The notes under the pieces are model-generated. The model was not told the DNA's origin. It ran no database searches and worked only from the letters and a program-made list of their open reading frames with translations. Made by a program: the position numbers and the translations under genes. Shown here piece by piece: positions 1 through 64,000 of a stretch of 64,000 nt of DNA. The stretch is from Tribonema minus (Eukaryota; Sar; Xanthophyceae; Tribonematales; Tribonemataceae), in NCBI GenBank assembly GCA_017506865.1, contig JAFCMP010000035.1, positions 248,001 to 312,000 on the forward strand, read 5' to 3'. Each line of letters opens with the position of its first letter. The stretch's first letter is position 1.

Positions 1-194
1 GCATCAGTCGTGCGGCAACGCTCGGAAAACGACGGCTCCGCCGCGCCGTCAGAGTGTAGAGATGGCGAGAGCGCGGCCGCGGCGGCGGCGGTGATACGGC
101 TCAAGGCGTCACCTGCATGGCATCGCTTGTGAAACAGCTGTGCCACGCCGTCAGAGTGCCGTGATGGCGAGAGCGCCACCGCAGTGGCACAAAC

Positions 195-598
195 AGCTGA
201 GTGCGCGCTGTGTGGAGTACACCGCCGCCGCATCGCGGGAGACCGGCGGCCCTCGTGACTCGCATGATGGCGGAGAGGGCAGCGCATCGGGGCTGGCGTT
301 CGGTCGCGGCACCGAATGCATTGACAGCCGAAGTCTGCCCCCTTCCCGCAGAGGGGACAATGCGTTGAGGCATGATTCCTGCCATGACTTTCAGAGTGCG
401 CGTTGCGCGGAGGACGCCGCTGCCGCGGCACACGAGACCCGCGACTTGCACAATGGCCAAGAGAGCAGCGCGGCAGGGGTGCTGATGCAGCGCTGGCGTC
501 CAATCGCGACACCGGTATATGCGATGACGGGCGAGTTCTGCCCCCTTCCCGCAAAGGGGACGATGCATTGAGGCATGATTCCTGCCATGACTTTCATG
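195..598. repeat. Diverged ~200-bp direct tandem repeat
   Basis: Two head-to-tail units, about 195-393 and 394-598. Both end with nearly the same text (TGAGGCATGATTCCTGCCAT, then GACTTTCA) and share the block TCTGCCCCCTTCCCGCA about 50 bases earlier. The middles have diverged. The stretch lies downstream of the last recognised ABC1 kinase exon, so it is probably inside that gene's next intron. I see no convincing exon in 1-784. Confidence 0.75.
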
Positions 599-784
599 GT
601 GGGAGCGCGGCGTGTCACAAGCGAAGGCTCAAAAGCAGAAACGCCGCCACGCGCATCACACGCGATACATTCGCACGCATCAGATTCATCTGCACCTCAG
701 TGCCACACGGCTTGACCAAAGTGCCGCGGGGGGAGAGGCGGGGGGGGCTCGAAAACAGCGGCGCGTTGCAGCAGGTTCACTCAC

Positions 785-3700
785 CAGCAGGCGCTTGGTG
801 GCCATGATGCTGCTGGGGACGGTGATCAGCTCGCCCTCGCGCACGTGGTTCTGCAGGCTGAGGCGCATGCGGTCCATCACGCGTGCCTCGTACGTGAAGT
901 CAAACTCGTGCTTGATCTGGCGGCTCAGCTCTCGCAAGCTGAGGGTGAAGGGGGGGGGGGGGGGGGGAGGCTGAGGTTAACAGGGCGCGGTCAGTGCCAG
1001 CATCCTGGGCACAGCGAGCCCCAAGTGTCGTAGACAGAAAGAAAAGACCACATGGAAGGGGCGTGCGTTTTCACATCTGCGTCACCAGGGTCCGTTCATT
1101 CAATGCTGCAGAGCCGCGTTTGCATCATATGGCGCCGCACACACGATGCGCGCGCCATCACACGGCAGTTCACCAAGCCCGACCAGACCAGCAAGCAAAC
1201 AGGACCAGAGGAGCGCGCACGGGGGAGAATACGCGCACCTGCTCAGCACGTCGAAGTTTAACTCGAACTTCTGCAGGAAGGACGCCAGGACGGACAGGTT
1301 GGTGAGGTCGGACATCATGACGCGCTCCGCGCCCGGGTACTGCACCTTGACGGCAACTGGCTCGTCGCTGCCAATGAGCACGCCCTTGTGGACCTGTAAG
1401 CATGCGCGCACGCGCGAGGCAACAGCTTCGATGTCAGCGGCTCAGCTGTCTCACATGGTGGATGTTTTTTCCTCATGAGCGCATGTGAGCACAGCTGCCA
1501 ATGAGCACGCGCTTGTAGCCCTGAGGGCGCGCGCACAAGCCAGACAACATCCATGTCAGCGGCTCAGCTCTCATACATGGTGCACGGCTTTTTCTCAAGC
1601 GCGCATGTGAGCGCAGCTGCCGATGAGCGCGCCCTTGTGGACTTGTGGACCGCACGCCGCGCGTGCAACGCAACGGCGACGTTGTCAGCGGCTGCGCTCT
1701 CTGTCTGACGAGTGAGGGAAGGTGCGGTGCGCTGCTTGCGGCGCTCGCGAGCGCGGCTGTTGTCCGCGAGAGCGCGCTCCTTCGCGCTGCACGCAATCGT
1801 GCCCCTCATGGAGTCGTAGGCGCGCGGCGGGACGGCCGCGGCGGATTCGGCTGCGCGTTCGCACCAACAGCGCGAAGGTAGGCACGAGCGAGCAAGCCTG
1901 AACATGCCTGTCCCACAGACACGTTGACATACACATTGCAGAGTTGAAGCGTGCTGCCGCCTGTCATCATGACCCCATCGCCATGCAGCGACTGGAACGC
2001 CGCAAGCAGCCATGGCTCATTTGATCGGTTTGCAATCTCAACGGCGCGAACACCAGCTACAACAACCGTGGGAGCTTGGCATTCCAGTATTTCTGGTGCC
2101 GCTGCCTCGAGAGCGGGAGCGTGCAACCGCCTTCAATCACTCCAGTTGCGCTCGTCTGTAGACTTTGGCTGATGTAGGCATCGCTGACTCCTCCGACAGC
2201 ACGCTGCACTGCAGAACCGGTGCGGATGGGGCAGGTGCGCAGCGAGCGGCAGGCAGCAGCGCGCTTTGCGCCGCCGCGTGCAGTAACACGTCACAGCATG
2301 CCTCACGCGCGCGCGCACGCGCACCTGGCTGACGGACGCGCTGCCCAGCGCGCTTCTACGCAAACTTCAACTAGGCATCGCTTGGCAGCCCACTCCTATA
2401 CGCGCATGCTACGCTCCACCCCCGGGCAAGCGTGGCCGCGCGGCCGTGTGCAGCAAGACATGACAACAGCCCCCACGCGTGCACGCGCACCTGGCTGATG
2501 GACGCGCTGCCGAGCGGCTCCTCGAGGTCGAGGTGCGTGAAGTGGCCCTCTATGGGGCCGTGCAGCTCGCCCTCGACCACCGCGCGCACGCGCTCCGGCG
2601 CCATCGGCGGCACCGCGTCGTGCAGGCGCCCCAGCTTCTCCAGGTAGATCTGCAAGGGGGGGAAGGGAGGGCGCAGATGCGTGGAACATCAGCTCGGAGT
2701 AGTCCCCGATGATGCCGGAGCGAAGTGAAACGGCAAACGCACAATTTAGATTGCGGCCGGCGGAAAGGCGCATGTTGCTGGAGGCCGCGCAGTCTGTTGC
2801 GGCCGCGTCAGCAGCGTCGGTGCATGCGTGCGCATGGCGCGTACGTTCGCAGCGCGGCAGCGGCCTCCGCGCCATCGTGACGCACGGCGGCAATGCGAGT
2901 GCGGCCGCAGAGTCGAATGCGCGCCGGGGGGGGTAAGATGGCGCACCCCCCCCGGTGGGGGGGCGCGCGCTGCGCGTGCCAGGTGAGGCAGCGCGCTCTG
3001 CAAGCAAAAGCGTCGCCCGGCAAGGCCAGCGGCGGCCAATGGCTAAATAACGCGCGCGTTCCGTACGCGGGGCGGGGGGGTCGCGTCGACTCCCCTGCGC
3101 TGCTGACTGTGCAAGCAACACCCGCGAACGCCGCGGCGCTGACGCAGCGGGGTGGGAAAATGGGGGGGAAGGGGGGGACGCTGGAGCACACCACTCACGG
3201 GGTGAGAAAATGGGGGTTAGGGGAAGGGGGGGGGGGGGGGAGGGGATACTGGAGCGTCACCAACTCACGGGCGGCATGAAGTCGCTGCGCGTCCCCAGGA
3301 ACTGGCCGCTCTTGAGGTAGAAGCCGCGCAGGTCCAGGCACAGGTCCAGGAGCCTGTCGCTGTTGAGCGCGTGCACCTCGTCCCACCTGCGGCAGCGGCG
3401 GCGGCGGAGGCAGCGGCAGCACGCGAGCAGAGCCTCAGCGCCCATCCTCGATCATGACCGCCGCGGCGCCGCCGCCGACGGGCGGCGCGCTCGACGCGCT
3501 GCAACAAGAACTTCAACATGTGACTTGCGTGCGTGCGACTTCCCCGCCCCCACAAGCGACGGTCCGCGCGCGCAGGGGCTCAAGCGCTGTTGAGTGCGTG
3601 CATCTGCTCCCTCCTGCGGCATCGCAGCGGCGGCGGCAGCAGTGGCACGCGAGCAGCGCAGCAGAGCCTCAGCGCCCATCCCTGATGACGGCGGCGGCGG

Positions 3701-6700
3701 TGCTGCCGACGGGGCGGACCGGCGCGGCGCGCGTCAGGCCACCAGTGTGCGAGAAAGGAAGGGTTCAGTTTCTGGCAGTGTCAGAAGCCACCAACAAATA
3801 CCTGGTCAAGATCTGGTCCACACCTGCACACCTGAATTGCCGGGCGCGCCCATGGCTCTAGCCAGAGGAAAATTGTGCTTGGGACTACAGAGGACCCGAA
3901 TTCTTTGATCAGGGTCTTGAAAGTAGCGGTGGTCCAGAAGTGTCTTTCGAGCTGCGACGACATGGTGCCTCGGGCGACTGCGCCTGCCTCTGCCCCTGCT
4001 ACTGCCAAAGGCGGTGCGGCAACATGATCGGCACCTGAACCGTGCCGCGCGTAGCGACGCGTTGAGTGGGTGTGTGTCACACAGCATATGCTGCACACCA
4101 GCGATCATTGACGCACACCAGTGATCATTGAGACACCGACGCAACGCGTCACTGTGAGTGCGCTGCGCGGTGCAGGACTTGGTGTCAATCGGGTGCACTT
4201 GTCAGCAGGGACTTTGTAGAGGTCAGAGAACAAGCTTGACAATGGGAAGTGACGCAGAGGTCGCAAACGCAGCATTAACACTCAGCACTACACACCTAGT
4301 GTTGCAGCGTCTGGAGGGTCATGTGGCCGCACTGGCTTCGGCAGTTGCAGGAGCAGAGGCAGGCGCAATTGCCTGACGCACCATTTTTTTGCAGCACGAA
4401 AGACACTCCCTAAACACCGTTGCTCTCAAGACCCTTATCCGAGGAACGGGGTCCTCTGCAGTTTTAAGCATTATTCCAATCACCTCTCCACTGGCCAAGA
4501 TATACGGGTGCGCCCGAGAATCCAGGCATGGAACAGATCTTGACCGCGTATTCATTTGTGGCATCAGACACTGCCAGACCTCGAATGACTTCATCGTCAA
4601 ACACCGGCGGCGCGCTTGGGCCATGATACGCAAGCACGTCTACTCTGCGGCCAGGCTCTGCATGCTACAATACAATGGGTGCCTTGCAATTAAACGCATA
4701 CTTCAAGTACATTGGGAATGATATATACAGAAGTACTTAAGTTATGTATACTTGTGTGTATTTGTAGGCGAGGGACTCTGGGTGCTGCTTTTACAATGGG
4801 TGTACTGGACTTCAACGAATAAGAATGATATGCTTCAAGGTATATGTACTTGTGTGTAGTGGTTCTGTCAGGGAGAAGTGTTGCATGCGTACAGCGCTCA
4901 GCGGGATGCACTGAGCTCGCAGATTCTAGATGTTTCAGCATGGGACAATGTGACCTCATGTCTTCGCGTGATTGCCATATACACCGTGACCGCGCGTACC
5001 CACACTCGCGTTGCCACGAGATGGACCATGCTATCCAATGCTAGTGGCGTACTATTTATTTTCAAAGAAGTCTTGCTTGTAACTTCAACATGTGACTTGC
5101 CGTGCGTGCGCCTTTCCCGTCCCAAATGACGGTCCGCGGGGCAGGGGGGCTCAATGCTCTCTGTGTGCAGTGTAAGACTGTGGACGCCGCTTGCAGGGGG
5201 AGAGCGTCACCTGCTCCGAAAATGTACTTCAACAACGTCTTGTCGCACTTGGCGATTGCCACGCTCGATACCGGAACAGCAGCCGATTGGCCTCTCCGAC
5301 ATTCGCCAATAGACCCCCATAATACTTGCCCGAAGCGTATTTTGACTTGGGTGCGCCTGCGCCCGCTGGAAGTGTCACCTGCGCTTGAAGCACCCAGCGG
5401 CACGCGCAGGCGCCCAGAGCAGCAAGCGATGGGCGCCATGCGCAGCGTGCACCCGCCTCATGGCGCTGCGAGGTGTCCGATGCCTTCGCGTACGCACAAC
5501 CCTAATTCTAATTCTAACCCTGATCCTAACCCTGAGGTGACCTGAGTGTTCGGCGGCGGGCATGTTTTGGCACTTGTGTCTTTGCTATCCTACTTCAACA
5601 AACATGATGATTTACTTCAACAAAATCATCATTTTCATCAATGAAGGTGATGTTCAACTTCAACAGGTCATTTCTGCTTCAACTCACGTGGCCCGCTTCA
5701 GCGCTTCGCGCTCCTCCTCGTCCGCAGTGAGCGGCACCGCCAGCGCGCAGTACATCTGCGCGGGTTAAGGGCGCACAGAGGAAGGGAGAGCACAGTTGAA
5801 GTACACGAGGGCGATAAAACTTCAACAGCGCATCTGACACAACACTGCCACCATGTGGCGCTATGGGCGCCTGACTGACTGCGACGAAAACGTGGGTATG
5901 TGACGCACGCCAAGTAGCTGAAGTGCGGCGAATCAACCATCACCAAAGCCGTAGCAAAGGGAACACCGAGTCATGGCAATGAGTGACAGACAGCACGCAT
6001 CGATCGGGAAGCTTTGACAAAATACCTGACACCAGCTGGGACAGCTTGCGGGACGCCCGCTACCCCCTGCTGGCCCTTTCTTTGATGATGCCTGACTGAT
6101 ACCCGACTTGCAGGAAGATCCCGCGCACATTCGTGCGCGTTCGACAATGAACCTCGTGGCAGCGATCCAAGCGCTGACCGCGGGCTTCGATCGCGCCATC
6201 ACCTGAATCTCTCACTGGGCAGCCTGCTACTAAAGCCTCTGACCTGCCGTGCTTATCGATGCATGCAAGCGGTATGTACCCGCGCACCTGCGCCTTCTTG
6301 TAGCTAAAGTAGATGACCATGGCGCGCCCCCAGAAGCGCAGCCCGCGGAAGCGCCGCGCGCCCTCCGCGCGCGCCATCGCCTCGCGCGCCGCCTGACGCA
6401 AATCAAGCAAGGTGCAGGTGGCAGAAGTGACAGCCCGCAGGTCAGCCCAAGCCGCCACACAACGATGCGCGGTCTTCCGCTCGAGGGCGGTGCGCAACCA
6501 GTCGAGCCTGCGATCCAGCTGCGGTACGGTGAGAGCCCCCCCGCGCACTCACCGCAACTGTCACGAAACCACCGCTGCATTGCGGTTCGATCACTGACTG
6601 CGCGCCGACGGGGGAGCGCGCGCCGCAGGCTGGGCGTGGCGCGACGCGGCGTCCGCCTTTGGCGCGTGCACTGAAAATTCAAATTCGGCTTCAGCAAATG

Positions 6701-9207
6701 CCGCGAGTCCCGTGAGTGAGCACGACGCCTTCAGCGCCCGGTGTAGTACGCCAGTGCATTATTGACGTGCCTGACATGCCGTACCCTGACCTTCTTTGCC
6801 AGCTTCTCCGCCTCGCGTGCGCGCGCGCGCTCCGACAGCATCGCCGACTGCTTCTTCACCCACCGCCGCTGCCGCAGGCTGTGCCACAGCTCCAGGCCGC
6901 CGCCGAGGGGGAAGCTCGGCAGGTGGAGCTTCGCGGGGGCCTGAGCGGGGGGGGGGGTCGGCGGCAGATGTCGGTGTGGGCAGAGTCGACGCAGGATGGC
7001 ACATATGCGTGCATGCCGGCATGTGGGGTGCGGGCAGAGTCGACTCGGAATGTGGATCAGCTACACGTGTGTGCGTGTACATACGCAGCGCCGCGGGCGG
7101 CGCGGCGGCGGCGCGGCGCGGCCGCACGCGAGGTGCTGCTGCTGAGGTGCGGAACGCGGACCGTTGCGGCCTGCTGAGCGCCGCCGAGCGCATGTGCGCG
7201 CGCGCCGACGAGGCACCTGCTGCGAGCGCAGGCTCGACGCCTCGATGCCTCTCGCCGAAGCGATACGATGCGCGCAGCAGCAGCCGCGGTGCGCACCTTG
7301 GGCAGCCCTATCTTGGGCACTGGTATCGTGGTCTCCTCGTCCGGCTCCAGCTGCAGCAGGCTCTCCCGCGCCGCCTGCGCGGGCATCGAGGCGGGGGTTG
7401 CGTGAGCATGAACCGGTGCATGGAGAGCGCGTGGAGCGGTTTCATCGGAACTGATCGGTAGGTGTGTACGGTGTGAAATTATTTCCGGCAGGCTGAGCTG
7501 AGTGCACAGTATGATGGCGCCAGGGCTGCGACGGCACGCTGAAGCGTCAAAACAAACTTCGGGCACATTTCACCGCATCGACATCTTGGCGGCCAAGTTT
7601 ATGTGAAAATTGACGTCAGGTGTTGCTGTCTCCACCGCTTTGTGGTGTGGTGCAAGGCCGGCAGCCGGTGGTGAGAGTGAGAGCTCCGACGCTGCGCGAC
7701 GAGTGTTGCCATGTACGTCGAAGCAGGTTGGTCGAGACGCAGCCGGACTGCGCACGTGCGCAGAGTCGGAAAGCAGCGTACGTGCAGCGACGGATGTACT
7801 AGCCAACACCGCGCCGGCAGCGACTGCTGTGCTGGCCAATGTTGTGCGTCAACAGCGGGTCCACGGGTGGAACGCCGCAAGACTTGCAGGCTAGCTGTAG
7901 AGGAGCTGAGCGGCGAGCCGCCGTCGGCGCAGGCACGTGCCGCTGTTACCATCAGCGCATAGGTCGATTGCAGGGGCGTGCTCCGCCACAAGACCCGCTT
8001 TGCACTGTTTACTCAAAATAACGTGCTTCAAAGAACCAGGCTCATGGAATGCTGCGTACAGTGACGTCACATGCTTCCGTGTTTGTAAGCACCCATCCCC
8101 ATCATCGTCATCGCCGCTCCAAGCACTGCTCGTATTACGGTTTATTATCTCAAAGCATGGCAGAAGCCCTGTGTTGCCAGACAGTTGGCCAACATCTACA
8201 TGGTCTCCGTAGGTGACAGCTGCATGAATCAATCACAACAGTAAACAACATTCATTTTCGTGCCTGCAAAAGACCTCTAGGACCACAGGCTTCAGCAGCT
8301 GCACTACTGATTGAATGCCCATTATCAGTGCTTATACCCTGCCGTGTTGGCGCCACGAGTGGCTTGGCTGTCAGCTGCCGACTGGACGTTTAATGAGGTA
8401 GTTCTGCTCTGCACAACAGTTGACGCTCAAAAAGACAGCCACTGCACTCAAGTTTCTCTCTTGCTGACAGTTGCGAATGCTGTCATGATCCCCGGTCACT
8501 GGCAATTAGCCGCCGCAACTGCCTGTGCGCCGTCAGCAGCCTCATCAGAGCGGCCACCCAGCAGTTGATAAGGATCCCAATCAAAAGGCAGATTACTGGT
8601 TGATGTGCCTGCTGTGATGCCAGCACTAATGTATCTTGGCCTGCATGCACCAGACCATGTGTTGCTGCTGCTGGGAAGAAAGGATGACCCTGTGTGTGTC
8701 ACAGGATTGTTACTGTGTGACGCTATTGCACGTGCAACCTACACCAGCAGCCGCAATCAGGTTCACCTGCTTCCCAGCGACTTAGACAGAAATTGTCCAC
8801 GCATGTGCACAGCAACACAGCGGGGCCTGCGCACGCCATTGGGTCTCGTCGCTCACCCTGCCAGCCTCCTTGCTGGGCCACGATGTGACCACACACAGGT
8901 ACGCCGCCACCAGCAACGCCACCACGCCGCCACGCCTGCTAACAGCCGTCAGCCCTCTGCCTTCTTTCTTCTCGCTGCTGTCCGACGCCACTTGCGTTTC
9001 TGGTGCCCGCCTGAGCCGTCTGAGATTTCTCAGATCTGCTCCTACAGGGGCGCCGGGGGTGCGGCTGCTGCCAAGCTTGTTCTCCTGGCGCGATGACGGC
9101 AACACCACCGCCAAGGTCCGGTGCAATGGCGCGGGCACAGACGCCCGGCCGCAGCAGCAGCACAGGCTCAGGCATGCCAAGAGCACGGTTCGACGAGCCC
9201 TCGTCAT
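785..9207 (-). CDS. ABC1/UbiB-family atypical protein kinase, plastid-type, 3'-partial
   Basis: Nine exons on the minus strand: 9207-8857, 7374-7297, 6940-6791, 6392-6288, 5755-5688, 3386-3269, 2649-2491, 1393-1239, 938-785; phases agree throughout (446 codons seen). ABC1 (ADCK/COQ8/ABC1K) proteins are atypical kinases or ATPases acting on quinone and lipid metabolism in mitochondria and plastids. Family marks: KSGQ (KxGQ motif, about residues 276-279) in FYLKSGQFLGTRSDFMPP, the Ala-loop equivalent GSASISQVH (about 337-345), and the nucleotide-binding Lys in VAVKVQYPG (about 359). Exon 1 starts MTRARRTVLLACLSLCCCCG, a clear signal peptide, followed by a basic transit-like stretch and a hydrophobic segment (VVALLVAAYLCVV), suggesting import into a complex plastid; an ATG 66 bases upstream is an alternative start. 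The donor of exon 3 could be GTCAGG or GTACGG 6 bases later. The catalytic lobe with the Asp and DFG motifs should lie left of the window. Confidence 0.88.
1371..1708 (-). repeat. Three tandem copies of acceptor plus start of ABC1K exon 8
   Basis: Units begin at about 1371 (the functional exon edge), 1497 and 1618, period about 120 bases. Each carries on the plus strand a version of GCCAATGAGCACGCCCTTGT (start of exon 8 read in reverse), then the intron end, then GTCAGCGGCTCAGCT. The two outer copies lie in the upstream intron of this minus-strand gene and no longer fit the reading frame. Confidence 0.8.
2318..2512 (-). repeat. Duplicated 3' edge and donor of ABC1K exon 7
   Basis: The functional exon end with its donor (2478-2512) is repeated 160 bases downstream in the gene's direction, at about 2318-2352. 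Read on the minus strand both give GCGTCC(A/G)TCAGCCAG followed by GTGCGCGTGC. The upstream flanks also match weakly, so the unit spans exon, donor and intron start. Confidence 0.75.
3150..3270 (-). repeat. Duplicated donor region of ABC1K exon 6
   Basis: Two units, about 3150-3205 and 3200-3270, share GG(T)GGGAAAATGGGGG, a G-run, CTGGAGC and ACTCACGG. On the minus strand the last block is the CCC|GTGAGT donor of exon 6; the copy keeps a GTGAGT about 70 bases downstream. Confidence 0.65.
3361..3730 (-). repeat. Duplicated acceptor and start of ABC1K exon 6
   Basis: The start of exon 6 with the preceding intron (3361-3490) recurs at about 3589-3730. Shared plus-strand blocks are TGTTGAG(C/T)GCGTGCA, CCTGCGGCA and AGCAGAGCCTCAGCGCCCAT. 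On the minus strand the copy has CCGCAG followed by a degenerate exon start. A further fragment resembling 3506-3580 lies near 5078-5155 in the same intron. Confidence 0.7.
5499..5534. repeat. Degenerate telomere-like CCCTAA tract in ABC1K intron
   Basis: Units such as CCTAATTCTAATTCTAACCC and CCTAACCCTGAGG are imperfect CCCTAA repeats. The tract lies in the 2.3-kb intron between exons 5 and 6. Confidence 0.6.
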
Positions 9208-9798
9208 ATCCGAGCCAGCTGCGGCGCGGGATCCGGCCGGCAGCTGGTCTGCTTGAGCAGACGCTGCACGCACGACTCAGGTGCAGCAGCAGGCTCTTAT
9301 GCGCGCGGCCAGGCCTCAGATTCACGTCACTTTCACAAGCAACGACAAACCTCAGTAGCAGAACTTCAAGCTCTCCTAATAACTTATTTGTGGAGGAGCC
9401 CCTTAGGCTGCTTTAACCGCCTTGAGCAGGCGCAGCGGGCTTAGGACAGAGACTGCACAGGTGTCACCGTTGCTTGGATCAGTCTCAGTGCAGGCGCGAC
9501 CAGCTTTCCGCTTCATAGCGGACAGCCAGGCAAAACCCCCAAGATATTTTACTGAAAAGTGATACTCCTGGCGCGGAGCACCAGATTGAAGTCACGTGCT
9601 CGGTCGGCAAAGCGTGGATCCGGCAAAGGAGAAGTGGTCATCAAGGCCCCTTCGTGCAGGCGCACCGGCGAGGAGTCGGCGGCGCCCTCGAAAAAGCAGG
9701 AGTATCAGCGCGGGAGGCATTAGGTAAAAGATTGGGTGCGACCTTCGGGCAGCAGAAGTTGGGGTGCCTGCAGCTGCAACGGCCGGGGCGCAGCCGCC
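9208..9798. promoter_or_regulatory. Divergent intergenic region between ABC1K and CK2-beta starts
   Basis: The two start codons lie 591 bases apart on opposite strands, so this stretch must hold both 5' leaders and probably a shared promoter. I see no clear TATA box or repeated operator-like element. It is somewhat less GC-rich than the flanking exons. Confidence 0.5.
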
Positions 9799-11330
9799 AT
9801 GTCGGAAACGTCCTCTACGGGGGACGGCGAGGACAGCTGGGTGCAGTGGTTCTGCTCATTGCAGGGACACGAAATGTTTTGCGAGGTGAGCCGAGGCCAG
9901 CGGCAGCACAAAATTGTAACCAAGGAAGCCATCCGGCTCCTACTGGTACTCCAGCGAGCTTTTCAAATTCAGTGTCCAAAATCAAATTCCTGGCGCTTCG
10001 CTGTAGTCGCCAAATTTTAGCCAGAAAACTGAGGTTTGCTGGCACAAGGCATGGATCCCCGGGCTGGATATGTCTCATATACGGTAGTGCCAAGGCGAAG
10101 AGTTCAATATATGTGCAATGACATGCAGAAATACATTATATATGCGTCGAATGCATTATTACGGCGAGGTATATCTGGCAGCCAGCGACATCTTGGTGCG
10201 CCCTCCTGAACGCTGGACACGAGCCAGGCGGTTTTGGGCAGGTCTAATATCTACCTATCCCAGTACTGTAATTAAATACCTGTCTGAGTTCCTACATCTC
10301 TTTCAATTCGTATCTGCACGCAATGACCGACTTGCGAAAAGTGTTTCATCTGCAAGGCAGGCGCTGCAAGTGTCGGTCCTGGTGCTACGTGGAAACTAAT
10401 CAAAAGATCGTAGAGCTCTAGGTCACAAGGCGTGGTTAGCCGCAAGTGCCTTCTACCAATAACCGTGGTCGCCACTATTGCAGTCATTGGCCACGAGTCA
10501 AGCAGTGCCATCATACATATTGCACACAAGCAGAGCATCCGATTCAGGGGTGTCGCTGTGACAGCTTGTTCCTCATCACATGCCTATGCTGTGTGCGCAC
10601 CGCCTGTGACAACTGGACACATCTACCCACTTACTGCAGTGTGTGGACCGTTGCTGCAATTATCATAATCTAAGGCGCCTGCTGCTGCCACGAATTGCTC
10701 ACCTATACCTACCACAATCTGTGAGCGCTGCTGCTGCCGCCGCGCTGATCACTGCCGCCGCCGCCTCAGCACGCGCGCTCACGCTGCACTCCGTCGGCTG
10801 CCCCCACACGCGCAGGTCGATAGGAGCTATATAGAGGACGGGTTCAACCTCTATGGGCTGCGGCAATACGTGCCAAACATCACGGAGTGTTTGGACATTA
10901 TTCTGGATAGAGTCGGTGAGTCGTTGCGCGCTCGCCCAGCTTGCCTTGCGCGCCTGCGCCCCGCATTTGCCGAGATGCTGAGACGGCCGTGCAGTTGTCC
11001 TGGCGCGATGTGTCCATCGCGCTGGCAGGTGCGGCTCGCGACGCACACCGCTGCCAAGCACGAGCGCGCCGCGCGTGATGCTCTTCAACGGCGCGGGAAT
11101 CGCGCGCGTGACCGCGCACGCGCGCAGCGATGAGCACGCGCGCGCATGAAGCGGGTGGTCTCATCCGACCTCTCCGCGACTGCCCTCCTTTTTGCGTATG
11201 GGCATGCGCCGCATCAGCAGCTGCGTGGTGAGCGCGCCGCAACTCCATGGGCTGCTTCAAATGTACAGCGCCAACACCTTTGCATCGCCTGCAAATCGCA
11301 ACGGCAGTGGCAGCGCCTGAGAACTGGCCG

Positions 11331-11363
<33 letters not shown>

Positions 11364-14300
11364 CGCGCGCGCAGGCCCAGAAGACTCTGACGAGGACTTG
11401 TTGCAGTCGAGCTATATGTTGTACGGCCTCATACACGCGCGCTACATCATCACCACCAACGGGCTGGAGGTGAGGAGTGCCGCGGCTGGCCGCGAGAGCG
11501 CGCGCACGCAAGCCTTATCTGATTGGCAGACGTGCTGCCCCCGAGCTTGACATCATGCCACGCGGACGTGTTCGCTGCTGCGGTGTGCGCGGCGTGCGCG
11601 TAGGCTGCCTAGTGCATGCGCGCGTGCGGTCCGAGCCAGCGCGGCGCTTCCAGCGGCCGTCACATGCGCGCCGCGGCGGATTCATTGCAGTGCTTGCATG
11701 CCGCTGACGAGGAAGCTCGTCCGACAAGCTCAGTCTTGCCCACGCTCTCTCCCTTGGCAGCGCTCATTCTGCCCGCCGAACGCATGCCTTGCGCCGCCGC
11801 CGCCGGAGCCGCGCGTGCTGCGGCAGCCAATGTGCAGCTGCACTGCCGCGTCGTGCTGTAGTCCGCGCTCGCTGCACGTTCCTTCCTTAATGATGAACGT
11901 CTTAACCCGTTTTTGATGACAGCAAAGGACCCGCAGCGTGCGTCACGCGCACGCGCAGCCCTCCTCTGATCGCGCGCCGGTGTTCCTCCCCCCCCTCGCT
12001 GCTGCCGCGCGCCCCGCTCGCCTGCAGGCGATGCGCAAGAAGCACGCCATGCAGGACTTTGGCTGCTGCCCGCGGATGCTGTGCCGCGCGAGCGCCGTCG
12101 TGCCCATCGGCATGCGCGACGAGCCGAAGGTGAGTGGACGGGGCGGAGACGGCCCTGCGCGCGCGCGCAAACGGCAGACGCGCGCGATCGCATGCTCGAA
12201 TCACGGGACCACGACGCGGTGTTTGTAAATGTGGTCACCTGTCGCATGGCTGCACCGCTCACGAACCCTGCCGCTGGCTGTGTGCGCGCCTCTCTCGGTG
12301 GTTTTATGTTCTGCCGCCGTGCAGTGTTGTGTTGACGTGTGACTGTTTCGTGCTGCGTGCTCGTGAGCGTTTGAGTGCTGCGCGACGCACCCTAGTACGG
12401 GCGGGTCACGGCATCTGCCACAGTGCAGCAGTGCTCACGTGCCTCGGCGCGCCCGCACAGGTGTCCGCGTAGAGTTGCGCGCTCCACTCTTCGCCTGTAT
12501 GCCACCACTTGCCGCTGCCGCTGCTCACACCAAAGTTCCCCTCCGCTCCTGTCGCAAACTGCTGCCGCCGACGGCGCCACGCTCCCCTCTTCACCCACGT
12601 GCCCCCGCTCGCGCCAACTGTCCCCCCCCGCTCTGCCCCCCGCTGCTCGCTGCCGCCGCCGCCACCGTGCCTCTTTTCACGCCGATTCCCCCAGCTCCTC
12701 CCCCCCGCCACTCACTGCCGCCGCCGCCACTGTGCCCCTGTTCACGCCGATTCCCCCTTGCCCCCCCCCCCCCCCGCTCGCTGCCGCCGCCGCTGCCGCC
12801 GCTCTTCACCTGCTCCGCTCTTCAGCTGCAAGCCGCCGCGTGCCGCTGCTCACACCACATTTCCCTCCCCCCCTGTTGCGAACTGCCGCCGCCGCCGCAG
12901 CTCGAGGGCGTGAAGCTCTTCTGCCCGTCGTGCCAGGACGTGTACGCGCCGTGGGCGCCATCGTCGCCGCAGGCGCAGCTGGACGGCGCGTACTTCGGCA
13001 CGACGTTCGCGCACCTCTTCTGCATGACGTACGAGGTGCGGGCCAGCAAGGCCGTGGAGGGGGATGTGCGTGTGGGTTCTCGCTCTCTCGCGTGCGCGCG
13101 CCGCCTGTGCGCTGCCAACAGTGTCCACTTGTGCGTTCTGTTCATGGTGCGCTGCGTCTTGAGGCGCGGTCGCCCGTGCCGCGGCGCGTGAAGCATGATG
13201 GCTGACTTGAAGCGGTGCGCGGCGCCCGCACCGGGACGAGGGCCTTCCGTAGCACTGCGAGAGTGTGTGACCCCCCCGAGTGCAAATACATGCTGTTGAA
13301 CTCATTCACTTGCATTACAGCCCCTGCGATAGTCCAATGACATTTCCTGAAAGTGACTCATGTAGCAGTCACTGTCCAGCAGTTGTGCGACTTGTGAGCA
13401 GTCATTGTCTAGCAATTGTGACGCGCCAGTGCACGTCTACGCAGCGCGAGAGCTCACGCTCAGCGTGACGCAACCAGCACGTGTGCGGTGACCGGAATAT
13501 CAGTGCACCCATGACAGGCACATCTTGCACATGCGCTGACGCTGCGGCGTCCGCATCTTGCGCGTGGAGCACCCGCACTCAACGGCCGCGCCTGCGTTTT
13601 GCGGGTTGCAGAGCGTCAGCGCCGTTACACCTGCACGCGTCAACACGCCTCCGCCGCCGCTGCGCCCCTGGCAGAGGCGGTGTGCGTGCCGCTGGCCGAC
13701 GACCCCCCGCTCAGCAGTGCGAGCCTCAACGCTCAGCGGTGCATTGCTGAGCACAAGCGGGCCGCTGAGCAACGCTGACGCGCGCGCTCGTTCCTCCCGC
13801 ACCGCGTGCCTGCAGATCACGGCGCCGACCGCAAAGGAGCTGTACGTGCCGCGCATTTTTGGGTTCCGCATACACAGAGAAGGTGGGTTTGTCTGTATGG
13901 CCGCCTTGCATGTTATTACTTGTATATACACCTTATCCTGTTGTAACGAGAAGACAACGCATTTTTGGGTTCTGCATACACAGAGAAGTTGGGTGTCAGC
14001 TACTTCTTGAAGTACTGGCGCCTCCATGCTGTGCGACGCGCACGTCAGCCGTCGTATGCGTAAGCCGCGGTGACGATGCACGAGGCAGCCGTGCTTCGGC
14101 CCTCATATGTCGGAGTGTGCCCATGTGCGCCGACTATCAAGCGTGCTCCCGCAAGCATCCTTGATCTATGCGCATGTCCGTGGAGCGCTGACCCCTCCAA
14201 GCAATGACGGCTCCATGCCAAACTTGTCAGCGTCGAGCACTGACACCCGCCAGCGGCGGCGGCGGCGGCAGCACTTGTTCCACTACTTCTGTGCGCTGTA

Positions 14301-15995
14301 ATAGTAGGACTCTCTGGAGCAAGTTGAAGTTGGTGTTGAAGTTACTCAGGGAACTGACGCTACTGCACATTTGACAGATGTCAGCAGCTACAGATGCTTG
14401 CTTGCGCAGTGCATTCGCTGCTGGCAACCTGTTTCTGTACCGGACGCAACTGGCGGCTCTGCAACAGAGCCATATCTTGCCCCGCAAAGACTGCAATTGC
14501 TCCACCGCTGCGTGTTGAGAGCTGCGAGCTGGTGCCGGTGGCCGTCTGTCTCGGCTCACGCGTGCTGCCCAATTGCATGCGGCTTGCCTCAGTCAAGCAA
14601 CAACACCAGACACGATGATCGTGTCCTCAATTAATCTGAGACGATTGTGTGTGCTGCATGGCGCGCAGACTCTGGCAGCGCCAGCGCTGCACCAGCAAAG
14701 CGGCGGCCGGCGGCCGCAGCGGCGGCAAACAACGTCGCGGCCCTCGAACAAGATGGAAGCGCGGGCAAACACCGGGCAGAAGGGGGCGCGGGGGGGTCAG
14801 CAGGTGAGGCCCATTGCAGTGCACGCGGTCCCATGCAACCGCGCCGATGGAAGCTAAAGTTATGACGGCCGCTGCGGTGCATGAGCGTTGCAGTGCGCGC
14901 ACCCCCATGCAAGCGCAGTCATGGAAGGTTGAAGTTGATGATGGCCGCGTGCTGCGCATGAGCGTCGCTGCCACTCGGTTGTTGTCATCAGAGCTGCGGC
15001 ACCGGTTGTGCTGCAGAGGATGCGAACGCAGATGTGTCCGCACGTCCGCATCCCGGCACGAAGACGCCACGCACAGGGCGTCGTGTACTTTGCTGAGACA
15101 TCTGACCAGCGCGTGACTGTAGCTGTGGGCTGCCGCCACACCACATTCAAAGCCATCTCGACAGCCACACGGATACTGACATGAGTGCGCGTCTTGCATG
15201 TTCTGCCGCCTTGAACGCGCAGGGGCTGCAGGATCGACGGCGGCAACGGCAGCAGCAGCAGCAGCAGCAGGGTGAGTGGCTCTGTGCGACGCTCATGCGT
15301 AGCGACTGCCAGACTGAAGTCGCAAAACAATGAAGCACAGGCATCTCAGCAATATGTCGTGAGCAGCTGGTGTTTGGAGGCATGCAGTGTATAGGCAAGC
15401 GTGTGGCAGACACGCTAGCCAGAATTCTTGAGAGAAAGTGCTTGTGTGTCGCGCAGTGGTCCCTTTGCAGCTTCTCTGGCGCCAGTGTACTCACTTGACG
15501 ACTGCGCTGGTGACTTGTCTCTGACTTGAGCTGCAGCGCTCGTATGGTCCATCACTGTCCACGCGCGTGCTGTGAGCGGAAGGCTGGCACGTGCAGCGCA
15601 GAGCACCGATGATCAGCTGCATGTTGAAGTATACACTTTCTGGCGCTGCTGCTGCGCATGCTGAGGGTGCATGCCCTGCTCAGAGTGGCCTGCCCGGCCA
15701 CACACTGGACTTTCTTTACGTCAACAAACCCTCTCCTGCTGCGAAGCGTCTGTTGCGCACGCTAACGCCGCGCCCCGCGATCTCCGCCCCTCCCGGCAGC
15801 AACGGCGTGCGCAGCAGGGCCGCGGGGGGCGGCAACGGCAGCAGCGCGGCGGCGGCAGCGGCGGGCGGCGGCGGCGGCGCAGCGGGCAGCGCAGGCGTCA
15901 AACGTGTGGCACCCATGGAGGAGAGCAGCGAAGACGCGAGCAAGGCGCCGTCGAAAAAGCGCGCCGCCGACGGAGGCGGCAGCCGCGCCAGATAG
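9799..15995 (+). CDS. CSNK2B-like (CKB): Casein kinase 2 regulatory (beta) subunit, complete
   Basis: Eight exons: 9799-9885, 10816-10915, 11375-11469, 12028-12129, 12901-13035, 13816-13882, 15232-15271, 15800-15995; all phases fit and give 273 residues. CK2-beta dimerises through a zinc finger and docks two catalytic alpha subunits to form the CK2 tetramer, a constitutive Ser/Thr kinase of nucleus and cytosol. The start (WVQWFCSLQGHEMFCEV) matches the family's SWISWFCGLRGNEFFCEV region; an acidic loop (PEDSDED) precedes the conserved MLYGLIHARYI. Zinc ligands are in CPRMLC and CPSC at about residues 108, 113, 136 and 139, the spacing of the human protein. The tail after LYVPRIFGFRIH is unusual: exon 7 encodes mostly alanine, and exon 8 encodes Gly/Ala runs and a basic-acidic end (VKRVAPMEESSEDASK, then KKR) that resembles a nuclear signal. 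Exon 7 borders are the least certain: an acceptor 9 bases earlier also exists but breaks the phase. Confidence 0.93.
10388..10530 (+). repeat. Dispersed repeat, copy 1 (CK2-beta intron 1)
   Basis: About 120 bases from GGAAACTAATCAAAAGATC through GTGGTTAGCCGCAAGTGCCT to GTCATTGGCCACGAGTCAA match the reverse complement of 42760-42895 at roughly 80-85% by eye. A shorter related piece lies at 29447-29490. It is probably a decayed mobile element, but no terminal repeats or recognisable enzyme are seen. Confidence 0.6.
11331..11362 (+). repeat. 32-base poly-C run just before CK2-beta exon 3
   Basis: An uninterrupted run of C ends 12 bases before the 3' splice site at 11374/11375, where a polypyrimidine tract is expected. 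Similar sense-strand C-runs lie shortly before acceptors at 30993-31022 (PreP exon 16), 950-967 (read as C on the minus strand, ABC1K exon 9) and 38580-38599 (Derlin exon 6). Confidence 0.85.
12512..12900 (+). repeat. Intron 4 of CK2-beta built from tandem acceptor-region copies
   Basis: The last 60 bases of the intron (12840-12900, TGCCGCTGCTCACACCACAT to the CCGCAG acceptor) recur near 12512-12575 with TGCCGCTGCTCACACCAAAG. Between them are two further units (about 12650-12714 and 12716-12780) sharing TTCACGCCGATTCCCCC. Much of this intron is therefore duplicated 3'-splice-site sequence. No coding function is inferred. Confidence 0.7.
13851..13996 (+). repeat. Duplicated 3' edge of CK2-beta exon 6
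   Basis: The exon end at 13851-13888, containing GCATTTTTGGGTTC and GCATACACAGAGAAG before the GTGGGT donor, recurs at 13957-13993 with one internal change. In the copy the donor GT has become TT, so it is a decayed splice site. Confidence 0.85.
14811..14960 (+). repeat. ~75-bp tandem duplication in CK2-beta intron 6
   Basis: Units at about 14811-14884 and 14885-14960 share GCAGTGC(A/G)CGC, CCCATGCAA, CATGGAAG-like text, ATGACGGCCG/ATGATGGCCG and a final CATGAGCG. Neither unit resembles an exon edge of this gene. Confidence 0.65.
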
Positions 15996-16983
15996 CGGCG
16001 CCTCGCGTCGTCGTCGTCACCGTCTTTGTTACTGTAGTACACGGCATTTAGTTGCTGGCAGGCAGCCGCCGCCGCCGCTGCAGCCGGTTCCTCTGGGTGC
16101 TGGGCGCGGATTTGGGGAAGTCAATGTTGGGGGAGAGAGGGGGGGGGAGGGGGGGGGGGGGGGGACACCGCCCCTTGGAGGGGGGGGGGGCGGCGCTCAT
16201 TTGTGGCGTGTTTTGTGCTCGAATTCGATCACGACAGTTGTCTTCCGAAAGTTCGGGTTTGTGCTTGTGGGTTGTTGTGACATTGTGTTGTCTCTTGCAT
16301 GTGATGCGCGATGGCACGGGGGTAGCCGTGTCCGATGCCATGGCTGTGTCCACTGCTGGCGTACAATGGCCACACGCCATGCAGCCCACTTGCCGCTGCA
16401 ACACGATGGGCGCTTACTACGTGAGAGATGTGCGCTGCTGTCAAGTGCACCACGAGTGCGTCGAGTGTATGCATGAAGCGTTGAATATGAATTACGGATG
16501 TAGACAAGTAGAGCTGAGCTGTGCATGTGTGCTCGGCAGACACCATGCTTTGGGGCTCCATCACCTCATAGCCACACCACAACCGCGGACAAATTCTGGT
16601 TGTGGGCGACCGGAACAACATATCCAGTGTCGCCCATTTGAATGAGCATGCCGTTCCGTTCAGAATGAGCACGACGAGCTTGTTAGTGTAAGTCTTGGCA
16701 CTTGAAGATACGTCCTTGCGCACTTGGCACATCTGCTGTCGCCGCAAGCGTGAAAGAAGGTGGTGCAGTACATCGTGCGGCACTTCGAATGTGATGGGCA
16801 CCACTAGCTGCTGAAAGTACTGGATATATTTGACAAGGTTTCCTCCAACTGCCTTTTTTCTGTCAAAGTTGAACCTCGGACTCGGTGACTCTCCCCCTCG
16901 TCGTCAGAACAGGAAGGGGAGGAGCTCCACTTCGCTAGAGGGTTTAGAGGGTGGTGCAGGCTTTTGTGACCAAAAGCCGGCCC
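15996..16983. other. Intergenic region between CK2-beta and PreP
   Basis: About 1 kb between the CK2-beta stop and the proposed PreP start, both on the plus strand. It should hold the CK2-beta 3' end and the PreP promoter. A G-rich block at about 16138-16192 contains several long G-runs. No convincing polyadenylation signal or conserved ORF was recognised. Confidence 0.5.
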
Positions 16984-19900
16984 ATGGGCATCCGCTCAGT
17001 AGCGCTGGCTTTGAGCAGCGGCCTGATCATGCTTCGAGGTGGCACGTCTTTTCTCTCCCGAGGATTGTGCGCAAGGCAGCCCTGGCGTATAGCTGCTGTG
17101 AATCGTGGTGGTGGGGGAGGCGGCGTGCGCATGGGTGCGAGCCAGGCAAGTTCTGAGTCTCGTGTCATGCACTTGAAGTGGTCACTTTGTTACCTTGTTT
17201 TCCCAACTCGGCTGAGGGTTTTTGAAAGTGTCGGTAGCTAGCGTATATCATGCATAGATTGCATAGATGATGAATGCGTGCAGGCAGCCTCGTCAGCTGA
17301 TCAATGCGAGTCCCAGCGTGTGGTACATCTCAAAATCGCCAGCGCACTAGCGTGTCGCGCAATGTCACGTCTTGGATCTGCAGGCTCACATCTCCATGCC
17401 GGAGCTCCCTCCGCTTCCGAGCTTGACGGCACGTGGCCGATTTGAGGTCCCTGCGCACTTCCGTGCAGCCATTTGGCGGCCTCTGACTTCATCCGGCCAC
17501 TGCGCATGCCGCCGCCGTGTCCCCGCCGCAGGCGGCGCCACCCGCCGCCGCCGCGGCGCCGCCGGCGCACCCCGCCTACGACCTGGTCAGCCAGGACTTT
17601 GTGCAGGAGTACGGCGCGGCGACGGCGCTGTACAGGCACAGGAAGAGCGGCGCGGAGGTGCTGAGCGTGCAGATCGATGACGACAACAAGGTATGTAGGC
17701 ATCGTGTTCATGTAGGTACCGTGTGCCGCGTGCGAGACAGGAGTGGCGCGCCCCGCTGTAGTCGGTGCAGCCGCGCATGCGCGCATGTACATTCGGCGCC
17801 TGAACTCGAGGCGAGCACTGTGATGTGACAGCGCAGGAGCGTTACAGGCACGATTGCTGTTCGTGCAGTGCCTGCCCTGGCGCCGTCGGCAGCACTCGCA
17901 TCGTGTCAAGCGCCATGGCTGCAGTGTTGCTGACTCTGACACATTCATGCAGCATATACTCAAACATCTGTCAAATTTGCATGACCCTTCATCAGTCACC
18001 TTTATTGCGTAATCTCATCTCGCATTTGCTGCGTTGCTCAGCAGCTTGAGCTTCCGCCGACAGAGCGTAGTGGCACTTGCGATGATATGTGCTTCGGAGA
18101 GTTTATGTATGCTGCAATCCGCCCGCTGACTCCTTCTTATGTGTCTTAGCCTGGCGCAAAACTTTGTACGCGTGCAACAAAGAGCATAGTGTGCTGCCGG
18201 CCGGCATGGAGTTCATCATCGCAAAGTAGCACTGCTCAGCTTGGCACACGATGCGCGGTGCGCATCATGAGGATTCCTCGCTGCGTGACGGAGATGCGCT
18301 TGACGCGGCGTGCTGCTTGCCTCGCGGCGGTCAAACGTCCGCGGCCACGGCCGTGAACTTGCGCTGAAAGCATATCCCCAGCCTACTCTGTTCAAGTTCA
18401 AACTTGAAGTTCTGACTTCAAGCGTCCCGCGCCCCGCCGCTGCAAGCACAAAAGCGCAGGTCCTGACTCCAGGTTCTGACTTCAAGTTCTGACTTCTGAC
18501 TTCAAGTCCTGACGTCCCGCGTTCGCCGCCGCCGCAGGTGTTTGGCGTCACGTTCAGGACGCCGCCGGAGGACAGCAGCGGCGTGCCGCACATCCTTGAG
18601 CACTCCGTCCTGTGCGGCAGCCGCAAGTTTCCCACCAAGGAGCCCTTCGTCGAGCTCCTCAAGGCGAGTGCGCTCAAACTTCAATTGTGAAGTGCAGCGC
18701 GGAGGCTCAGCATATCTGCAGTGGGGGGGGGGGTCATGTTGTTAGTATGCTTGCATTGCCTACGATGCCCGGGAGTGCGTTGCGGTCGTGTGCATCCACT
18801 TTGTGGCGCGCAGAGCGCGCTAGTGCCGGCGGCTGCGGCATCACGCTCGTCGTGACGTTGAGCACCTGCAGTGCCGCACTGCGCGCGCGCAGTTCTACGC
18901 AGTAGTTGCCTGCTCAAAGCGAGCGGGGGACGCGCACGCGCAATCTGCAGCTTGCCGCACTTCATGTACCTGTTGCCGTCTTCACAGTTGAAGTTGCAGG
19001 GCGTGGAAACGGCGTCGAAGGCTGCGCGTGCATTTTGCGCTGGGCGTGGCATGGTTTTTGCCCCTGAGAATTTGCCTGTGACGCGCCCGCACTCGGCGTG
19101 CACACGTGGTCCGTCCAGGAACGCTCGCATGCCGTGTGCACCTCTTTTTCCATTGCGATGAGTGTGTGTGTGTGCGCGCGCGTGTGTGTGTGGGGGGGGG
19201 GGGGCAGACTGGGGTTCACGCATTCCGCTGCCCCGCGCACACCTGCTGCTGCGCCCTGTCCTCATCACCTTTATGGTTGTGCCCGCTCTTGCTTCTCGCT
19301 TCGTTTCTTCTTGAACCGCGCGCAGGGGTCGCTGCAGACGTTCCTCAACGCCTTCACGTACCCGGACCGCACGTGCTACCCCGTGGCCAGCCAGAACACC
19401 AAGGTGAGTGGCCCGCCGCGCGCGGCGGATCCCGAGCACTCGCGCGCGCGCAGCTGTGCTCTGTTCTCGGCCACGCCGCCTCGCTGCGCATCGTGCGCTC
19501 ATGAGCAGCGCGTACAGATGCTCGTGCGTCACAGTCGAAGTGGAGTTGATGAAGCGAGTTGGAGTGGAGTTGATGAAGCGAGACCTGCGGTCAGTCGGCA
19601 CAGCGTGACGCGCCGCCCCCTCAGATGAGCGCGCGCGCCTCTTGCGGCAGTTGAAGCGGAGTTGATGAAGGGAAGTGTATGGTCGACTTACACTGTGTGA
19701 CGCGCCGCCATCTCGAATGCACATGCCGGCGGGGTGGCGCCCACCCCAGTCTATGCCCGTGTTCCCCGGCATTGAGCACCACAGCGCCTGTGCGACAGCT
19801 GTAGTGGATTGCTGAAGTGGAGATCGCCGCTGTTGTGCGGCTATCAAGGACAAGACCCGCTGTCGTGGCGCGAGCAGGCGCCGGTCGCGGCAGCGCACGA

Positions 19901-22900
19901 TGTGGACGGCACGATGCTGCCGTATTGCAGTGCTCCTTTCGAGCGTGTTATCTCAAAGCTGCAGCCCTGAGTGCAGTTCACCTTCAGATCCCCCGCTTGC
20001 GGAGTTCGTTGACTTGGACCAATTCGCTTCACTTGTACATAGTCAGAAGTTGACACCTGCGCATGAGTGTCAGTCACAGCACCGCCTTCAGCGCGGTGTT
20101 CACCTTTCTGGTGTGGTCACAAGAGTGCTCGCGCTGCGCACGATGCAAACCCGTGCCCTGTTTACACACACGCGCCTGACACTGCGCTGCATTGCTAGCG
20201 CTCATCTGCGCTGCGACGCAGACTTGAGGTTCAATGTCGGCTCCAGTCGAGTCGCCCGATGTCTCACCCTCACTCCCAGCGCACACGCGCTCGCGTGCCC
20301 CCCCCTATCTTTTTTGCCCTCTGTGCGCTCTAATTGAAATTGAAGTTAGTGCATTTGCGCTCTTGTTGATGCGTGTGCAGGACATCTAGCGCCTCATCCA
20401 CGTGATAACACCTTGCTTCTCCTCGCCCACAACGGGCACGCCTTCCGCATCAGTTTGCCTCCAGGGGGGTATGTACCTCGGCCTACATCAACTTGAAGTT
20501 ACTGCATTTCCCTCCTGACGCAGGACTTCTACAACCTGATCCACGTGTACCTGGACGCCGTCCTCTTCCCTCGCGCCGCGTCCGACCCGCTGGTCATGCA
20601 ACAAGAGGTCAGCATGCGATCATCGACAAGTGAATTGACTCTGTGCGTTTTGCATTGCGGCAGACCTTGCGACGTGCACCGTAATTGAAGGCTGGATCAG
20701 GCGAGGGTTGAGTCTGGGTTCAAGGCACATGCATCCGCTCGTGCTCTGAGGCGCTGCCGGCAGCGGTTTGGTCAGAAGAGGATGTCGCTGTTGGGACGCG
20801 CGAGGGTGGATGGCAGCCGCCGCGGGGGCTCCGCTGCGCAGTGCACACTGCTTCGGGGCGCCTGCCTTGATGGCCACATGCTGTAGAGTCACCACTGGCA
20901 GCTTCAATTGCCGCGCACCTCGCTGCGCCAGCTGCCGGTTACGCATCTGTTGTGTACATGACTTCTCATCCGGGTCCTGAAAACCGGCGCACGCCCATCG
21001 CAGCGCGGTCCGCTGGCCACACCTGCGTGGAGCAGCAGCCATGACACCCTACAATATGCAGGCGGCGCATCTGGTACTCCTTCCCAATGGCATGCCTGCA
21101 CTGTTGACTCAACATTCACGGCGCCGCACCGGCCGCGTGCGCGCGTGCGCGCAGGGGTGGCACTACGAGCTGGAGGACCCCGCGCAGCCGCTCGCGTACA
21201 AGGGCGTCGTCTTCAACGAGATGAAGGGCGTGTACTCCAGCCCCGACGCGCTGCACGGACGGGCGCGCAAGCAGGTGCGTCACCGCCCGCGCCCACACGT
21301 GCACAGCGCTCATAATCGCTCAGCTTCAGCGGTCGCTGATGCACGACCATCGGCTCCGCGCAGTGCAAGCACGTGCGTCACCCACCGCCGCCGTCTGCAC
21401 GCGCGCGCATGCGCTCTCTTCAGCCATGCGGGCATCGCAGCGCTCATTAGCGCTCAGCGCCTTTGCACGAGCACTGGCATCGCGCAGCGCAAGCGCGTGC
21501 GCTGCACTGCTTGTGCCCATTTGCTTTCCGCCGCCACAGCTCGCAGCGCCGCTCGCAGTCGCGCTGCGTCAGCGCTCAGGTCCACGGGCTGCTGCTGCGC
21601 GAGCATTGGCGTCGCGCAGCGCTGAGCGCTGCTGCTGCTGAGTGCGCAGTCGTCGCGGTGCCTGCAATGTGCGGCAGCGGTGGCAGTACCCACGCGCGCT
21701 CGCACGCAGCGCCGCCAGGCGTACTGTTGGCGCCGCAGTGTCTGGTCTTTTGCAGCGAGCAACACACATGTGCCAACAGTATACTGGAAGCTCCGAAGTT
21801 GTTGAAGTATGATATGGTCATTTCTGCTGATGCCTACGCGGAGATACAACATCGCCGACAGTGCGTTGCCGTACTGCGTGCAGTTGCACCTGTTGCGCAC
21901 TTCGATTGCTAAAACTACATGGACGTGCGTGCACCTAGGTCTGGGGTCAGGATTGGGGTTAAGATCAGCGTCTGGATAGACGGCGCTGCCTGTTCAGCTT
22001 CCGGCATTGCACCGATCACATGTTGTGCGCAAGGCGAGTGCTATGGAGGCCGATGCTTGTGCATTTCCCCCGCGCCCCTCTCATGGCGACCCCCCGAACT
22101 CGCCGTGCGCGCGCGCATGCACCCCGCGTGGCAGGCCCTGTTCCCCGACAACACGTACGGCGTCGACTCCGGCGGCGACCCGCAGGACATCCCCAACCTC
22201 ACCTACGACTACTTCCAGGCATTCCACCGCCGCTTCTACCACCCCGCCAACAGCCGCGTCTACTTCTACGGCGACGACGCGGTGCCGGAGCGCCTCGAGC
22301 TGCTCGACGAGGTGAGCTGAGCGCTGTTGCTGGTCCCAACTTCAACCCTAACCGTAGCCCTAGCCAACGGCCGCATCTACTTCTACGGCGACGACGCGGT
22401 GCCCACGCGCCTCGAGCTGCTCAACTTGGTGAGCTGAGCGCTGCTGCTGGCCCCAACTTCAACCCTCACTGTAACCCGATTCGGGCGCGTCTACTTCTAC
22501 GGCGACGACGCGGCGCCCGCGCGCCTCGAGCTGCCCGACGATGTGCGCGCTCTCCGTCTCTTGCTGAGCACTGCTGTCTGTTGCATCCGTGCTCTCAACG
22601 CAGTGCGCGGTTGCCCGCCTGTCTGTCGTCGAGCGGTAATGCCGGTGAGCTGTGTGCCAACTTCGCTCGAACGACGCGGTGCCCGCGCGCCTTGAGCTGC
22701 TCGAAGAGGTGCGCGTTCTCCGTCTCTTGCTGAGCACTGCCACCGCTGAGCCGTGGGCTGCTTGTACGGCCCCGAGCGCCCAGCTGCTCGGCGCGGTGCG
22801 TGCCGCCGTTGCTTGTCGAGCGCTGCTGCTGCTGCTGCTGAGCTCCGCGTCACCTTTATGATGGCAGCACAGTAGGTAACTGCGTGTCTGGGGCTGCTCG

Positions 22901-25900
22901 ACGAGGCGTGCGTGTCTCTGTCTTTTGTTGAGCGATGTGGCGCTGAGCCGTGGATGACGCGCTGACCACAGGCGCGGCGACCGAGCAGCTGCGCACTCCA
23001 GCTGCGGCATCGGGCTCCTGGAGCGGTGGCTGCGGCATCGGGCTCCTGGAGCGGTGGGAAGGAACGGCAGTGCTGCGCCGCCACGTGCGTTTTGTGCTGT
23101 GTACAAACAAGGAAGCGCACAAGCAGTGTAAAACCGATAGAAGACGCATATGCACGCTGCGGCGGCGCGCGCGCCGCACCAGCGGTGTGTGCCGCGTGCT
23201 GCTCGCGGTCGAACTCCGGCCCAAGAGAACCTTTGAACAACGTATCTGTGGCTCTGACGTATCCTTGTGGATTGTCACACCTGGCGTCAACTCACTTGTG
23301 CGCCTGCCTCGCGTCCCCACTCTGCGCCGTGCCGCCGCAGTACCTGCGCGAGTTCGACGCGGCGGATGCCGACCCCGCGGCGTCCGCGATACAGTGGCAG
23401 GTGCGTTTGTTGCCCCTCGCGCATGCGCCGCAAGCGCGCTGGCGCAGTGCGTCACACGGTCCGCCGTGCATGTTGCGAGTGCAAGGCGCATTGAAAGCTG
23501 CACGTTTTAACGGAAGACTATGGTCAGACCGGGGGTCAGGGGGCAGTCCAACTGCCAGATTTGCAACGCTACGAGCTATCGCTGTTATGGATGCTTGCAT
23601 CCGCTTCTGCTCCCCCAGAGCCACTGCCTTGCGGCTTTGTATAGACTGAATTCGCGGAGATGTGCCCAACTATGAACTCACGGTTCCAGCACGCATACCC
23701 CCTCTTGGGGTCAGTGACGACGACGCATGGCGGTGTGCGCAGAGGCTTTGCATGCCCGTGCCACTGCCCCGCCCGCGCGTGCAGACGCGCCGACGGCTCT
23801 GCGTGCGGCAGCGCGGCACCGCTCGCTCGCGTCTCTGCTTGTTGAAACGCACATGCGACTGTGCGCCACGCGGTGATGGGCCCCATGTGCAGCTGCAGAG
23901 TCACGCCTGGCATACTTCAAGGTTGCCCGGTCAGTTGAAGTCCGGCCTGCACGCCGCGGGAGGCCCACATGCCCGCGGAATAGATACCAACAAAGAACAC
24001 ATGCCAGCCACGAGTGCCGTCATGGGTGCAGTAGCAGCACTCACTACCGACAGGTGGCCGGTACACACCAACCTTCTGCTGTTGCACAGCAGACGCTTCG
24101 CTGTCGCCACCCCCTCTCTCTGCGCCCCTGCAGAGGCAGCGCAGCTCGCCTGCAGAACACGATGATGCAACCGACACAGCGCATGCCCGTCAGAGGGCGC
24201 AGAAACACTGGTCTGCGCTGCATCGCTGCGACAATCGCACCGCCGACACGCGAGCGCTCTCGCTACTTGCTGTCTTGCGTGCGCAGAGAAGAAGCTCGCC
24301 GCAGTAGTGCTGGTTTGCGCTGCATCGCTGCGACATCGCACCACCGTCACGCTGTCGCTGCCGCCCTCTCTACCCCTGCAGAAGAAGCGCGGCGCGCCGT
24401 GGCGCCACTCGGCGCGCTTCCCCGCGCGCGCCGACGCCGCGCGCGCGCACATGGTCAGCGTCAACTGGCTGCTCAACGACGCGCCGCTCACGCCGCGCGA
24501 CAAGCTCACGCTGTCCATCCTCAACAACCTGCTTGTCGGCAACAGGTGCGCGCCGCGGAACAGCGCGGTAAAGTCAGCTCGTTGTCATTCTCACCACGCC
24601 GGGGGCGCACGAGCTGCATCGCATGCCATGCGAAACACAGCTGGGCAGGCTGTTGCATGTTCGCGTCTGCAGGGTGCTGAGCCACGCCCGCTGCTCAAGC
24701 TGGGGCGCAGACGGGGTGGAAGGGTTGCGGTTGCACTTACCTTCAGGGCCGAGCAGGCGTGCGATGGGCATATGTCACTGCGGTTGCCCGTCTCGCTGCG
24801 CCCGCATCGCGCCCAGCAGCGCTGCGGCGGCACTGTGGCGGCAGTTGCGCTCACCGCTGCAGCGACCGCCGCACTATTACGCTTGCTCCGCCGCAATGAG
24901 CACTTGCGCAGCACCGCCACGCCTGGCGGCAACGCCGCAACTTCGCTCATCAAGCTGTTGCGCGGCTTTGCCACGAGTGGCGGCGGCAGCGGCAACGCTT
25001 CAGTCATTGTGCTGCCTGCATGGAGGTAGAATCAGAGGGGATAAGACATCCCTCAAACAACAATGACTGAAAATGAACGGGAAAAAAAAAACTAATCGCC
25101 CACTTTTAAGTCTGCTTCTACCTGGGCGCCCAAATTTAGTTTTACTTCCATTTGTTTCTGACATGGCTGCTCCTGCTGCTGCCGTGTCGCGCGCCGAGCA
25201 GCGCCGCGGTGGTGCGCAAGGCGCTCACCGACAGCGGCCTCGGCGCGAGCGTCATCGGCGGCGGCCTGTCCGACGAGCTGCTGCAGGCGACGTGGGGCAT
25301 CGGCCTCAAGGGCGTCGCGCCGGAGAAGGTGCGCGTATGTATAGTCACTTCAAGTGCTGCATAAGAGTAAACTTCAAGTGGACATGCCGTTGCGACGTGC
25401 GGGGCATCGGCCTCAAGGCGTCGCGCCGGAGAAGGTGCGCGTATATGTAGTCACTTCAAGTGCTCCATAAGAGTGAACTTCAAGTAGACATGCCATTGCG
25501 GCGCACGGGAAGTTGCATGTGGCGTGTGCGAAAATCCATCCTGACTTTCCATGGTCACCTCAAGTGTAGGCATGCCATTGCAACCTGCGGGGCATCGGCC
25601 TCAAGGGCGTCGCGCTGGAGAAGGTGCGCGTACTTGCAGTCTAGTCACTTCAAGTGCTATTTAAGATGAAACTTCAAGTAGACACGCTTCTGGAGCAGTT
25701 CAAAACATGCATGCCTGTACGACGTGGAGCATCGGCCTCAAGGGCGTCGCACCGGAGCAGGTATGTGCAGTCACACTGTCTCACGCAGCGGCGGCATGCT
25801 CAGGGGCCAGGTGTGGCGTGTTTAAACATTCATTCTAGGCCTCAAGGGCGTCGCGTCGGAAAAGGTGCGTGTGTTCGCGCCATTGCACGCAGCGGCGCCG

Positions 25901-28900
25901 CGCGCGGGGGTCTGGTGTGATGCGTACGTGTACTCCCACATGACATGTCATGGCCACCTCGAGTACCTCGAAGCGTACGCTTCTGAAGCAGTTGGAAACA
26001 TGCATTTTATTTGACAGCATCATGCAGCGCACGTCAGTCACCCACCTTGTGCGTGCGCACACAATGCCTGCTTCCGATGACGCCGCAGTGACAGTATTTT
26101 TTTGGGTAAGTTGCGGTAATTTGATCTGTACAGTAGCAGGACCGTCAAAATTACGGTAATCAGGACCTGGGATTCTTTTTTCTTTTAAAGTATGCAACAG
26201 GAATTCGCACCAGAATCGCGAATTTCAGATTCTGTCCAAAAGACGCTTTATCAAGGCCATGAAATTTATCTTTATCTTGTCCCTTCACAACACGCCGCAG
26301 CACGGCTCATCCGCCTGCTTGTTGCTGCCGCCGTCGCAGGTGGACGAGGTTGAGGCGCTGATCCTGTCCACGCTCGCCAAGTGCGCAGAAGAGGGCTTCG
26401 AGGTGAGCGCGAGCATGGGGCACGTTGAGGTTGCTTCACTGGAGTTGAACTCGCATGATATGTGTCGATATTGCATATTATGTTGAAGTTACATGTTATT
26501 TGTGAAGTTGAATGCTGAGTTGAAGCTGCCTGCTACCAACACTGCATGCGCAAGGGCCCTTGCGCGCTCAGGGCCACAAGAAGTGGAAGGTTGATTCTTC
26601 CCATCTGCACGCTCTGCGCATCATCGCCAGCGTCAGCGCGCCGTGTTGAACCACCAGCATTGGCGTGTGCTTGTGATATCGCGATGCAAGCTTTGTGCAA
26701 GTATGCGTTTTGCCAGCGCTTCACTGCCTCAGTCTGCACGCGCGCCCTTGCGGGCACGAACGCCGCAGATGGCAAACTACGCCAGCTGGCAGGCAGAACC
26801 AACGCGCTTCTGCAGCATGCGACTCGCATCAAGTCTGACTGGCCTGTATTAGGTGTTGCTTTTGCATCAGGTGATTTGCCAAAAGTTCACAATGCTGTTA
26901 GCATAAAAAATGGGGACAGCATCATGGTCCGCCACTTGCTTGCGACATCATCCGCCCGTGCGCTCCCGCAGGACACGGCGGTGGCGGCGGCGCTCAACAA
27001 CGTCGAGTTCAGGCTGCGCGAGTTCAACACGGGCTCGTTCCCGCGCGGCCTGTCCATGATGCTGGGGACAATGTCCAGGTACTGTACTGCATGCGCGCGC
27101 TGCGTCTGACGTGCATCCGAAGTGCACGCGAGGATGTTCCACGCCAGCGTCGAGGCGCTTGGCCGGACTCACGCGTGATCGGAGTGCAGAGCGCAGCGGT
27201 GGCAGTCGACGGCCGCCGCGACGCGCCCGTGCGCGAGAGTCGAAGTTCGCTGACGCTGCGCGTTCGGGTGGGCGCCTGCGTCGCGTGAGCGCCAGCCTCT
27301 GCTACGCGAGTCGACCCTGGCCCCAATGAGACCCGTGAATATGCGCAATTGGGCCGCATGACAGCGCGCCCGCGCTGCCCCTCCCCACTCTTGCGGCACT
27401 TCCCAGCCGCCCCTCTCTCCAAGTGCCCGCGCGAGCCTCCTGCTGCCTGTGCCTCCCCGTTGCGCGCGCGCTGCAGACTCGTTGTGCTCTCGCCAGATTG
27501 CCTTTGCATCCCGCGTTGCGCGGCGGACCGTGCGCGCTGCTCCTCCTGCCGTCGCCACGCTTGCTCGTTGCGCGCGCATTCACGTGGCGTCTTGCCGCCC
27601 CCCCCCCCCGCCTTGCTGCCTCCGCGCGCAGCGGGGCGCGACACTTGCTCCGATTCATTCACCCTGGCGCGACCATGTTGCGTCCTGTACCGCTTGCGCT
27701 GCTGCTCCCCATGCTGTCATGGCCCCGACCCCCCACCCTGCCGCCTGCTTCAACCCCCCCCCCCTCCGCCCCTGCTGTGTCTGTGCTCTCGGTGCGTGCG
27801 TGGCGCAGCTGGCTGTACGGGGGCTCCCCCACGGAGGCGCTGCACTTTGAGGCCCCCCTCGCGGCGCTCAAGGCGGACCTCGCCGCGGGCGTGCCCGTGT
27901 TCCAGAATTTGGTGAAGGAGCTCCTCATCGACAACGGGCACAGGTTGGCGCTGAGCGCTGCTGCTGCCCGTTTTGTCTGTTGCCGTGAGCAGTAGGGTAT
28001 TTATTGGCATTTACGCTCAACGGGCTCCGCCAGATGTCCATGTGTGGTTGGTAGGGAAGGGGGGGGGGGGGGGGGGGGGGGAAGTGTGGCGCTGGCCTGT
28101 CGCAGTTGCAGGCGGTGCATGCCGACGGCTGTTACGAATCTGCAGTTGCACCCGTGCGCGCTGATCGCCGGTACCTGACCACAAATAACGTACACACCCA
28201 GCAGCACACGTCTTGGCGCCGGTCTAGCGGCTCCAGGTCACCTTTCTGTCCTCATTGTTTGTGGCATATGTGCTCAAGCAATGGCACTGCATCGCGCCCC
28301 CGCAGAGTGACACTGGAGATGCAGCCTGACGTCGGCTACGAGGCCGAGACGGAGGCCAGGGAGAAGTCCAAGCTGGAGGCGGTCAAGGCGTCGATGACGG
28401 CACAGGTGAATTTCATGATTTTAATTTATTAAATATGCCTTTCATGACTTTGAAATCTATATTCTTTCGTCTGCTACGAGGCCGAGACGGAGGCCAGGGA
28501 GAAGCCCAAGCTCGAGGCGGTCAAGGCGTCGATGACGGCACAGGTAACTTCTACGATTTTAATCGTGACAAAATGCTTTCCATGATTTTTAAAATGTCTT
28601 AAAAAAAGAACGTGACTTGCGCGCTTATATCGGTGCTCGGGCTGTGGGCAAGGGCACTCCGGTGTTGAGCGCAGAGTGCGCGCTTCGGCCGAGTGTGTGC
28701 TTTTGGGGTATGCATACAGGTTGCACGACGAGTAATGCGATGCTTTGAAATCAATTGTGCCGTGTGTTTCAAGACATTACAGAGGTGGTCGCTGCCATCA
28801 TGTTCCTCAAAGTCTCAGGTCAGCCACACTAAAGCAGTGTCAGATCATGCCTGAAACCCCTGTCAACACGTCATGCCATGTGCGCGGGACGTTGATCGCT

Positions 28901-31900
28901 GCCACCAAGTCCCTTCAAGAGTCACAGCTACATACATGCAAACACATTTCGTGAACATTACACTACAGTGACTACATACATTCGAATACAACTCATGTAC
29001 ATCACTCTACACTATGCGCGCAGGACATTGCAAAGGTGATCGCTGCCACCAAGTCTCTTAAGGAGTCAGCTATATACCATACTTCTATGTATCTATATTG
29101 AACATCGCGACACTGTGGTAGTCATCTGTGCAGGGCATTGCGGACGTGATCGCTGCAACCAAGTCGAAGAGGCACAGCTGTATCAGAGATATAGCTTATC
29201 TATACGATATATTTCACAAACGCGACACTGCACTATCCATCTACGCAGGACATTGCGGACGTGATCGCTGCCACCAAGTCCCTTCAAGAGGCACAGCTAC
29301 ATACTTGCAGATACATTTCACGCACATGACACTACATACCAATACATTTCGTCTACATTTCGCTACGCTATGTGTGCAGGACATTGCAGACGCGATCGCT
29401 GCCACCAAGTCCTTCAAGGAGTCAGCTATTGGCCACATATAACCATCCCTTGTCACCTAAAGCTCTACAATCGTTTGATTTGTTTTCAAATACATCTTCA
29501 TTTCACATGCGCGACACTCTGCTATCTGTCTGCGCAGGACATTGCGGACGTGATCGCTGCCACCAAGTCCCTCAAGGACGCGCAGGCGCGCGAGGACAGC
29601 GCCGAGGCCAGGGCCATGCTGCCCACCCTCGCGCTCGCGGACCTCGACAAGAGCGTCAAGACGACGCCCATTGACATCGGGCAGGTCAGCGAGCAGCAGT
29701 CATGTCGCGTGATGCCTGCTCGCATATGCCGCGTCTTGATGTGCATGAAGCGCGTGTATCGGGCTGGCAAATCGACGCGTTCAAATGGTGCAACCTAGTA
29801 CTGCCAGAGGCCTCAATTTTCAAGACGTAAAGTTTTAAATACGTAAAATTGCTGGTTGTGGCGCATGCAAGATGTGCGCGTGGCCCGTCGGCGCGACGCA
29901 AGTCAGCGCGGCACACGGCACCATGTATAGTATACCAACGCGAAGAGGTGGACCACTCCCCCTGTGTGCGCACTTCAACAATGTTGTAGCACGCTGCTGT
30001 CATTGCGTTGTTGCGCCGTGTGCATGCAGTCTCACGCAACGGGCTCCTCAGCACCTGCGACTGGTGTCGCAACCACTTGAAGCTTGAGCTCACATCATGC
30101 GGTTGGAACTTCATGTACAAAATGTGTCATGCAGGCGCGAGCGGTGAGTTGCGCGCAGTGCAAATGGCAACGTCCCCATATCCGCATGCCACGCGCGTTA
30201 TGCAGCGCCGTCGCGTGCGTGACTGCATCTGATGCTTCCTGCGCCATGCGAATCGCCACTTTTGGCTGAGCGGTTGCCCCCGCGCCTTGCTCTCAGGTCG
30301 ACGGCGTCACGGTGGTGAGCCACGCGCTGCCGTCGTCCGGCATCCTCTACGCGGACGTCGGGATGGACATGACAGGTGCGGTGCAGATGTGTACGTGCGT
30401 CCTTCGGTGCGCGCGCGGTGCCAGCGCGTGGCCTCACCGTGTGGTCGAAGATTCAAGGGCACACTTGAAGTTAATGTGCACACGCGTGGCCTCCCTGCGT
30501 ACTCAAAGCTTAGAGACACAATTGAAGTTGGTGCACCGTCAAGGTGCACGTTAGCTTAATTTCGGTGCAAACTTCCAGATTTAAAGCGCAGCGGGCTCAT
30601 CGCAGTGCCGGCGCTGACGCTTCAGCATTTGCGGCAGCAGCAGCTCTCGGCCGTCACCCCGTGCTGCTGAGCGCACACGCAGCTGACCTTGCGGTTGTTT
30701 TTCACGAGCGAGTGCAAATCAGAGTGTGACCATGGGCAGGTATCTGAAGCATGTTGTGGCACAGCCCCTGCAGCGGCCTGGCAGGGATCGTTCCCTCAGC
30801 TGCTGCCGACGCCTGCCCCTGTCTGGCGCGTTTTAGGGACAGCGTTCGGGTTGATATCAGTGCGTGCACTCCCTCACGAGGTCGAAGGAGGTGCTGGTGC
30901 GGAGCCACTTGCCCACATACTGACATGAATGTGCTGCCAGCGAAAATCACACAACACCGATCCGTAGGTAGACATCACTACAATTACTAATACCCCCCCC
31001 CCCCCCCTTCCCCCCCCCCCCCTTGCGCGCTCCACGCCGCACCGCAGGCATCCCCCTGTCCGAGTACCCCCTGCTGGGCCTCTTCTCGCGCCTGCTGCTG
31101 GAGAGCGGCGCGGGCGCGCGCGATCGCGTGGAGCTGTCGCGGCACATCAACACGCACACGGGCGGCGTGTACTGCAGCACCGTCACCGGCACGCGCGCGG
31201 GCGCGAACGGCGCCGTTGCGGCGCCCGATGACGTCGTCGGGTACCTATTTCTGAGGTCAGCCCTATTAAGGCCCCGCCTCGTTGCAGGGTGCGAGCCGGT
31301 ACCCCGTTTCTGAGGTCAGCCCTAGTAAGCCCCGCTTGTTGTATGACGCTTATTGAACAACGCGAGCCGGTACCCTGTTCCTGATGTCAGCCCCAGTAAG
31401 CCCCGCTTGATGTATGATGCGAGCCCTGGGCGGTTTCGCTACGAGACTGCGCATCCAATTTGGTTGCGAAATACGCGCCTGAGGTCAGTTCTATCAAGGC
31501 CCTCGCTTGTTGCACGATACGAGCCGTTACGCTGTCCCTGAGGTCAGCCCTATTCAGCCCCGCTTGTTGTATGATGCGAGCCCTGGGCGGTTCTGCTGCA
31601 GAGCTGCGCGTCAGATTCGGATGGTGAAGCACGCGTCTCGGTGGGTTTGAGGGTCGGTGCCGACGGAATGGGGGTGCGTGAAGGCCTTCCGACGACGTGG
31701 TGGGTTTCGCGCTTCTTGGGGGCGTCAAGTGCTACGGTAGCTGTGAAGGGATCGACTCAGAGGCTCTGAGCTTTTACGTGGTAAATCAGGCGCAGTGACA
31801 GGGCTGACAGGCGGTGCAGGCGAGACGAGCTCCGCTGCGTTGCCACACGATGCATTGGCAGAGCACACACGCGCAGCACGTCGAAGCGCGCGGTATCCAA

Positions 31901-34900
31901 CGTCTGACCAGTTTGGGTGCTCTTTTGAAGCTGAGTTCGTTGCGAAACGCGAGCACTTACGTAGGGCTGACGAGGATGGCGCTCGCGCAGCCGAGCACGC
32001 AGTCGGACGCCTGCTCCCTTTGTTATCACTCTTGTGCTGCTGTTGCACGAATCTGACGCAGACTCATTCCCCTTTGGCGCTGGGCAGGGAGCGCTTATAG
32101 GCGTGCTCCATAGTGAAACGGCAATAGCCGCAGACCTGTACCACACGCGAGCAGTATGGGTGCTGCACTGCATCTGATGCGCGTGCGCCTGGAGTTCTTT
32201 GCCAGCATCACACCTCGTAGAATTGCGACGCGGCATGACAGATGTTGCTTGTGCGGTGCGCGCGCGCAGGGGCAAAGCGGTGTCCGCCAAGACGCCGGAG
32301 CTGCTGAGCATCATCCGCAGCGTCGTGCGCGAGGCGCGCCTCGACTCGCAGCAGCGCGCCGTCGAGATCCTCAAGGAGATGAAGGCCAGGTACGCCCAAT
32401 GCCACTTACAAAAGTACAAAACTGGGGGTCAGATTGGGTTTGCCTGAACCGGGCATGTGTGCATGTTCGAACTTGATATGATTGCGCCCCGCCCAACTAC
32501 CCCATGAGTTTGTTATTCGCAGGGCCTGCCTGGCCTCGATCAACAATCCACCTCCATCACGTCAAGGGCATCAGCAATGCTGCGTTGCCCGCAGTCGCGT
32601 GCCTGTCGCATGCGCGCATTGCGCTCCCCTGTGCGCTCTGCAACACCTGCAGCCAGGCTCGAGACGAGCAAACAGCGCTCGGCGCCTCAAGTGGTGATGA
32701 TCAACACCGGCACGCAGCACACGATGCAATCACCGCCATACCTGCCTGCAAGCTAGCATTGCAGAGCTGACATGCACCATGTCGCTGCCACTTACAACAC
32801 CAACTCCCCCCCCCAACATCCCCCAGGCTCGAGGCGAGCGTGGTGGGGTCCGGCCACTCGTTCGCGGCGACGCGCATCGACTCGCGCCACGCGCTGGAGC
32901 CGTATCTCAACGAGATTGGCGGCGGCCTGTCGAGCCTCGCCACTGTTAAGGCTAATCTGGCGGCGGCCGAGGAGGACTGGCCGGCGCTGCTGGCGCGTCT
33001 CGAGGAGCTGCGTGCTGCCATCTTCAAGCGGGACAACCTCATCATCAACCTCACAGGTGACGCTCATCTTCAAGCGCGGAAACCTCATCATCGATATCAC
33101 TGGTGACGTGCCAAGCGATGTGTGTCATTTTTGACCATAACATATTTTGAGCAGCGTGTGTCATCTTCAAGCGCTGCGGCGTCATCGTCAACCTCACAGG
33201 TGACGCGCAGAGCAATTCGCGGCACCCTCGTCATTGGCCTCACAGGTGACGTACGTGCAAGAGCAATGTGTGCCATCTTCAAGCGCCTCAACCTCACCAT
33301 CAACCTCACAGGTGACGCACAGAGCGCTGTGTGAGGGGTGGGTGGGTGGGTAGGGGGGGGATTTATGCCATGGATGAGGCGCATCATGTTGCAATTGCGC
33401 AAGTATGGTGTCAATATGCCAGAGATTGGGGGCGGCGGGCACGCCCACCGTGCTGCGCGGCACCATAGACGCCGCAAGCAATCTCATCATAGCCTCACAA
33501 GTGCAACTTGCCAGTACACTTTCTTGTTTTTCCTGCCACTCCACAACCTGATGTGGATGGGAAGCCGCGGGGGTTGCGTCGGCAGCGCTGCAACGGCAAG
33601 CGCCCTGAGTGTAACTTAAAAGCACTTTCCGGCGCGTGGCTGGTTGAACGGCGGTGGGTTACAAAATGCTGCGGCACACTCAGTGCAGCTCCTGACTCAG
33701 CAACTCATCGAGGGGCGACGACTCACTTGGTGACTCACTGCACCCGCTCTTGCAGGCGACCAGGGAGTGCTGGACGCGGCTGAGCAGCCTGTGCGCGACT
33801 TCATCGCGTCCATGCCAGGTGAGTGCTGAGCACTGTGCCTACGCCCAACGCTATTGGCCGGGGGGGGGGGGGGGGGGGGGGGCAGAAGTCAGCCGGTAAA
33901 GGGGGGGGGGGCGGGGGGCACATTTCAGTGAGCCACTGTGGGCAGTGTTCGACACTGACTGTTGTGCATAAATTCGTGCATATGCGCACGTGTGTCGTGC
34001 ACACGGCGTCGCGTGTTGAGCGCGGCGGTCGCTGAGAAGGCGCGTGAGACCAGCACCGGTGGCGTTGGAGAGAACGCAGCACGCGCTGTGCCTGCGGGTG
34101 TGTGCGAAGGCCCCCGCCTGCGGCGCTTCTGCCGCGCCCTCCCTAGCCTGCGCGCGTTCGCTTGATGCTGGCCAACGCTCCTTCGTGGGTGTCCGCCCGC
34201 AAGGCCGCGTGGGCGCTCTCGCTACGATGTGGCCCCTTCTCAATTGCAGCAATTTACCCATGAGCTTTGACCGACGCTGCTCGCTGGCTGCCTGCCTCCA
34301 GCTCAACCTAAGGCTTTCGTGTGGACGCTGGCATTGCGTGCAGCCAGCGATGCTGCACCCCTGTTTTTAACACCGCGCAAGCCTGCTGCGGCGCACTCTC
34401 GTGCCGTTAGGTGCAGCGCTGCAGTGCAGACCTTTCGGTGAAGACCTGCAACACGTTTTTTTCCCGAAAACGCAAATCCCCCTCCCCCCCCTCACCGATC
34501 GAACCGTGCCTCCTGCCTCTTCGTCTGTGCACTTCCATGCGCTGTGCAACAACAACAGAGTCGGCATCGGTACTGGCACCCGCGAGCGGCGCTGGCTGGG
34601 CCAAGGAAGCGCAGTTCTCGCCCATCAGGAACGAGGGCTTCATTGTCCCAACCCAGGTGCGGTGCCCGAAGGGCGGAGCGCACGGGGGCATCTTGAGCAT
34701 GCGTTTTGGCGATGCCTGCTCAACCCCCTGGCGATCTATGGCGGCGTACTGTTGAAACATCTCTGCGTGGCAGGCTTGAACCATGCGCATTTGCGAGCGC
34801 GAGCGTGCTGAGTTGCCAGAGCCAGCAGCTACTGGCTCCAAGCAAGGAGAGCATGCACGCGCTGCATCAACGCTCTCAATTGCGTCCCAGTGAGTCCTGC

Positions 34901-37362
34901 TGACCTCTTGGTCTAGCTTTCACATGCAGCCAGCGTTTGAAGTGATTTCTGTTGGAGGAGCGCGTGCGACAACCGTTGGCGCAGCTTTGCTGACCATGGC
35001 ATCTGACGCAGCACAGTACGCGGAGCGCATGCAACCGATGCCTCACGTTTGCTGCCTTTCGGCTGCGCTGCAGGTCAACTACGTGGGCAAGGGTGGGCGC
35101 CTGTTTGAGCCCGGGGAGAAGGCGCCCGGCAGCTTCCAGGTGGTGTCAAGGTGCGTACGTGCACTCTGCATGCCCTTGAAACAGTACGTGGCACACGGTG
35201 CGTCCCTGCTGAGGTTCCGCCGCATCGTCCTGCTGCGGCGACCATGTCATCCTCTTGGGGCGCGCCAGTGCGGCTCACGCCCTCGACGCGGTGCTGCTGC
35301 CGCGCGCACACATGACCTCGCGCGTCCTCAGACGAGTCGCAAGAGGTGGCCGTGTCGCGCGCGCGCCGCAGAGCGTGCGCAGCCGTCTGAGCCGTGCCAT
35401 GCGCAGCTCCTCGCTCAGGCGCCGCCCATTGAGTGCATGCCGCCATTTCTGTCACGGTGGCTGCCAAACCGAGCGCAGCGTGCGCCCCTGCGTTCAAAGC
35501 GTTCAGAACACTCGATTGAGATGATCCCCTGCCTTGCTGCGACGCCCTTGCCTCCCGCACTTCCATGTACTTCTAGCGTGCCACGTATCGCATGTGCTGC
35601 GGCCGCCGGCGCTCCGCATATCAAACTGCACGCCGAGCGCGCTGCACATCAAACATGCGGTAGACACCAGCGCTCGCCACATATTCAATCCTGCCATACA
35701 GCAAACGCGCTAACGCCGCGCACTGCTGCAGGTACCTGCGCACCGGCTACCTGTGGGACAACGTGCGCGTGATGGGCGGCGCGTACGGGGGCTTCTGCAA
35801 CTTCAACCCCACCCTCGGCCTGTTCTCCTTCCTCTCGTACCGCGACCCGAACCTCGCCAAGACGCTGGACGTGTACGACGCGTGCGCAGACTACCTGGGC
35901 GACGTGCACCTTACGCAAGGTGCGCTTCTTGAAGTACATTGAGACACTTTCAGATCGTCACATGACACGCAGATTCTGTACTGTGAGCTTTGACATCAAT
36001 CGTGTGGGCTTTCTCGCGCCCTGAGCGAGAATCAATGACAAGCACGTGTTGCATGGTCTAACGTGCTGCTGCACAGGGGGCGTCGTGTGGGCACCCCTGG
36101 GCATCTTAACAGCAGTTGTAGCGGCACACGTTCGTTGTGACTGTCACGTGGGCTGTTCAAGCTCTGTAATGCTTTGTGCCCTCGTTTCAGGCTCGCGTGC
36201 CTGTGCTGCTGCGTAGTGCTAACTCGTGTGGCTATTTGTGACGCAGGCCTGGCACACTGCGCAGGCTGCAAGTTTACAAATGAGGTAGTGCACAGAACTG
36301 CAGATCGATCAAGCCTCAAATCGCTGCACCTGTGCACATCTGCCCGGCTTTTCTGAGAGGGCACAGTACCAGCACGCAGGTTGCAGCACAGGCATGGACA
36401 AATGGCGCCATGACGCCTCTTGACGCCTTGCCATTGCGCTCAACACCCTGTACTCGAGAGTGCTCTTTGCTGCGCTGCGGGACCAAAACTAAGCACATCT
36501 GCGACACAATGAACGACGGCCGTGCTGCGGCTGTGACGGCGCACCCTTGTTGCTTCATCTTGTGATCTGCCTCTGCGCAGAGGAGCTCGAGAGGGGCGTC
36601 ATCGGCACGATAGGCGCCATGGATGCGCCGCAGAGCGCTGACGCGCGGGGCTTCACGAGCTTCAAGCGGTATCTCGTGGGGGTGAGTCGACCGCTGTGCA
36701 TGCGTCCTGAGGACACTGCTGCTGAGAGTTTGTTTGCGGCCGCTGCTGAGCGCTGCTGTTGGGCGCCCTGGATCCGCAAGCTACGCTGCAAATGCTGGTC
36801 TCGACAGTCAGCTCTGTGTAGGACGTTGAAAACACGAAGAAGGGAAGTGCTTGAACTCCATGTCCCGGGGGCTCGTGTTCTCGCTTAGATCGCAACGCCA
36901 GGTGGGTGATCGGTCACGTTCATGTCTGCTGTCTGCACATGTGAGCGACTTGGTAGCGCGGCCTTGTCAAATGCCGCAGAATCGGCCCATCACATTTGAG
37001 AGCGCGCGGTCGGGCAGACCGCGCCACCACCGTGCCGCACATGATGCCCGCGGGAGCGCGCCGCGCGCCATCCGCCGCCGCAACGCCACTAGCAGCTCAG
37101 CTCAAGCAGCGCCAGCCCCCCCTCTCATTCTGCAACCGCCGCTCGCGCCGCGCCGCCGCACGTGCAGATCACGGACGAGCAGCGGCAGCGCGTCCGCGAC
37201 GAGGTCCTGGCCACCACCAAGGCGGACTTCGCGGCATTCGGCGACAGGCTGCGCGCCTTCAACGGCAGCGCGCGCGCCGCCGTCGTGGGGTCGCGCGCAG
37301 CGCTGGAGGCGGCCAACGAGGGCAGAGCCGGCGACGCCGCCTTCCACGTAGAGGACGTGTGA
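16984..37362 (+). CDS. PREP: Presequence protease PreP (M16C zinc metalloprotease), complete
   Basis: Twenty-five exons: 16984-17145, 17532-17690, 18538-18663, 19326-19403, 20524-20607, 21155-21274, 22135-22311, 23341-23400, 24382-24545, 25202-25328, 26340-26402, 26972-27078, 27809-27943, 28306-28405, 29538-29684, 30297-30375, 31048-31255, 32270-32389, 32827-33056, 33756-33818, 34559-34656, 35074-35150, 35732-35919, 36581-36681, 37168-37362. Every phase fits; about 1055 residues, as in plant PreP. PreP degrades cleaved targeting peptides and other short peptides in mitochondria and plastids inside a closed two-half chamber. The inverted zinc motif HILEH lies at about 125-129 and the third ligand Glu of NEMKGVYS at about 225, the family's 96-residue spacing. 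The C-half carries the conserved Arg and Tyr of RVMGGAYGG (about 907 and 913). Exon 1 is the least certain part: it encodes a hydrophobic leader and basic stretch ending VRMGASQ, and joins through a GC-AG intron. The donor after exon 3 (AAG|GCGAGT) is also GC; homology requires it. Confidence 0.94.
18395..18537 (+). repeat. Repeats before PreP exon 3 acceptor
   Basis: TTCTGACTTCAAG-type units occur four to five times, and CGTCCCGCG followed by a CGCCG-rich stretch occurs twice (about 18423-18446 and 18513-18537). The second ends in the functional CCGCAG acceptor, so this is a duplicated 3' splice-site region. Confidence 0.55.
20335..20580 (+). repeat. Degenerate copy of PreP exon 5 and its acceptor
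   Basis: The intron end and exon start at 20488-20580 recur at about 20335-20440. Shared pieces are TTGAAGTTA(G/C)TGCATTT, GCAGGAC and CTCATCCACGTG/CTGATCCACGTG. The upstream copy keeps the CAG acceptor but has an in-frame stop soon after, so it is a decayed exon edge. Confidence 0.75.
22252..22940 (+). repeat. Array of copies of PreP exon 7 3' end plus donor
   Basis: The functional end (22252-22330: TCTACTTCTACGGCGACGAC, then GCGGTGCC and CTCGAGCTGCTCGACGAG|GTGAGC) is followed by clear copies at about 22371-22440, 22488-22560 and 22672-22745. Weaker remnants lie near 22785 and 22890. The first copy also repeats the intron start (GTGAGCTGAGCGCTG and CCCAACTTCAACCCT). Copies three and four share GTGCGCG followed by CTCCGTCTCTTGCTGAGCAC. 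Confidence 0.92.
24090..24400 (+). repeat. Copies of acceptor and start of PreP exon 9
   Basis: Two units of about 95 bases (about 24208-24305 and 24308-24400) share TGCGCTGCATCGCTGCGACA and an AG followed by AAGAAG. The second leads into the functional CTGCAG|AAGAAGCGC. A shorter third relative at about 24098-24140 has CCCCTGCAG before an exon-like AGGCAGCGC. Confidence 0.75.
25286..25900 (+). repeat. Array of five copies of PreP exon 10 3' end plus donor
   Basis: GGCATCGGCCTCAAGGGCGT followed by CGCGCCGGAGAAG|GTGCGC is functional at about 25297-25334. It recurs near 25400, 25592, 25729 and 25836. Copies one to three also repeat the intron start (AGTCACTTCAAGTGCT and AACTTCAAGT). Several copies keep an intact GT donor, for example GAGCAG|GTATGT near 25757. 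Confidence 0.92.
28335..28560 (+). repeat. In-frame tandem copy of the end of PreP exon 14
   Basis: About 70 bases of exon 14 (28336-28405) recur nearly unchanged at 28474-28543, followed by GTAACT instead of GTGAAT and by similar intron text (ATTTTAAT). An AG after a pyrimidine-rich stretch (TTCTTTCGTCTGCTACGAG) could open the copy at 28481. It would then be 63 bases, in phase, with a proper donor, adding 21 residues. Confidence 0.88.
28769..29600 (+). repeat. Array of six copies of acceptor plus start of PreP exon 15
   Basis: The functional edge at 29531-29580 (GCAG|GACATTGCGGACGTGATC, then GCTGCCACCAAGTCC) is preceded by copies near 28772, 28888, 29022, 29133, 29247 and 29379, spaced about 110-150 bases. 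Most keep the CAG acceptor, and most continue past the edge with ATACAT- or CACATTTC-rich intron text. Confidence 0.92.
29447..29490 (-). repeat. Dispersed repeat, short copy in PreP intron
   Basis: CTTGTCACCTAAAGCTCTAC followed by AATCGTTTGATT matches the reverse complement of 10390-10430 and the plus strand of 42855-42890. It is a fragment of the same family. Confidence 0.5.
31240..31570 (+). repeat. Array of copies of PreP exon 17 3' end plus donor
   Basis: The functional end TACCTATTTCTGAG|GTCAGC with following CCCTATTAAGGCCCCGC is repeated near 31303, 31372, 31472 and 31534. Each has (C)CTGA(G/T)GTCAG, CCC-like text and AGCCCCGC. The copies lie in the downstream intron with spacing about 65-100 bases. 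Confidence 0.85.
33012..33330 (+). repeat. Array of copies of PreP exon 19 3' end plus donor
   Basis: The functional end (ATCTTCAAGCGGGACAACCT to AACCTCACAG|GTGACG, 33020-33062) recurs at about 33068-33108, 33163-33208, 33220-33252 and 33274-33318. All four keep a GGTGACG-type donor. A fainter piece (GCCTCACAAGTG) lies at 33489-33500. Confidence 0.9.
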
Positions 37363-38422
37363 GGAGGCATGTTACTTGCAGCAGCGCCGATTTTGATTTA
37401 CCGCTGCTTTGTTGTGCGCCCTGGTGTTGTCAATGCAACGTAACTAGGTACTGAGACGCGCTGTTGATGACAACACGTGGACGCGCACCATCAAGTCCGG
37501 CGGTTTTGGGTTTAGGACGGGTGGGCATAGGGGCTGCAGACCGCAGTTAGGTGGCAGGGGGGTGGTGGGGGGGAGTGGGCTCGAGATCATGGAGCGTGCT
37601 TGGTCCAGCAGTCCATGATGTACATACACATGTATGTCACTAATGATAAAGGAAAAACATCACGACTGATGTGAAGAAAGCAGCGGCGCTGAATGCACCT
37701 CCCCTTGTCATACCATGACAGCGATGTTGCGTTGTGCAAGTCTGATGTTTTCATGTGGACCTGCATGGCTGGCACAGGTGCTTGCGCAAACACCAACACT
37801 TACAAACATTCACACCCTCATACATTGGCTTCCATCAATGCATGCATGCAAAGGCGAGGCGCACACAAGCAAAAAACTTGTGCCCGCCTGCAGAGGAGCG
37901 CATGCAATGTGTGCATTAAGAGCACCACCACGCACTTCTCGCATTCCACACACACACATACATCCAACGCTGCTGAGGCGTGCAACACCACCTCGACATT
38001 GCCACCCCCAGCCTCTTCTCGCACGCCGCCGGGTAAGACATTTTGCGCCGCAGCCGCCCATGCAAACGCCGCAATAAACCGCATGCTGCAATGCGCCAGC
38101 CAATCCTCAGCGATCATTGCCCCCCCCCCCCAATCTCATCAGCACGGTTGCAACGCGTCGTCGCATCGCCCTGCGGGGGCGTTGCGCGTGCCCGCGCCCG
38201 CAGCGCGGCGGCAGCGCTCTAGTGTATACTTTCGACAGCGCAGGCCACCACGACCCCTCATTGTGTGCCTGCTCGCGCGGCGGCGGCGGCGCGCGCGACA
38301 GCGCTCCGCCCCAGCGAGCTGCATACCAAAAACTGCATCGCGCTCCGTGTCGCGCTGTGTGTCGCAAACCGCATCCCGCACATGCGGAGCGCGTGCGGCG
38401 TGGTGCCAGCGAAAAGGCGGCC
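37363..38422. other. Convergent intergenic region between PreP and Derlin
   Basis: About 1.06 kb separating the two stop codons on opposite strands; it should contain both 3' untranslated regions. It is less GC-rich than the genes, and 37500-37580 is G-rich. No conserved ORF or RNA gene was recognised. Confidence 0.5.
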
Positions 38423-41400
38423 CTACGTGTCCTTGGGCTTGTCCGCGCCCTCCCCCTTAGGGTTAGGGTTAGCCTTGGTGGCGGCCTCCTCGCGCTGCTT
38501 GGCCTGCTGCTGCCGCTCCTGCCGCAGGCGCACGGCGGCCTGTGGGTTCGCGCAGATCGCCTGTGTACGACACGCGCGAGGGGGGGGGGGGGGGGGGGGA
38601 GGGGGCTGCTGAGCGGTGCTGTAAGGGGGCTGCGTGCGCATTCTCGTACATGATCTACCCACGTTCATCGTCGATGGAAGCGGTTCCAAAGCAAGCGTGC
38701 AAGATGAACGATCCAAGAGGGAAGTCTTTGTTGGGTGCGACAACGTTTGGCGACACACTGAGCACACATGCGGATAAATCCAGTTCTTCCCGCAGTCAGC
38801 CAGCCACTGGACCTGCCCCTATGTTCAAACCAACGAGTTGGCGCTGTGCGCGTCAACCCCATCAGAGCGCGTAGCCGCTTAAAGCCGCCAAATGTTGTGG
38901 AACAGTTCCAACACTTAAGCACACACTTCCCTCATGTACTTGGGTACTTGGTGCCAGGATGACGACAGATATTGTAAAGGCATTCGTGGAGATTGAGCCC
39001 CCCATCATTCTCGTTCGACCTTGTCGCTCACTCCGCTTTCATGGGATCGAGTGCTGTTGGGCGAGTCGCCATCGGCCTGCAGCAGCAGCTGCTGACAAGC
39101 GCATGCTCAGCGCCCACCATGTCGACCACTGCGTGGGCGGACCGCGCGGGACCTTCCTGAACCATCATGCTCACCGTCATATGACCATCTCAATCACCTC
39201 CCTCATGTGCTCAGCGATCACCAAGAGATCTGACCCCGGTTTCGGGCGTTCGGCGATCTTCCGCTCCACCGCAGCCCAGTCGGGACTGCCGGGCTCGAAT
39301 GCTAGACTCGTAGCCAACTCGCGACTGTCGGGCACGGTCGCTCGAGCCCAGGTTTTTGGCTGATCCACGAGCGCTAGCTCAATCGTCTCGCGCATGTGCC
39401 TCGCGAGTGCCACAGCGTCTGCCGGGGGATGCACCTTGCCTGGCGTTCGCTGTGGGCAATCGACCATCGTCTGATGCACCGGGTCATCCGCGAGCGTTAG
39501 CTCACTCAGCGCTCTCATGTGATTCGTATACACCAGAGCAGAGTTCGCCTCGCCTGGCGTTAGCTTTGGCCCATCGGCCATCATCTGCTGCCCAGTCGGG
39601 CATGGTTGCAGCGTACACCACGCACTCTCGGACCTCCTCGCTCTCAGTTTTTCGCTGCTTGTCGTAGGTGTCCTATGTGCAATTCTTTGAAAACGAGCGC
39701 GGGGGGGGTCATGTTCTCGCTCACTCTCACCAACCAAGCCAAGCGCGTTTTTTTTTGTTTCCGACGGTTACGGATTCGCGCGCCTTTCTTCCCTGTGGGG
39801 TGTATGTGTACACAGTAGCGCAGGAGACCCTGGGGGGGGGGGCAGATCGCACATCAGAGTACGTACTCGCATGTCGCATGAAGACAGGTCATTTAGAAAC
39901 AACACCAGCAACAGCGAAACGCGCCTTCATGAACACCCCCGCCGCCACGCCGACGAGGTTGAGCCGCAGGCGGTCCACGTCGCGCCCCTCCGCAAAGTAC
40001 CGCACGCCCACCATAAGGAACGGCAGCGTGATGGCCGGTATGCTCAGGATCCCCGTCAGCAGCGCGATGGGGCGGTTGTAGAACTCTGCGGCGGCGACAG
40101 CGCGATTAATTTGGGGCAGCACCGGCGGCGCGCAGCACGAGGATGCGTCAGCTCCTCAGCGGCGCCGGCGGCATGGGGCGCAGGCGTGCGAGAGGAGCGA
40201 TGGGAACTGCGCTGGCAATGATAACAGCGCGCCCGCCGGCGTAGGCTCTGCATAGGATGCAGTGCGCACCGCTGCCGTGGCGTAACAGGCCTGTAGAGAG
40301 TGCAGCGCCCTCTGAGAGTGGCGTGGGGCGTCAGCGCTGCCGCCCAGTCAGAGGACGCACGCGCCAACGTCAAGCGTACAGCGACATAACCTCTACAGAG
40401 TCTACACTGCAATCCAACACGTGCATACTATGATGATCACTGTCAAGTGCAAGTTGATCTGAGTCCACCGCCCGACTGCATACAGTTGCACCATGTGACA
40501 ACCCAACGAAACAGGCAACAGCGTCGTGATACACGTGCATGGCCTATCGGCACGCCGCCGCTGCCGCACGCACTGCCACACAAACTTTGTCAGTCGCACA
40601 GCTGCCTGCTGACATTGGTGGTGCGCCCCATGAAACAGCTGAGACGTGTGCCGTGAAGGCGTGCTTGCGCGGGCTCACCTAGCGCGTACCACGTCGTGAC
40701 GGCGATCGCAAACACGGACGACGTGAACTGCATGCGCAGATCCTGTGCGCGCAGAGAGCAGCGGTGGAGCGGGAGGCGCACACGTGGCGGCGACGGCAGC
40801 AAGGGGTCAGCGAGGTGCGTGAGCGCTTGCGAGACGCTCGTGCGCTATGAGGTGCGTATGGTGGTTGGCGCACTTGTTTTCGTAGAGGCTCAGCCTGGGG
40901 TGCACGAGCGAGAGCTGGTGACTGTGTACAAGCGGCAGCCAGGGTGCGGCCGGCTGGGTAAATGCTGGTCACTGTCGGCACGAGAGCGATCACGCAACTC
41001 GGAAAGCTGAGGATTCTCACAAAGGTGAGACTCAATCGGGGTTGCGCAACTCTCAGAACGGAGACTCTATGAGGTGGAACCCGCAACAGACAGGCGTCGG
41101 GCAGAGGGGATCTGCGACAACACAAGACAACTTCAATTTGAAGTGCGGCCATGGCAGAAGTGGCGCTCCTCTTATCCTGCAAGAGCGCACCGCTTGGTGT
41201 GGCGACAACGGTGCTGCTGTCCCCATCATCAGCTGCGGCGCTGGCAACACATGAGCAACGACGTGCAGAGAAGGGCTGTAGATTTGCTGAGTGCACAGCC
41301 GCCCTGTAACGAAGCAAGCTGGACAAGAAATTCATGACTTCAACTTTGAAGTTCCTGCTGTACCTATACCACAGGAATTGACTTGGTACGGCACACTAGA

Positions 41401-43724
41401 AGAATGGGGATTGACTCAGTACAGCACACTAGAAGAACAAGCTCGGCACAGTGAAGGAGTACACTGGATTTTCTGCGTCACCTTCATGTAGAACCCGGGC
41501 AGGTGCAGCGAGACGGCGATAAGCGCGAGGTTGATGACGAACGTCAGTGCGCGCCCCCTGAACAGGCGCCGCTCCAGCTGCGACGCCAGCGAGAACATCA
41601 TCACCAGCACGATGATCACCTGCAGCCTGCGGCAGCGGCAGCGCCGGACACAGCAGTGGCGGCGGCGGGGGGTCAGCGACGACACGAGCAGACTGCCGTA
41701 GGACTGAGTGCTGACATGTCAGCAAAAGTGCACGGCATCACGCGCTTCGGGATTGGCTGCAACAGCGGCGGACCAACGGTGAGCGTGTGCTCGGTCCCCT
41801 CTTGGTGGTATTCCTTGGCTACAGAGCTAGAGGCAATGTTGAATGGCCCCGCGGCGCAGCCAGCGGTTGGCGCACGCATGATTGCTGAGCGCTGCCACAG
41901 GGCAACAATCGTGCAGCAGTTGCGCCTGGCAATGCCGCCGCCGTGACTTCGACCGTGCGCAAACAACGTGTGCCTGCCAGTTGGGCTTCTCGAAGATGAG
42001 CGCGCCGATGGCGGACCCTCAGGAGCAATCAGCAAACACCCTGAAACCAGGCAGACGCAGACGATGCCGTGACTGCTGCCCCCCGCAAGCACAGGATGTG
42101 AACACACCAGCTGGGCTTCTGAAACGCGAGCGCGTTGTTCAGAGACCCTCAGCAGCGATCAGCAAAAAACAATGACAACAAGAAGACACGGTCACAACAC
42201 ACACACATAGCATGGGACGTGGGCGTACCAGTTGGGCTTCTCAAAGGTGAGCGCGCTGGTGACGGCGCGCCAGTACTCGCGGTCCTTCATCACGCTCCTC
42301 TGGTGGAAGTTCACCTTGGTCATGCGCAGGCCCCCTGCGCGGCAGGCAGCGCGCGCGGCACGAGCAGCAGCACGTCTCAGCGGCGCGCCGGTGCGTTCTA
42401 ATGGGCGCAGAACCTGGCAGTGGTGTTGACCAGATTCCATTCCATAGACCTATGTCGCGTCTGAGGGACTGGCTGATGAATATACATGTATTGTAGACCC
42501 AAAAATATCAAAAGAATGATTGAAGTACACCGTGCCGGGGATGCGTGATGTGCAGCGCCAGCAGCTGCTGCACGTCAGAGCCACACGCAGTGCTCCGCGC
42601 CCCCACGCGCGTTTCCGGGTGAGCGGAGGCTACGTGCTGTCAGCGCAAAGGCGGTGACGTATGCGGAACGGCAAGCCCGCTGTGCACGCCCAACACAATC
42701 ACACGCAGCCACTGCGTGTAAGATGAACAGCTTGCACACATGAGTCTTTTTGAACACTGTGGACGTGGTGGCACTGTTTGACTCGTGGCCAATGACTGCA
42801 GCAGCGGCAACCACGGTTTTTGGTGGAAGGCACTTGCGGCTAACCACTCTTGTCACCTAGGGCTCAATGATCTTTTGATTCGTTTCCATAAGATACCGAA
42901 TGCACCGCCTGGGTTGATACTATATTGGCCTACCTTACAGTGTCTAGTCTAGTACCCTGCATAATTTAACAGTATGCATTTGCAAATCACCTGCCATTGG
43001 AAGTCATATTCGAACAATGACAATCGGCGCTGCAGGTGTGCAAAATTCACATGCGCTCTCCTCGCAGTTCTGAGCATGATGAGTGAGGCGCCAGAAATGG
43101 GTGCCTACTAAAATAATACTAAAAGGAACCCCTCCCTTGTGAGTTGAAGTGTGACTTGCCGACTGGAAGAGCAGTGCGTGATCACTGCATGTGCACCCAG
43201 AAGAAGCGCCCGTGCAGCGAAGCACCTTCCTGGGCGTCGCCGGCATCGATGCCGTCGAAAACGCGACATGGGCGTAGTGGAGTACTAGCTTACCATCAGC
43301 AACACGAAGTTGAAGTTGTGCGCTGCGTGCCGTGTCAGCGGTCAGCTGCCGAGACTGCTACACAGCTGCGTGGACGCAGCTTGTATCATTGACGTGCGTG
43401 CCGCTGGACGCTCGTCACGGAGCGGCGACGGGTCGTGACGTGAGCGCAATCAGTGGCAGTGCTCCCAATGGACTAAAAGATGACACATGTGCTTGCTACT
43501 GCGGCTTCATCTACTGCTGCTGCTGCTGCTGCTGCTGGTGATCGATTGCCGTACACAAAGGCGTCAGTGGCTCTTTCATGGCGGCATTGCGGCAGCAGCC
43601 CCCCTCACAACGTCTTGCACTTACCCCAATGTTGGGATGTCGCCACCGTCATCACCAGTGAGCTGAGCATCCAAAAAGTGGTTCCCGGCGTCTCCCGCCA
43701 CTCCAGCAGCGAGCTTGGATCCAT
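38423..43724 (-). CDS. DER1/DERL-like: Derlin (Der1-like ER membrane protein), complete
   Basis: Six exons on the minus strand: 43724-43625, 42334-42229, 41626-41482, 40742-40679, 40085-39925, 38560-38423; phases fit and give 237 residues, a usual Derlin length. Derlins are rhomboid-fold pseudoproteases that help move misfolded proteins out of the ER for degradation; algae with complex plastids also use copies in plastid protein import. Family marks: a short N-terminus before TM1 (LLEWRETPGTTFWMLSSLV), the conserved WR motif in DREYWRAVTSAL (residues 55-56), LERRLFRGRALTFV after TM2, and the GxxxG of LVGVAAGVF (184-188) in the last membrane segment. No signal-transit leader is present, which favours the ordinary ER form. 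The hydrophilic tail lacks an obvious p97-binding SHP box and contains a telomere-type repeat. The donor of exon 5 is GC (AAG|GCGCGT); phase and homology support it. Confidence 0.85.
38457..38472 (-). repeat. Telomere-type TTAGGG tract inside Derlin coding exon
   Basis: TTAGGGTTAGGGTTAG on the plus strand lies within the last Derlin exon and is read in reverse as codons for Asn-Pro-Asn-Pro (about residues 222-227) in the cytosolic tail. Frame and stop are preserved. Confidence 0.85.
39177..39737 (-). CDS. Unidentified 186-codon ORF nested in Derlin intron 5
   Basis: An uninterrupted ORF on the same strand as Derlin, with non-repetitive, protein-like composition unlike the low-complexity shadow ORFs nearby. 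It shows internal repeats of about 40-60 residues with a shared core: YTNHMRALSELTLADDP, LARHMRETIELALVDQP and IAEHMREVIEMVI, each preceded by a Pro-Gly or Pro-Lys-Pro-Gly segment. I do not recognise the family. It could be a nested gene, an unspliced retained exon, or part of a degenerate mobile or gene fragment. No promoter or splice sites were assigned. Confidence 0.35.
   Translation of the reverse strand: MVGESEREHDPPRARFQRIAHRTPTTSSEKLRARRSESAWCTLQPCPTGQQMMADGPKLTPGEANSALVYTNHMRALSELTLADDPVHQTMVDCPQRTPGKVHPPADAVALARHMRETIELALVDQPKTWARATVPDSRELATSLAFEPGSPDWAAVERKIAERPKPGSDLLVIAEHMREVIEMVI
41975..42270 (-). repeat. Copies of Derlin exon 2 3' end plus donor
   Basis: On the plus strand the functional edge (CCAGTTGGGCTTCTCAAAGG at 42228-42247, then TGAGCGCGCT) recurs at about 42109-42135 (CCAGCTGGGCTTCTGAAACG) and 41980-42006 (CCAGTTGGGCTTCTCGAAGA). 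Both copies are followed by GACCCTCAG(C/G)AGC(G/A)ATCAGCA. Spacing is about 125-130 bases. The first copy keeps a GT after the junction; the other reads GC. Confidence 0.85.
42750..42895 (-). repeat. Dispersed repeat, copy 2 (Derlin intron 1, inverted)
   Basis: Reverse-complement match to 10388-10530 over about 120 bases, including TTGACTCGTGGCCAATGACT and AGGCACTTGCGGCTAACCAC. It lies in the intron between Derlin exons 1 and 2. Confidence 0.6.
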
Positions 43725-45497
43725 GGTTGCTACTGTAGCGAGCCAACGCTGTAGATAGCAAGACGGCAGCAGCGGCAATGATACACGCACAAGCACACAC
43801 ACACACATTTTGAGGAACTTAATGGAAAGTGGAAAGACGCAAAAAGGCATGTATTGGTCGCCACAACATTTTAATTGTGGCAACACTTCAATTGGGGCAC
43901 ACGCAGCACTTCTCACCCCACGTCACACCTGCAATCTTGCAATTACTAGGCTGCAATCTGAAGAGGCAGTAGCTTTCAAATTGGCGTAGAACCCCATACA
44001 ATCGTTTGCCCAATTTCTGCTTTTGACGAAGTTCTGGACTTCCGCTTTGACGAGCTTGAACCGCGGCAAGTCACGGTGAAGTACGTGTGTCCAAATGGGA
44101 TTTATGTACGCAGGCTTTGACACAGTGCTAGATGATGGGGAGCAGTTTTCCCTGTGCTTCGCGACGCGACGCAGCAGACGAGCATCTGCTGCATGCCTCA
44201 TGCAAATCACATAGCAGTGACTGGAAATTTATGTTCAGTCTTTATTCAGTCGTAAACAAACGCTCACCTAAGCTACGAAGCTCACCGTGCTGTCGGATCG
44301 TCGATACTCATTCGTTCATCATGACATGCACTTGCACTTGAATTTGAACGTTTAGAGACTCGCCATTTTCGTGCTGCGGCGCGCGCAGAGGATAAGTGCC
44401 AGCACGACTGCCATCTTCCGCGGCCGAGGCCACCTGCGGCACTTCGCCTGTGCCCCCCTGCTGTGACTTCCTCAGGCCAGGCGTACACTATTTGCGGCAC
44501 ATCGCCTCTATCTGAGTCTTCAGGCTAGAGGCGTCGCAGGAGCGGCAGGCGAGCGTTGCTGAGTCTTTATCAGGCTAGAAGCGTCGCAAAAGCGGCAGGC
44601 GACGCTTGCGTAGCGCAGACAGCGCGTGACGATGCCGCAAACATGCCGCAACCGTGAATCGGAGGTAGGATCAGCAAGATTCCACAACCACCAGGAGGGG
44701 CTTTGCGCCCTCACATGTCGTTCTCGGCATGTGACACAGTGGAACATCGAGGGCTGCGGTGGCAGAAAGAGCACGCATTCGCATTCTCTTTGGAAGCCAA
44801 CGCTGCGCACAGTCCCGACAGACTTGCAACCAGGCACTGGAGGAGATACAAGTGTGCTGCATGTCACCTTGCCCCCTCTCATCAAATGACTATCTCACCA
44901 GCTTGCACACTTTCAGGCCCAAACCATTACGCAGGCAATCGGCAAAGCAATATCACCAGGTCGTTATTGAGATCAATAAGTGGGCGACACAATGTGATCA
45001 ACAGGTGAGTATTGATCCACGAAACTGTTTCACAGGTCCAATGAGTGCACAAGCCAATCAGCCGCCCTCTGCAAGGGCCTCCTTTGATGCCGATGCACAA
45101 GTACAATTGAGGCAGCTGTGCAAGTTGCTGCGCAGATACCACGTCGTGGACACATCATGTGATGATTGGTCGTAATCTTTTTTCTGCGGAAGCAACAAAC
45201 CATCCACCAGCACCACCACCAGATCAGCTGATGGGCAGCACAAGGCCTAACAATTGGACGCAACAGTGGGCAACCACTCAACAAGCTGCGCGGTGCGCAC
45301 AGCAGCCGCAAGCCACGTGCACAAGGCACCTGCAATCACAAATGAGATCTGCGGTAGAGCTTGGAGGCCACCGGCACTGGCACCAGCACTGCAGGCGGTC
45401 GTTCGCAGCGTGGCGTCGATGCCATCTCAGCATACAACGTAGAGTCACGCCACCGCCCCTTGGAGCGGCAGCAGCGGTGCGCGGCTGCTGCAGCGAA
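43725..45497. other. Intergenic region upstream of Derlin
   Basis: About 1.8 kb between the Derlin start and the stop of the next minus-strand gene. It should include the Derlin promoter. A 50-bp tandem duplication lies at about 44513-44612 (GAGTCTTxxxCAGGCTAGA, GCGTCGCA, AGCGGCAGGCGA). No supported gene was found. Confidence 0.5.
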
Positions 45498-48400
45498 CTA
45501 AAGGTACAAGTTGCGCCGCAGCAGGATCACAAAGGCGTCTCGCGTAGCCGTTGACTTGAACTCCAACTCCAGGATCCGGGCAGGGGACACGATCATGACC
45601 AGCCTGCGGCGCGCACGCGGAGCGAGTCGACATAGGATGTGAGTGACGCTTCAGAGCTTCATAGCATGATGGACTATGCACCTTCACAGCCCACAATACT
45701 TGCAGCTTGTGATGATGACAGCCCTCAACGGGCGTTCCCAGCTCGCATCAGGTTGCTGTCGCCTCTGTCTTTTTCTCGTGTGACGCCGCAGGCGGACACG
45801 CCCCCGGCACGCACAGTGCAGATGGCAGGCGTGAAGGCCCTGCCTCGACACGCCGAGGTGCGCCGCCCTTAGGGTTAGGGTTAGGGATAGGGGACAGGCG
45901 CTCCCGCTGCTCAGCGGCATGGGGGCCTCGGCGGCTTCTCCGATCCACCGAAGCCCTGCACAGCACGTACGATGCAGCATTCACGCTGGTGCGATTGATG
46001 GCGCATCTGCTCCAGTCGGCATCGCGCTGGGTTGCTGCATGACATTCACACGACCGCCCGCAAAGCTCTTGTCACCGCCCCAGCGCTCGACTTTAGCGCG
46101 GGGAACGCTCCCACTCGCACAGCACGCCACTCGCGAGCCTGGCAGCGCTCGTGCGCGCCTCTGCGGGAAAAAAACGGAATCCCCGACCAGCGCGCTCTCG
46201 GCACTGCTCAGTGTCGCACCAGCACTCCACAGACTAAAGTAGAAAAATTGGCGTGCACGCGCCGTCACCTGTCGTCCGAAAAGCTCGTGCGCGCCGTCGT
46301 GAGCGTCTTGACGGCGGTGACGTCGGCGAGCGCGACCTTCCTGCCGCCGCGGCCCATCCCCTTGGACGGCCCCCACTGGACGCGCAGCGAGCTCCAGTTC
46401 AGCTGCCCGGCCCTCGCGGCCTCTGCGCGCGCACGAGCGAGCGCAGCGCAGGCATCAGTGCTCAGCGTCAGCGGCGCAGGCATCAGTGCTCAGCGCGTCA
46501 GTGTGGCAGGGCACGCGCGGCATGCCTTCGCTGGGAATGTGCGCGCGTGTTGAGGTCGCATGATGCGACGCAGTGTCCGGTGCAGATGCGATGATCGGGC
46601 GTGAGAGAGGCCGCTCTGGCTTTGACGACGAGCGCGGTGCGTTGGCGGCACTGGGTAGAGGCGAGCGCTTCAGCAGGGGCCGCAAACGCATCACATGATA
46701 CCCCCCCCCAATCGGCCCCTACACTCATCCCGAGAGGTGAGCTCTGGCACCGAAGCGCAGCGCGGGCGACCGTCGTACGCACCGAGCAGCGTCGACGCAT
46801 CGCGCCCAAGCGACTTCTTGACGGTGAGGCGCAGGGGCACCGTGCGCGCATGCCCCGTGATTCGCGCGTGCTTGACGGCCTCGGCGCCGCTGCCGAAGAG
46901 CGCTGCCAGCAGCGCGTCCGTGGCGGCGGCGGCGGCGGCGCGCCGCGCAGCGACCGCGCCCGCCGCCGCTGCCGCCGCGGCGTCGTCGCCGCCGTCGCCG
47001 CCGCCGTCGCCGTCGCCGGCGTCCTATACGCATGCGGGGGAGGCGGTCGCAGCGAGCTCGTCAGCAGCAGGAACAGGATTGGCATGACGACATGCTTTCA
47101 ACAATGCGGGTCGGCAGGCGGTTGTCAACTGCTGGGATTGAGAAGCAGATGCAGCCGGCGTAGTGGGCTCGTGCGCTCGTCGCAGCCGCATCTACGCCGG
47201 GTGACAATCATTGCTGCCGGCTCATGGGGTGTCCGCAGCGGCGTCCATGCCGATAGTCTCGCCTCAGCACCACCGCAGCGACGTGCGTCGCAACTTGCCG
47301 CCATTGCCACAAAACGCACGCAATGGCAATCCGAGAGATGCTCGCCGTCTCTGCACGAGGCGCTCCTCCCGACGCGTGCAACTGAGGGTCCCCACCACGC
47401 ACTGCCCACATGCCGCAATCGCGCCGCTGCTTGCACCGCGGCGAAGCAAAGCCGAGCCTCACTCACCGAGGCGGCGTCGTCATCGGCGCCGTTTTCGGCG
47501 CTCCCCGCAGAGGCAGGCGCCGGCGCGACGGGCGCCTCGGCAGCGAACGGCCGCTTGCGCGCAGCTGCCGCCGCGTCCGCCGCCAGCGGCGACGACGTGA
47601 GCGCCGCGAACTGCGGCGGCACGGAGTCGGGGGAGCCGACAGCGGTGTCGTCGTCGTCTGCCGCGGCCATCAGCGCCGCCAGCGCCTTGTGCTTGGCGGA
47701 GGGCGCGGCGTCTGCGCGGAAGCGCCGCGGAGGTACGCACGCATAGAGGTCGGTGAGGGTGAGAAATGACTGTGTGATTGAGCGCTGCTGGAGCGTGAGC
47801 TGGGGATGGAGGGGGGGGGGGGAGGCAGGGGATATGTGCCCGTGTGCAGCAACGGCGCGGTTCGCACATGCGCAGCGAGTGCGTGTGCATCTTGGGGAGG
47901 CTGCACGGGGAGGTGGGCAGATGCGAGTGCGATTGCCGGCCTGAGGCCCCGTTGCTGCTTGCATGACCGCAAATCTTCAATCTGTCTGCACGCAGCGGTC
48001 GGTGTGCGCGGCAGCAGCCCCGCTGGCAGCATGCAGCAGAGCCACGCTGTATCGACCTTGCTCATTGCGAATTACTACTGCCTGTGTCCAACGGCAGTGG
48101 CAACATCAGCACGTTGCAGCCTGCAGCTGAAGAGGGAGTGTGCGGTACAGATGATTCTACGCATAGATGAAGGAGTGCATGCGAGGTACTTCTCGCGCCG
48201 TTTGCGGTTGAACACCCGCTGTGCCTCGCAACCGCCTCCGCTCACTCCCTCAGCCTTGTTTGCCTAAACATGTGTGAACCAGAAATTGATCACCAGATAT
48301 GAACACAAATCAGCACCTTCCCAACCAACAGATGCCTTCGAAAGAGTGTCTCAGTACCGAAGCGGCCAGAACACCACCACACACACACATCGCCTTCGGC

Positions 48401-50393
48401 GACCCTCGCAGCGCTCACCTGCGCCGGAGGCACGACCGGCGGCGCCCTGCAGCCGGCCCATGGCGCTGGGAGCAACTTCAAGCTCGTCTTCGTCAACTTC
48501 AAACGCGCTGTCGCCGCCGTCGCTCATCGACTCGTCCAGGGGGCCGCGGACGTCCATGAGGGGGTTGATCGACACGCCCGACGGGGAGTCGGGGGCGGCG
48601 CGCCAATCCGCCTCCTGCACGGGCCAGCGACACGCGCGTGTGAAATAAGGGTCGTGGCTTGTAAAGTTCAAGTCTGTATGACAGCACCAGTGCGGCGATC
48701 ACGATTGGTCGGCATCACGGACGTCAGCGTGCAGGGTGTGCTGCTGACGCTGACGGTGTCGCGGGCTGCCGCTTCACGGCGGACGCAGGCGCCCCTGGGT
48801 CTTGCATACGTGTCAAGAGCCCGTTGAAGTCGCAGATCCTCACCCTTACCCTGACTCCGACGTGCACTGCTCCACGCAATATTTTGTTGAGGTTGATGAT
48901 GAGGTTGGCACAAAGCAACTTTAAGTTGCTCTGGTGTAACGACAACACACCCCGCAAGCTTCACACCGGGTTGGTGCCCTGTGCGGACCATGCAGAGGCA
49001 CACCCCCACTGTTCTGGCGCCCCACATGTCCTCCTACCGGAGTCAAGGGACTCGTGCAATGCCCCCCCCCCCCCCTCCGCCATGCTTTCACTGACAGAAG
49101 CAGAGCGCAGCATCTCCGCGACTCACATCCAGCGCGCCCACCACGGGCCCGCTGCCCCCCACCCCCCCCACCCCCTCGCCCCCGCCGCCGCCGCCGCTGC
49201 CGCCGGCGCTGGCGGGCCTGCTGCGGTGGCCGCTGGCGCTCGTCCGCGCGCTGCCGCCGCCGCTGCGCCTGCCACTGCTGTCAAGCGCCTTGGATGAGGG
49301 CGTCCGCATCCCCATCGACCTGCGTTGACGCAGCAGAAGTGGCGCATAGGCAATCAGCGGTCGACGTGCAAGAAGGCACCGGATGTGAGACACCGCGGCG
49401 GGCGCGTCACCGCGAGCGCGCGCTGCGGTCATCGCGCGTGCGAAGTGCGGCCGCGCACGAGCCGCCGCGCGCGTCGGCGAGACGAGCATGCGCTTGCTGT
49501 TGCCATGGCCTGGCGCCAGCAAGTCAGCCTACACATGAAGGCTGAGCCTTCAACGAAGTAGAGGCTGACAATTATATAGATAAAGTTGCACAGGCGCATT
49601 GAAGTTGCGCGCAGCCCCCCCCCCCCCCCCCCCCCCCCCCTCCCCCCCCCGCGTGCTCACGGTATCATGTCACCCCTGTTGCACCGCATCAAGCGTGCAG
49701 TCGGCGGGTCACCGGCCATCATCAACGAGTGCTTTGCGGACGCTCGTGCGCGTAATTGCACTTGAGACGAGCTCATACGCCAAGCGGGGGCACCGGCGCA
49801 CGGGCTTGGCATGGTGCACGCGGTTTGCAGTCCCCGCGCTCTGCGCAGCTCGGTGTTATCCCAGCAACACATACAGAACATACAGTAATGAGTGCTGACC
49901 CAGGAATAATCATGAGATCAGCACGAATGGGTATAGATAAAAGGCGGCCAGAGCAGCTACTATTACTGCTTGTACTGTCTGCGGGGAGTGGGCTCCTTGG
50001 AAAGCGTCTCGCGCACCACCACGAGCTCTAAGTCTACTTCAAGTTGATACTTCAGGTGCATCCTCGCACACCCAGCTCACCCGCGCAGCGACCTGAGCGC
50101 GCTCATGCTGCGGCCGCGGCTGAGCGCGCTGAACGGCGTCAGGCGGTCAAACTGCGACAGGTCCGCCGCCTCGCTGCCGTTGGTGGCGAACGACGGTCTG
50201 TCGGCCATCGCGGCCGCGGTCGCGTCCTCGGCGGTGGCGCCCTGCATGGCGGCCGCCGCCGCCGCCGCCGCCATCTCCATGGACCGCTGCGCGCAAGTGG
50301 CGGCAGCAGCAGCAGCAGCAGCGCGGTCAGCAGCAGCAGCAGCAGCGGTCAGCAGCAGCTGCAGCAGTGGGCAGCAGTAGCAGCAGCAGCAGT

Positions 50394-50425
<32 letters not shown>

Positions 50426-52334
50426 CCGGTCAGCAGGCAGATGGCGTTGTGGTCAGAGAAACTGCGCATGCGGCATGACTCCGCGCATCCTCCCCGTGCT
50501 GCGCCCTCGCACTACCCTGCGGCACCACAGATAAGTGATGTGCGAACGCAGTAACCCGCCACGTAATCGCTGCGTGCATGCACGCGTCCCTGCGTGCGTC
50601 AGCGTTCCATGAGGCACAAACAGCGCAGCTGCGGCAGCGCGTGTGCACCCCCGCACGCGCACGCCACGCACCTCCACCGAGCGCCGCGCGTTGCTGAGCG
50701 CCGCCGTGGCCTCCTCCAGCGACGCGCGCGACGGCTGCCTGCCGCTGCCGCTGCCGCCGCCGCGGTCCGCGCGCGCGAGCACGGAGTGCAGCGACGACCC
50801 CCTGCGCAGCCTGCCGCCCTTCCCTAGGTATGCCCTGGCGGCGGCGAGCGACGACGCAGCGCGGCGCGTGGGGGAGGCTGTGGCAGCAGCGCTGTTGTCG
50901 GCGGCAGCAGCGCTGTCGTCGGCGGCGGCAGCGGCGGCGGCGGTGGCGGCGGCGGCAGGACAGGGCTCTTGATCAACGTCTGTGAGGGCTTCCTCGGAGA
51001 CAGTGCTGACGGGTTCGTCAGGTGGGGCTGCAAGCGAGGGGGGGGTGGACGGCAGTGAGATGGTGGTGTCAGCGTTCCGAGCTGCTGCGTGGGCGTGACG
51101 TGACGGAGGGGCCAGAGCCGTGCTTCCGAAGCAGATGTGCTTGTGATGTGTGTGCTTGGACATAGGTGTGAGTGACGGCAGCGCTTGTGGTGCGAGGGAC
51201 GAGACACTCGCACTGGGGCTTCGAAGAGGGTGACGGCGCCGGTGCGCCGCAAGTGCCGCAGCAGCATTGTACATCGAGGCTACAGCCTGTGGCACCGCCT
51301 TGGTAGAGGGGCAACGACAGCGGCGGCACCCGCGGGCACATCACACCGACGATGGCACGCCCAGGACACGGGGCGAGGCGCAAGCGCTCGTCAACAGCAC
51401 GCCGTACGGGCCTCTGCATGCTCAATGAGCAGAGTGACTCGCAAAAGGCGTGCCTGCCTCAGCCTACTGTCACCGGTGGTAGCTTCGACCTTTGCTGGCT
51501 GTCTATTGGTGGGAAAGTGAGCTGCAGGTGGACTTTGGGCGAGCGCATCGTACGCGCATGTACGCAGCACTAAACATTATGCGCATAAGCCATGCCAAGC
51601 AACGACAGACACACTCCTCTCACGCGCACGCACCTGCTGCCGCCATGGCTGCCTCTATCACGCGCGCCTCCGCAGCCTCCATCTGAAAGAAACGCGACGG
51701 CGGTGCGGGGCAACACGTGAGTCATGCATCGGCTGGCACGGTTTTTGATGATTCACTGTTGATGCTGGCGGCGCTCAGCAATGCTGGTGACGTCCCCCGC
51801 CGTGCCATGCATCTGGCGTACAAGCTGACATGACAAGGCAGCAGCCGCAAGACATCAAGTGCTAGTGAATTGCAGTCGCTTGCAGCAATGGCAGGGGATG
51901 CTGCATCGACAGCACCAGCCAGTGGACACCACCCAGATGGTTTCTGACTCTAACCCTACGCAGACCCTATGCCGCCTGCACGTTCAAGCCAAACGGTGAA
52001 AACAGCGATGTCCAGTGGGATCAGGGGTTGAACTTCAACTTCAGCTGCAGGAAAGGTTGACTGCAACGCCAACCCCCCCTTTTTCCTCCACGCAAACCCT
52101 CTAGGTAACTACTGGCAGTCTCACAGCTGAACCAGAGCTGCCTGAGAGCACGAAAGCACACGCTGCTGCCGAGCTGTCCAGCGGCCAGCGCCGGCAGTCG
52201 CCGACAGTTTCATTTCAGTTACAAACAGTTACCTCGAGCTGCGCGGCCTGCACGGCTTCGGCGGCCCTCTCCTCCTCCGCCTCCTGGTACAGAATGACGG
52301 CCCGTATGCCCAGCGTCACGAGGTGCGCGTGCGC
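45498..52334 (-). CDS. Unidentified Ala/Ser/Gly-rich protein, possible PH-like C-terminus, 5' end uncertain
   Basis: Ten exons on the minus strand: 52334-52233, 51682-51634, 50823-50672, 50286-50081, 49319-49127, 48614-48419, 47711-47467, 47023-46783, 46422-46269, 45603-45498; all phases agree (548 codons with stop). An ATG 9 bases before the first exon or at 52475 could be the start, but the TTGCAG there also looks like an acceptor, so more exons may lie upstream. The N-terminus is Glu/Ala-rich and probably coiled coil (LYQEAEEERAAEAVQAAQLE). The middle is low-complexity Ser/Arg/Ala/Gly with an acidic patch (FEVDEDELEV). The last 90 residues are ordered: a hydrophobic-basic run (VPLRLTVKKSLG), WSSLRVQWGPSKG, LADVTAVKT, then ILELEFKSTATRDAFVILLR and a stop. 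That succession of strands and a final helix is PH-like, an inference only. A membrane-associated or scaffold protein is possible; no enzyme motif was seen. Confidence 0.6.
45869..45892. repeat. Telomere-type TTAGGG tract in intron
   Basis: Three perfect TTAGGG units and one ATAGGG variant lie in the last intron of the unidentified Ala/Ser-rich gene. Confidence 0.9.
50305..50432. repeat. CAG/AGC trinucleotide tracts in intron
   Basis: Several blocks of (CAG)n/(AGC)n interrupted by CGGTCAGC or CAGTGGGCAG fill the intron between the 50286 and 50672 exon edges. The block (AGC)nGGTCAGC is itself repeated, suggesting local duplication of a microsatellite. Confidence 0.85.
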
Positions 52335-53722
52335 CTGCAACATTGCGCATTGCAAATACGGAGGCGCACGTGAGAGCGCAAGTGTAGATTTAGAGAGGCT
52401 GCCCGAAGAGGCGACGGCACTCCCCAAATGAGAGGGCACCGGGTGGTTGAACATTGTATCAATGCTCACTGTCACACGCAGGCAAGAGGGCCTGCAAGCA
52501 GTTTATCGGAGCACCACAATGCGGTGCATTCGCCAGCAGTTGATCGGAAGCGTCATCGGGGCGCTAAGGTACAGCGGCCGACGACTGCAGGACCGATGAC
52601 TTCGGCAAAGAGTGAGGCATGGGGCAGTGCCATGCCGGATGCGTTTGCAACAGTCCCGGTGCACGCCATACATACCGTATGCTGCATCACACGACGACGC
52701 ACACTGTGCGGGAGGCGCATTCACTGCGCAGCTGCGCGTCATATATCGGGCGTGCTGCACTTTCGCGGTACAGTGCAGCAGCAGTTTCGCGCGGGAATCG
52801 CATATGGGGCACAGGGTGCGCGCCGTCGCCGCCCGCACCGCCTCATCGCAACGCAAAACAACGCAACGCAAAAACACCGCAGGCACCGCTCGCAGCGCGC
52901 GCCAGCATGAGGGGCGCACGCCACGCTCACACAAGCACCACGCGTACGCACCTGCGCGCGTTTGACCCGGTGGGAGCGCGAAGGGAGCGGCGGCCCCCGC
53001 GACGCCGCGCCTGCAGGGGCGCGAGCAGCGCATGCAGCAGCGCTCAGCAGTTTAAATGCTCGGTCCGTTTCGATGAACAGTGAGTGTGCAACAGCCGCCG
53101 CCGGAGGTCCGATGGGGCATCTCGGATCGCTGCAATGAGGGCGGCGGCGCTGGATTGAGCGCTGCCGCCACCTGCTGCGCATGTCTGGTGGGGCGGAGCG
53201 CTGGCGCACGCGCACTGCGCAGGTCGGGAGGGTGGCAGCTGCGCCTGCCAACCCCCAATTGTTCAAAGAATTGGCCGCAAGGGTTGAAGTCTCCACAAAG
53301 CCGTCACGATTGGCAGCCGGGCGGGCTTCGGTTCGGCTCGAAGAATAGTGAGTGCGTACAATGGTCTGACGGGGCATATTGCGCGGCTGCAATGAGGGCG
53401 GCGGCGCTGGATCGAGCGGCGCCGCTGCCGCCACTGCGCGTATCTGGTGGTGCGGAGCGCTGGCTGGCATCCGCGCTGCGCGCGTTGAGAGTGTCACAGC
53501 TGCTTCTGAGCCAGCTCTCAATCCTTACAGTTGTCACAAAAGTTGAAGTTGCCACAAGGTCGTCACAACTGGTAGCTGGTTAGGCTGCACGTGTCTACTG
53601 GAGAAATGTGTTCCGCGCTGGCGCATGAGGCGCTGGATGCGGCAGTGTCCTCTCTCGAGCAACGAGTAGGCTGGGGCTGGATGAGCCAGTCCAAACGCGT
53701 ACAACACCAAGAGCGACGTGCA
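52335..53722. other. Region between two minus-strand genes, with ~250-bp tandem duplication
   Basis: No exon was assigned here, although missing 5' exons of the downstream gene could lie in it. Two units, about 53080-53346 and 53347-53580, share TGCAATGAGGGCGGCGGCGC, TGGTG(G/C)GGCGGAGCGCTGG-like text and AAG(G/T)TTGAAGT before CCACAA(A/G)G and GTCAC. Confidence 0.65.
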
Positions 53723-56700
53723 CTTTTACATGCTGAAGTACATGAAAGCCTGCGAGCAGTCATACCAGGGTGCATCTGCCATTGGCTTCAGGGCCTTGTT
53801 GAGCATCAGCGCGTCTATCTCCGCAGTGCTCGGCGTTGCCAGCCAGCAGAGCCCATCGACTGCGTGCCCGTGCGCTCACCTGTGTCCTATACCGCTGTGT
53901 CAGTGCTTGTGGTTCTCGGCCAGCAGAGGCAATCCATTGCATGCCACGTCAACCTCTCGTTATCTATCGACGCCGACCGCAGAGATAAAATTGCAGCACG
54001 CACCTGCTTGTGCGGCGCGTGCGGGGGAGAGACCCAGTCCATTCAGGTTGTACTGCAGTTGACTGCTGCTGAGCGCTGAGACGTGGCCCCCGTGCTGTTT
54101 CCGCTCGCCAAACACCTGCGCGCGATAACGCACGCAGTCTCGCCCGTCAGCACGAGTCAGATCCGCAGAGGCATCAATCGACCATGCTGCAACCGCGTCG
54201 GAGCCATCTGCCGCGACAGATGCGGCGTTGAATTGTTGACGCGGGACCTTGACAGAGAACCAGTAGTGACGAGGCCTTTGCAGCCGTTGACAAGGTAGCC
54301 AAGCTCGCTGACCTCGGTGCATGGATGGGCTGATGTATGTATGTATGTATTGTATAGGAGGGGGGTGTGCTACACGCCGCTGGCTGTGCGTCAGTCCGCG
54401 CCGCAAGCTTCGCGGCCGCCGCTCGCGTCCTGCCGCCATCTGGCTGGCGGTTTTGACAGAATTTGACATGCAAAATGCGCGCTGACGTATCCCGCGGGCC
54501 CTCAACCAGACCGCCGCTGAGCAGACCGCTTCTGAGCACAAAACCACGTTAATAGCCCACTGCGCCATCCTGACATGACAATTGTTGCTCGGCGCACTGG
54601 CACATGCCTGGGTGCGCGTCTCTGGGTGCACGCGTGTGCTTTCTGGTCCAGCCGCGGACACGCCGACACCCAGGCCATCATCATGATCACCACTAAATGG
54701 CCATCACTGTCATTTAGCTCGGCGTATGCTGACACGGCCAGCCTAACCGGCACCCTAACCCTCACCCTAACCCTAAATGCTGTGCGCGGTCATACTGTAT
54801 GCTTCAAGGAGAACGACTTGAGGGGTTTCGTGAGCAGAGAATGGTTTTCTACCTGAAGCAGCAGCGCACCAGCGCCGCATGCACATATTTCATTGGTGCC
54901 ATCCTGGCCCTCCCTGTCCATCTCTAGGCCGCCTTTTGCCATCAGGTGCTGCAGCAGCCCAGGCAGACGCGAAAAACAGGCAGCAGCGGCAGCAGTGTCA
55001 GCGGCAGCAGCAGCAGTAGCGCAGGGCAGCAGACAAACACTGTCAACACATAGAGATGCAGGGTGCATTTTGCACAGAAGCATGGGCTGTTCTGATGGAG
55101 CGGCACGTCACCCGCTGCTGCCGCTCGTCACTGACTTCAAGTGGACGGCGATCTGGCGCCGTCCACGTCGCAGTGGACTCGGCTCGCACTGTTCAGCATT
55201 TTGCTGAGCAATGATGACAAAACCAATTCACGCCGTGAGTGCACGCCGTCCTGCTCACGCGATAGAGTCAGGCAACAACTCCGCAAGATGCACGCGCATT
55301 GCGGCATGCCCACAGGACCCTGTCGGAAAGCAACGCCGCGACGCACGCACGCGGCTGACGCGCAGACCGGCGCTGCGCGGTGCACGCGCCGCTGTCGGGC
55401 GCTGACGCATGCTGACGACGATCGCCGCCGCAGGCACTTGCACACGTCCAGCTCCAGCGTCGCAGCGGCAGAGGCAAGGCCGCGGCAGCTCAATACATGA
55501 CACAGAGAGAGAGCCGCGTTTCACCGCGCCAACAGCTTTACATAAGGATGCTGCTGCTGCTGCTGCTGCCAAAAGCGCATGCGTCGTGTCGCGTACGCAC
55601 ACACACCTCAACCCTCCTCCATTATCTATCTCCAATGCTAACCCTAGTCTACGCGCTTCAGGACTCACCGGGTGCCACCGGTTCTCGAAGTCGACGGCCC
55701 TCATGCAGTGCTGGCACACTGCGGCGGCACACATGGCGCAATCGGGCGGCGGTGTGCGCATAGTCAGACATGAATTCGTGGATGCACGCGGCGATGACCA
55801 AGGGAGCACAGCGGCGCGCACGTATGTGCCTATGAGCGTGCAGTGGCGCCGATGTTTGTAAGAGCAGAACGCTGATGCCAGTACCCCGGGACGGCGGCGC
55901 CGGGTGCGCCAAACCAAACTCTAACAGGGGGCACGGCACACCCACGCGGACAGTGGCAATCGTATATACACAAGCATACATACATACTCTATGGCATGTA
56001 GGTACGCTGTGCCGTCGCGCGCGCGCCGGTCGCCGCAGCGGCAGAACGCGCCCGAGTGTGAGGGCAGGCCCTAGGGTTAGGGTTAGCCTTGGGCGCGCGC
56101 CGGAGCGACTGCGACGGGCGGTCACCAGAGCTCGACCGCATGTTGCACGCGTGCTGTGGGAGTGGCGTCGCCCGCGCGCGTGCGCTCAGCGGACGGGCCA
56201 AGACCCCCTTCCCCCCCCCAACGCTAACCCTAGCTCTTCCGCCTCAGCCTTGCGGAGAGCACGCTGCGCAGCTGCAGCTGACTTGCGCAACTGCCTACGG
56301 ACGCGTCGTTTGCGTTCTGCATGTGTATGCCCGTCATTGACCGTACGGGCGGGGCCCGCACTAGTTGGAATGATCACGCGCAATCGCTGCAGGCCGCCAG
56401 CTCTGCCCAGGAGCAACAGCGCCCCTCCCCCTCCCCCTCCCCCACGCAAAACGCCCCCTCCCCCCCCCCCCCCGGCGCCCCGGCCTTTGCGAGTGACGCC
56501 GTAGTGCTCGCGTGCACGCGGCGCGCGCGCGCATGGATTTGATTGCAACAGCATACTTCAAGTACTTTGCAAGGAGAGATCAGACTTCCAGTCCAACTGC
56601 TGTCGATAGCATCGTTTTCTGTCGAGTCGTCGAGAGAAGTGCGGCGACCATGTACCTGTCGCCAGCCGCAGAATGGAGGGGTGGGACGCCGGCGCGTGGC

Positions 56701-58961
56701 ACATCATCACCTATCGACTTAATCGCAATTACTTCAAAGTAGTGCGGTAACTACCTGTCACCAGCCGCAGGATGGAGGGATGCGACGCCGGCGCGTGGCA
56801 CAGCGCCGGCGCCTGCACCGTGCAGCTCGCGCAGCCGCCCCTGCCGCAGCGCACGCACGTCACCGACGGCGCCTGCGTTGGCGGCAGCGTCAGGCGGCGG
56901 CGCAACACAGGTGCGGGAAAGGGGAGTCAGCTCAGCGTTTCATAGCGAGCATGCGCAGCTGCCTCGTGCGAAGTGCTGCAGCGGGTGCGTCGCGCCGCAG
57001 CAATTGGTATGCATAGCAGCGATCACCAGTGCCAGATCTGGAGCTGCCGCATCGCTGGCCGATGCGGCGCGGCGCGGCGCGCGGACGCAGAGAGACGGCG
57101 CAGGCTGCGTGTGGCCATCCGCCGGTTTGGCCGTCGGCGCGCGCTCGTGTGCTCGAGCAGCTGCGGGCGACGCGCAACTGAAACATGGGCGGCGCAGCGT
57201 TGCGTCTTCGTGCAAGATGAGTCCCTGCGGCATCACGCATCAGCATGCATGCGCCTCCTGAGTCGACGCTCGTGCGCTTCTGAGCCACTGTCTGCGTCGC
57301 AAGCGCTGCGTGCCCCTGACGTACGCCGCTATGGCGACATACCCAGTCCTTAGCAATGCGTATGCGCGGCCATCCCGGCAGGCAATGAAGCGCGCTGACA
57401 CTGCGTTCGCGCGCCTTTACGCCCCATCCCGCGCCACGCCCTGTTTCGGGTTGTGTAGTGCAAACACGCGCGCCCCCGCCACCGCTGCGCAGCGCGAGTC
57501 CGCCCCTTCCCCCCTAACGGCGCACGCGCCGCCCACCGATGTAGCACAAGCTTCCGCCGTGCCACAGATGGCGGCACCGCCCGCTGCGGCATCGACGACT
57601 TGCGCACACACACCCGCCGGCGCACCGAGCCGTCGCCCCCGCGCCAGGCGCATGCGCATTACGCTGCACGCGCGGAGGCGTGCTGTCTCGCGCCGCCGCG
57701 AGCGCCTGCCTTCCCGCTCCACACGCACTGCCTACACACTGGACCGCGCCTATATGGCATAGTCAAAGAATCTTCATCATTGACGTCAAAGTTTATGAGT
57801 CATTGAGCTGCTTCACAGGCAGTGATGCGCAAGTCCGCAGACCGCTGCAGCAGCGCATGCGCGTAGCGGCGCAGAGCGCACCTGCTGCCCGCCGGCGCAC
57901 GCAGCGCACTTGCCGGCCGTGCGGCCGCGCTTGGCGCCGCGCCGCTGCGCCGCGGCGTCCGTGCTGGCGGAGCGCGCGCGCGGCGGCGGCGGCGTCTTGC
58001 GCACGGCGCCGGACACCGACCTGCAGCAGCGCGCGCGCATGCGTATATACATACCCCGAGATGACGCAAGAGCGCGGTGAGAGGGCAACGGGCCAAACGG
58101 CGCGAGCGGCGAGGGGCTGGAAAGCCATTCGCTGTGAGGGTTCCGCGTGCATGGCGAGAGTAGGGCCACAAGTGATCGAGGGGAACACGAGCGGCTAGTG
58201 AGCCGCCGCCGCCGCCGGCGCGTGGCGCGTCAGGGCAGGGGAGCGCGACGCGTCGCCCGAGGGGAGCGTAAACCGCTGTGACTGCTCCGCATGCAGACCA
58301 TGCGGCGGAGTCTGCATGTGACGCGCTGGCTCAACCGCACCCATACGCGCAGGCAGTGCATGCGACATCCACCGCGCCCCCCGCGCCTCGCGGCCACCGC
58401 GCCGGCGCCGGCGCCCGCAGCGCGCGCTCGCCGCGGCCGCCCGCATCGTGTCGACAGTTTCATCTGCGGCACTCTTCGCGGTCGTAGCGTCCGCTGACGC
58501 GCAGCGCGACAGACATCTCAGCGAGCGCGCGCAGCCGTCCGCCCGTAGGACCGCGCGTGCCGAGCGCGCTGCGCGCGGATTCGCCCGCACCATCGCTCAG
58601 CATGACCGCTGCGCCGCAGCTCCGCACCGCCCTGTTGCTGCGCGGCACGCATCAGGCACGCGCACCGCGCCGCCTGATTGCTCTGCGACGTGCATCACGA
58701 CAGCGCTCATCGTCGCATGCCGCGCGGCAGTGGTGGCGCCGGGTGCCACGCTGCGCACTGGCACGCATCGCGACAGCGCTGATTGCGCCGCTGCGTGCCT
58801 GCGCCAAGCCGCCGCGCGCTGCGCACCTTCTGTTCCTGTCGTCGTTCTCCGCGTCGGACGCGCCCACCATGGAGTCCACGCCGTTAGCCACGCGCGCGAG
58901 CGTGTGCTGCGCCGCCGCGCGTAGGCCCTCCGGCGACAGGTACGACGCCAGCCCGCTGAAT
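53723..58961 (-). CDS. Unidentified Cys-rich protein, 5'-partial
   Basis: Seven exons on the minus strand: 58961-58827, 58020-57882, 56872-56755, 55718-55669, 54948-54853, 54115-54004, 53859-53723 (stop TAA); phases agree at every junction (about 262 residues). The first exon seen must be preceded by another ending in phase 2; I could not find it. The protein has an N-terminal helix-like part (LRAAAQHTLARVANGVDSM), a basic linker (RRGAKRGRTAG), then paired cysteines suggesting zinc binding: CAAC, CVRCGRGGCASC, CQHC and ICACG. The C-terminal 80 residues are hydrophobic-polar and globular-looking (LQYNLNGLGLSPARAAQA, GLCWLATPSTAEIDALM, KPMADAPWYDCSQAFMYFSM). I do not recognise the family. It could share a transcript with the Kre9-like exon 3.2 kb upstream on the same strand, but the visible phases (1 and 2) require at least one exon in between. 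Confidence 0.6.
54753..54776. repeat. Telomere-type CCCTAA tract in intron
   Basis: CCCTAACCCTCACCCTAACC followed by CTAA: four units with one variant, in the intron between the 54853 and 54115 exon edges of the Cys-rich gene. Confidence 0.85.
56072..56086. repeat. Telomere-type TTAGGG tract in intron
   Basis: TAGGGTTAGGGTTAG lies in the intron between the 56755 and 55718 exon edges. The tract with its following CCTTGG matches the Derlin exon tract (TTAGGGTTAGCCTTGG at both sites). CTAACCCTAG fragments also occur near 55637 and 56224. Confidence 0.85.
56648..56816 (-). repeat. Duplicated 3' edge and donor of the Cys-rich gene's third exon
   Basis: The functional exon end on the plus strand (56751-56810: CTACCTGTCACCAGCCGCAG, GATGGAGGGATGCGACGCCG, GCGCGTGGCACA) recurs at about 56653-56706, 100 bases further into the downstream intron, as GTACCTGTCGCCAGCCGCAG, AATGGAGGGGTGGGACGCCG, GCGCGTGGCACA. 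The donor dinucleotide is kept. Confidence 0.88.
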
Positions 58962-61092
58962 CTGGCGCAATGGGGTGACACGAAGAGAGAGCGCAGCAGT
59001 GAACTCAGATGCCCTGTGTATGTCTCTAGAACGCCTCTGGCGAGCGCTGTTGAAGTTGTCCGACTCTTTGCATGCATTTGCGATACGGCGGCGGAAGCTT
59101 CACTGCTTGTGCAAACCTCAGCGCAGGTGCCGGCACGACTGCGTGCCGCCACTGCGTGCAACATTTAAACAGGTCTGCGGTACCAGGAGCATGGAGCTGA
59201 GTTCTTGAAACACAAAGCTGTGCTCTGGCGACAGCTCTGGAAGGACCACGCCTCGTCTATGGGTCACACTCTTGTGCTCGCCAGGTTTCCAAGCTTCGTT
59301 CATGAGCAGTCACCCCAACTAAGTCGGTGTTTTGGGAAAAGTAGTAGCTGCTGGTCGAATGTGTGCCAACAGCTGATGCCATGGTGAAGCTGAGATGCAA
59401 CGTGGTTGCAGTTGATGCTGAAATTCATGAAGCAAGATATTGATTCATACCCACAGAGCGTGCACAGACTACGCAGCGCAGGCTTCACCTCTGCTGCAGG
59501 TCGTCTCGACGAGCAAACGCCCATGTGACTGCTGCAATGATTTGCCACATACAGCTATGCAGCAGCAGTGACTGCTGCGCTGTGCAGCAGGCTGCACAGC
59601 GGTGACTGCTGCGCTAAGGCATGCTAGTGATTACCCTGCAACGGACCGGTTGGTGTTGTGACAGTAGCCCGAACATGATTTCAGGCGCAACAAGGACAAC
59701 GGAAGTAGCCAATGGCTGCGTTGCGGCTCTGCAGCAGCCAGCATGTAGCAGTCGCTTGCATTGCCATTACCAGCTGGTAGCATGCTTCGATCCTCACCCC
59801 TCTCTGACTACTCTTCTAACATTGCTAAAATCACATGTGTCATACCAGCCTCAAGGGGGCACAATTGCGCATGCATTGGAGCATTAGTGTTCATGGCAGA
59901 GCAAGACCACGAGGTGTCGGTGCACTGTTGACCCAGCGCATATGTGGTGTGAGCACGGCAACATGCACACTTGAGAAATGCAGCTGATGAAGGCGCGCGG
60001 AGTCTTTATGTCGCTGATTTGTTGCGATGCCAGCCTGCCAGCAAGTGCTCGTCTCGGAAGTGATGGACAGTCCGGACACCTGCAGATGAGCTTGATACCA
60101 AGTCTCCGCAGCTGTTTAGCGGTCCATCTCGGTCCGCAGCGCTATCATCACGGCCTAAGCATACACATCTGATGATGTCGTGTCGGTGTGCTCACCTCCC
60201 CCTGATACCCTCTGAAGGTGGTGGTGTATGCAACCCGTCTCTCCCGCCTCCATTGCCAACGCCGCCGCCACCGTCAGCACTAGTACGCCTCATGTCCAGC
60301 CAGCAAGTGCTTTTTCAAAAACTCGCTTGAACTTCAAGACCGTTTCGCCGTTGGAAAGTAAGTGAAGTTCCAAAGGTTTTTTAGTTGGGCAACGATAACA
60401 AGTGAAGAGAGCAAGAGCAAGCAGATATCACTCATCAGAGTATCATAAATGTCCATTGGTAATTAGGCTAGACAAAGCAGGCATCCTGCGCGAAGGTATC
60501 GCGACTACTGTCAGCAAGGTCTAAGGCCACAAAGGTGTACTGCCCATGCACACAAGGTAAGGGTAACCATGGAACAAGTGCAACACCGAGCCAGCAACCA
60601 ATGGCTGTTGAGCCATCCACTATTGCAGCCGAGGCTGACCTGTCAACCTGCTGAAGTTTGCTGTGTGTTTCATTGTCACTGCATGTACATGTGTGTTTAC
60701 GAAGATGGTTTCAATAGAGGCTAACAACTACCAGCCAGTGGTGCCGTGATGCCTGCCCGTCTTCCTGCAGCAGGCGCTGATCGGCCCTTGGCACCGACAC
60801 GTTGCAACTGCATCTCTTCCCGGTGCTGTGATTCTTTGTTGGCCCGATGCATGTCCAGGCCGTGCCAGATCAGCGAAGGCTCCGCTCTCAACACTAGCGA
60901 GTGCGGTGCATCGCATACGGAAGCTGCGTGCCGTCGCCGACTCATGTTGGTGTCATTGGGGCATAACTCCTAGCCAAAGCTGCTGCTTCGTGCCCATGCT
61001 GCATAGCTCCGTCTTCGCAGTCACCACCGTCCTGCTAGGTTTCTGCCTCAAGTTGTTGTCCACGTTGCCCTCAGTGGTGGTATTGAACTGTG

Positions 61093-61141
<49 letters not shown>

Positions 61142-62176
61142 GTGGTGGTGGTGGTGGTGGTGGTGGTGGTGCTGCTGCTGTTGCGGCGGCTTCTGCAGCG
61201 GCAGATGGCGGCAGTCGCGGCAGTAGCTCTGCTGCCATCGTTGCTTTTGCCATTGCATCACCAGTCCATCAGAGCGCTGCAATGGCCATGTACCACATGA
61301 GCGCGGCGGCCGCAGCCACCGCCGACCACGCGTGCCGCGCATTGCGTCCGCCGCTGCTGCTGCTGCCGATGCCGCCTGCCCCGTTTGCGTCCGCTGCTGG
61401 CTTCTCCCATGTGTTGACCGGACTGGTGCCACCTGCTTGACAGGCGGTCGGTGTTCGTGGAAGGCGTCAGTCACATGAATGCTTTGGTGGTGGGGTTTTT
61501 TCGCAGTATTCTGTTTGCTACAGTCGCAAAGCAATGGCTGCAGCCTTGTTTGCGTGTACAGAGGCCTGACTGGTGTTCGTCATGCAGCATTTAGTCGGCA
61601 GCAAAACACCCTGCTGCCTCGCCTCGCACAGCTGTGAGGGTTGTTCCGGTACCCCACGAGTGTGGCTGGTGAGGACCAGAACCCAAGCCACGCTACAGAA
61701 GCCATGCTGACGTTGTTGGGCAAGCGCAGAACCACAGTCCCTACTTCAGATGCACTCTGCGTCGGTCTACTGCGCCGCTCTGTGCCAGGTGCTGTGAGAA
61801 CTCCTACCTGCAGGTGCTGTACGACACTGCTCGTGTGTGCGCCATGTGAGTACGCCATGGATGCTGCGCAAGGTTTGCTGTGCCAACACCCACCTTTGTC
61901 CAGCTGCCATGGGAACGCGGTTTGAACTAACCGCTACTGCCACGATGTGCTCTGCCTGTAAGATGACCGTATTCCTTTCACCGAACATCTGCTGAACATG
62001 AGCCTGAACCCCCCCCCCGGCCGTCGGAGCCTGCGGCCTTGGCGCCGCCTGCCTCGACGCCGTCACCCCTGCTCCTCCACAACTGCACTATCATACTCCA
62101 TCAGAGACCTCAAAACCAAATCCCTTCCGCTCCTGCAGCAGAGAACTGCAGTCTACGCCATGCCCCCGTCACTCAC
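58962..62176. other. 3.2-kb region with no firmly supported gene
   Basis: It may contain the missing 5' exons of the Cys-rich gene and the 3' exons of the Kre9-like gene, both on the minus strand. One weak candidate exon is about 61863-61808 on the minus strand (acceptor GCGCAG, donor CAG|GTAGGA, phase 1 to 0). Base composition is lower in GC than in the genes. Nothing here matches a family I recognise. Confidence 0.4.
61091..61172. repeat. Compound microsatellite (CTG)n(GTG)n
   Basis: An almost pure CTG tract of about 48 bases runs directly into a GTG tract of about 34 bases. On the minus strand it reads as poly-Gln/poly-His, but no splice or homology evidence supports coding. Confidence 0.9.
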
Positions 62177-62952
62177 CATTACCGTTCTCGTCGCCCGCGG
62201 ACGGCGCGCCGATGCGGAAAAGCGCGACGCTGGACTGCGAGTCACCGAGATCGAACCCCCGCCCGCGCGCGTCCGTGTTGGCGACCCTGAAGTAGTACAC
62301 GTCGCGCGCGGCGGCGTCCTGCGGCGGCAGCGCGACCGCCGCGGACCCCCGCGGCGCGCGCGCGCTCACGCGCGTCGGCGCCGCCGACAGGATGAGCTGC
62401 TGCGACGCGCGCAGGCCGCCGCCGCTGGCGTCCAGGAGCAGGTCCACGGCGTACTTGGTGCCGCAGCCGCGGCCGAATGCGCTCCAGGTGACGTTGACTT
62501 GCGCGCCGGGCGGGTACACGTCCCCGGCAGCGGGGGACTGGACGTCGATGCAGCAGTCGCTGGTGCAGCTCGCGGCGAAGTCCGCGGCTATCGGCTGGCC
62601 GGGGCCCGAGACCTCGAAATCCGGTCCCTCCGTCCCGTCGTCCCCCACTTTGAAGAAGTAGTGGGTGCTGTTCTGCAGCGCTGCTGGGAGAGGGTACAGG
62701 GCCTGCGTTCCGTTTCCTTCGGGCAGCTGGGTTACCGCAGGTGGCATGTATACTGGCCACTGCTGCAGCAGCGTCCGCCTGCCCCCGCTGACGTCGAGCA
62801 TAAGCTGTATCGACGGGGGCGGTGCGGCACGACACTGTGCGGCATCACTGGCTGCCCCCCAAGCCCATTGGACAGCTATCGGATGCCCCGCGACAGAGGT
62901 TGCGCCGCCCTGCGCCAGGACGGAGTCTATGCAGCTCTGTGACATGCTGGTG
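62177..62952 (-). CDS. Secreted protein exon with two Kre9/KNH-like domains, partial
   Basis: One long exon from a CGGCAG acceptor (62952; an in-frame ATG lies at 62945) to a donor AATG|GTGAGT at 62177, phase 1. It encodes two tandem domains of about 110-120 residues. Each opens with Cys-Ile-Asp and a Gly-rich segment, then a Val-x-Trp core (AGHPIAVQWAW; YPPGAQVNVTWSAF), a strand with Leu repeats (IQLMLDVSGG; VDLLLDASGG) and a late aromatic strand (THYFFKVGDDG; VYYFRVANTDARG). This is the pattern of the Kre9/KNH (Ser-Thr-rich GPI-anchored) family, extracellular proteins linked to cell-wall or surface glucan assembly. Cysteines (SCTSDCCID) suggest disulphides. Signal peptide and anchor were not seen, so flanking exons are missing. 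Confidence 0.65.
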
Positions 62953-64000
62953 CTGCCGAGGGGGCTTCAACCCACGATTGCTGATGTGTGCTAGTTGCAG
63001 CTTGAGCAGCTCATGCGCACTGCCATGCTTGCGGGCTACGCACCTGCAAAGACACCTGCTGGTGAGAGCCAGCTAGCCAGCGGAGAGAAGAAGTGTGCGG
63101 CAGTTACAAAGTTCAACATGGCCAAAACGGCCAAAAATAGTGAAAAATTAGCAAATTTAAAGCAAAAAAGACCCGAAGGCAGCAAAGGCCTGACAGACAT
63201 CATGATATTATTGGCTATGTTACACGAGGCATGATCATACTGAGCTATACGATGGCCATGAACACAGTGCAGAGACATGTCATTGTGCTGGCGTGTGCTT
63301 GTATGCTGAGCCATGTGAGCAGCATGCTTGTGTTCCTGGAACAGCAGCTGCTCCACATCTGTATGCACATTGTTGTCAGTGTGCTGAGCACCGGCGCAAA
63401 ACCTTTGTACGAAAACTACCACCTCAAGTGAGAAGGAAGTTTATAGTGCTCACACAGTCAGCTCCCATGGGAGCCAGCGGGCATCCGACCTGAGTCAACA
63501 TGGCAAAAGCGACGGCAGTAGCAGCTGCGCTCCATTATCCTGCGTCACCAGCCGTCACAACAGCCCCAGGTGTGAGCTGACTGCGGTGCAGCGCACTGGC
63601 TGCGCGACATGAGCTCAGCGACGGCGGGTGACCACTGGCATAGTGTTTGTGGCGGGAGGCAGTAGACGCTTCATCAATGCCGCCGTGTACGCTTGCAGCC
63701 TGGCGTGGCGGTCATGTATCGTGGTATGACGACCGCCAGAACTGCTCCGGCATGCGCCACAGCCGCTGCTGTCGCTGCTGCCGCGTGTTTGGTGATGAGC
63801 GTGTGATCCAGCTGCGTGCCGTGCTGAGCGAGTGTGGCTGGCACCGCTGCATAGGCGCATCGGTCCCGTCCTTCACCGACGGTGTCGCCTGGGACGTAGC
63901 AGATGCCGCATCGGAAACCGCTGCCTTATGCCCTGCTTGCATGCTGTTTCAGCTGCTCGTCCTTCGACTGATGCATGCGGCTGCGATCCAAAGCCCGCAT
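62953..64000. other. Right-hand end with no supported gene
   Basis: It probably holds upstream intron or 5' exons of the Kre9-like gene. A stretch near 63115-63180 is A-rich (AAAATAGTGAAAAATTAGC). ORFs here are short and show no recognisable motif. Confidence 0.4.

Follow-up and report, generated by a model that had tools for sequence, protein, structure and literature searches.

Tandem copies of exon–intron junctions in introns of the alga Tribonema minus, a probable case of exon stuttering in a lineage unrelated to birds

The system closest to the one described here is known from the dot chromosomes of the chicken, for which Hron et al. (February 2026; PMC12954441) introduced the name "exon stuttering", or sequence stuttering: the lateral part of an exon, together with its donor or acceptor, recurs as imperfect direct tandem repeats in the adjacent intron. 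There, the copied exon portion measures 20–187 bp (median 36), the exon border is no more than 1 base away for over 90% of the sources, expansions hold up to 44 copies (median 4), purely intronic copies also occur, 190 of 236 introns are on dot chromosomes, and intron length is extensively polymorphic within the species. A link to GC-rich genes has been proposed, and GC-rich gerbil genes are added by Hron et al. as data not shown (PMC12954441). Searches of open-licence papers gave no earlier report outside vertebrates.

The same arrangement is present in Tribonema minus (Xanthophyceae), in a window of 64 kb (the whole stretch of DNA first analysed) and in ten 20-kb regions from other contigs, chosen blind to repeat content, which bring the screened DNA to 264 kb. 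Here, the exon part spans 25–105 nt (median 51.5, 32 junctions), one to six copies accompany a junction, as had been noticed from the letters of the window, purely intronic copies occur as well, and copies are present on seven of the eleven sampled contigs. The copied block crosses the exon border and takes in the splice site: the alignment reaches the last base of the exon in 48 of 66 copies, and on the intron side similarity continues past the splice site in 46 of 65 (above the 95% level of control introns). The tandems are imperfect (identity to the source 0.74–1.00, median 0.89, 66 copies) and strictly local (no match in 1180 tests at other loci). Transcript evidence is added for T. minus, the term "RNA-seq" being absent from the main text of PMC12954441. 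A sequence-only reading of the window had known of no named description of the pattern, a statement that the chicken work has made outdated; the Tribonema case is a new occurrence of exon stuttering in an unrelated lineage, and not a new kind of phenomenon.

Internal gene duplication, treated by Gao and Lynch in PNAS in 2009, reportedly copies intronic and exonic segments, with intron gain and changed gene structure, whereas in T. minus the gene structure is unchanged and the copies gather at junctions. Minisatellites and other intronic tandem repeats share the head-to-tail units, some of which were found here by Tandem Repeats Finder, but the Tribonema arrays differ from minisatellites in their few copies, strong divergence and anchoring at exon edges. 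Tandem duplication is also involved in ATP2A1 and in the potato RdRp gene, the latter duplication spanning the 3' end of an intron and the 5' part of an exon; there, according to PMC4974935, a new intron is spliced, while none was seen made in T. minus.

The main gene of the window encodes PreP. It was solved with the NCBI model P0001, one segment of which was swapped for the homologous exon, and a single GT/GC-AG solution was obtained at each of the 23 junctions. Five of its introns are affected, one of them with a short exon part.

17529–37359, + strand: PreP (M16C presequence peptidase) gene, 24 exons and 23 introns, matched by P0001 of Tribonema minus
22135–22311, + strand: PreP exon 6; 3' edge and donor copied at 22370–22428, 22486–22542 and 22671–22708
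25202–25328, + strand: PreP exon 9; 3' edge and donor copied at 25392–25434, 25589–25623, 25720–25760 and 25838–25864, head to tail with period 106
28306–28405, + strand: PreP exon 13; 3' edge and donor, single copy at 28484–28543 with a 60-nt query (with the full query, 76 nt of exon at 96% identity; period 138, 1.9 copies)
29538–29684, + strand: PreP exon 14; acceptor and 5' edge, six upstream copies at 28773–28810 and 28879–28919 (copied AG lost in both), 29024–29064, 29134–29165, 29249–29296 and 29380–29420
31048–31255, + strand: PreP exon 16; array in the following intron, units extending only 5–16 nt into the exon
32827–33056, + strand: PreP exon 18; 3' edge and donor copied at 33065–33102, 33149–33199 and 33268–33311

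Strong copies were found for 5 of the 46 PreP exon edges (3' of exons 6, 9, 13 and 18; 5' of exon 14), in every case in the adjacent intron foreseen by the sequence-only reading. At equal score, none of the 46 edges matched the wrong adjacent intron, and comparison with other introns gave 0/1012 on the same strand and 0/1012 on the reverse strand.

Four other genes of the window are affected. The identities of ABC1K, CK2-beta, PreP (M16 peptidase) and Derlin come from Pfam or protein search, the CK2-beta domain being recognised from neighbouring exons; outside PreP, P450 and ABC1K, exons are predictions of a purpose-written gene finder.

2491–2649, − strand: ABC1K exon; 3' edge and donor copied at 2325–2357, in the following intron (1394–2490)
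1239–1393, − strand: next ABC1K exon; 5' edge copied upstream at 1494–1520 (AG present) and 1616–1642 (AG lost)
3585–3613, − strand: borderline copy (score 34) of the 5' edge of the ABC1K exon at 3269–3386
13816–13882, + strand: exon predicted in the region of the CK2-beta gene; copy of the 3' edge at 13958–13988, donor lost (TT for GT)
42229–42334, − strand: Derlin-like (DER1) exon; 3' edge copied at 41978–42014 (donor GC), with a weak copy at 42108–42137 (score 35)
56755–56840, − strand: predicted exon of a putative Cys-rich gene; 3' edge and donor copied at 56656–56703

These data confirm that copies of exon edges within introns are real. Each of the five genes named in the sequence-only reading (ABC1K, CK2-beta, PreP, Derlin and the Cys-rich gene) has at least one such intron, and its statement that both strands and unrelated genes are affected holds and extends to other contigs. 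Its figures were too generous: in place of at least 14 introns, 9 in the window carry a copy of the adjoining exon edge with its splice site at a score of at least 34 (one borderline at 34), and in a tenth (31256–32269) the exon part of the array is only 5–16 nt. A match at 50358 was dropped as part of a GCA triplet repeat, and an Rfam search of the 64-kb window gave nothing at the gathering score. In the ten other contigs, copies were found in 18 of 104 introns. With miscalled exons removed, window and regions together have copies at 32 of 320 junctions, in 25 of 160 introns, and the description of introns as filled with them was thus an overstatement. Four of the eleven regions (C1, C6, C8 and C9) show no copy at the exon-edge threshold, so that the pattern is not universal, although some may hold few real genes.

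The predicted sidedness was recovered across the 264 kb. A copy lies within 1 kb downstream for 24 of 146 exon 3' edges vs 2 upstream, while 15 of 149 exon 5' edges have an upstream copy vs 4 with a downstream one. These raw counts, from which 111 of 406 edges were dropped (gene ends, low complexity, short flanks) and in which PreP exon 6 is not included (low-complexity query), contain gene-finder miscalls in which copies were taken for exons; these appear to account for the 6 wrong-side cases and, among the 39 on the right side, for as many as 7. The same edges gave 0/584 (3') and 0/596 (5') at other loci, and 0 and 1, respectively, on the reverse strand, indicating that the copies are almost only direct; likewise, repeats within 2 kb in the window were, after filters, 32 direct vs 0 inverted.

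The copies are head-to-tail duplications across the exon–intron junction, with units mostly of about 100–180 bp, some of them repeated. The exon part, splice site and adjoining intron are copied together, directly and locally, as the sequence-only reading had proposed for a tandemly duplicated junction-spanning segment. The spacing between splice sites has a median of 135 bp (interquartile range 111–158, 10–90% range 99–183, n = 63). Multiples of three make up 14 of the 63 spacings, a weak deficit. Purely intronic copies have a median spacing of 189 (68 events) and other noncoding ones of 106 (32 events), both distributions being broader than that at junctions. After duplication, the copies decay like unconstrained DNA, and the copied sites show no sign of constraint: the splice dinucleotide is intact in 40 of the 48 copies aligned to the site, where the exon identity of 0.908 predicts about 0.82, and the exon part is interrupted by indels in 15 of the 48. 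In 12 of 17 arrays, resemblance to the exon is greater for the nearest copy than for the farthest (P = 0.09), and when all copies are pooled, identity shows no relation to distance (Spearman −0.09, P = 0.49), so that growth from the edge is not proven. Introns with copies are longer, with a median of 952 nt (n = 25) vs 654 nt for those without (n = 135; P = 0.0014), in keeping with the claim of intron growth.

All copies checked are skipped in assembled transcripts, namely 15 from two genes (one of them in the window) and 4 from a PreP paralogue, PreP2, and the examined transcripts join the outermost sites. The ABC1K transcript P0248 splices window position 2491 straight to 1393, skipping three copies, and 12 copies at five P450 junctions are left out of the transcripts P0143 and P0175. 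Of six intact copies aligned to the site at those junctions, five score no lower than the site in use. An intronic stretch in P0175 differs slightly from the assembly, so the source of the TRINITY transcripts is another allele, strain or close relative. In PreP2, the annotation P0003 has four insertions repeating exon edges, all of which are absent from the transcript-derived P0002, otherwise identical at 979 of 985 positions. Transcripts at 11 junctions in three genes hence bear out the claim that only the copy attached to the exon body remains active. In one P450 isoform, splicing seems to start from an alternative donor, about 44 nt downstream of a true one; this alternative donor might be a copy that has decayed.

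Taken together, the Tribonema case is very probably exon stuttering in an alga, that is, junction-straddling tandem duplications after which the outer sites are used and the introns are lengthened. A tandem duplication would be harmless if one of its breakpoints lay in the exon and the other in the intron, because the spliceosome is expected to pair sites across the exon (exon definition); the copy still attached to the exon body would remain in use and the extra copy would turn into intron, while duplications with both ends inside the exon would be eliminated by selection. Every event would make the intron longer, and rounds of misalignment between copies could enlarge some arrays. Replication slippage, template-switch repair and unequal recombination are candidate molecular causes. 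Tandem (mutually exclusive) exon duplication was considered and rejected, as the copies carry one edge (25–105 nt) and are skipped in the examined transcripts.

A purely passive account of why copies gather at junctions is that duplication strikes evenly, selection freezing the exon copy so that old junction duplications stay recognisable. This is unlikely, even though simulation at 16–20% divergence per lineage gave a detection of 0.84–0.96 with one copy frozen vs 0.25–0.44 with both drifting, and intron-only local copies are likewise common (8.7% of intron windows, in a profile from which 69 predicted exons shorter than 45 nt and six copy-like exons had been removed; one of the six, the true PreP exon 13, was restored afterwards). 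What it leaves unexplained are the windows in which neither copy is frozen. Of the intronic windows 10–70 nt from a junction, 11.7% have a copy deeper in the intron vs 4.0% of interiors, with 0 in the reverse-strand control. The difference is 0.042–0.121 by bootstrap over the 11 regions and holds in each of four GC classes; C2 shows the opposite trend, C1, C6 and C9 show no excess, and for acceptors alone the interval touches zero (−0.004 to 0.115). Junction-adjacent DNA thus seems to be duplicated about three times as often as interiors, and introns may grow preferentially from their edges. It is tentatively proposed, as a possibility we would not yet favour outright, that junctions themselves are tandem-duplication hotspots, a property that a stramenopile alga and birds would have acquired independently, by some process linked to transcription, splicing or chromatin at the edges of exons; introns would then grow inwards from their ends, and old interiors would be decayed exon edges. 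Within the T. minus genome, GC content has been rejected as the cause, since copy-bearing junctions, contrary to what the link proposed for chicken would suggest (PMC12954441), are not GC-richer: exon GC is 0.658 with copies vs 0.674 without (P = 0.41), and flanking intron GC is lower at junctions with copies (0.52 vs 0.59, P = 5e-5), a comparison made inside a GC-rich genome only (exons 0.61–0.72 across all regions). Quadruplex motifs, counted per region only, number, for example, 3.5 per 10 kb in C7 (copies at 6 of 18 junctions) and 6.0 in C10 (1 of 36).

The remaining explanations are much weaker. The copied sites could be functional decoys, alternative or recursive splice sites; in fact, 26 of 41 intact copied sites score no lower than the true site, and the P450 isoform mentioned above might use a decayed copy. 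Nevertheless, recognised copies are unused in all transcripts examined and, with their neutral decay and indels, such a role is very improbable. Tandem duplication is also accepted as a way in which introns are gained (PMC4974935, PMC3443670), but it is highly doubtful that the arrays are births of new introns, as the copies sit within existing introns and the reciprocal similarity marking a birth (start of the downstream exon at the intron start plus end of the upstream exon at the intron end, score of at least 30) was found in 0/320 tests, the control also giving 0/320 and old births escaping the test. The suggestion in the sequence-only reading that introns might be created this way is therefore not supported. 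Finally, tandem repeats are easily misassembled, and a dispersed mobile element (introner) could also plant similar sequences; both have been rejected and are scarcely credible, given that the 66 copies are 74–100% identical to their sources with differing indels, occur on most sampled contigs and have no similar copies at unrelated loci.

A phenomenon that received its name only in 2026 is thus extended from the dot chromosomes of birds to a distant eukaryote, and the same oddity in chickens and an alga indicates that it arises in very distant organisms. Its presence on most sampled contigs, without tracking GC between junctions, indicates that explanations restricted to dot chromosomes are incomplete. 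The arrays represent a natural experiment on splice choice, with near-identical donors or acceptors, some of which outscore the site in use; from these, the examined transcripts choose the pair giving the shortest exon, as exon definition predicts. They are also a hazard for annotation, since the NCBI protein P0003 of T. minus counts four such copies as exons. Exon stuttering also points to mutation as a route by which introns grow.

In the presequence peptidase gene of the window (PreP, of the M16C family), the 24 exons are joined in the only GT/GC-AG solution available at each junction (23/23), including a GC donor (GCGAGT) in intron 2 at 18664. Strong copies of an exon edge with its splice site occur at 5 of the 46 PreP exon edges, all five in the adjacent intron, as the sequence-only reading had predicted. 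No copies were found in 2,024 pairs of an edge with another intron (both strands), nor in 46 wrong-side pairs. The five genes named by that reading (ABC1K, CK2-beta, PreP, Derlin and a Cys-rich gene) each hold copies in at least one intron. Its figure of at least 14 affected introns was too high: nine were counted at a score of at least 34 (one borderline), and in a tenth the copies extend merely 5-16 nt into the exon. Two C runs also lie in the window, one of 32 nt (11331-11362) and one of 36 nt, nearly pure (49615-49650).

The contig of the window comprises 1,537,782 bases of an assembly of 158 Mb in 554 contigs. Sampling was extended to ten 20-kb stretches at fixed coordinates on ten other contigs (regions C1-C10). 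Exons outside PreP were predicted with a purpose-written HMM gene finder, for which PreP served as the first training set and the finder's own predictions as the next; the final round gave 22 of the 24 PreP exons without error. Across these eleven regions, exon 3' edges have a copy downstream in 24/146 cases vs 2 upstream, and 5' edges have one upstream in 15/149 cases vs 4 downstream; edge copies at other loci were absent (0/1,180 tests), and a single reverse-strand copy was found. The six wrong-side cases appear to result from copies miscalled as exons by the gene finder, and up to 7 of the 39 right-side cases are explicable in the same way. With miscalled exons removed, there are 66 copies in 25/160 introns and at 32/320 junctions, with 1 to 6 copies per affected junction. 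The affected introns amount to 7/56 in the window (strict filter) and 18/104 on the other contigs, and C1, C6, C8 and C9 show no copies at the exon-edge threshold. Local inverted copies, perhaps transposons, involve 2.0% of 40-mers in C1 (L006-L007) and 1.0% in C10 (L024-L025), vs 0-0.3% in the other regions.

Examples of conserved gene families with copies, by region
Window: ABC1K, CK2-beta, DER1, M16 peptidase
C3: stretch encoding an ammonium transporter
C4: isocitrate/isopropylmalate dehydrogenase
C5: cytochrome P450
C10: 2-oxoacid dehydrogenase acyltransferase

Alignments show that the copies consist of exon edge, splice site and intron, interrupted by indels. The exon part measures 25-105 nt (median 51.5), and similarity continues on the intron side of the splice site in 46/65 copies. 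Copied sites are spaced by a median of 135 bp (interquartile range 111-158, n=63), and Tandem Repeats Finder detected several head-to-tail units in the window, with periods of 106, 117, 122 and 138. The inner end is often common to the copies of one junction (for example 48, 48, 48 and 48 nt), which fits an initial duplication giving rise to later ones. Introns with copies have a median length of 952 nt vs 654 nt in those without. Of the 48 copies aligned up to the site, 40 still have the copied GT or AG, near the fraction of about 0.82 that the identity of the adjoining exon sequence (0.908) would predict, and 15 carry indels in the exon part; therefore, there is no sign that copied sites are being kept or purged.

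Comparison with RNA was based on transcript-derived proteins (TRINITY names) from EukProt. The ABC1K transcript (P0248) joins window exon 2491-2649 directly to 1239-1393 and so passes over three copies, one of a donor and two of acceptor edges. In the P450 gene of C5, a 559,003-base contig on which T. minus P0121 is a 99% match, 12 copies are passed over by the transcripts P0143 and P0175 together. These belong to five junctions (8371, 8518, 10427, 11500 and 15551), where 5 of the 6 intact copies aligned up to the site score at least as high as the used site. P0143 leaves the normal P450 path after 11419, by a join from inside one exon to inside a later one (L015, 11419 and ~15780), not at a recognised copy. 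P0175 shows an apparent other donor ~44 nt downstream of 7464 (L014, to ~7508), again not at a recognised copy; this donor may be a copied one that has decayed but is still used. The stretch retained there resembles the genome with small differences, so this RNA derives from another allele or strain.

The PreP query is 95% identical to the NCBI protein P0001 over 100% of its length, and 68% identical to the paralogue PreP2. In the NCBI model of PreP2 (P0003), four insertions (16, 12, 19 and 30 residues) repeat exon edges; all four are missing from the transcript-derived protein (P0002), which is otherwise identical to P0003 at 979/985 positions. Judging from the exon boundaries of PreP1, the insertions would correspond to three 3' edges and one 5' edge, and the junctions concerned are probably not the ones with copies in PreP1. 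NCBI gene models of T. minus are distorted: P0003 takes four copied edges as exons, and P0001 (window 26403-27808) retains part of an intron and drops exon 26972-27078. The diverged pairs P0001/P0003 (PreP) and P0121/P0125 (P450, 75%) lie on different contigs, a pattern that an ancient doubling of the genome, or hybridisation, would leave.

In the transcript cases, the splice pair used gives the shortest exon and the longest intron, and inner pairs would shorten the intron. Exon definition predicts the choice of the pair giving the shortest exon, with which use of the outer pair agrees. Related literature includes a proximity study (PMC9225289). The brown alga Ectocarpus has mammal-like exonic splice enhancers, according to PMC12477816.

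In simulations at 16-20% divergence, detection reached 0.84-0.96 with one copy frozen and 0.25-0.44 with none. Because a frozen exon eases the detection of old copies, junctions and interiors were compared using windows entirely inside introns. Of the windows lying 10-70 nt from a junction, 11.7% are matched by a copy deeper in the intron, compared with 4.0% of interior windows, and the reverse-strand control of these windows gave none. The difference is 0.042-0.121 when whole regions are resampled. The excess is present in 7 of the 11 regions and reversed in C2, three regions being without copies. Donors show it clearly and acceptors less so, their interval reaching zero.

The copies differ from intron gain through tandem duplication, the signature of which was absent (0/320 tests), and from introners, with no match at other loci. 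Exon stuttering on chicken dot chromosomes, as described by Hron et al. 2026 (PMC12954441), agrees with T. minus in all features tested but one, the proposed link to GC-rich genes, which the T. minus copies do not show. The edge excess is present in all four GC classes, and high GC, proposed for chicken, was not borne out as a marker of affected junctions in our sample. Among the open-licence papers searched, no earlier report from beyond vertebrates was found. Our verdict is that the T. minus copies are real and widespread, and that they form a mostly passive record of tandem duplications across exon-intron junctions. To the chicken description they add transcript evidence and the excess at exon edges, and we regard T. 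minus as a phylogenetically distant new case of a phenomenon named in 2026.
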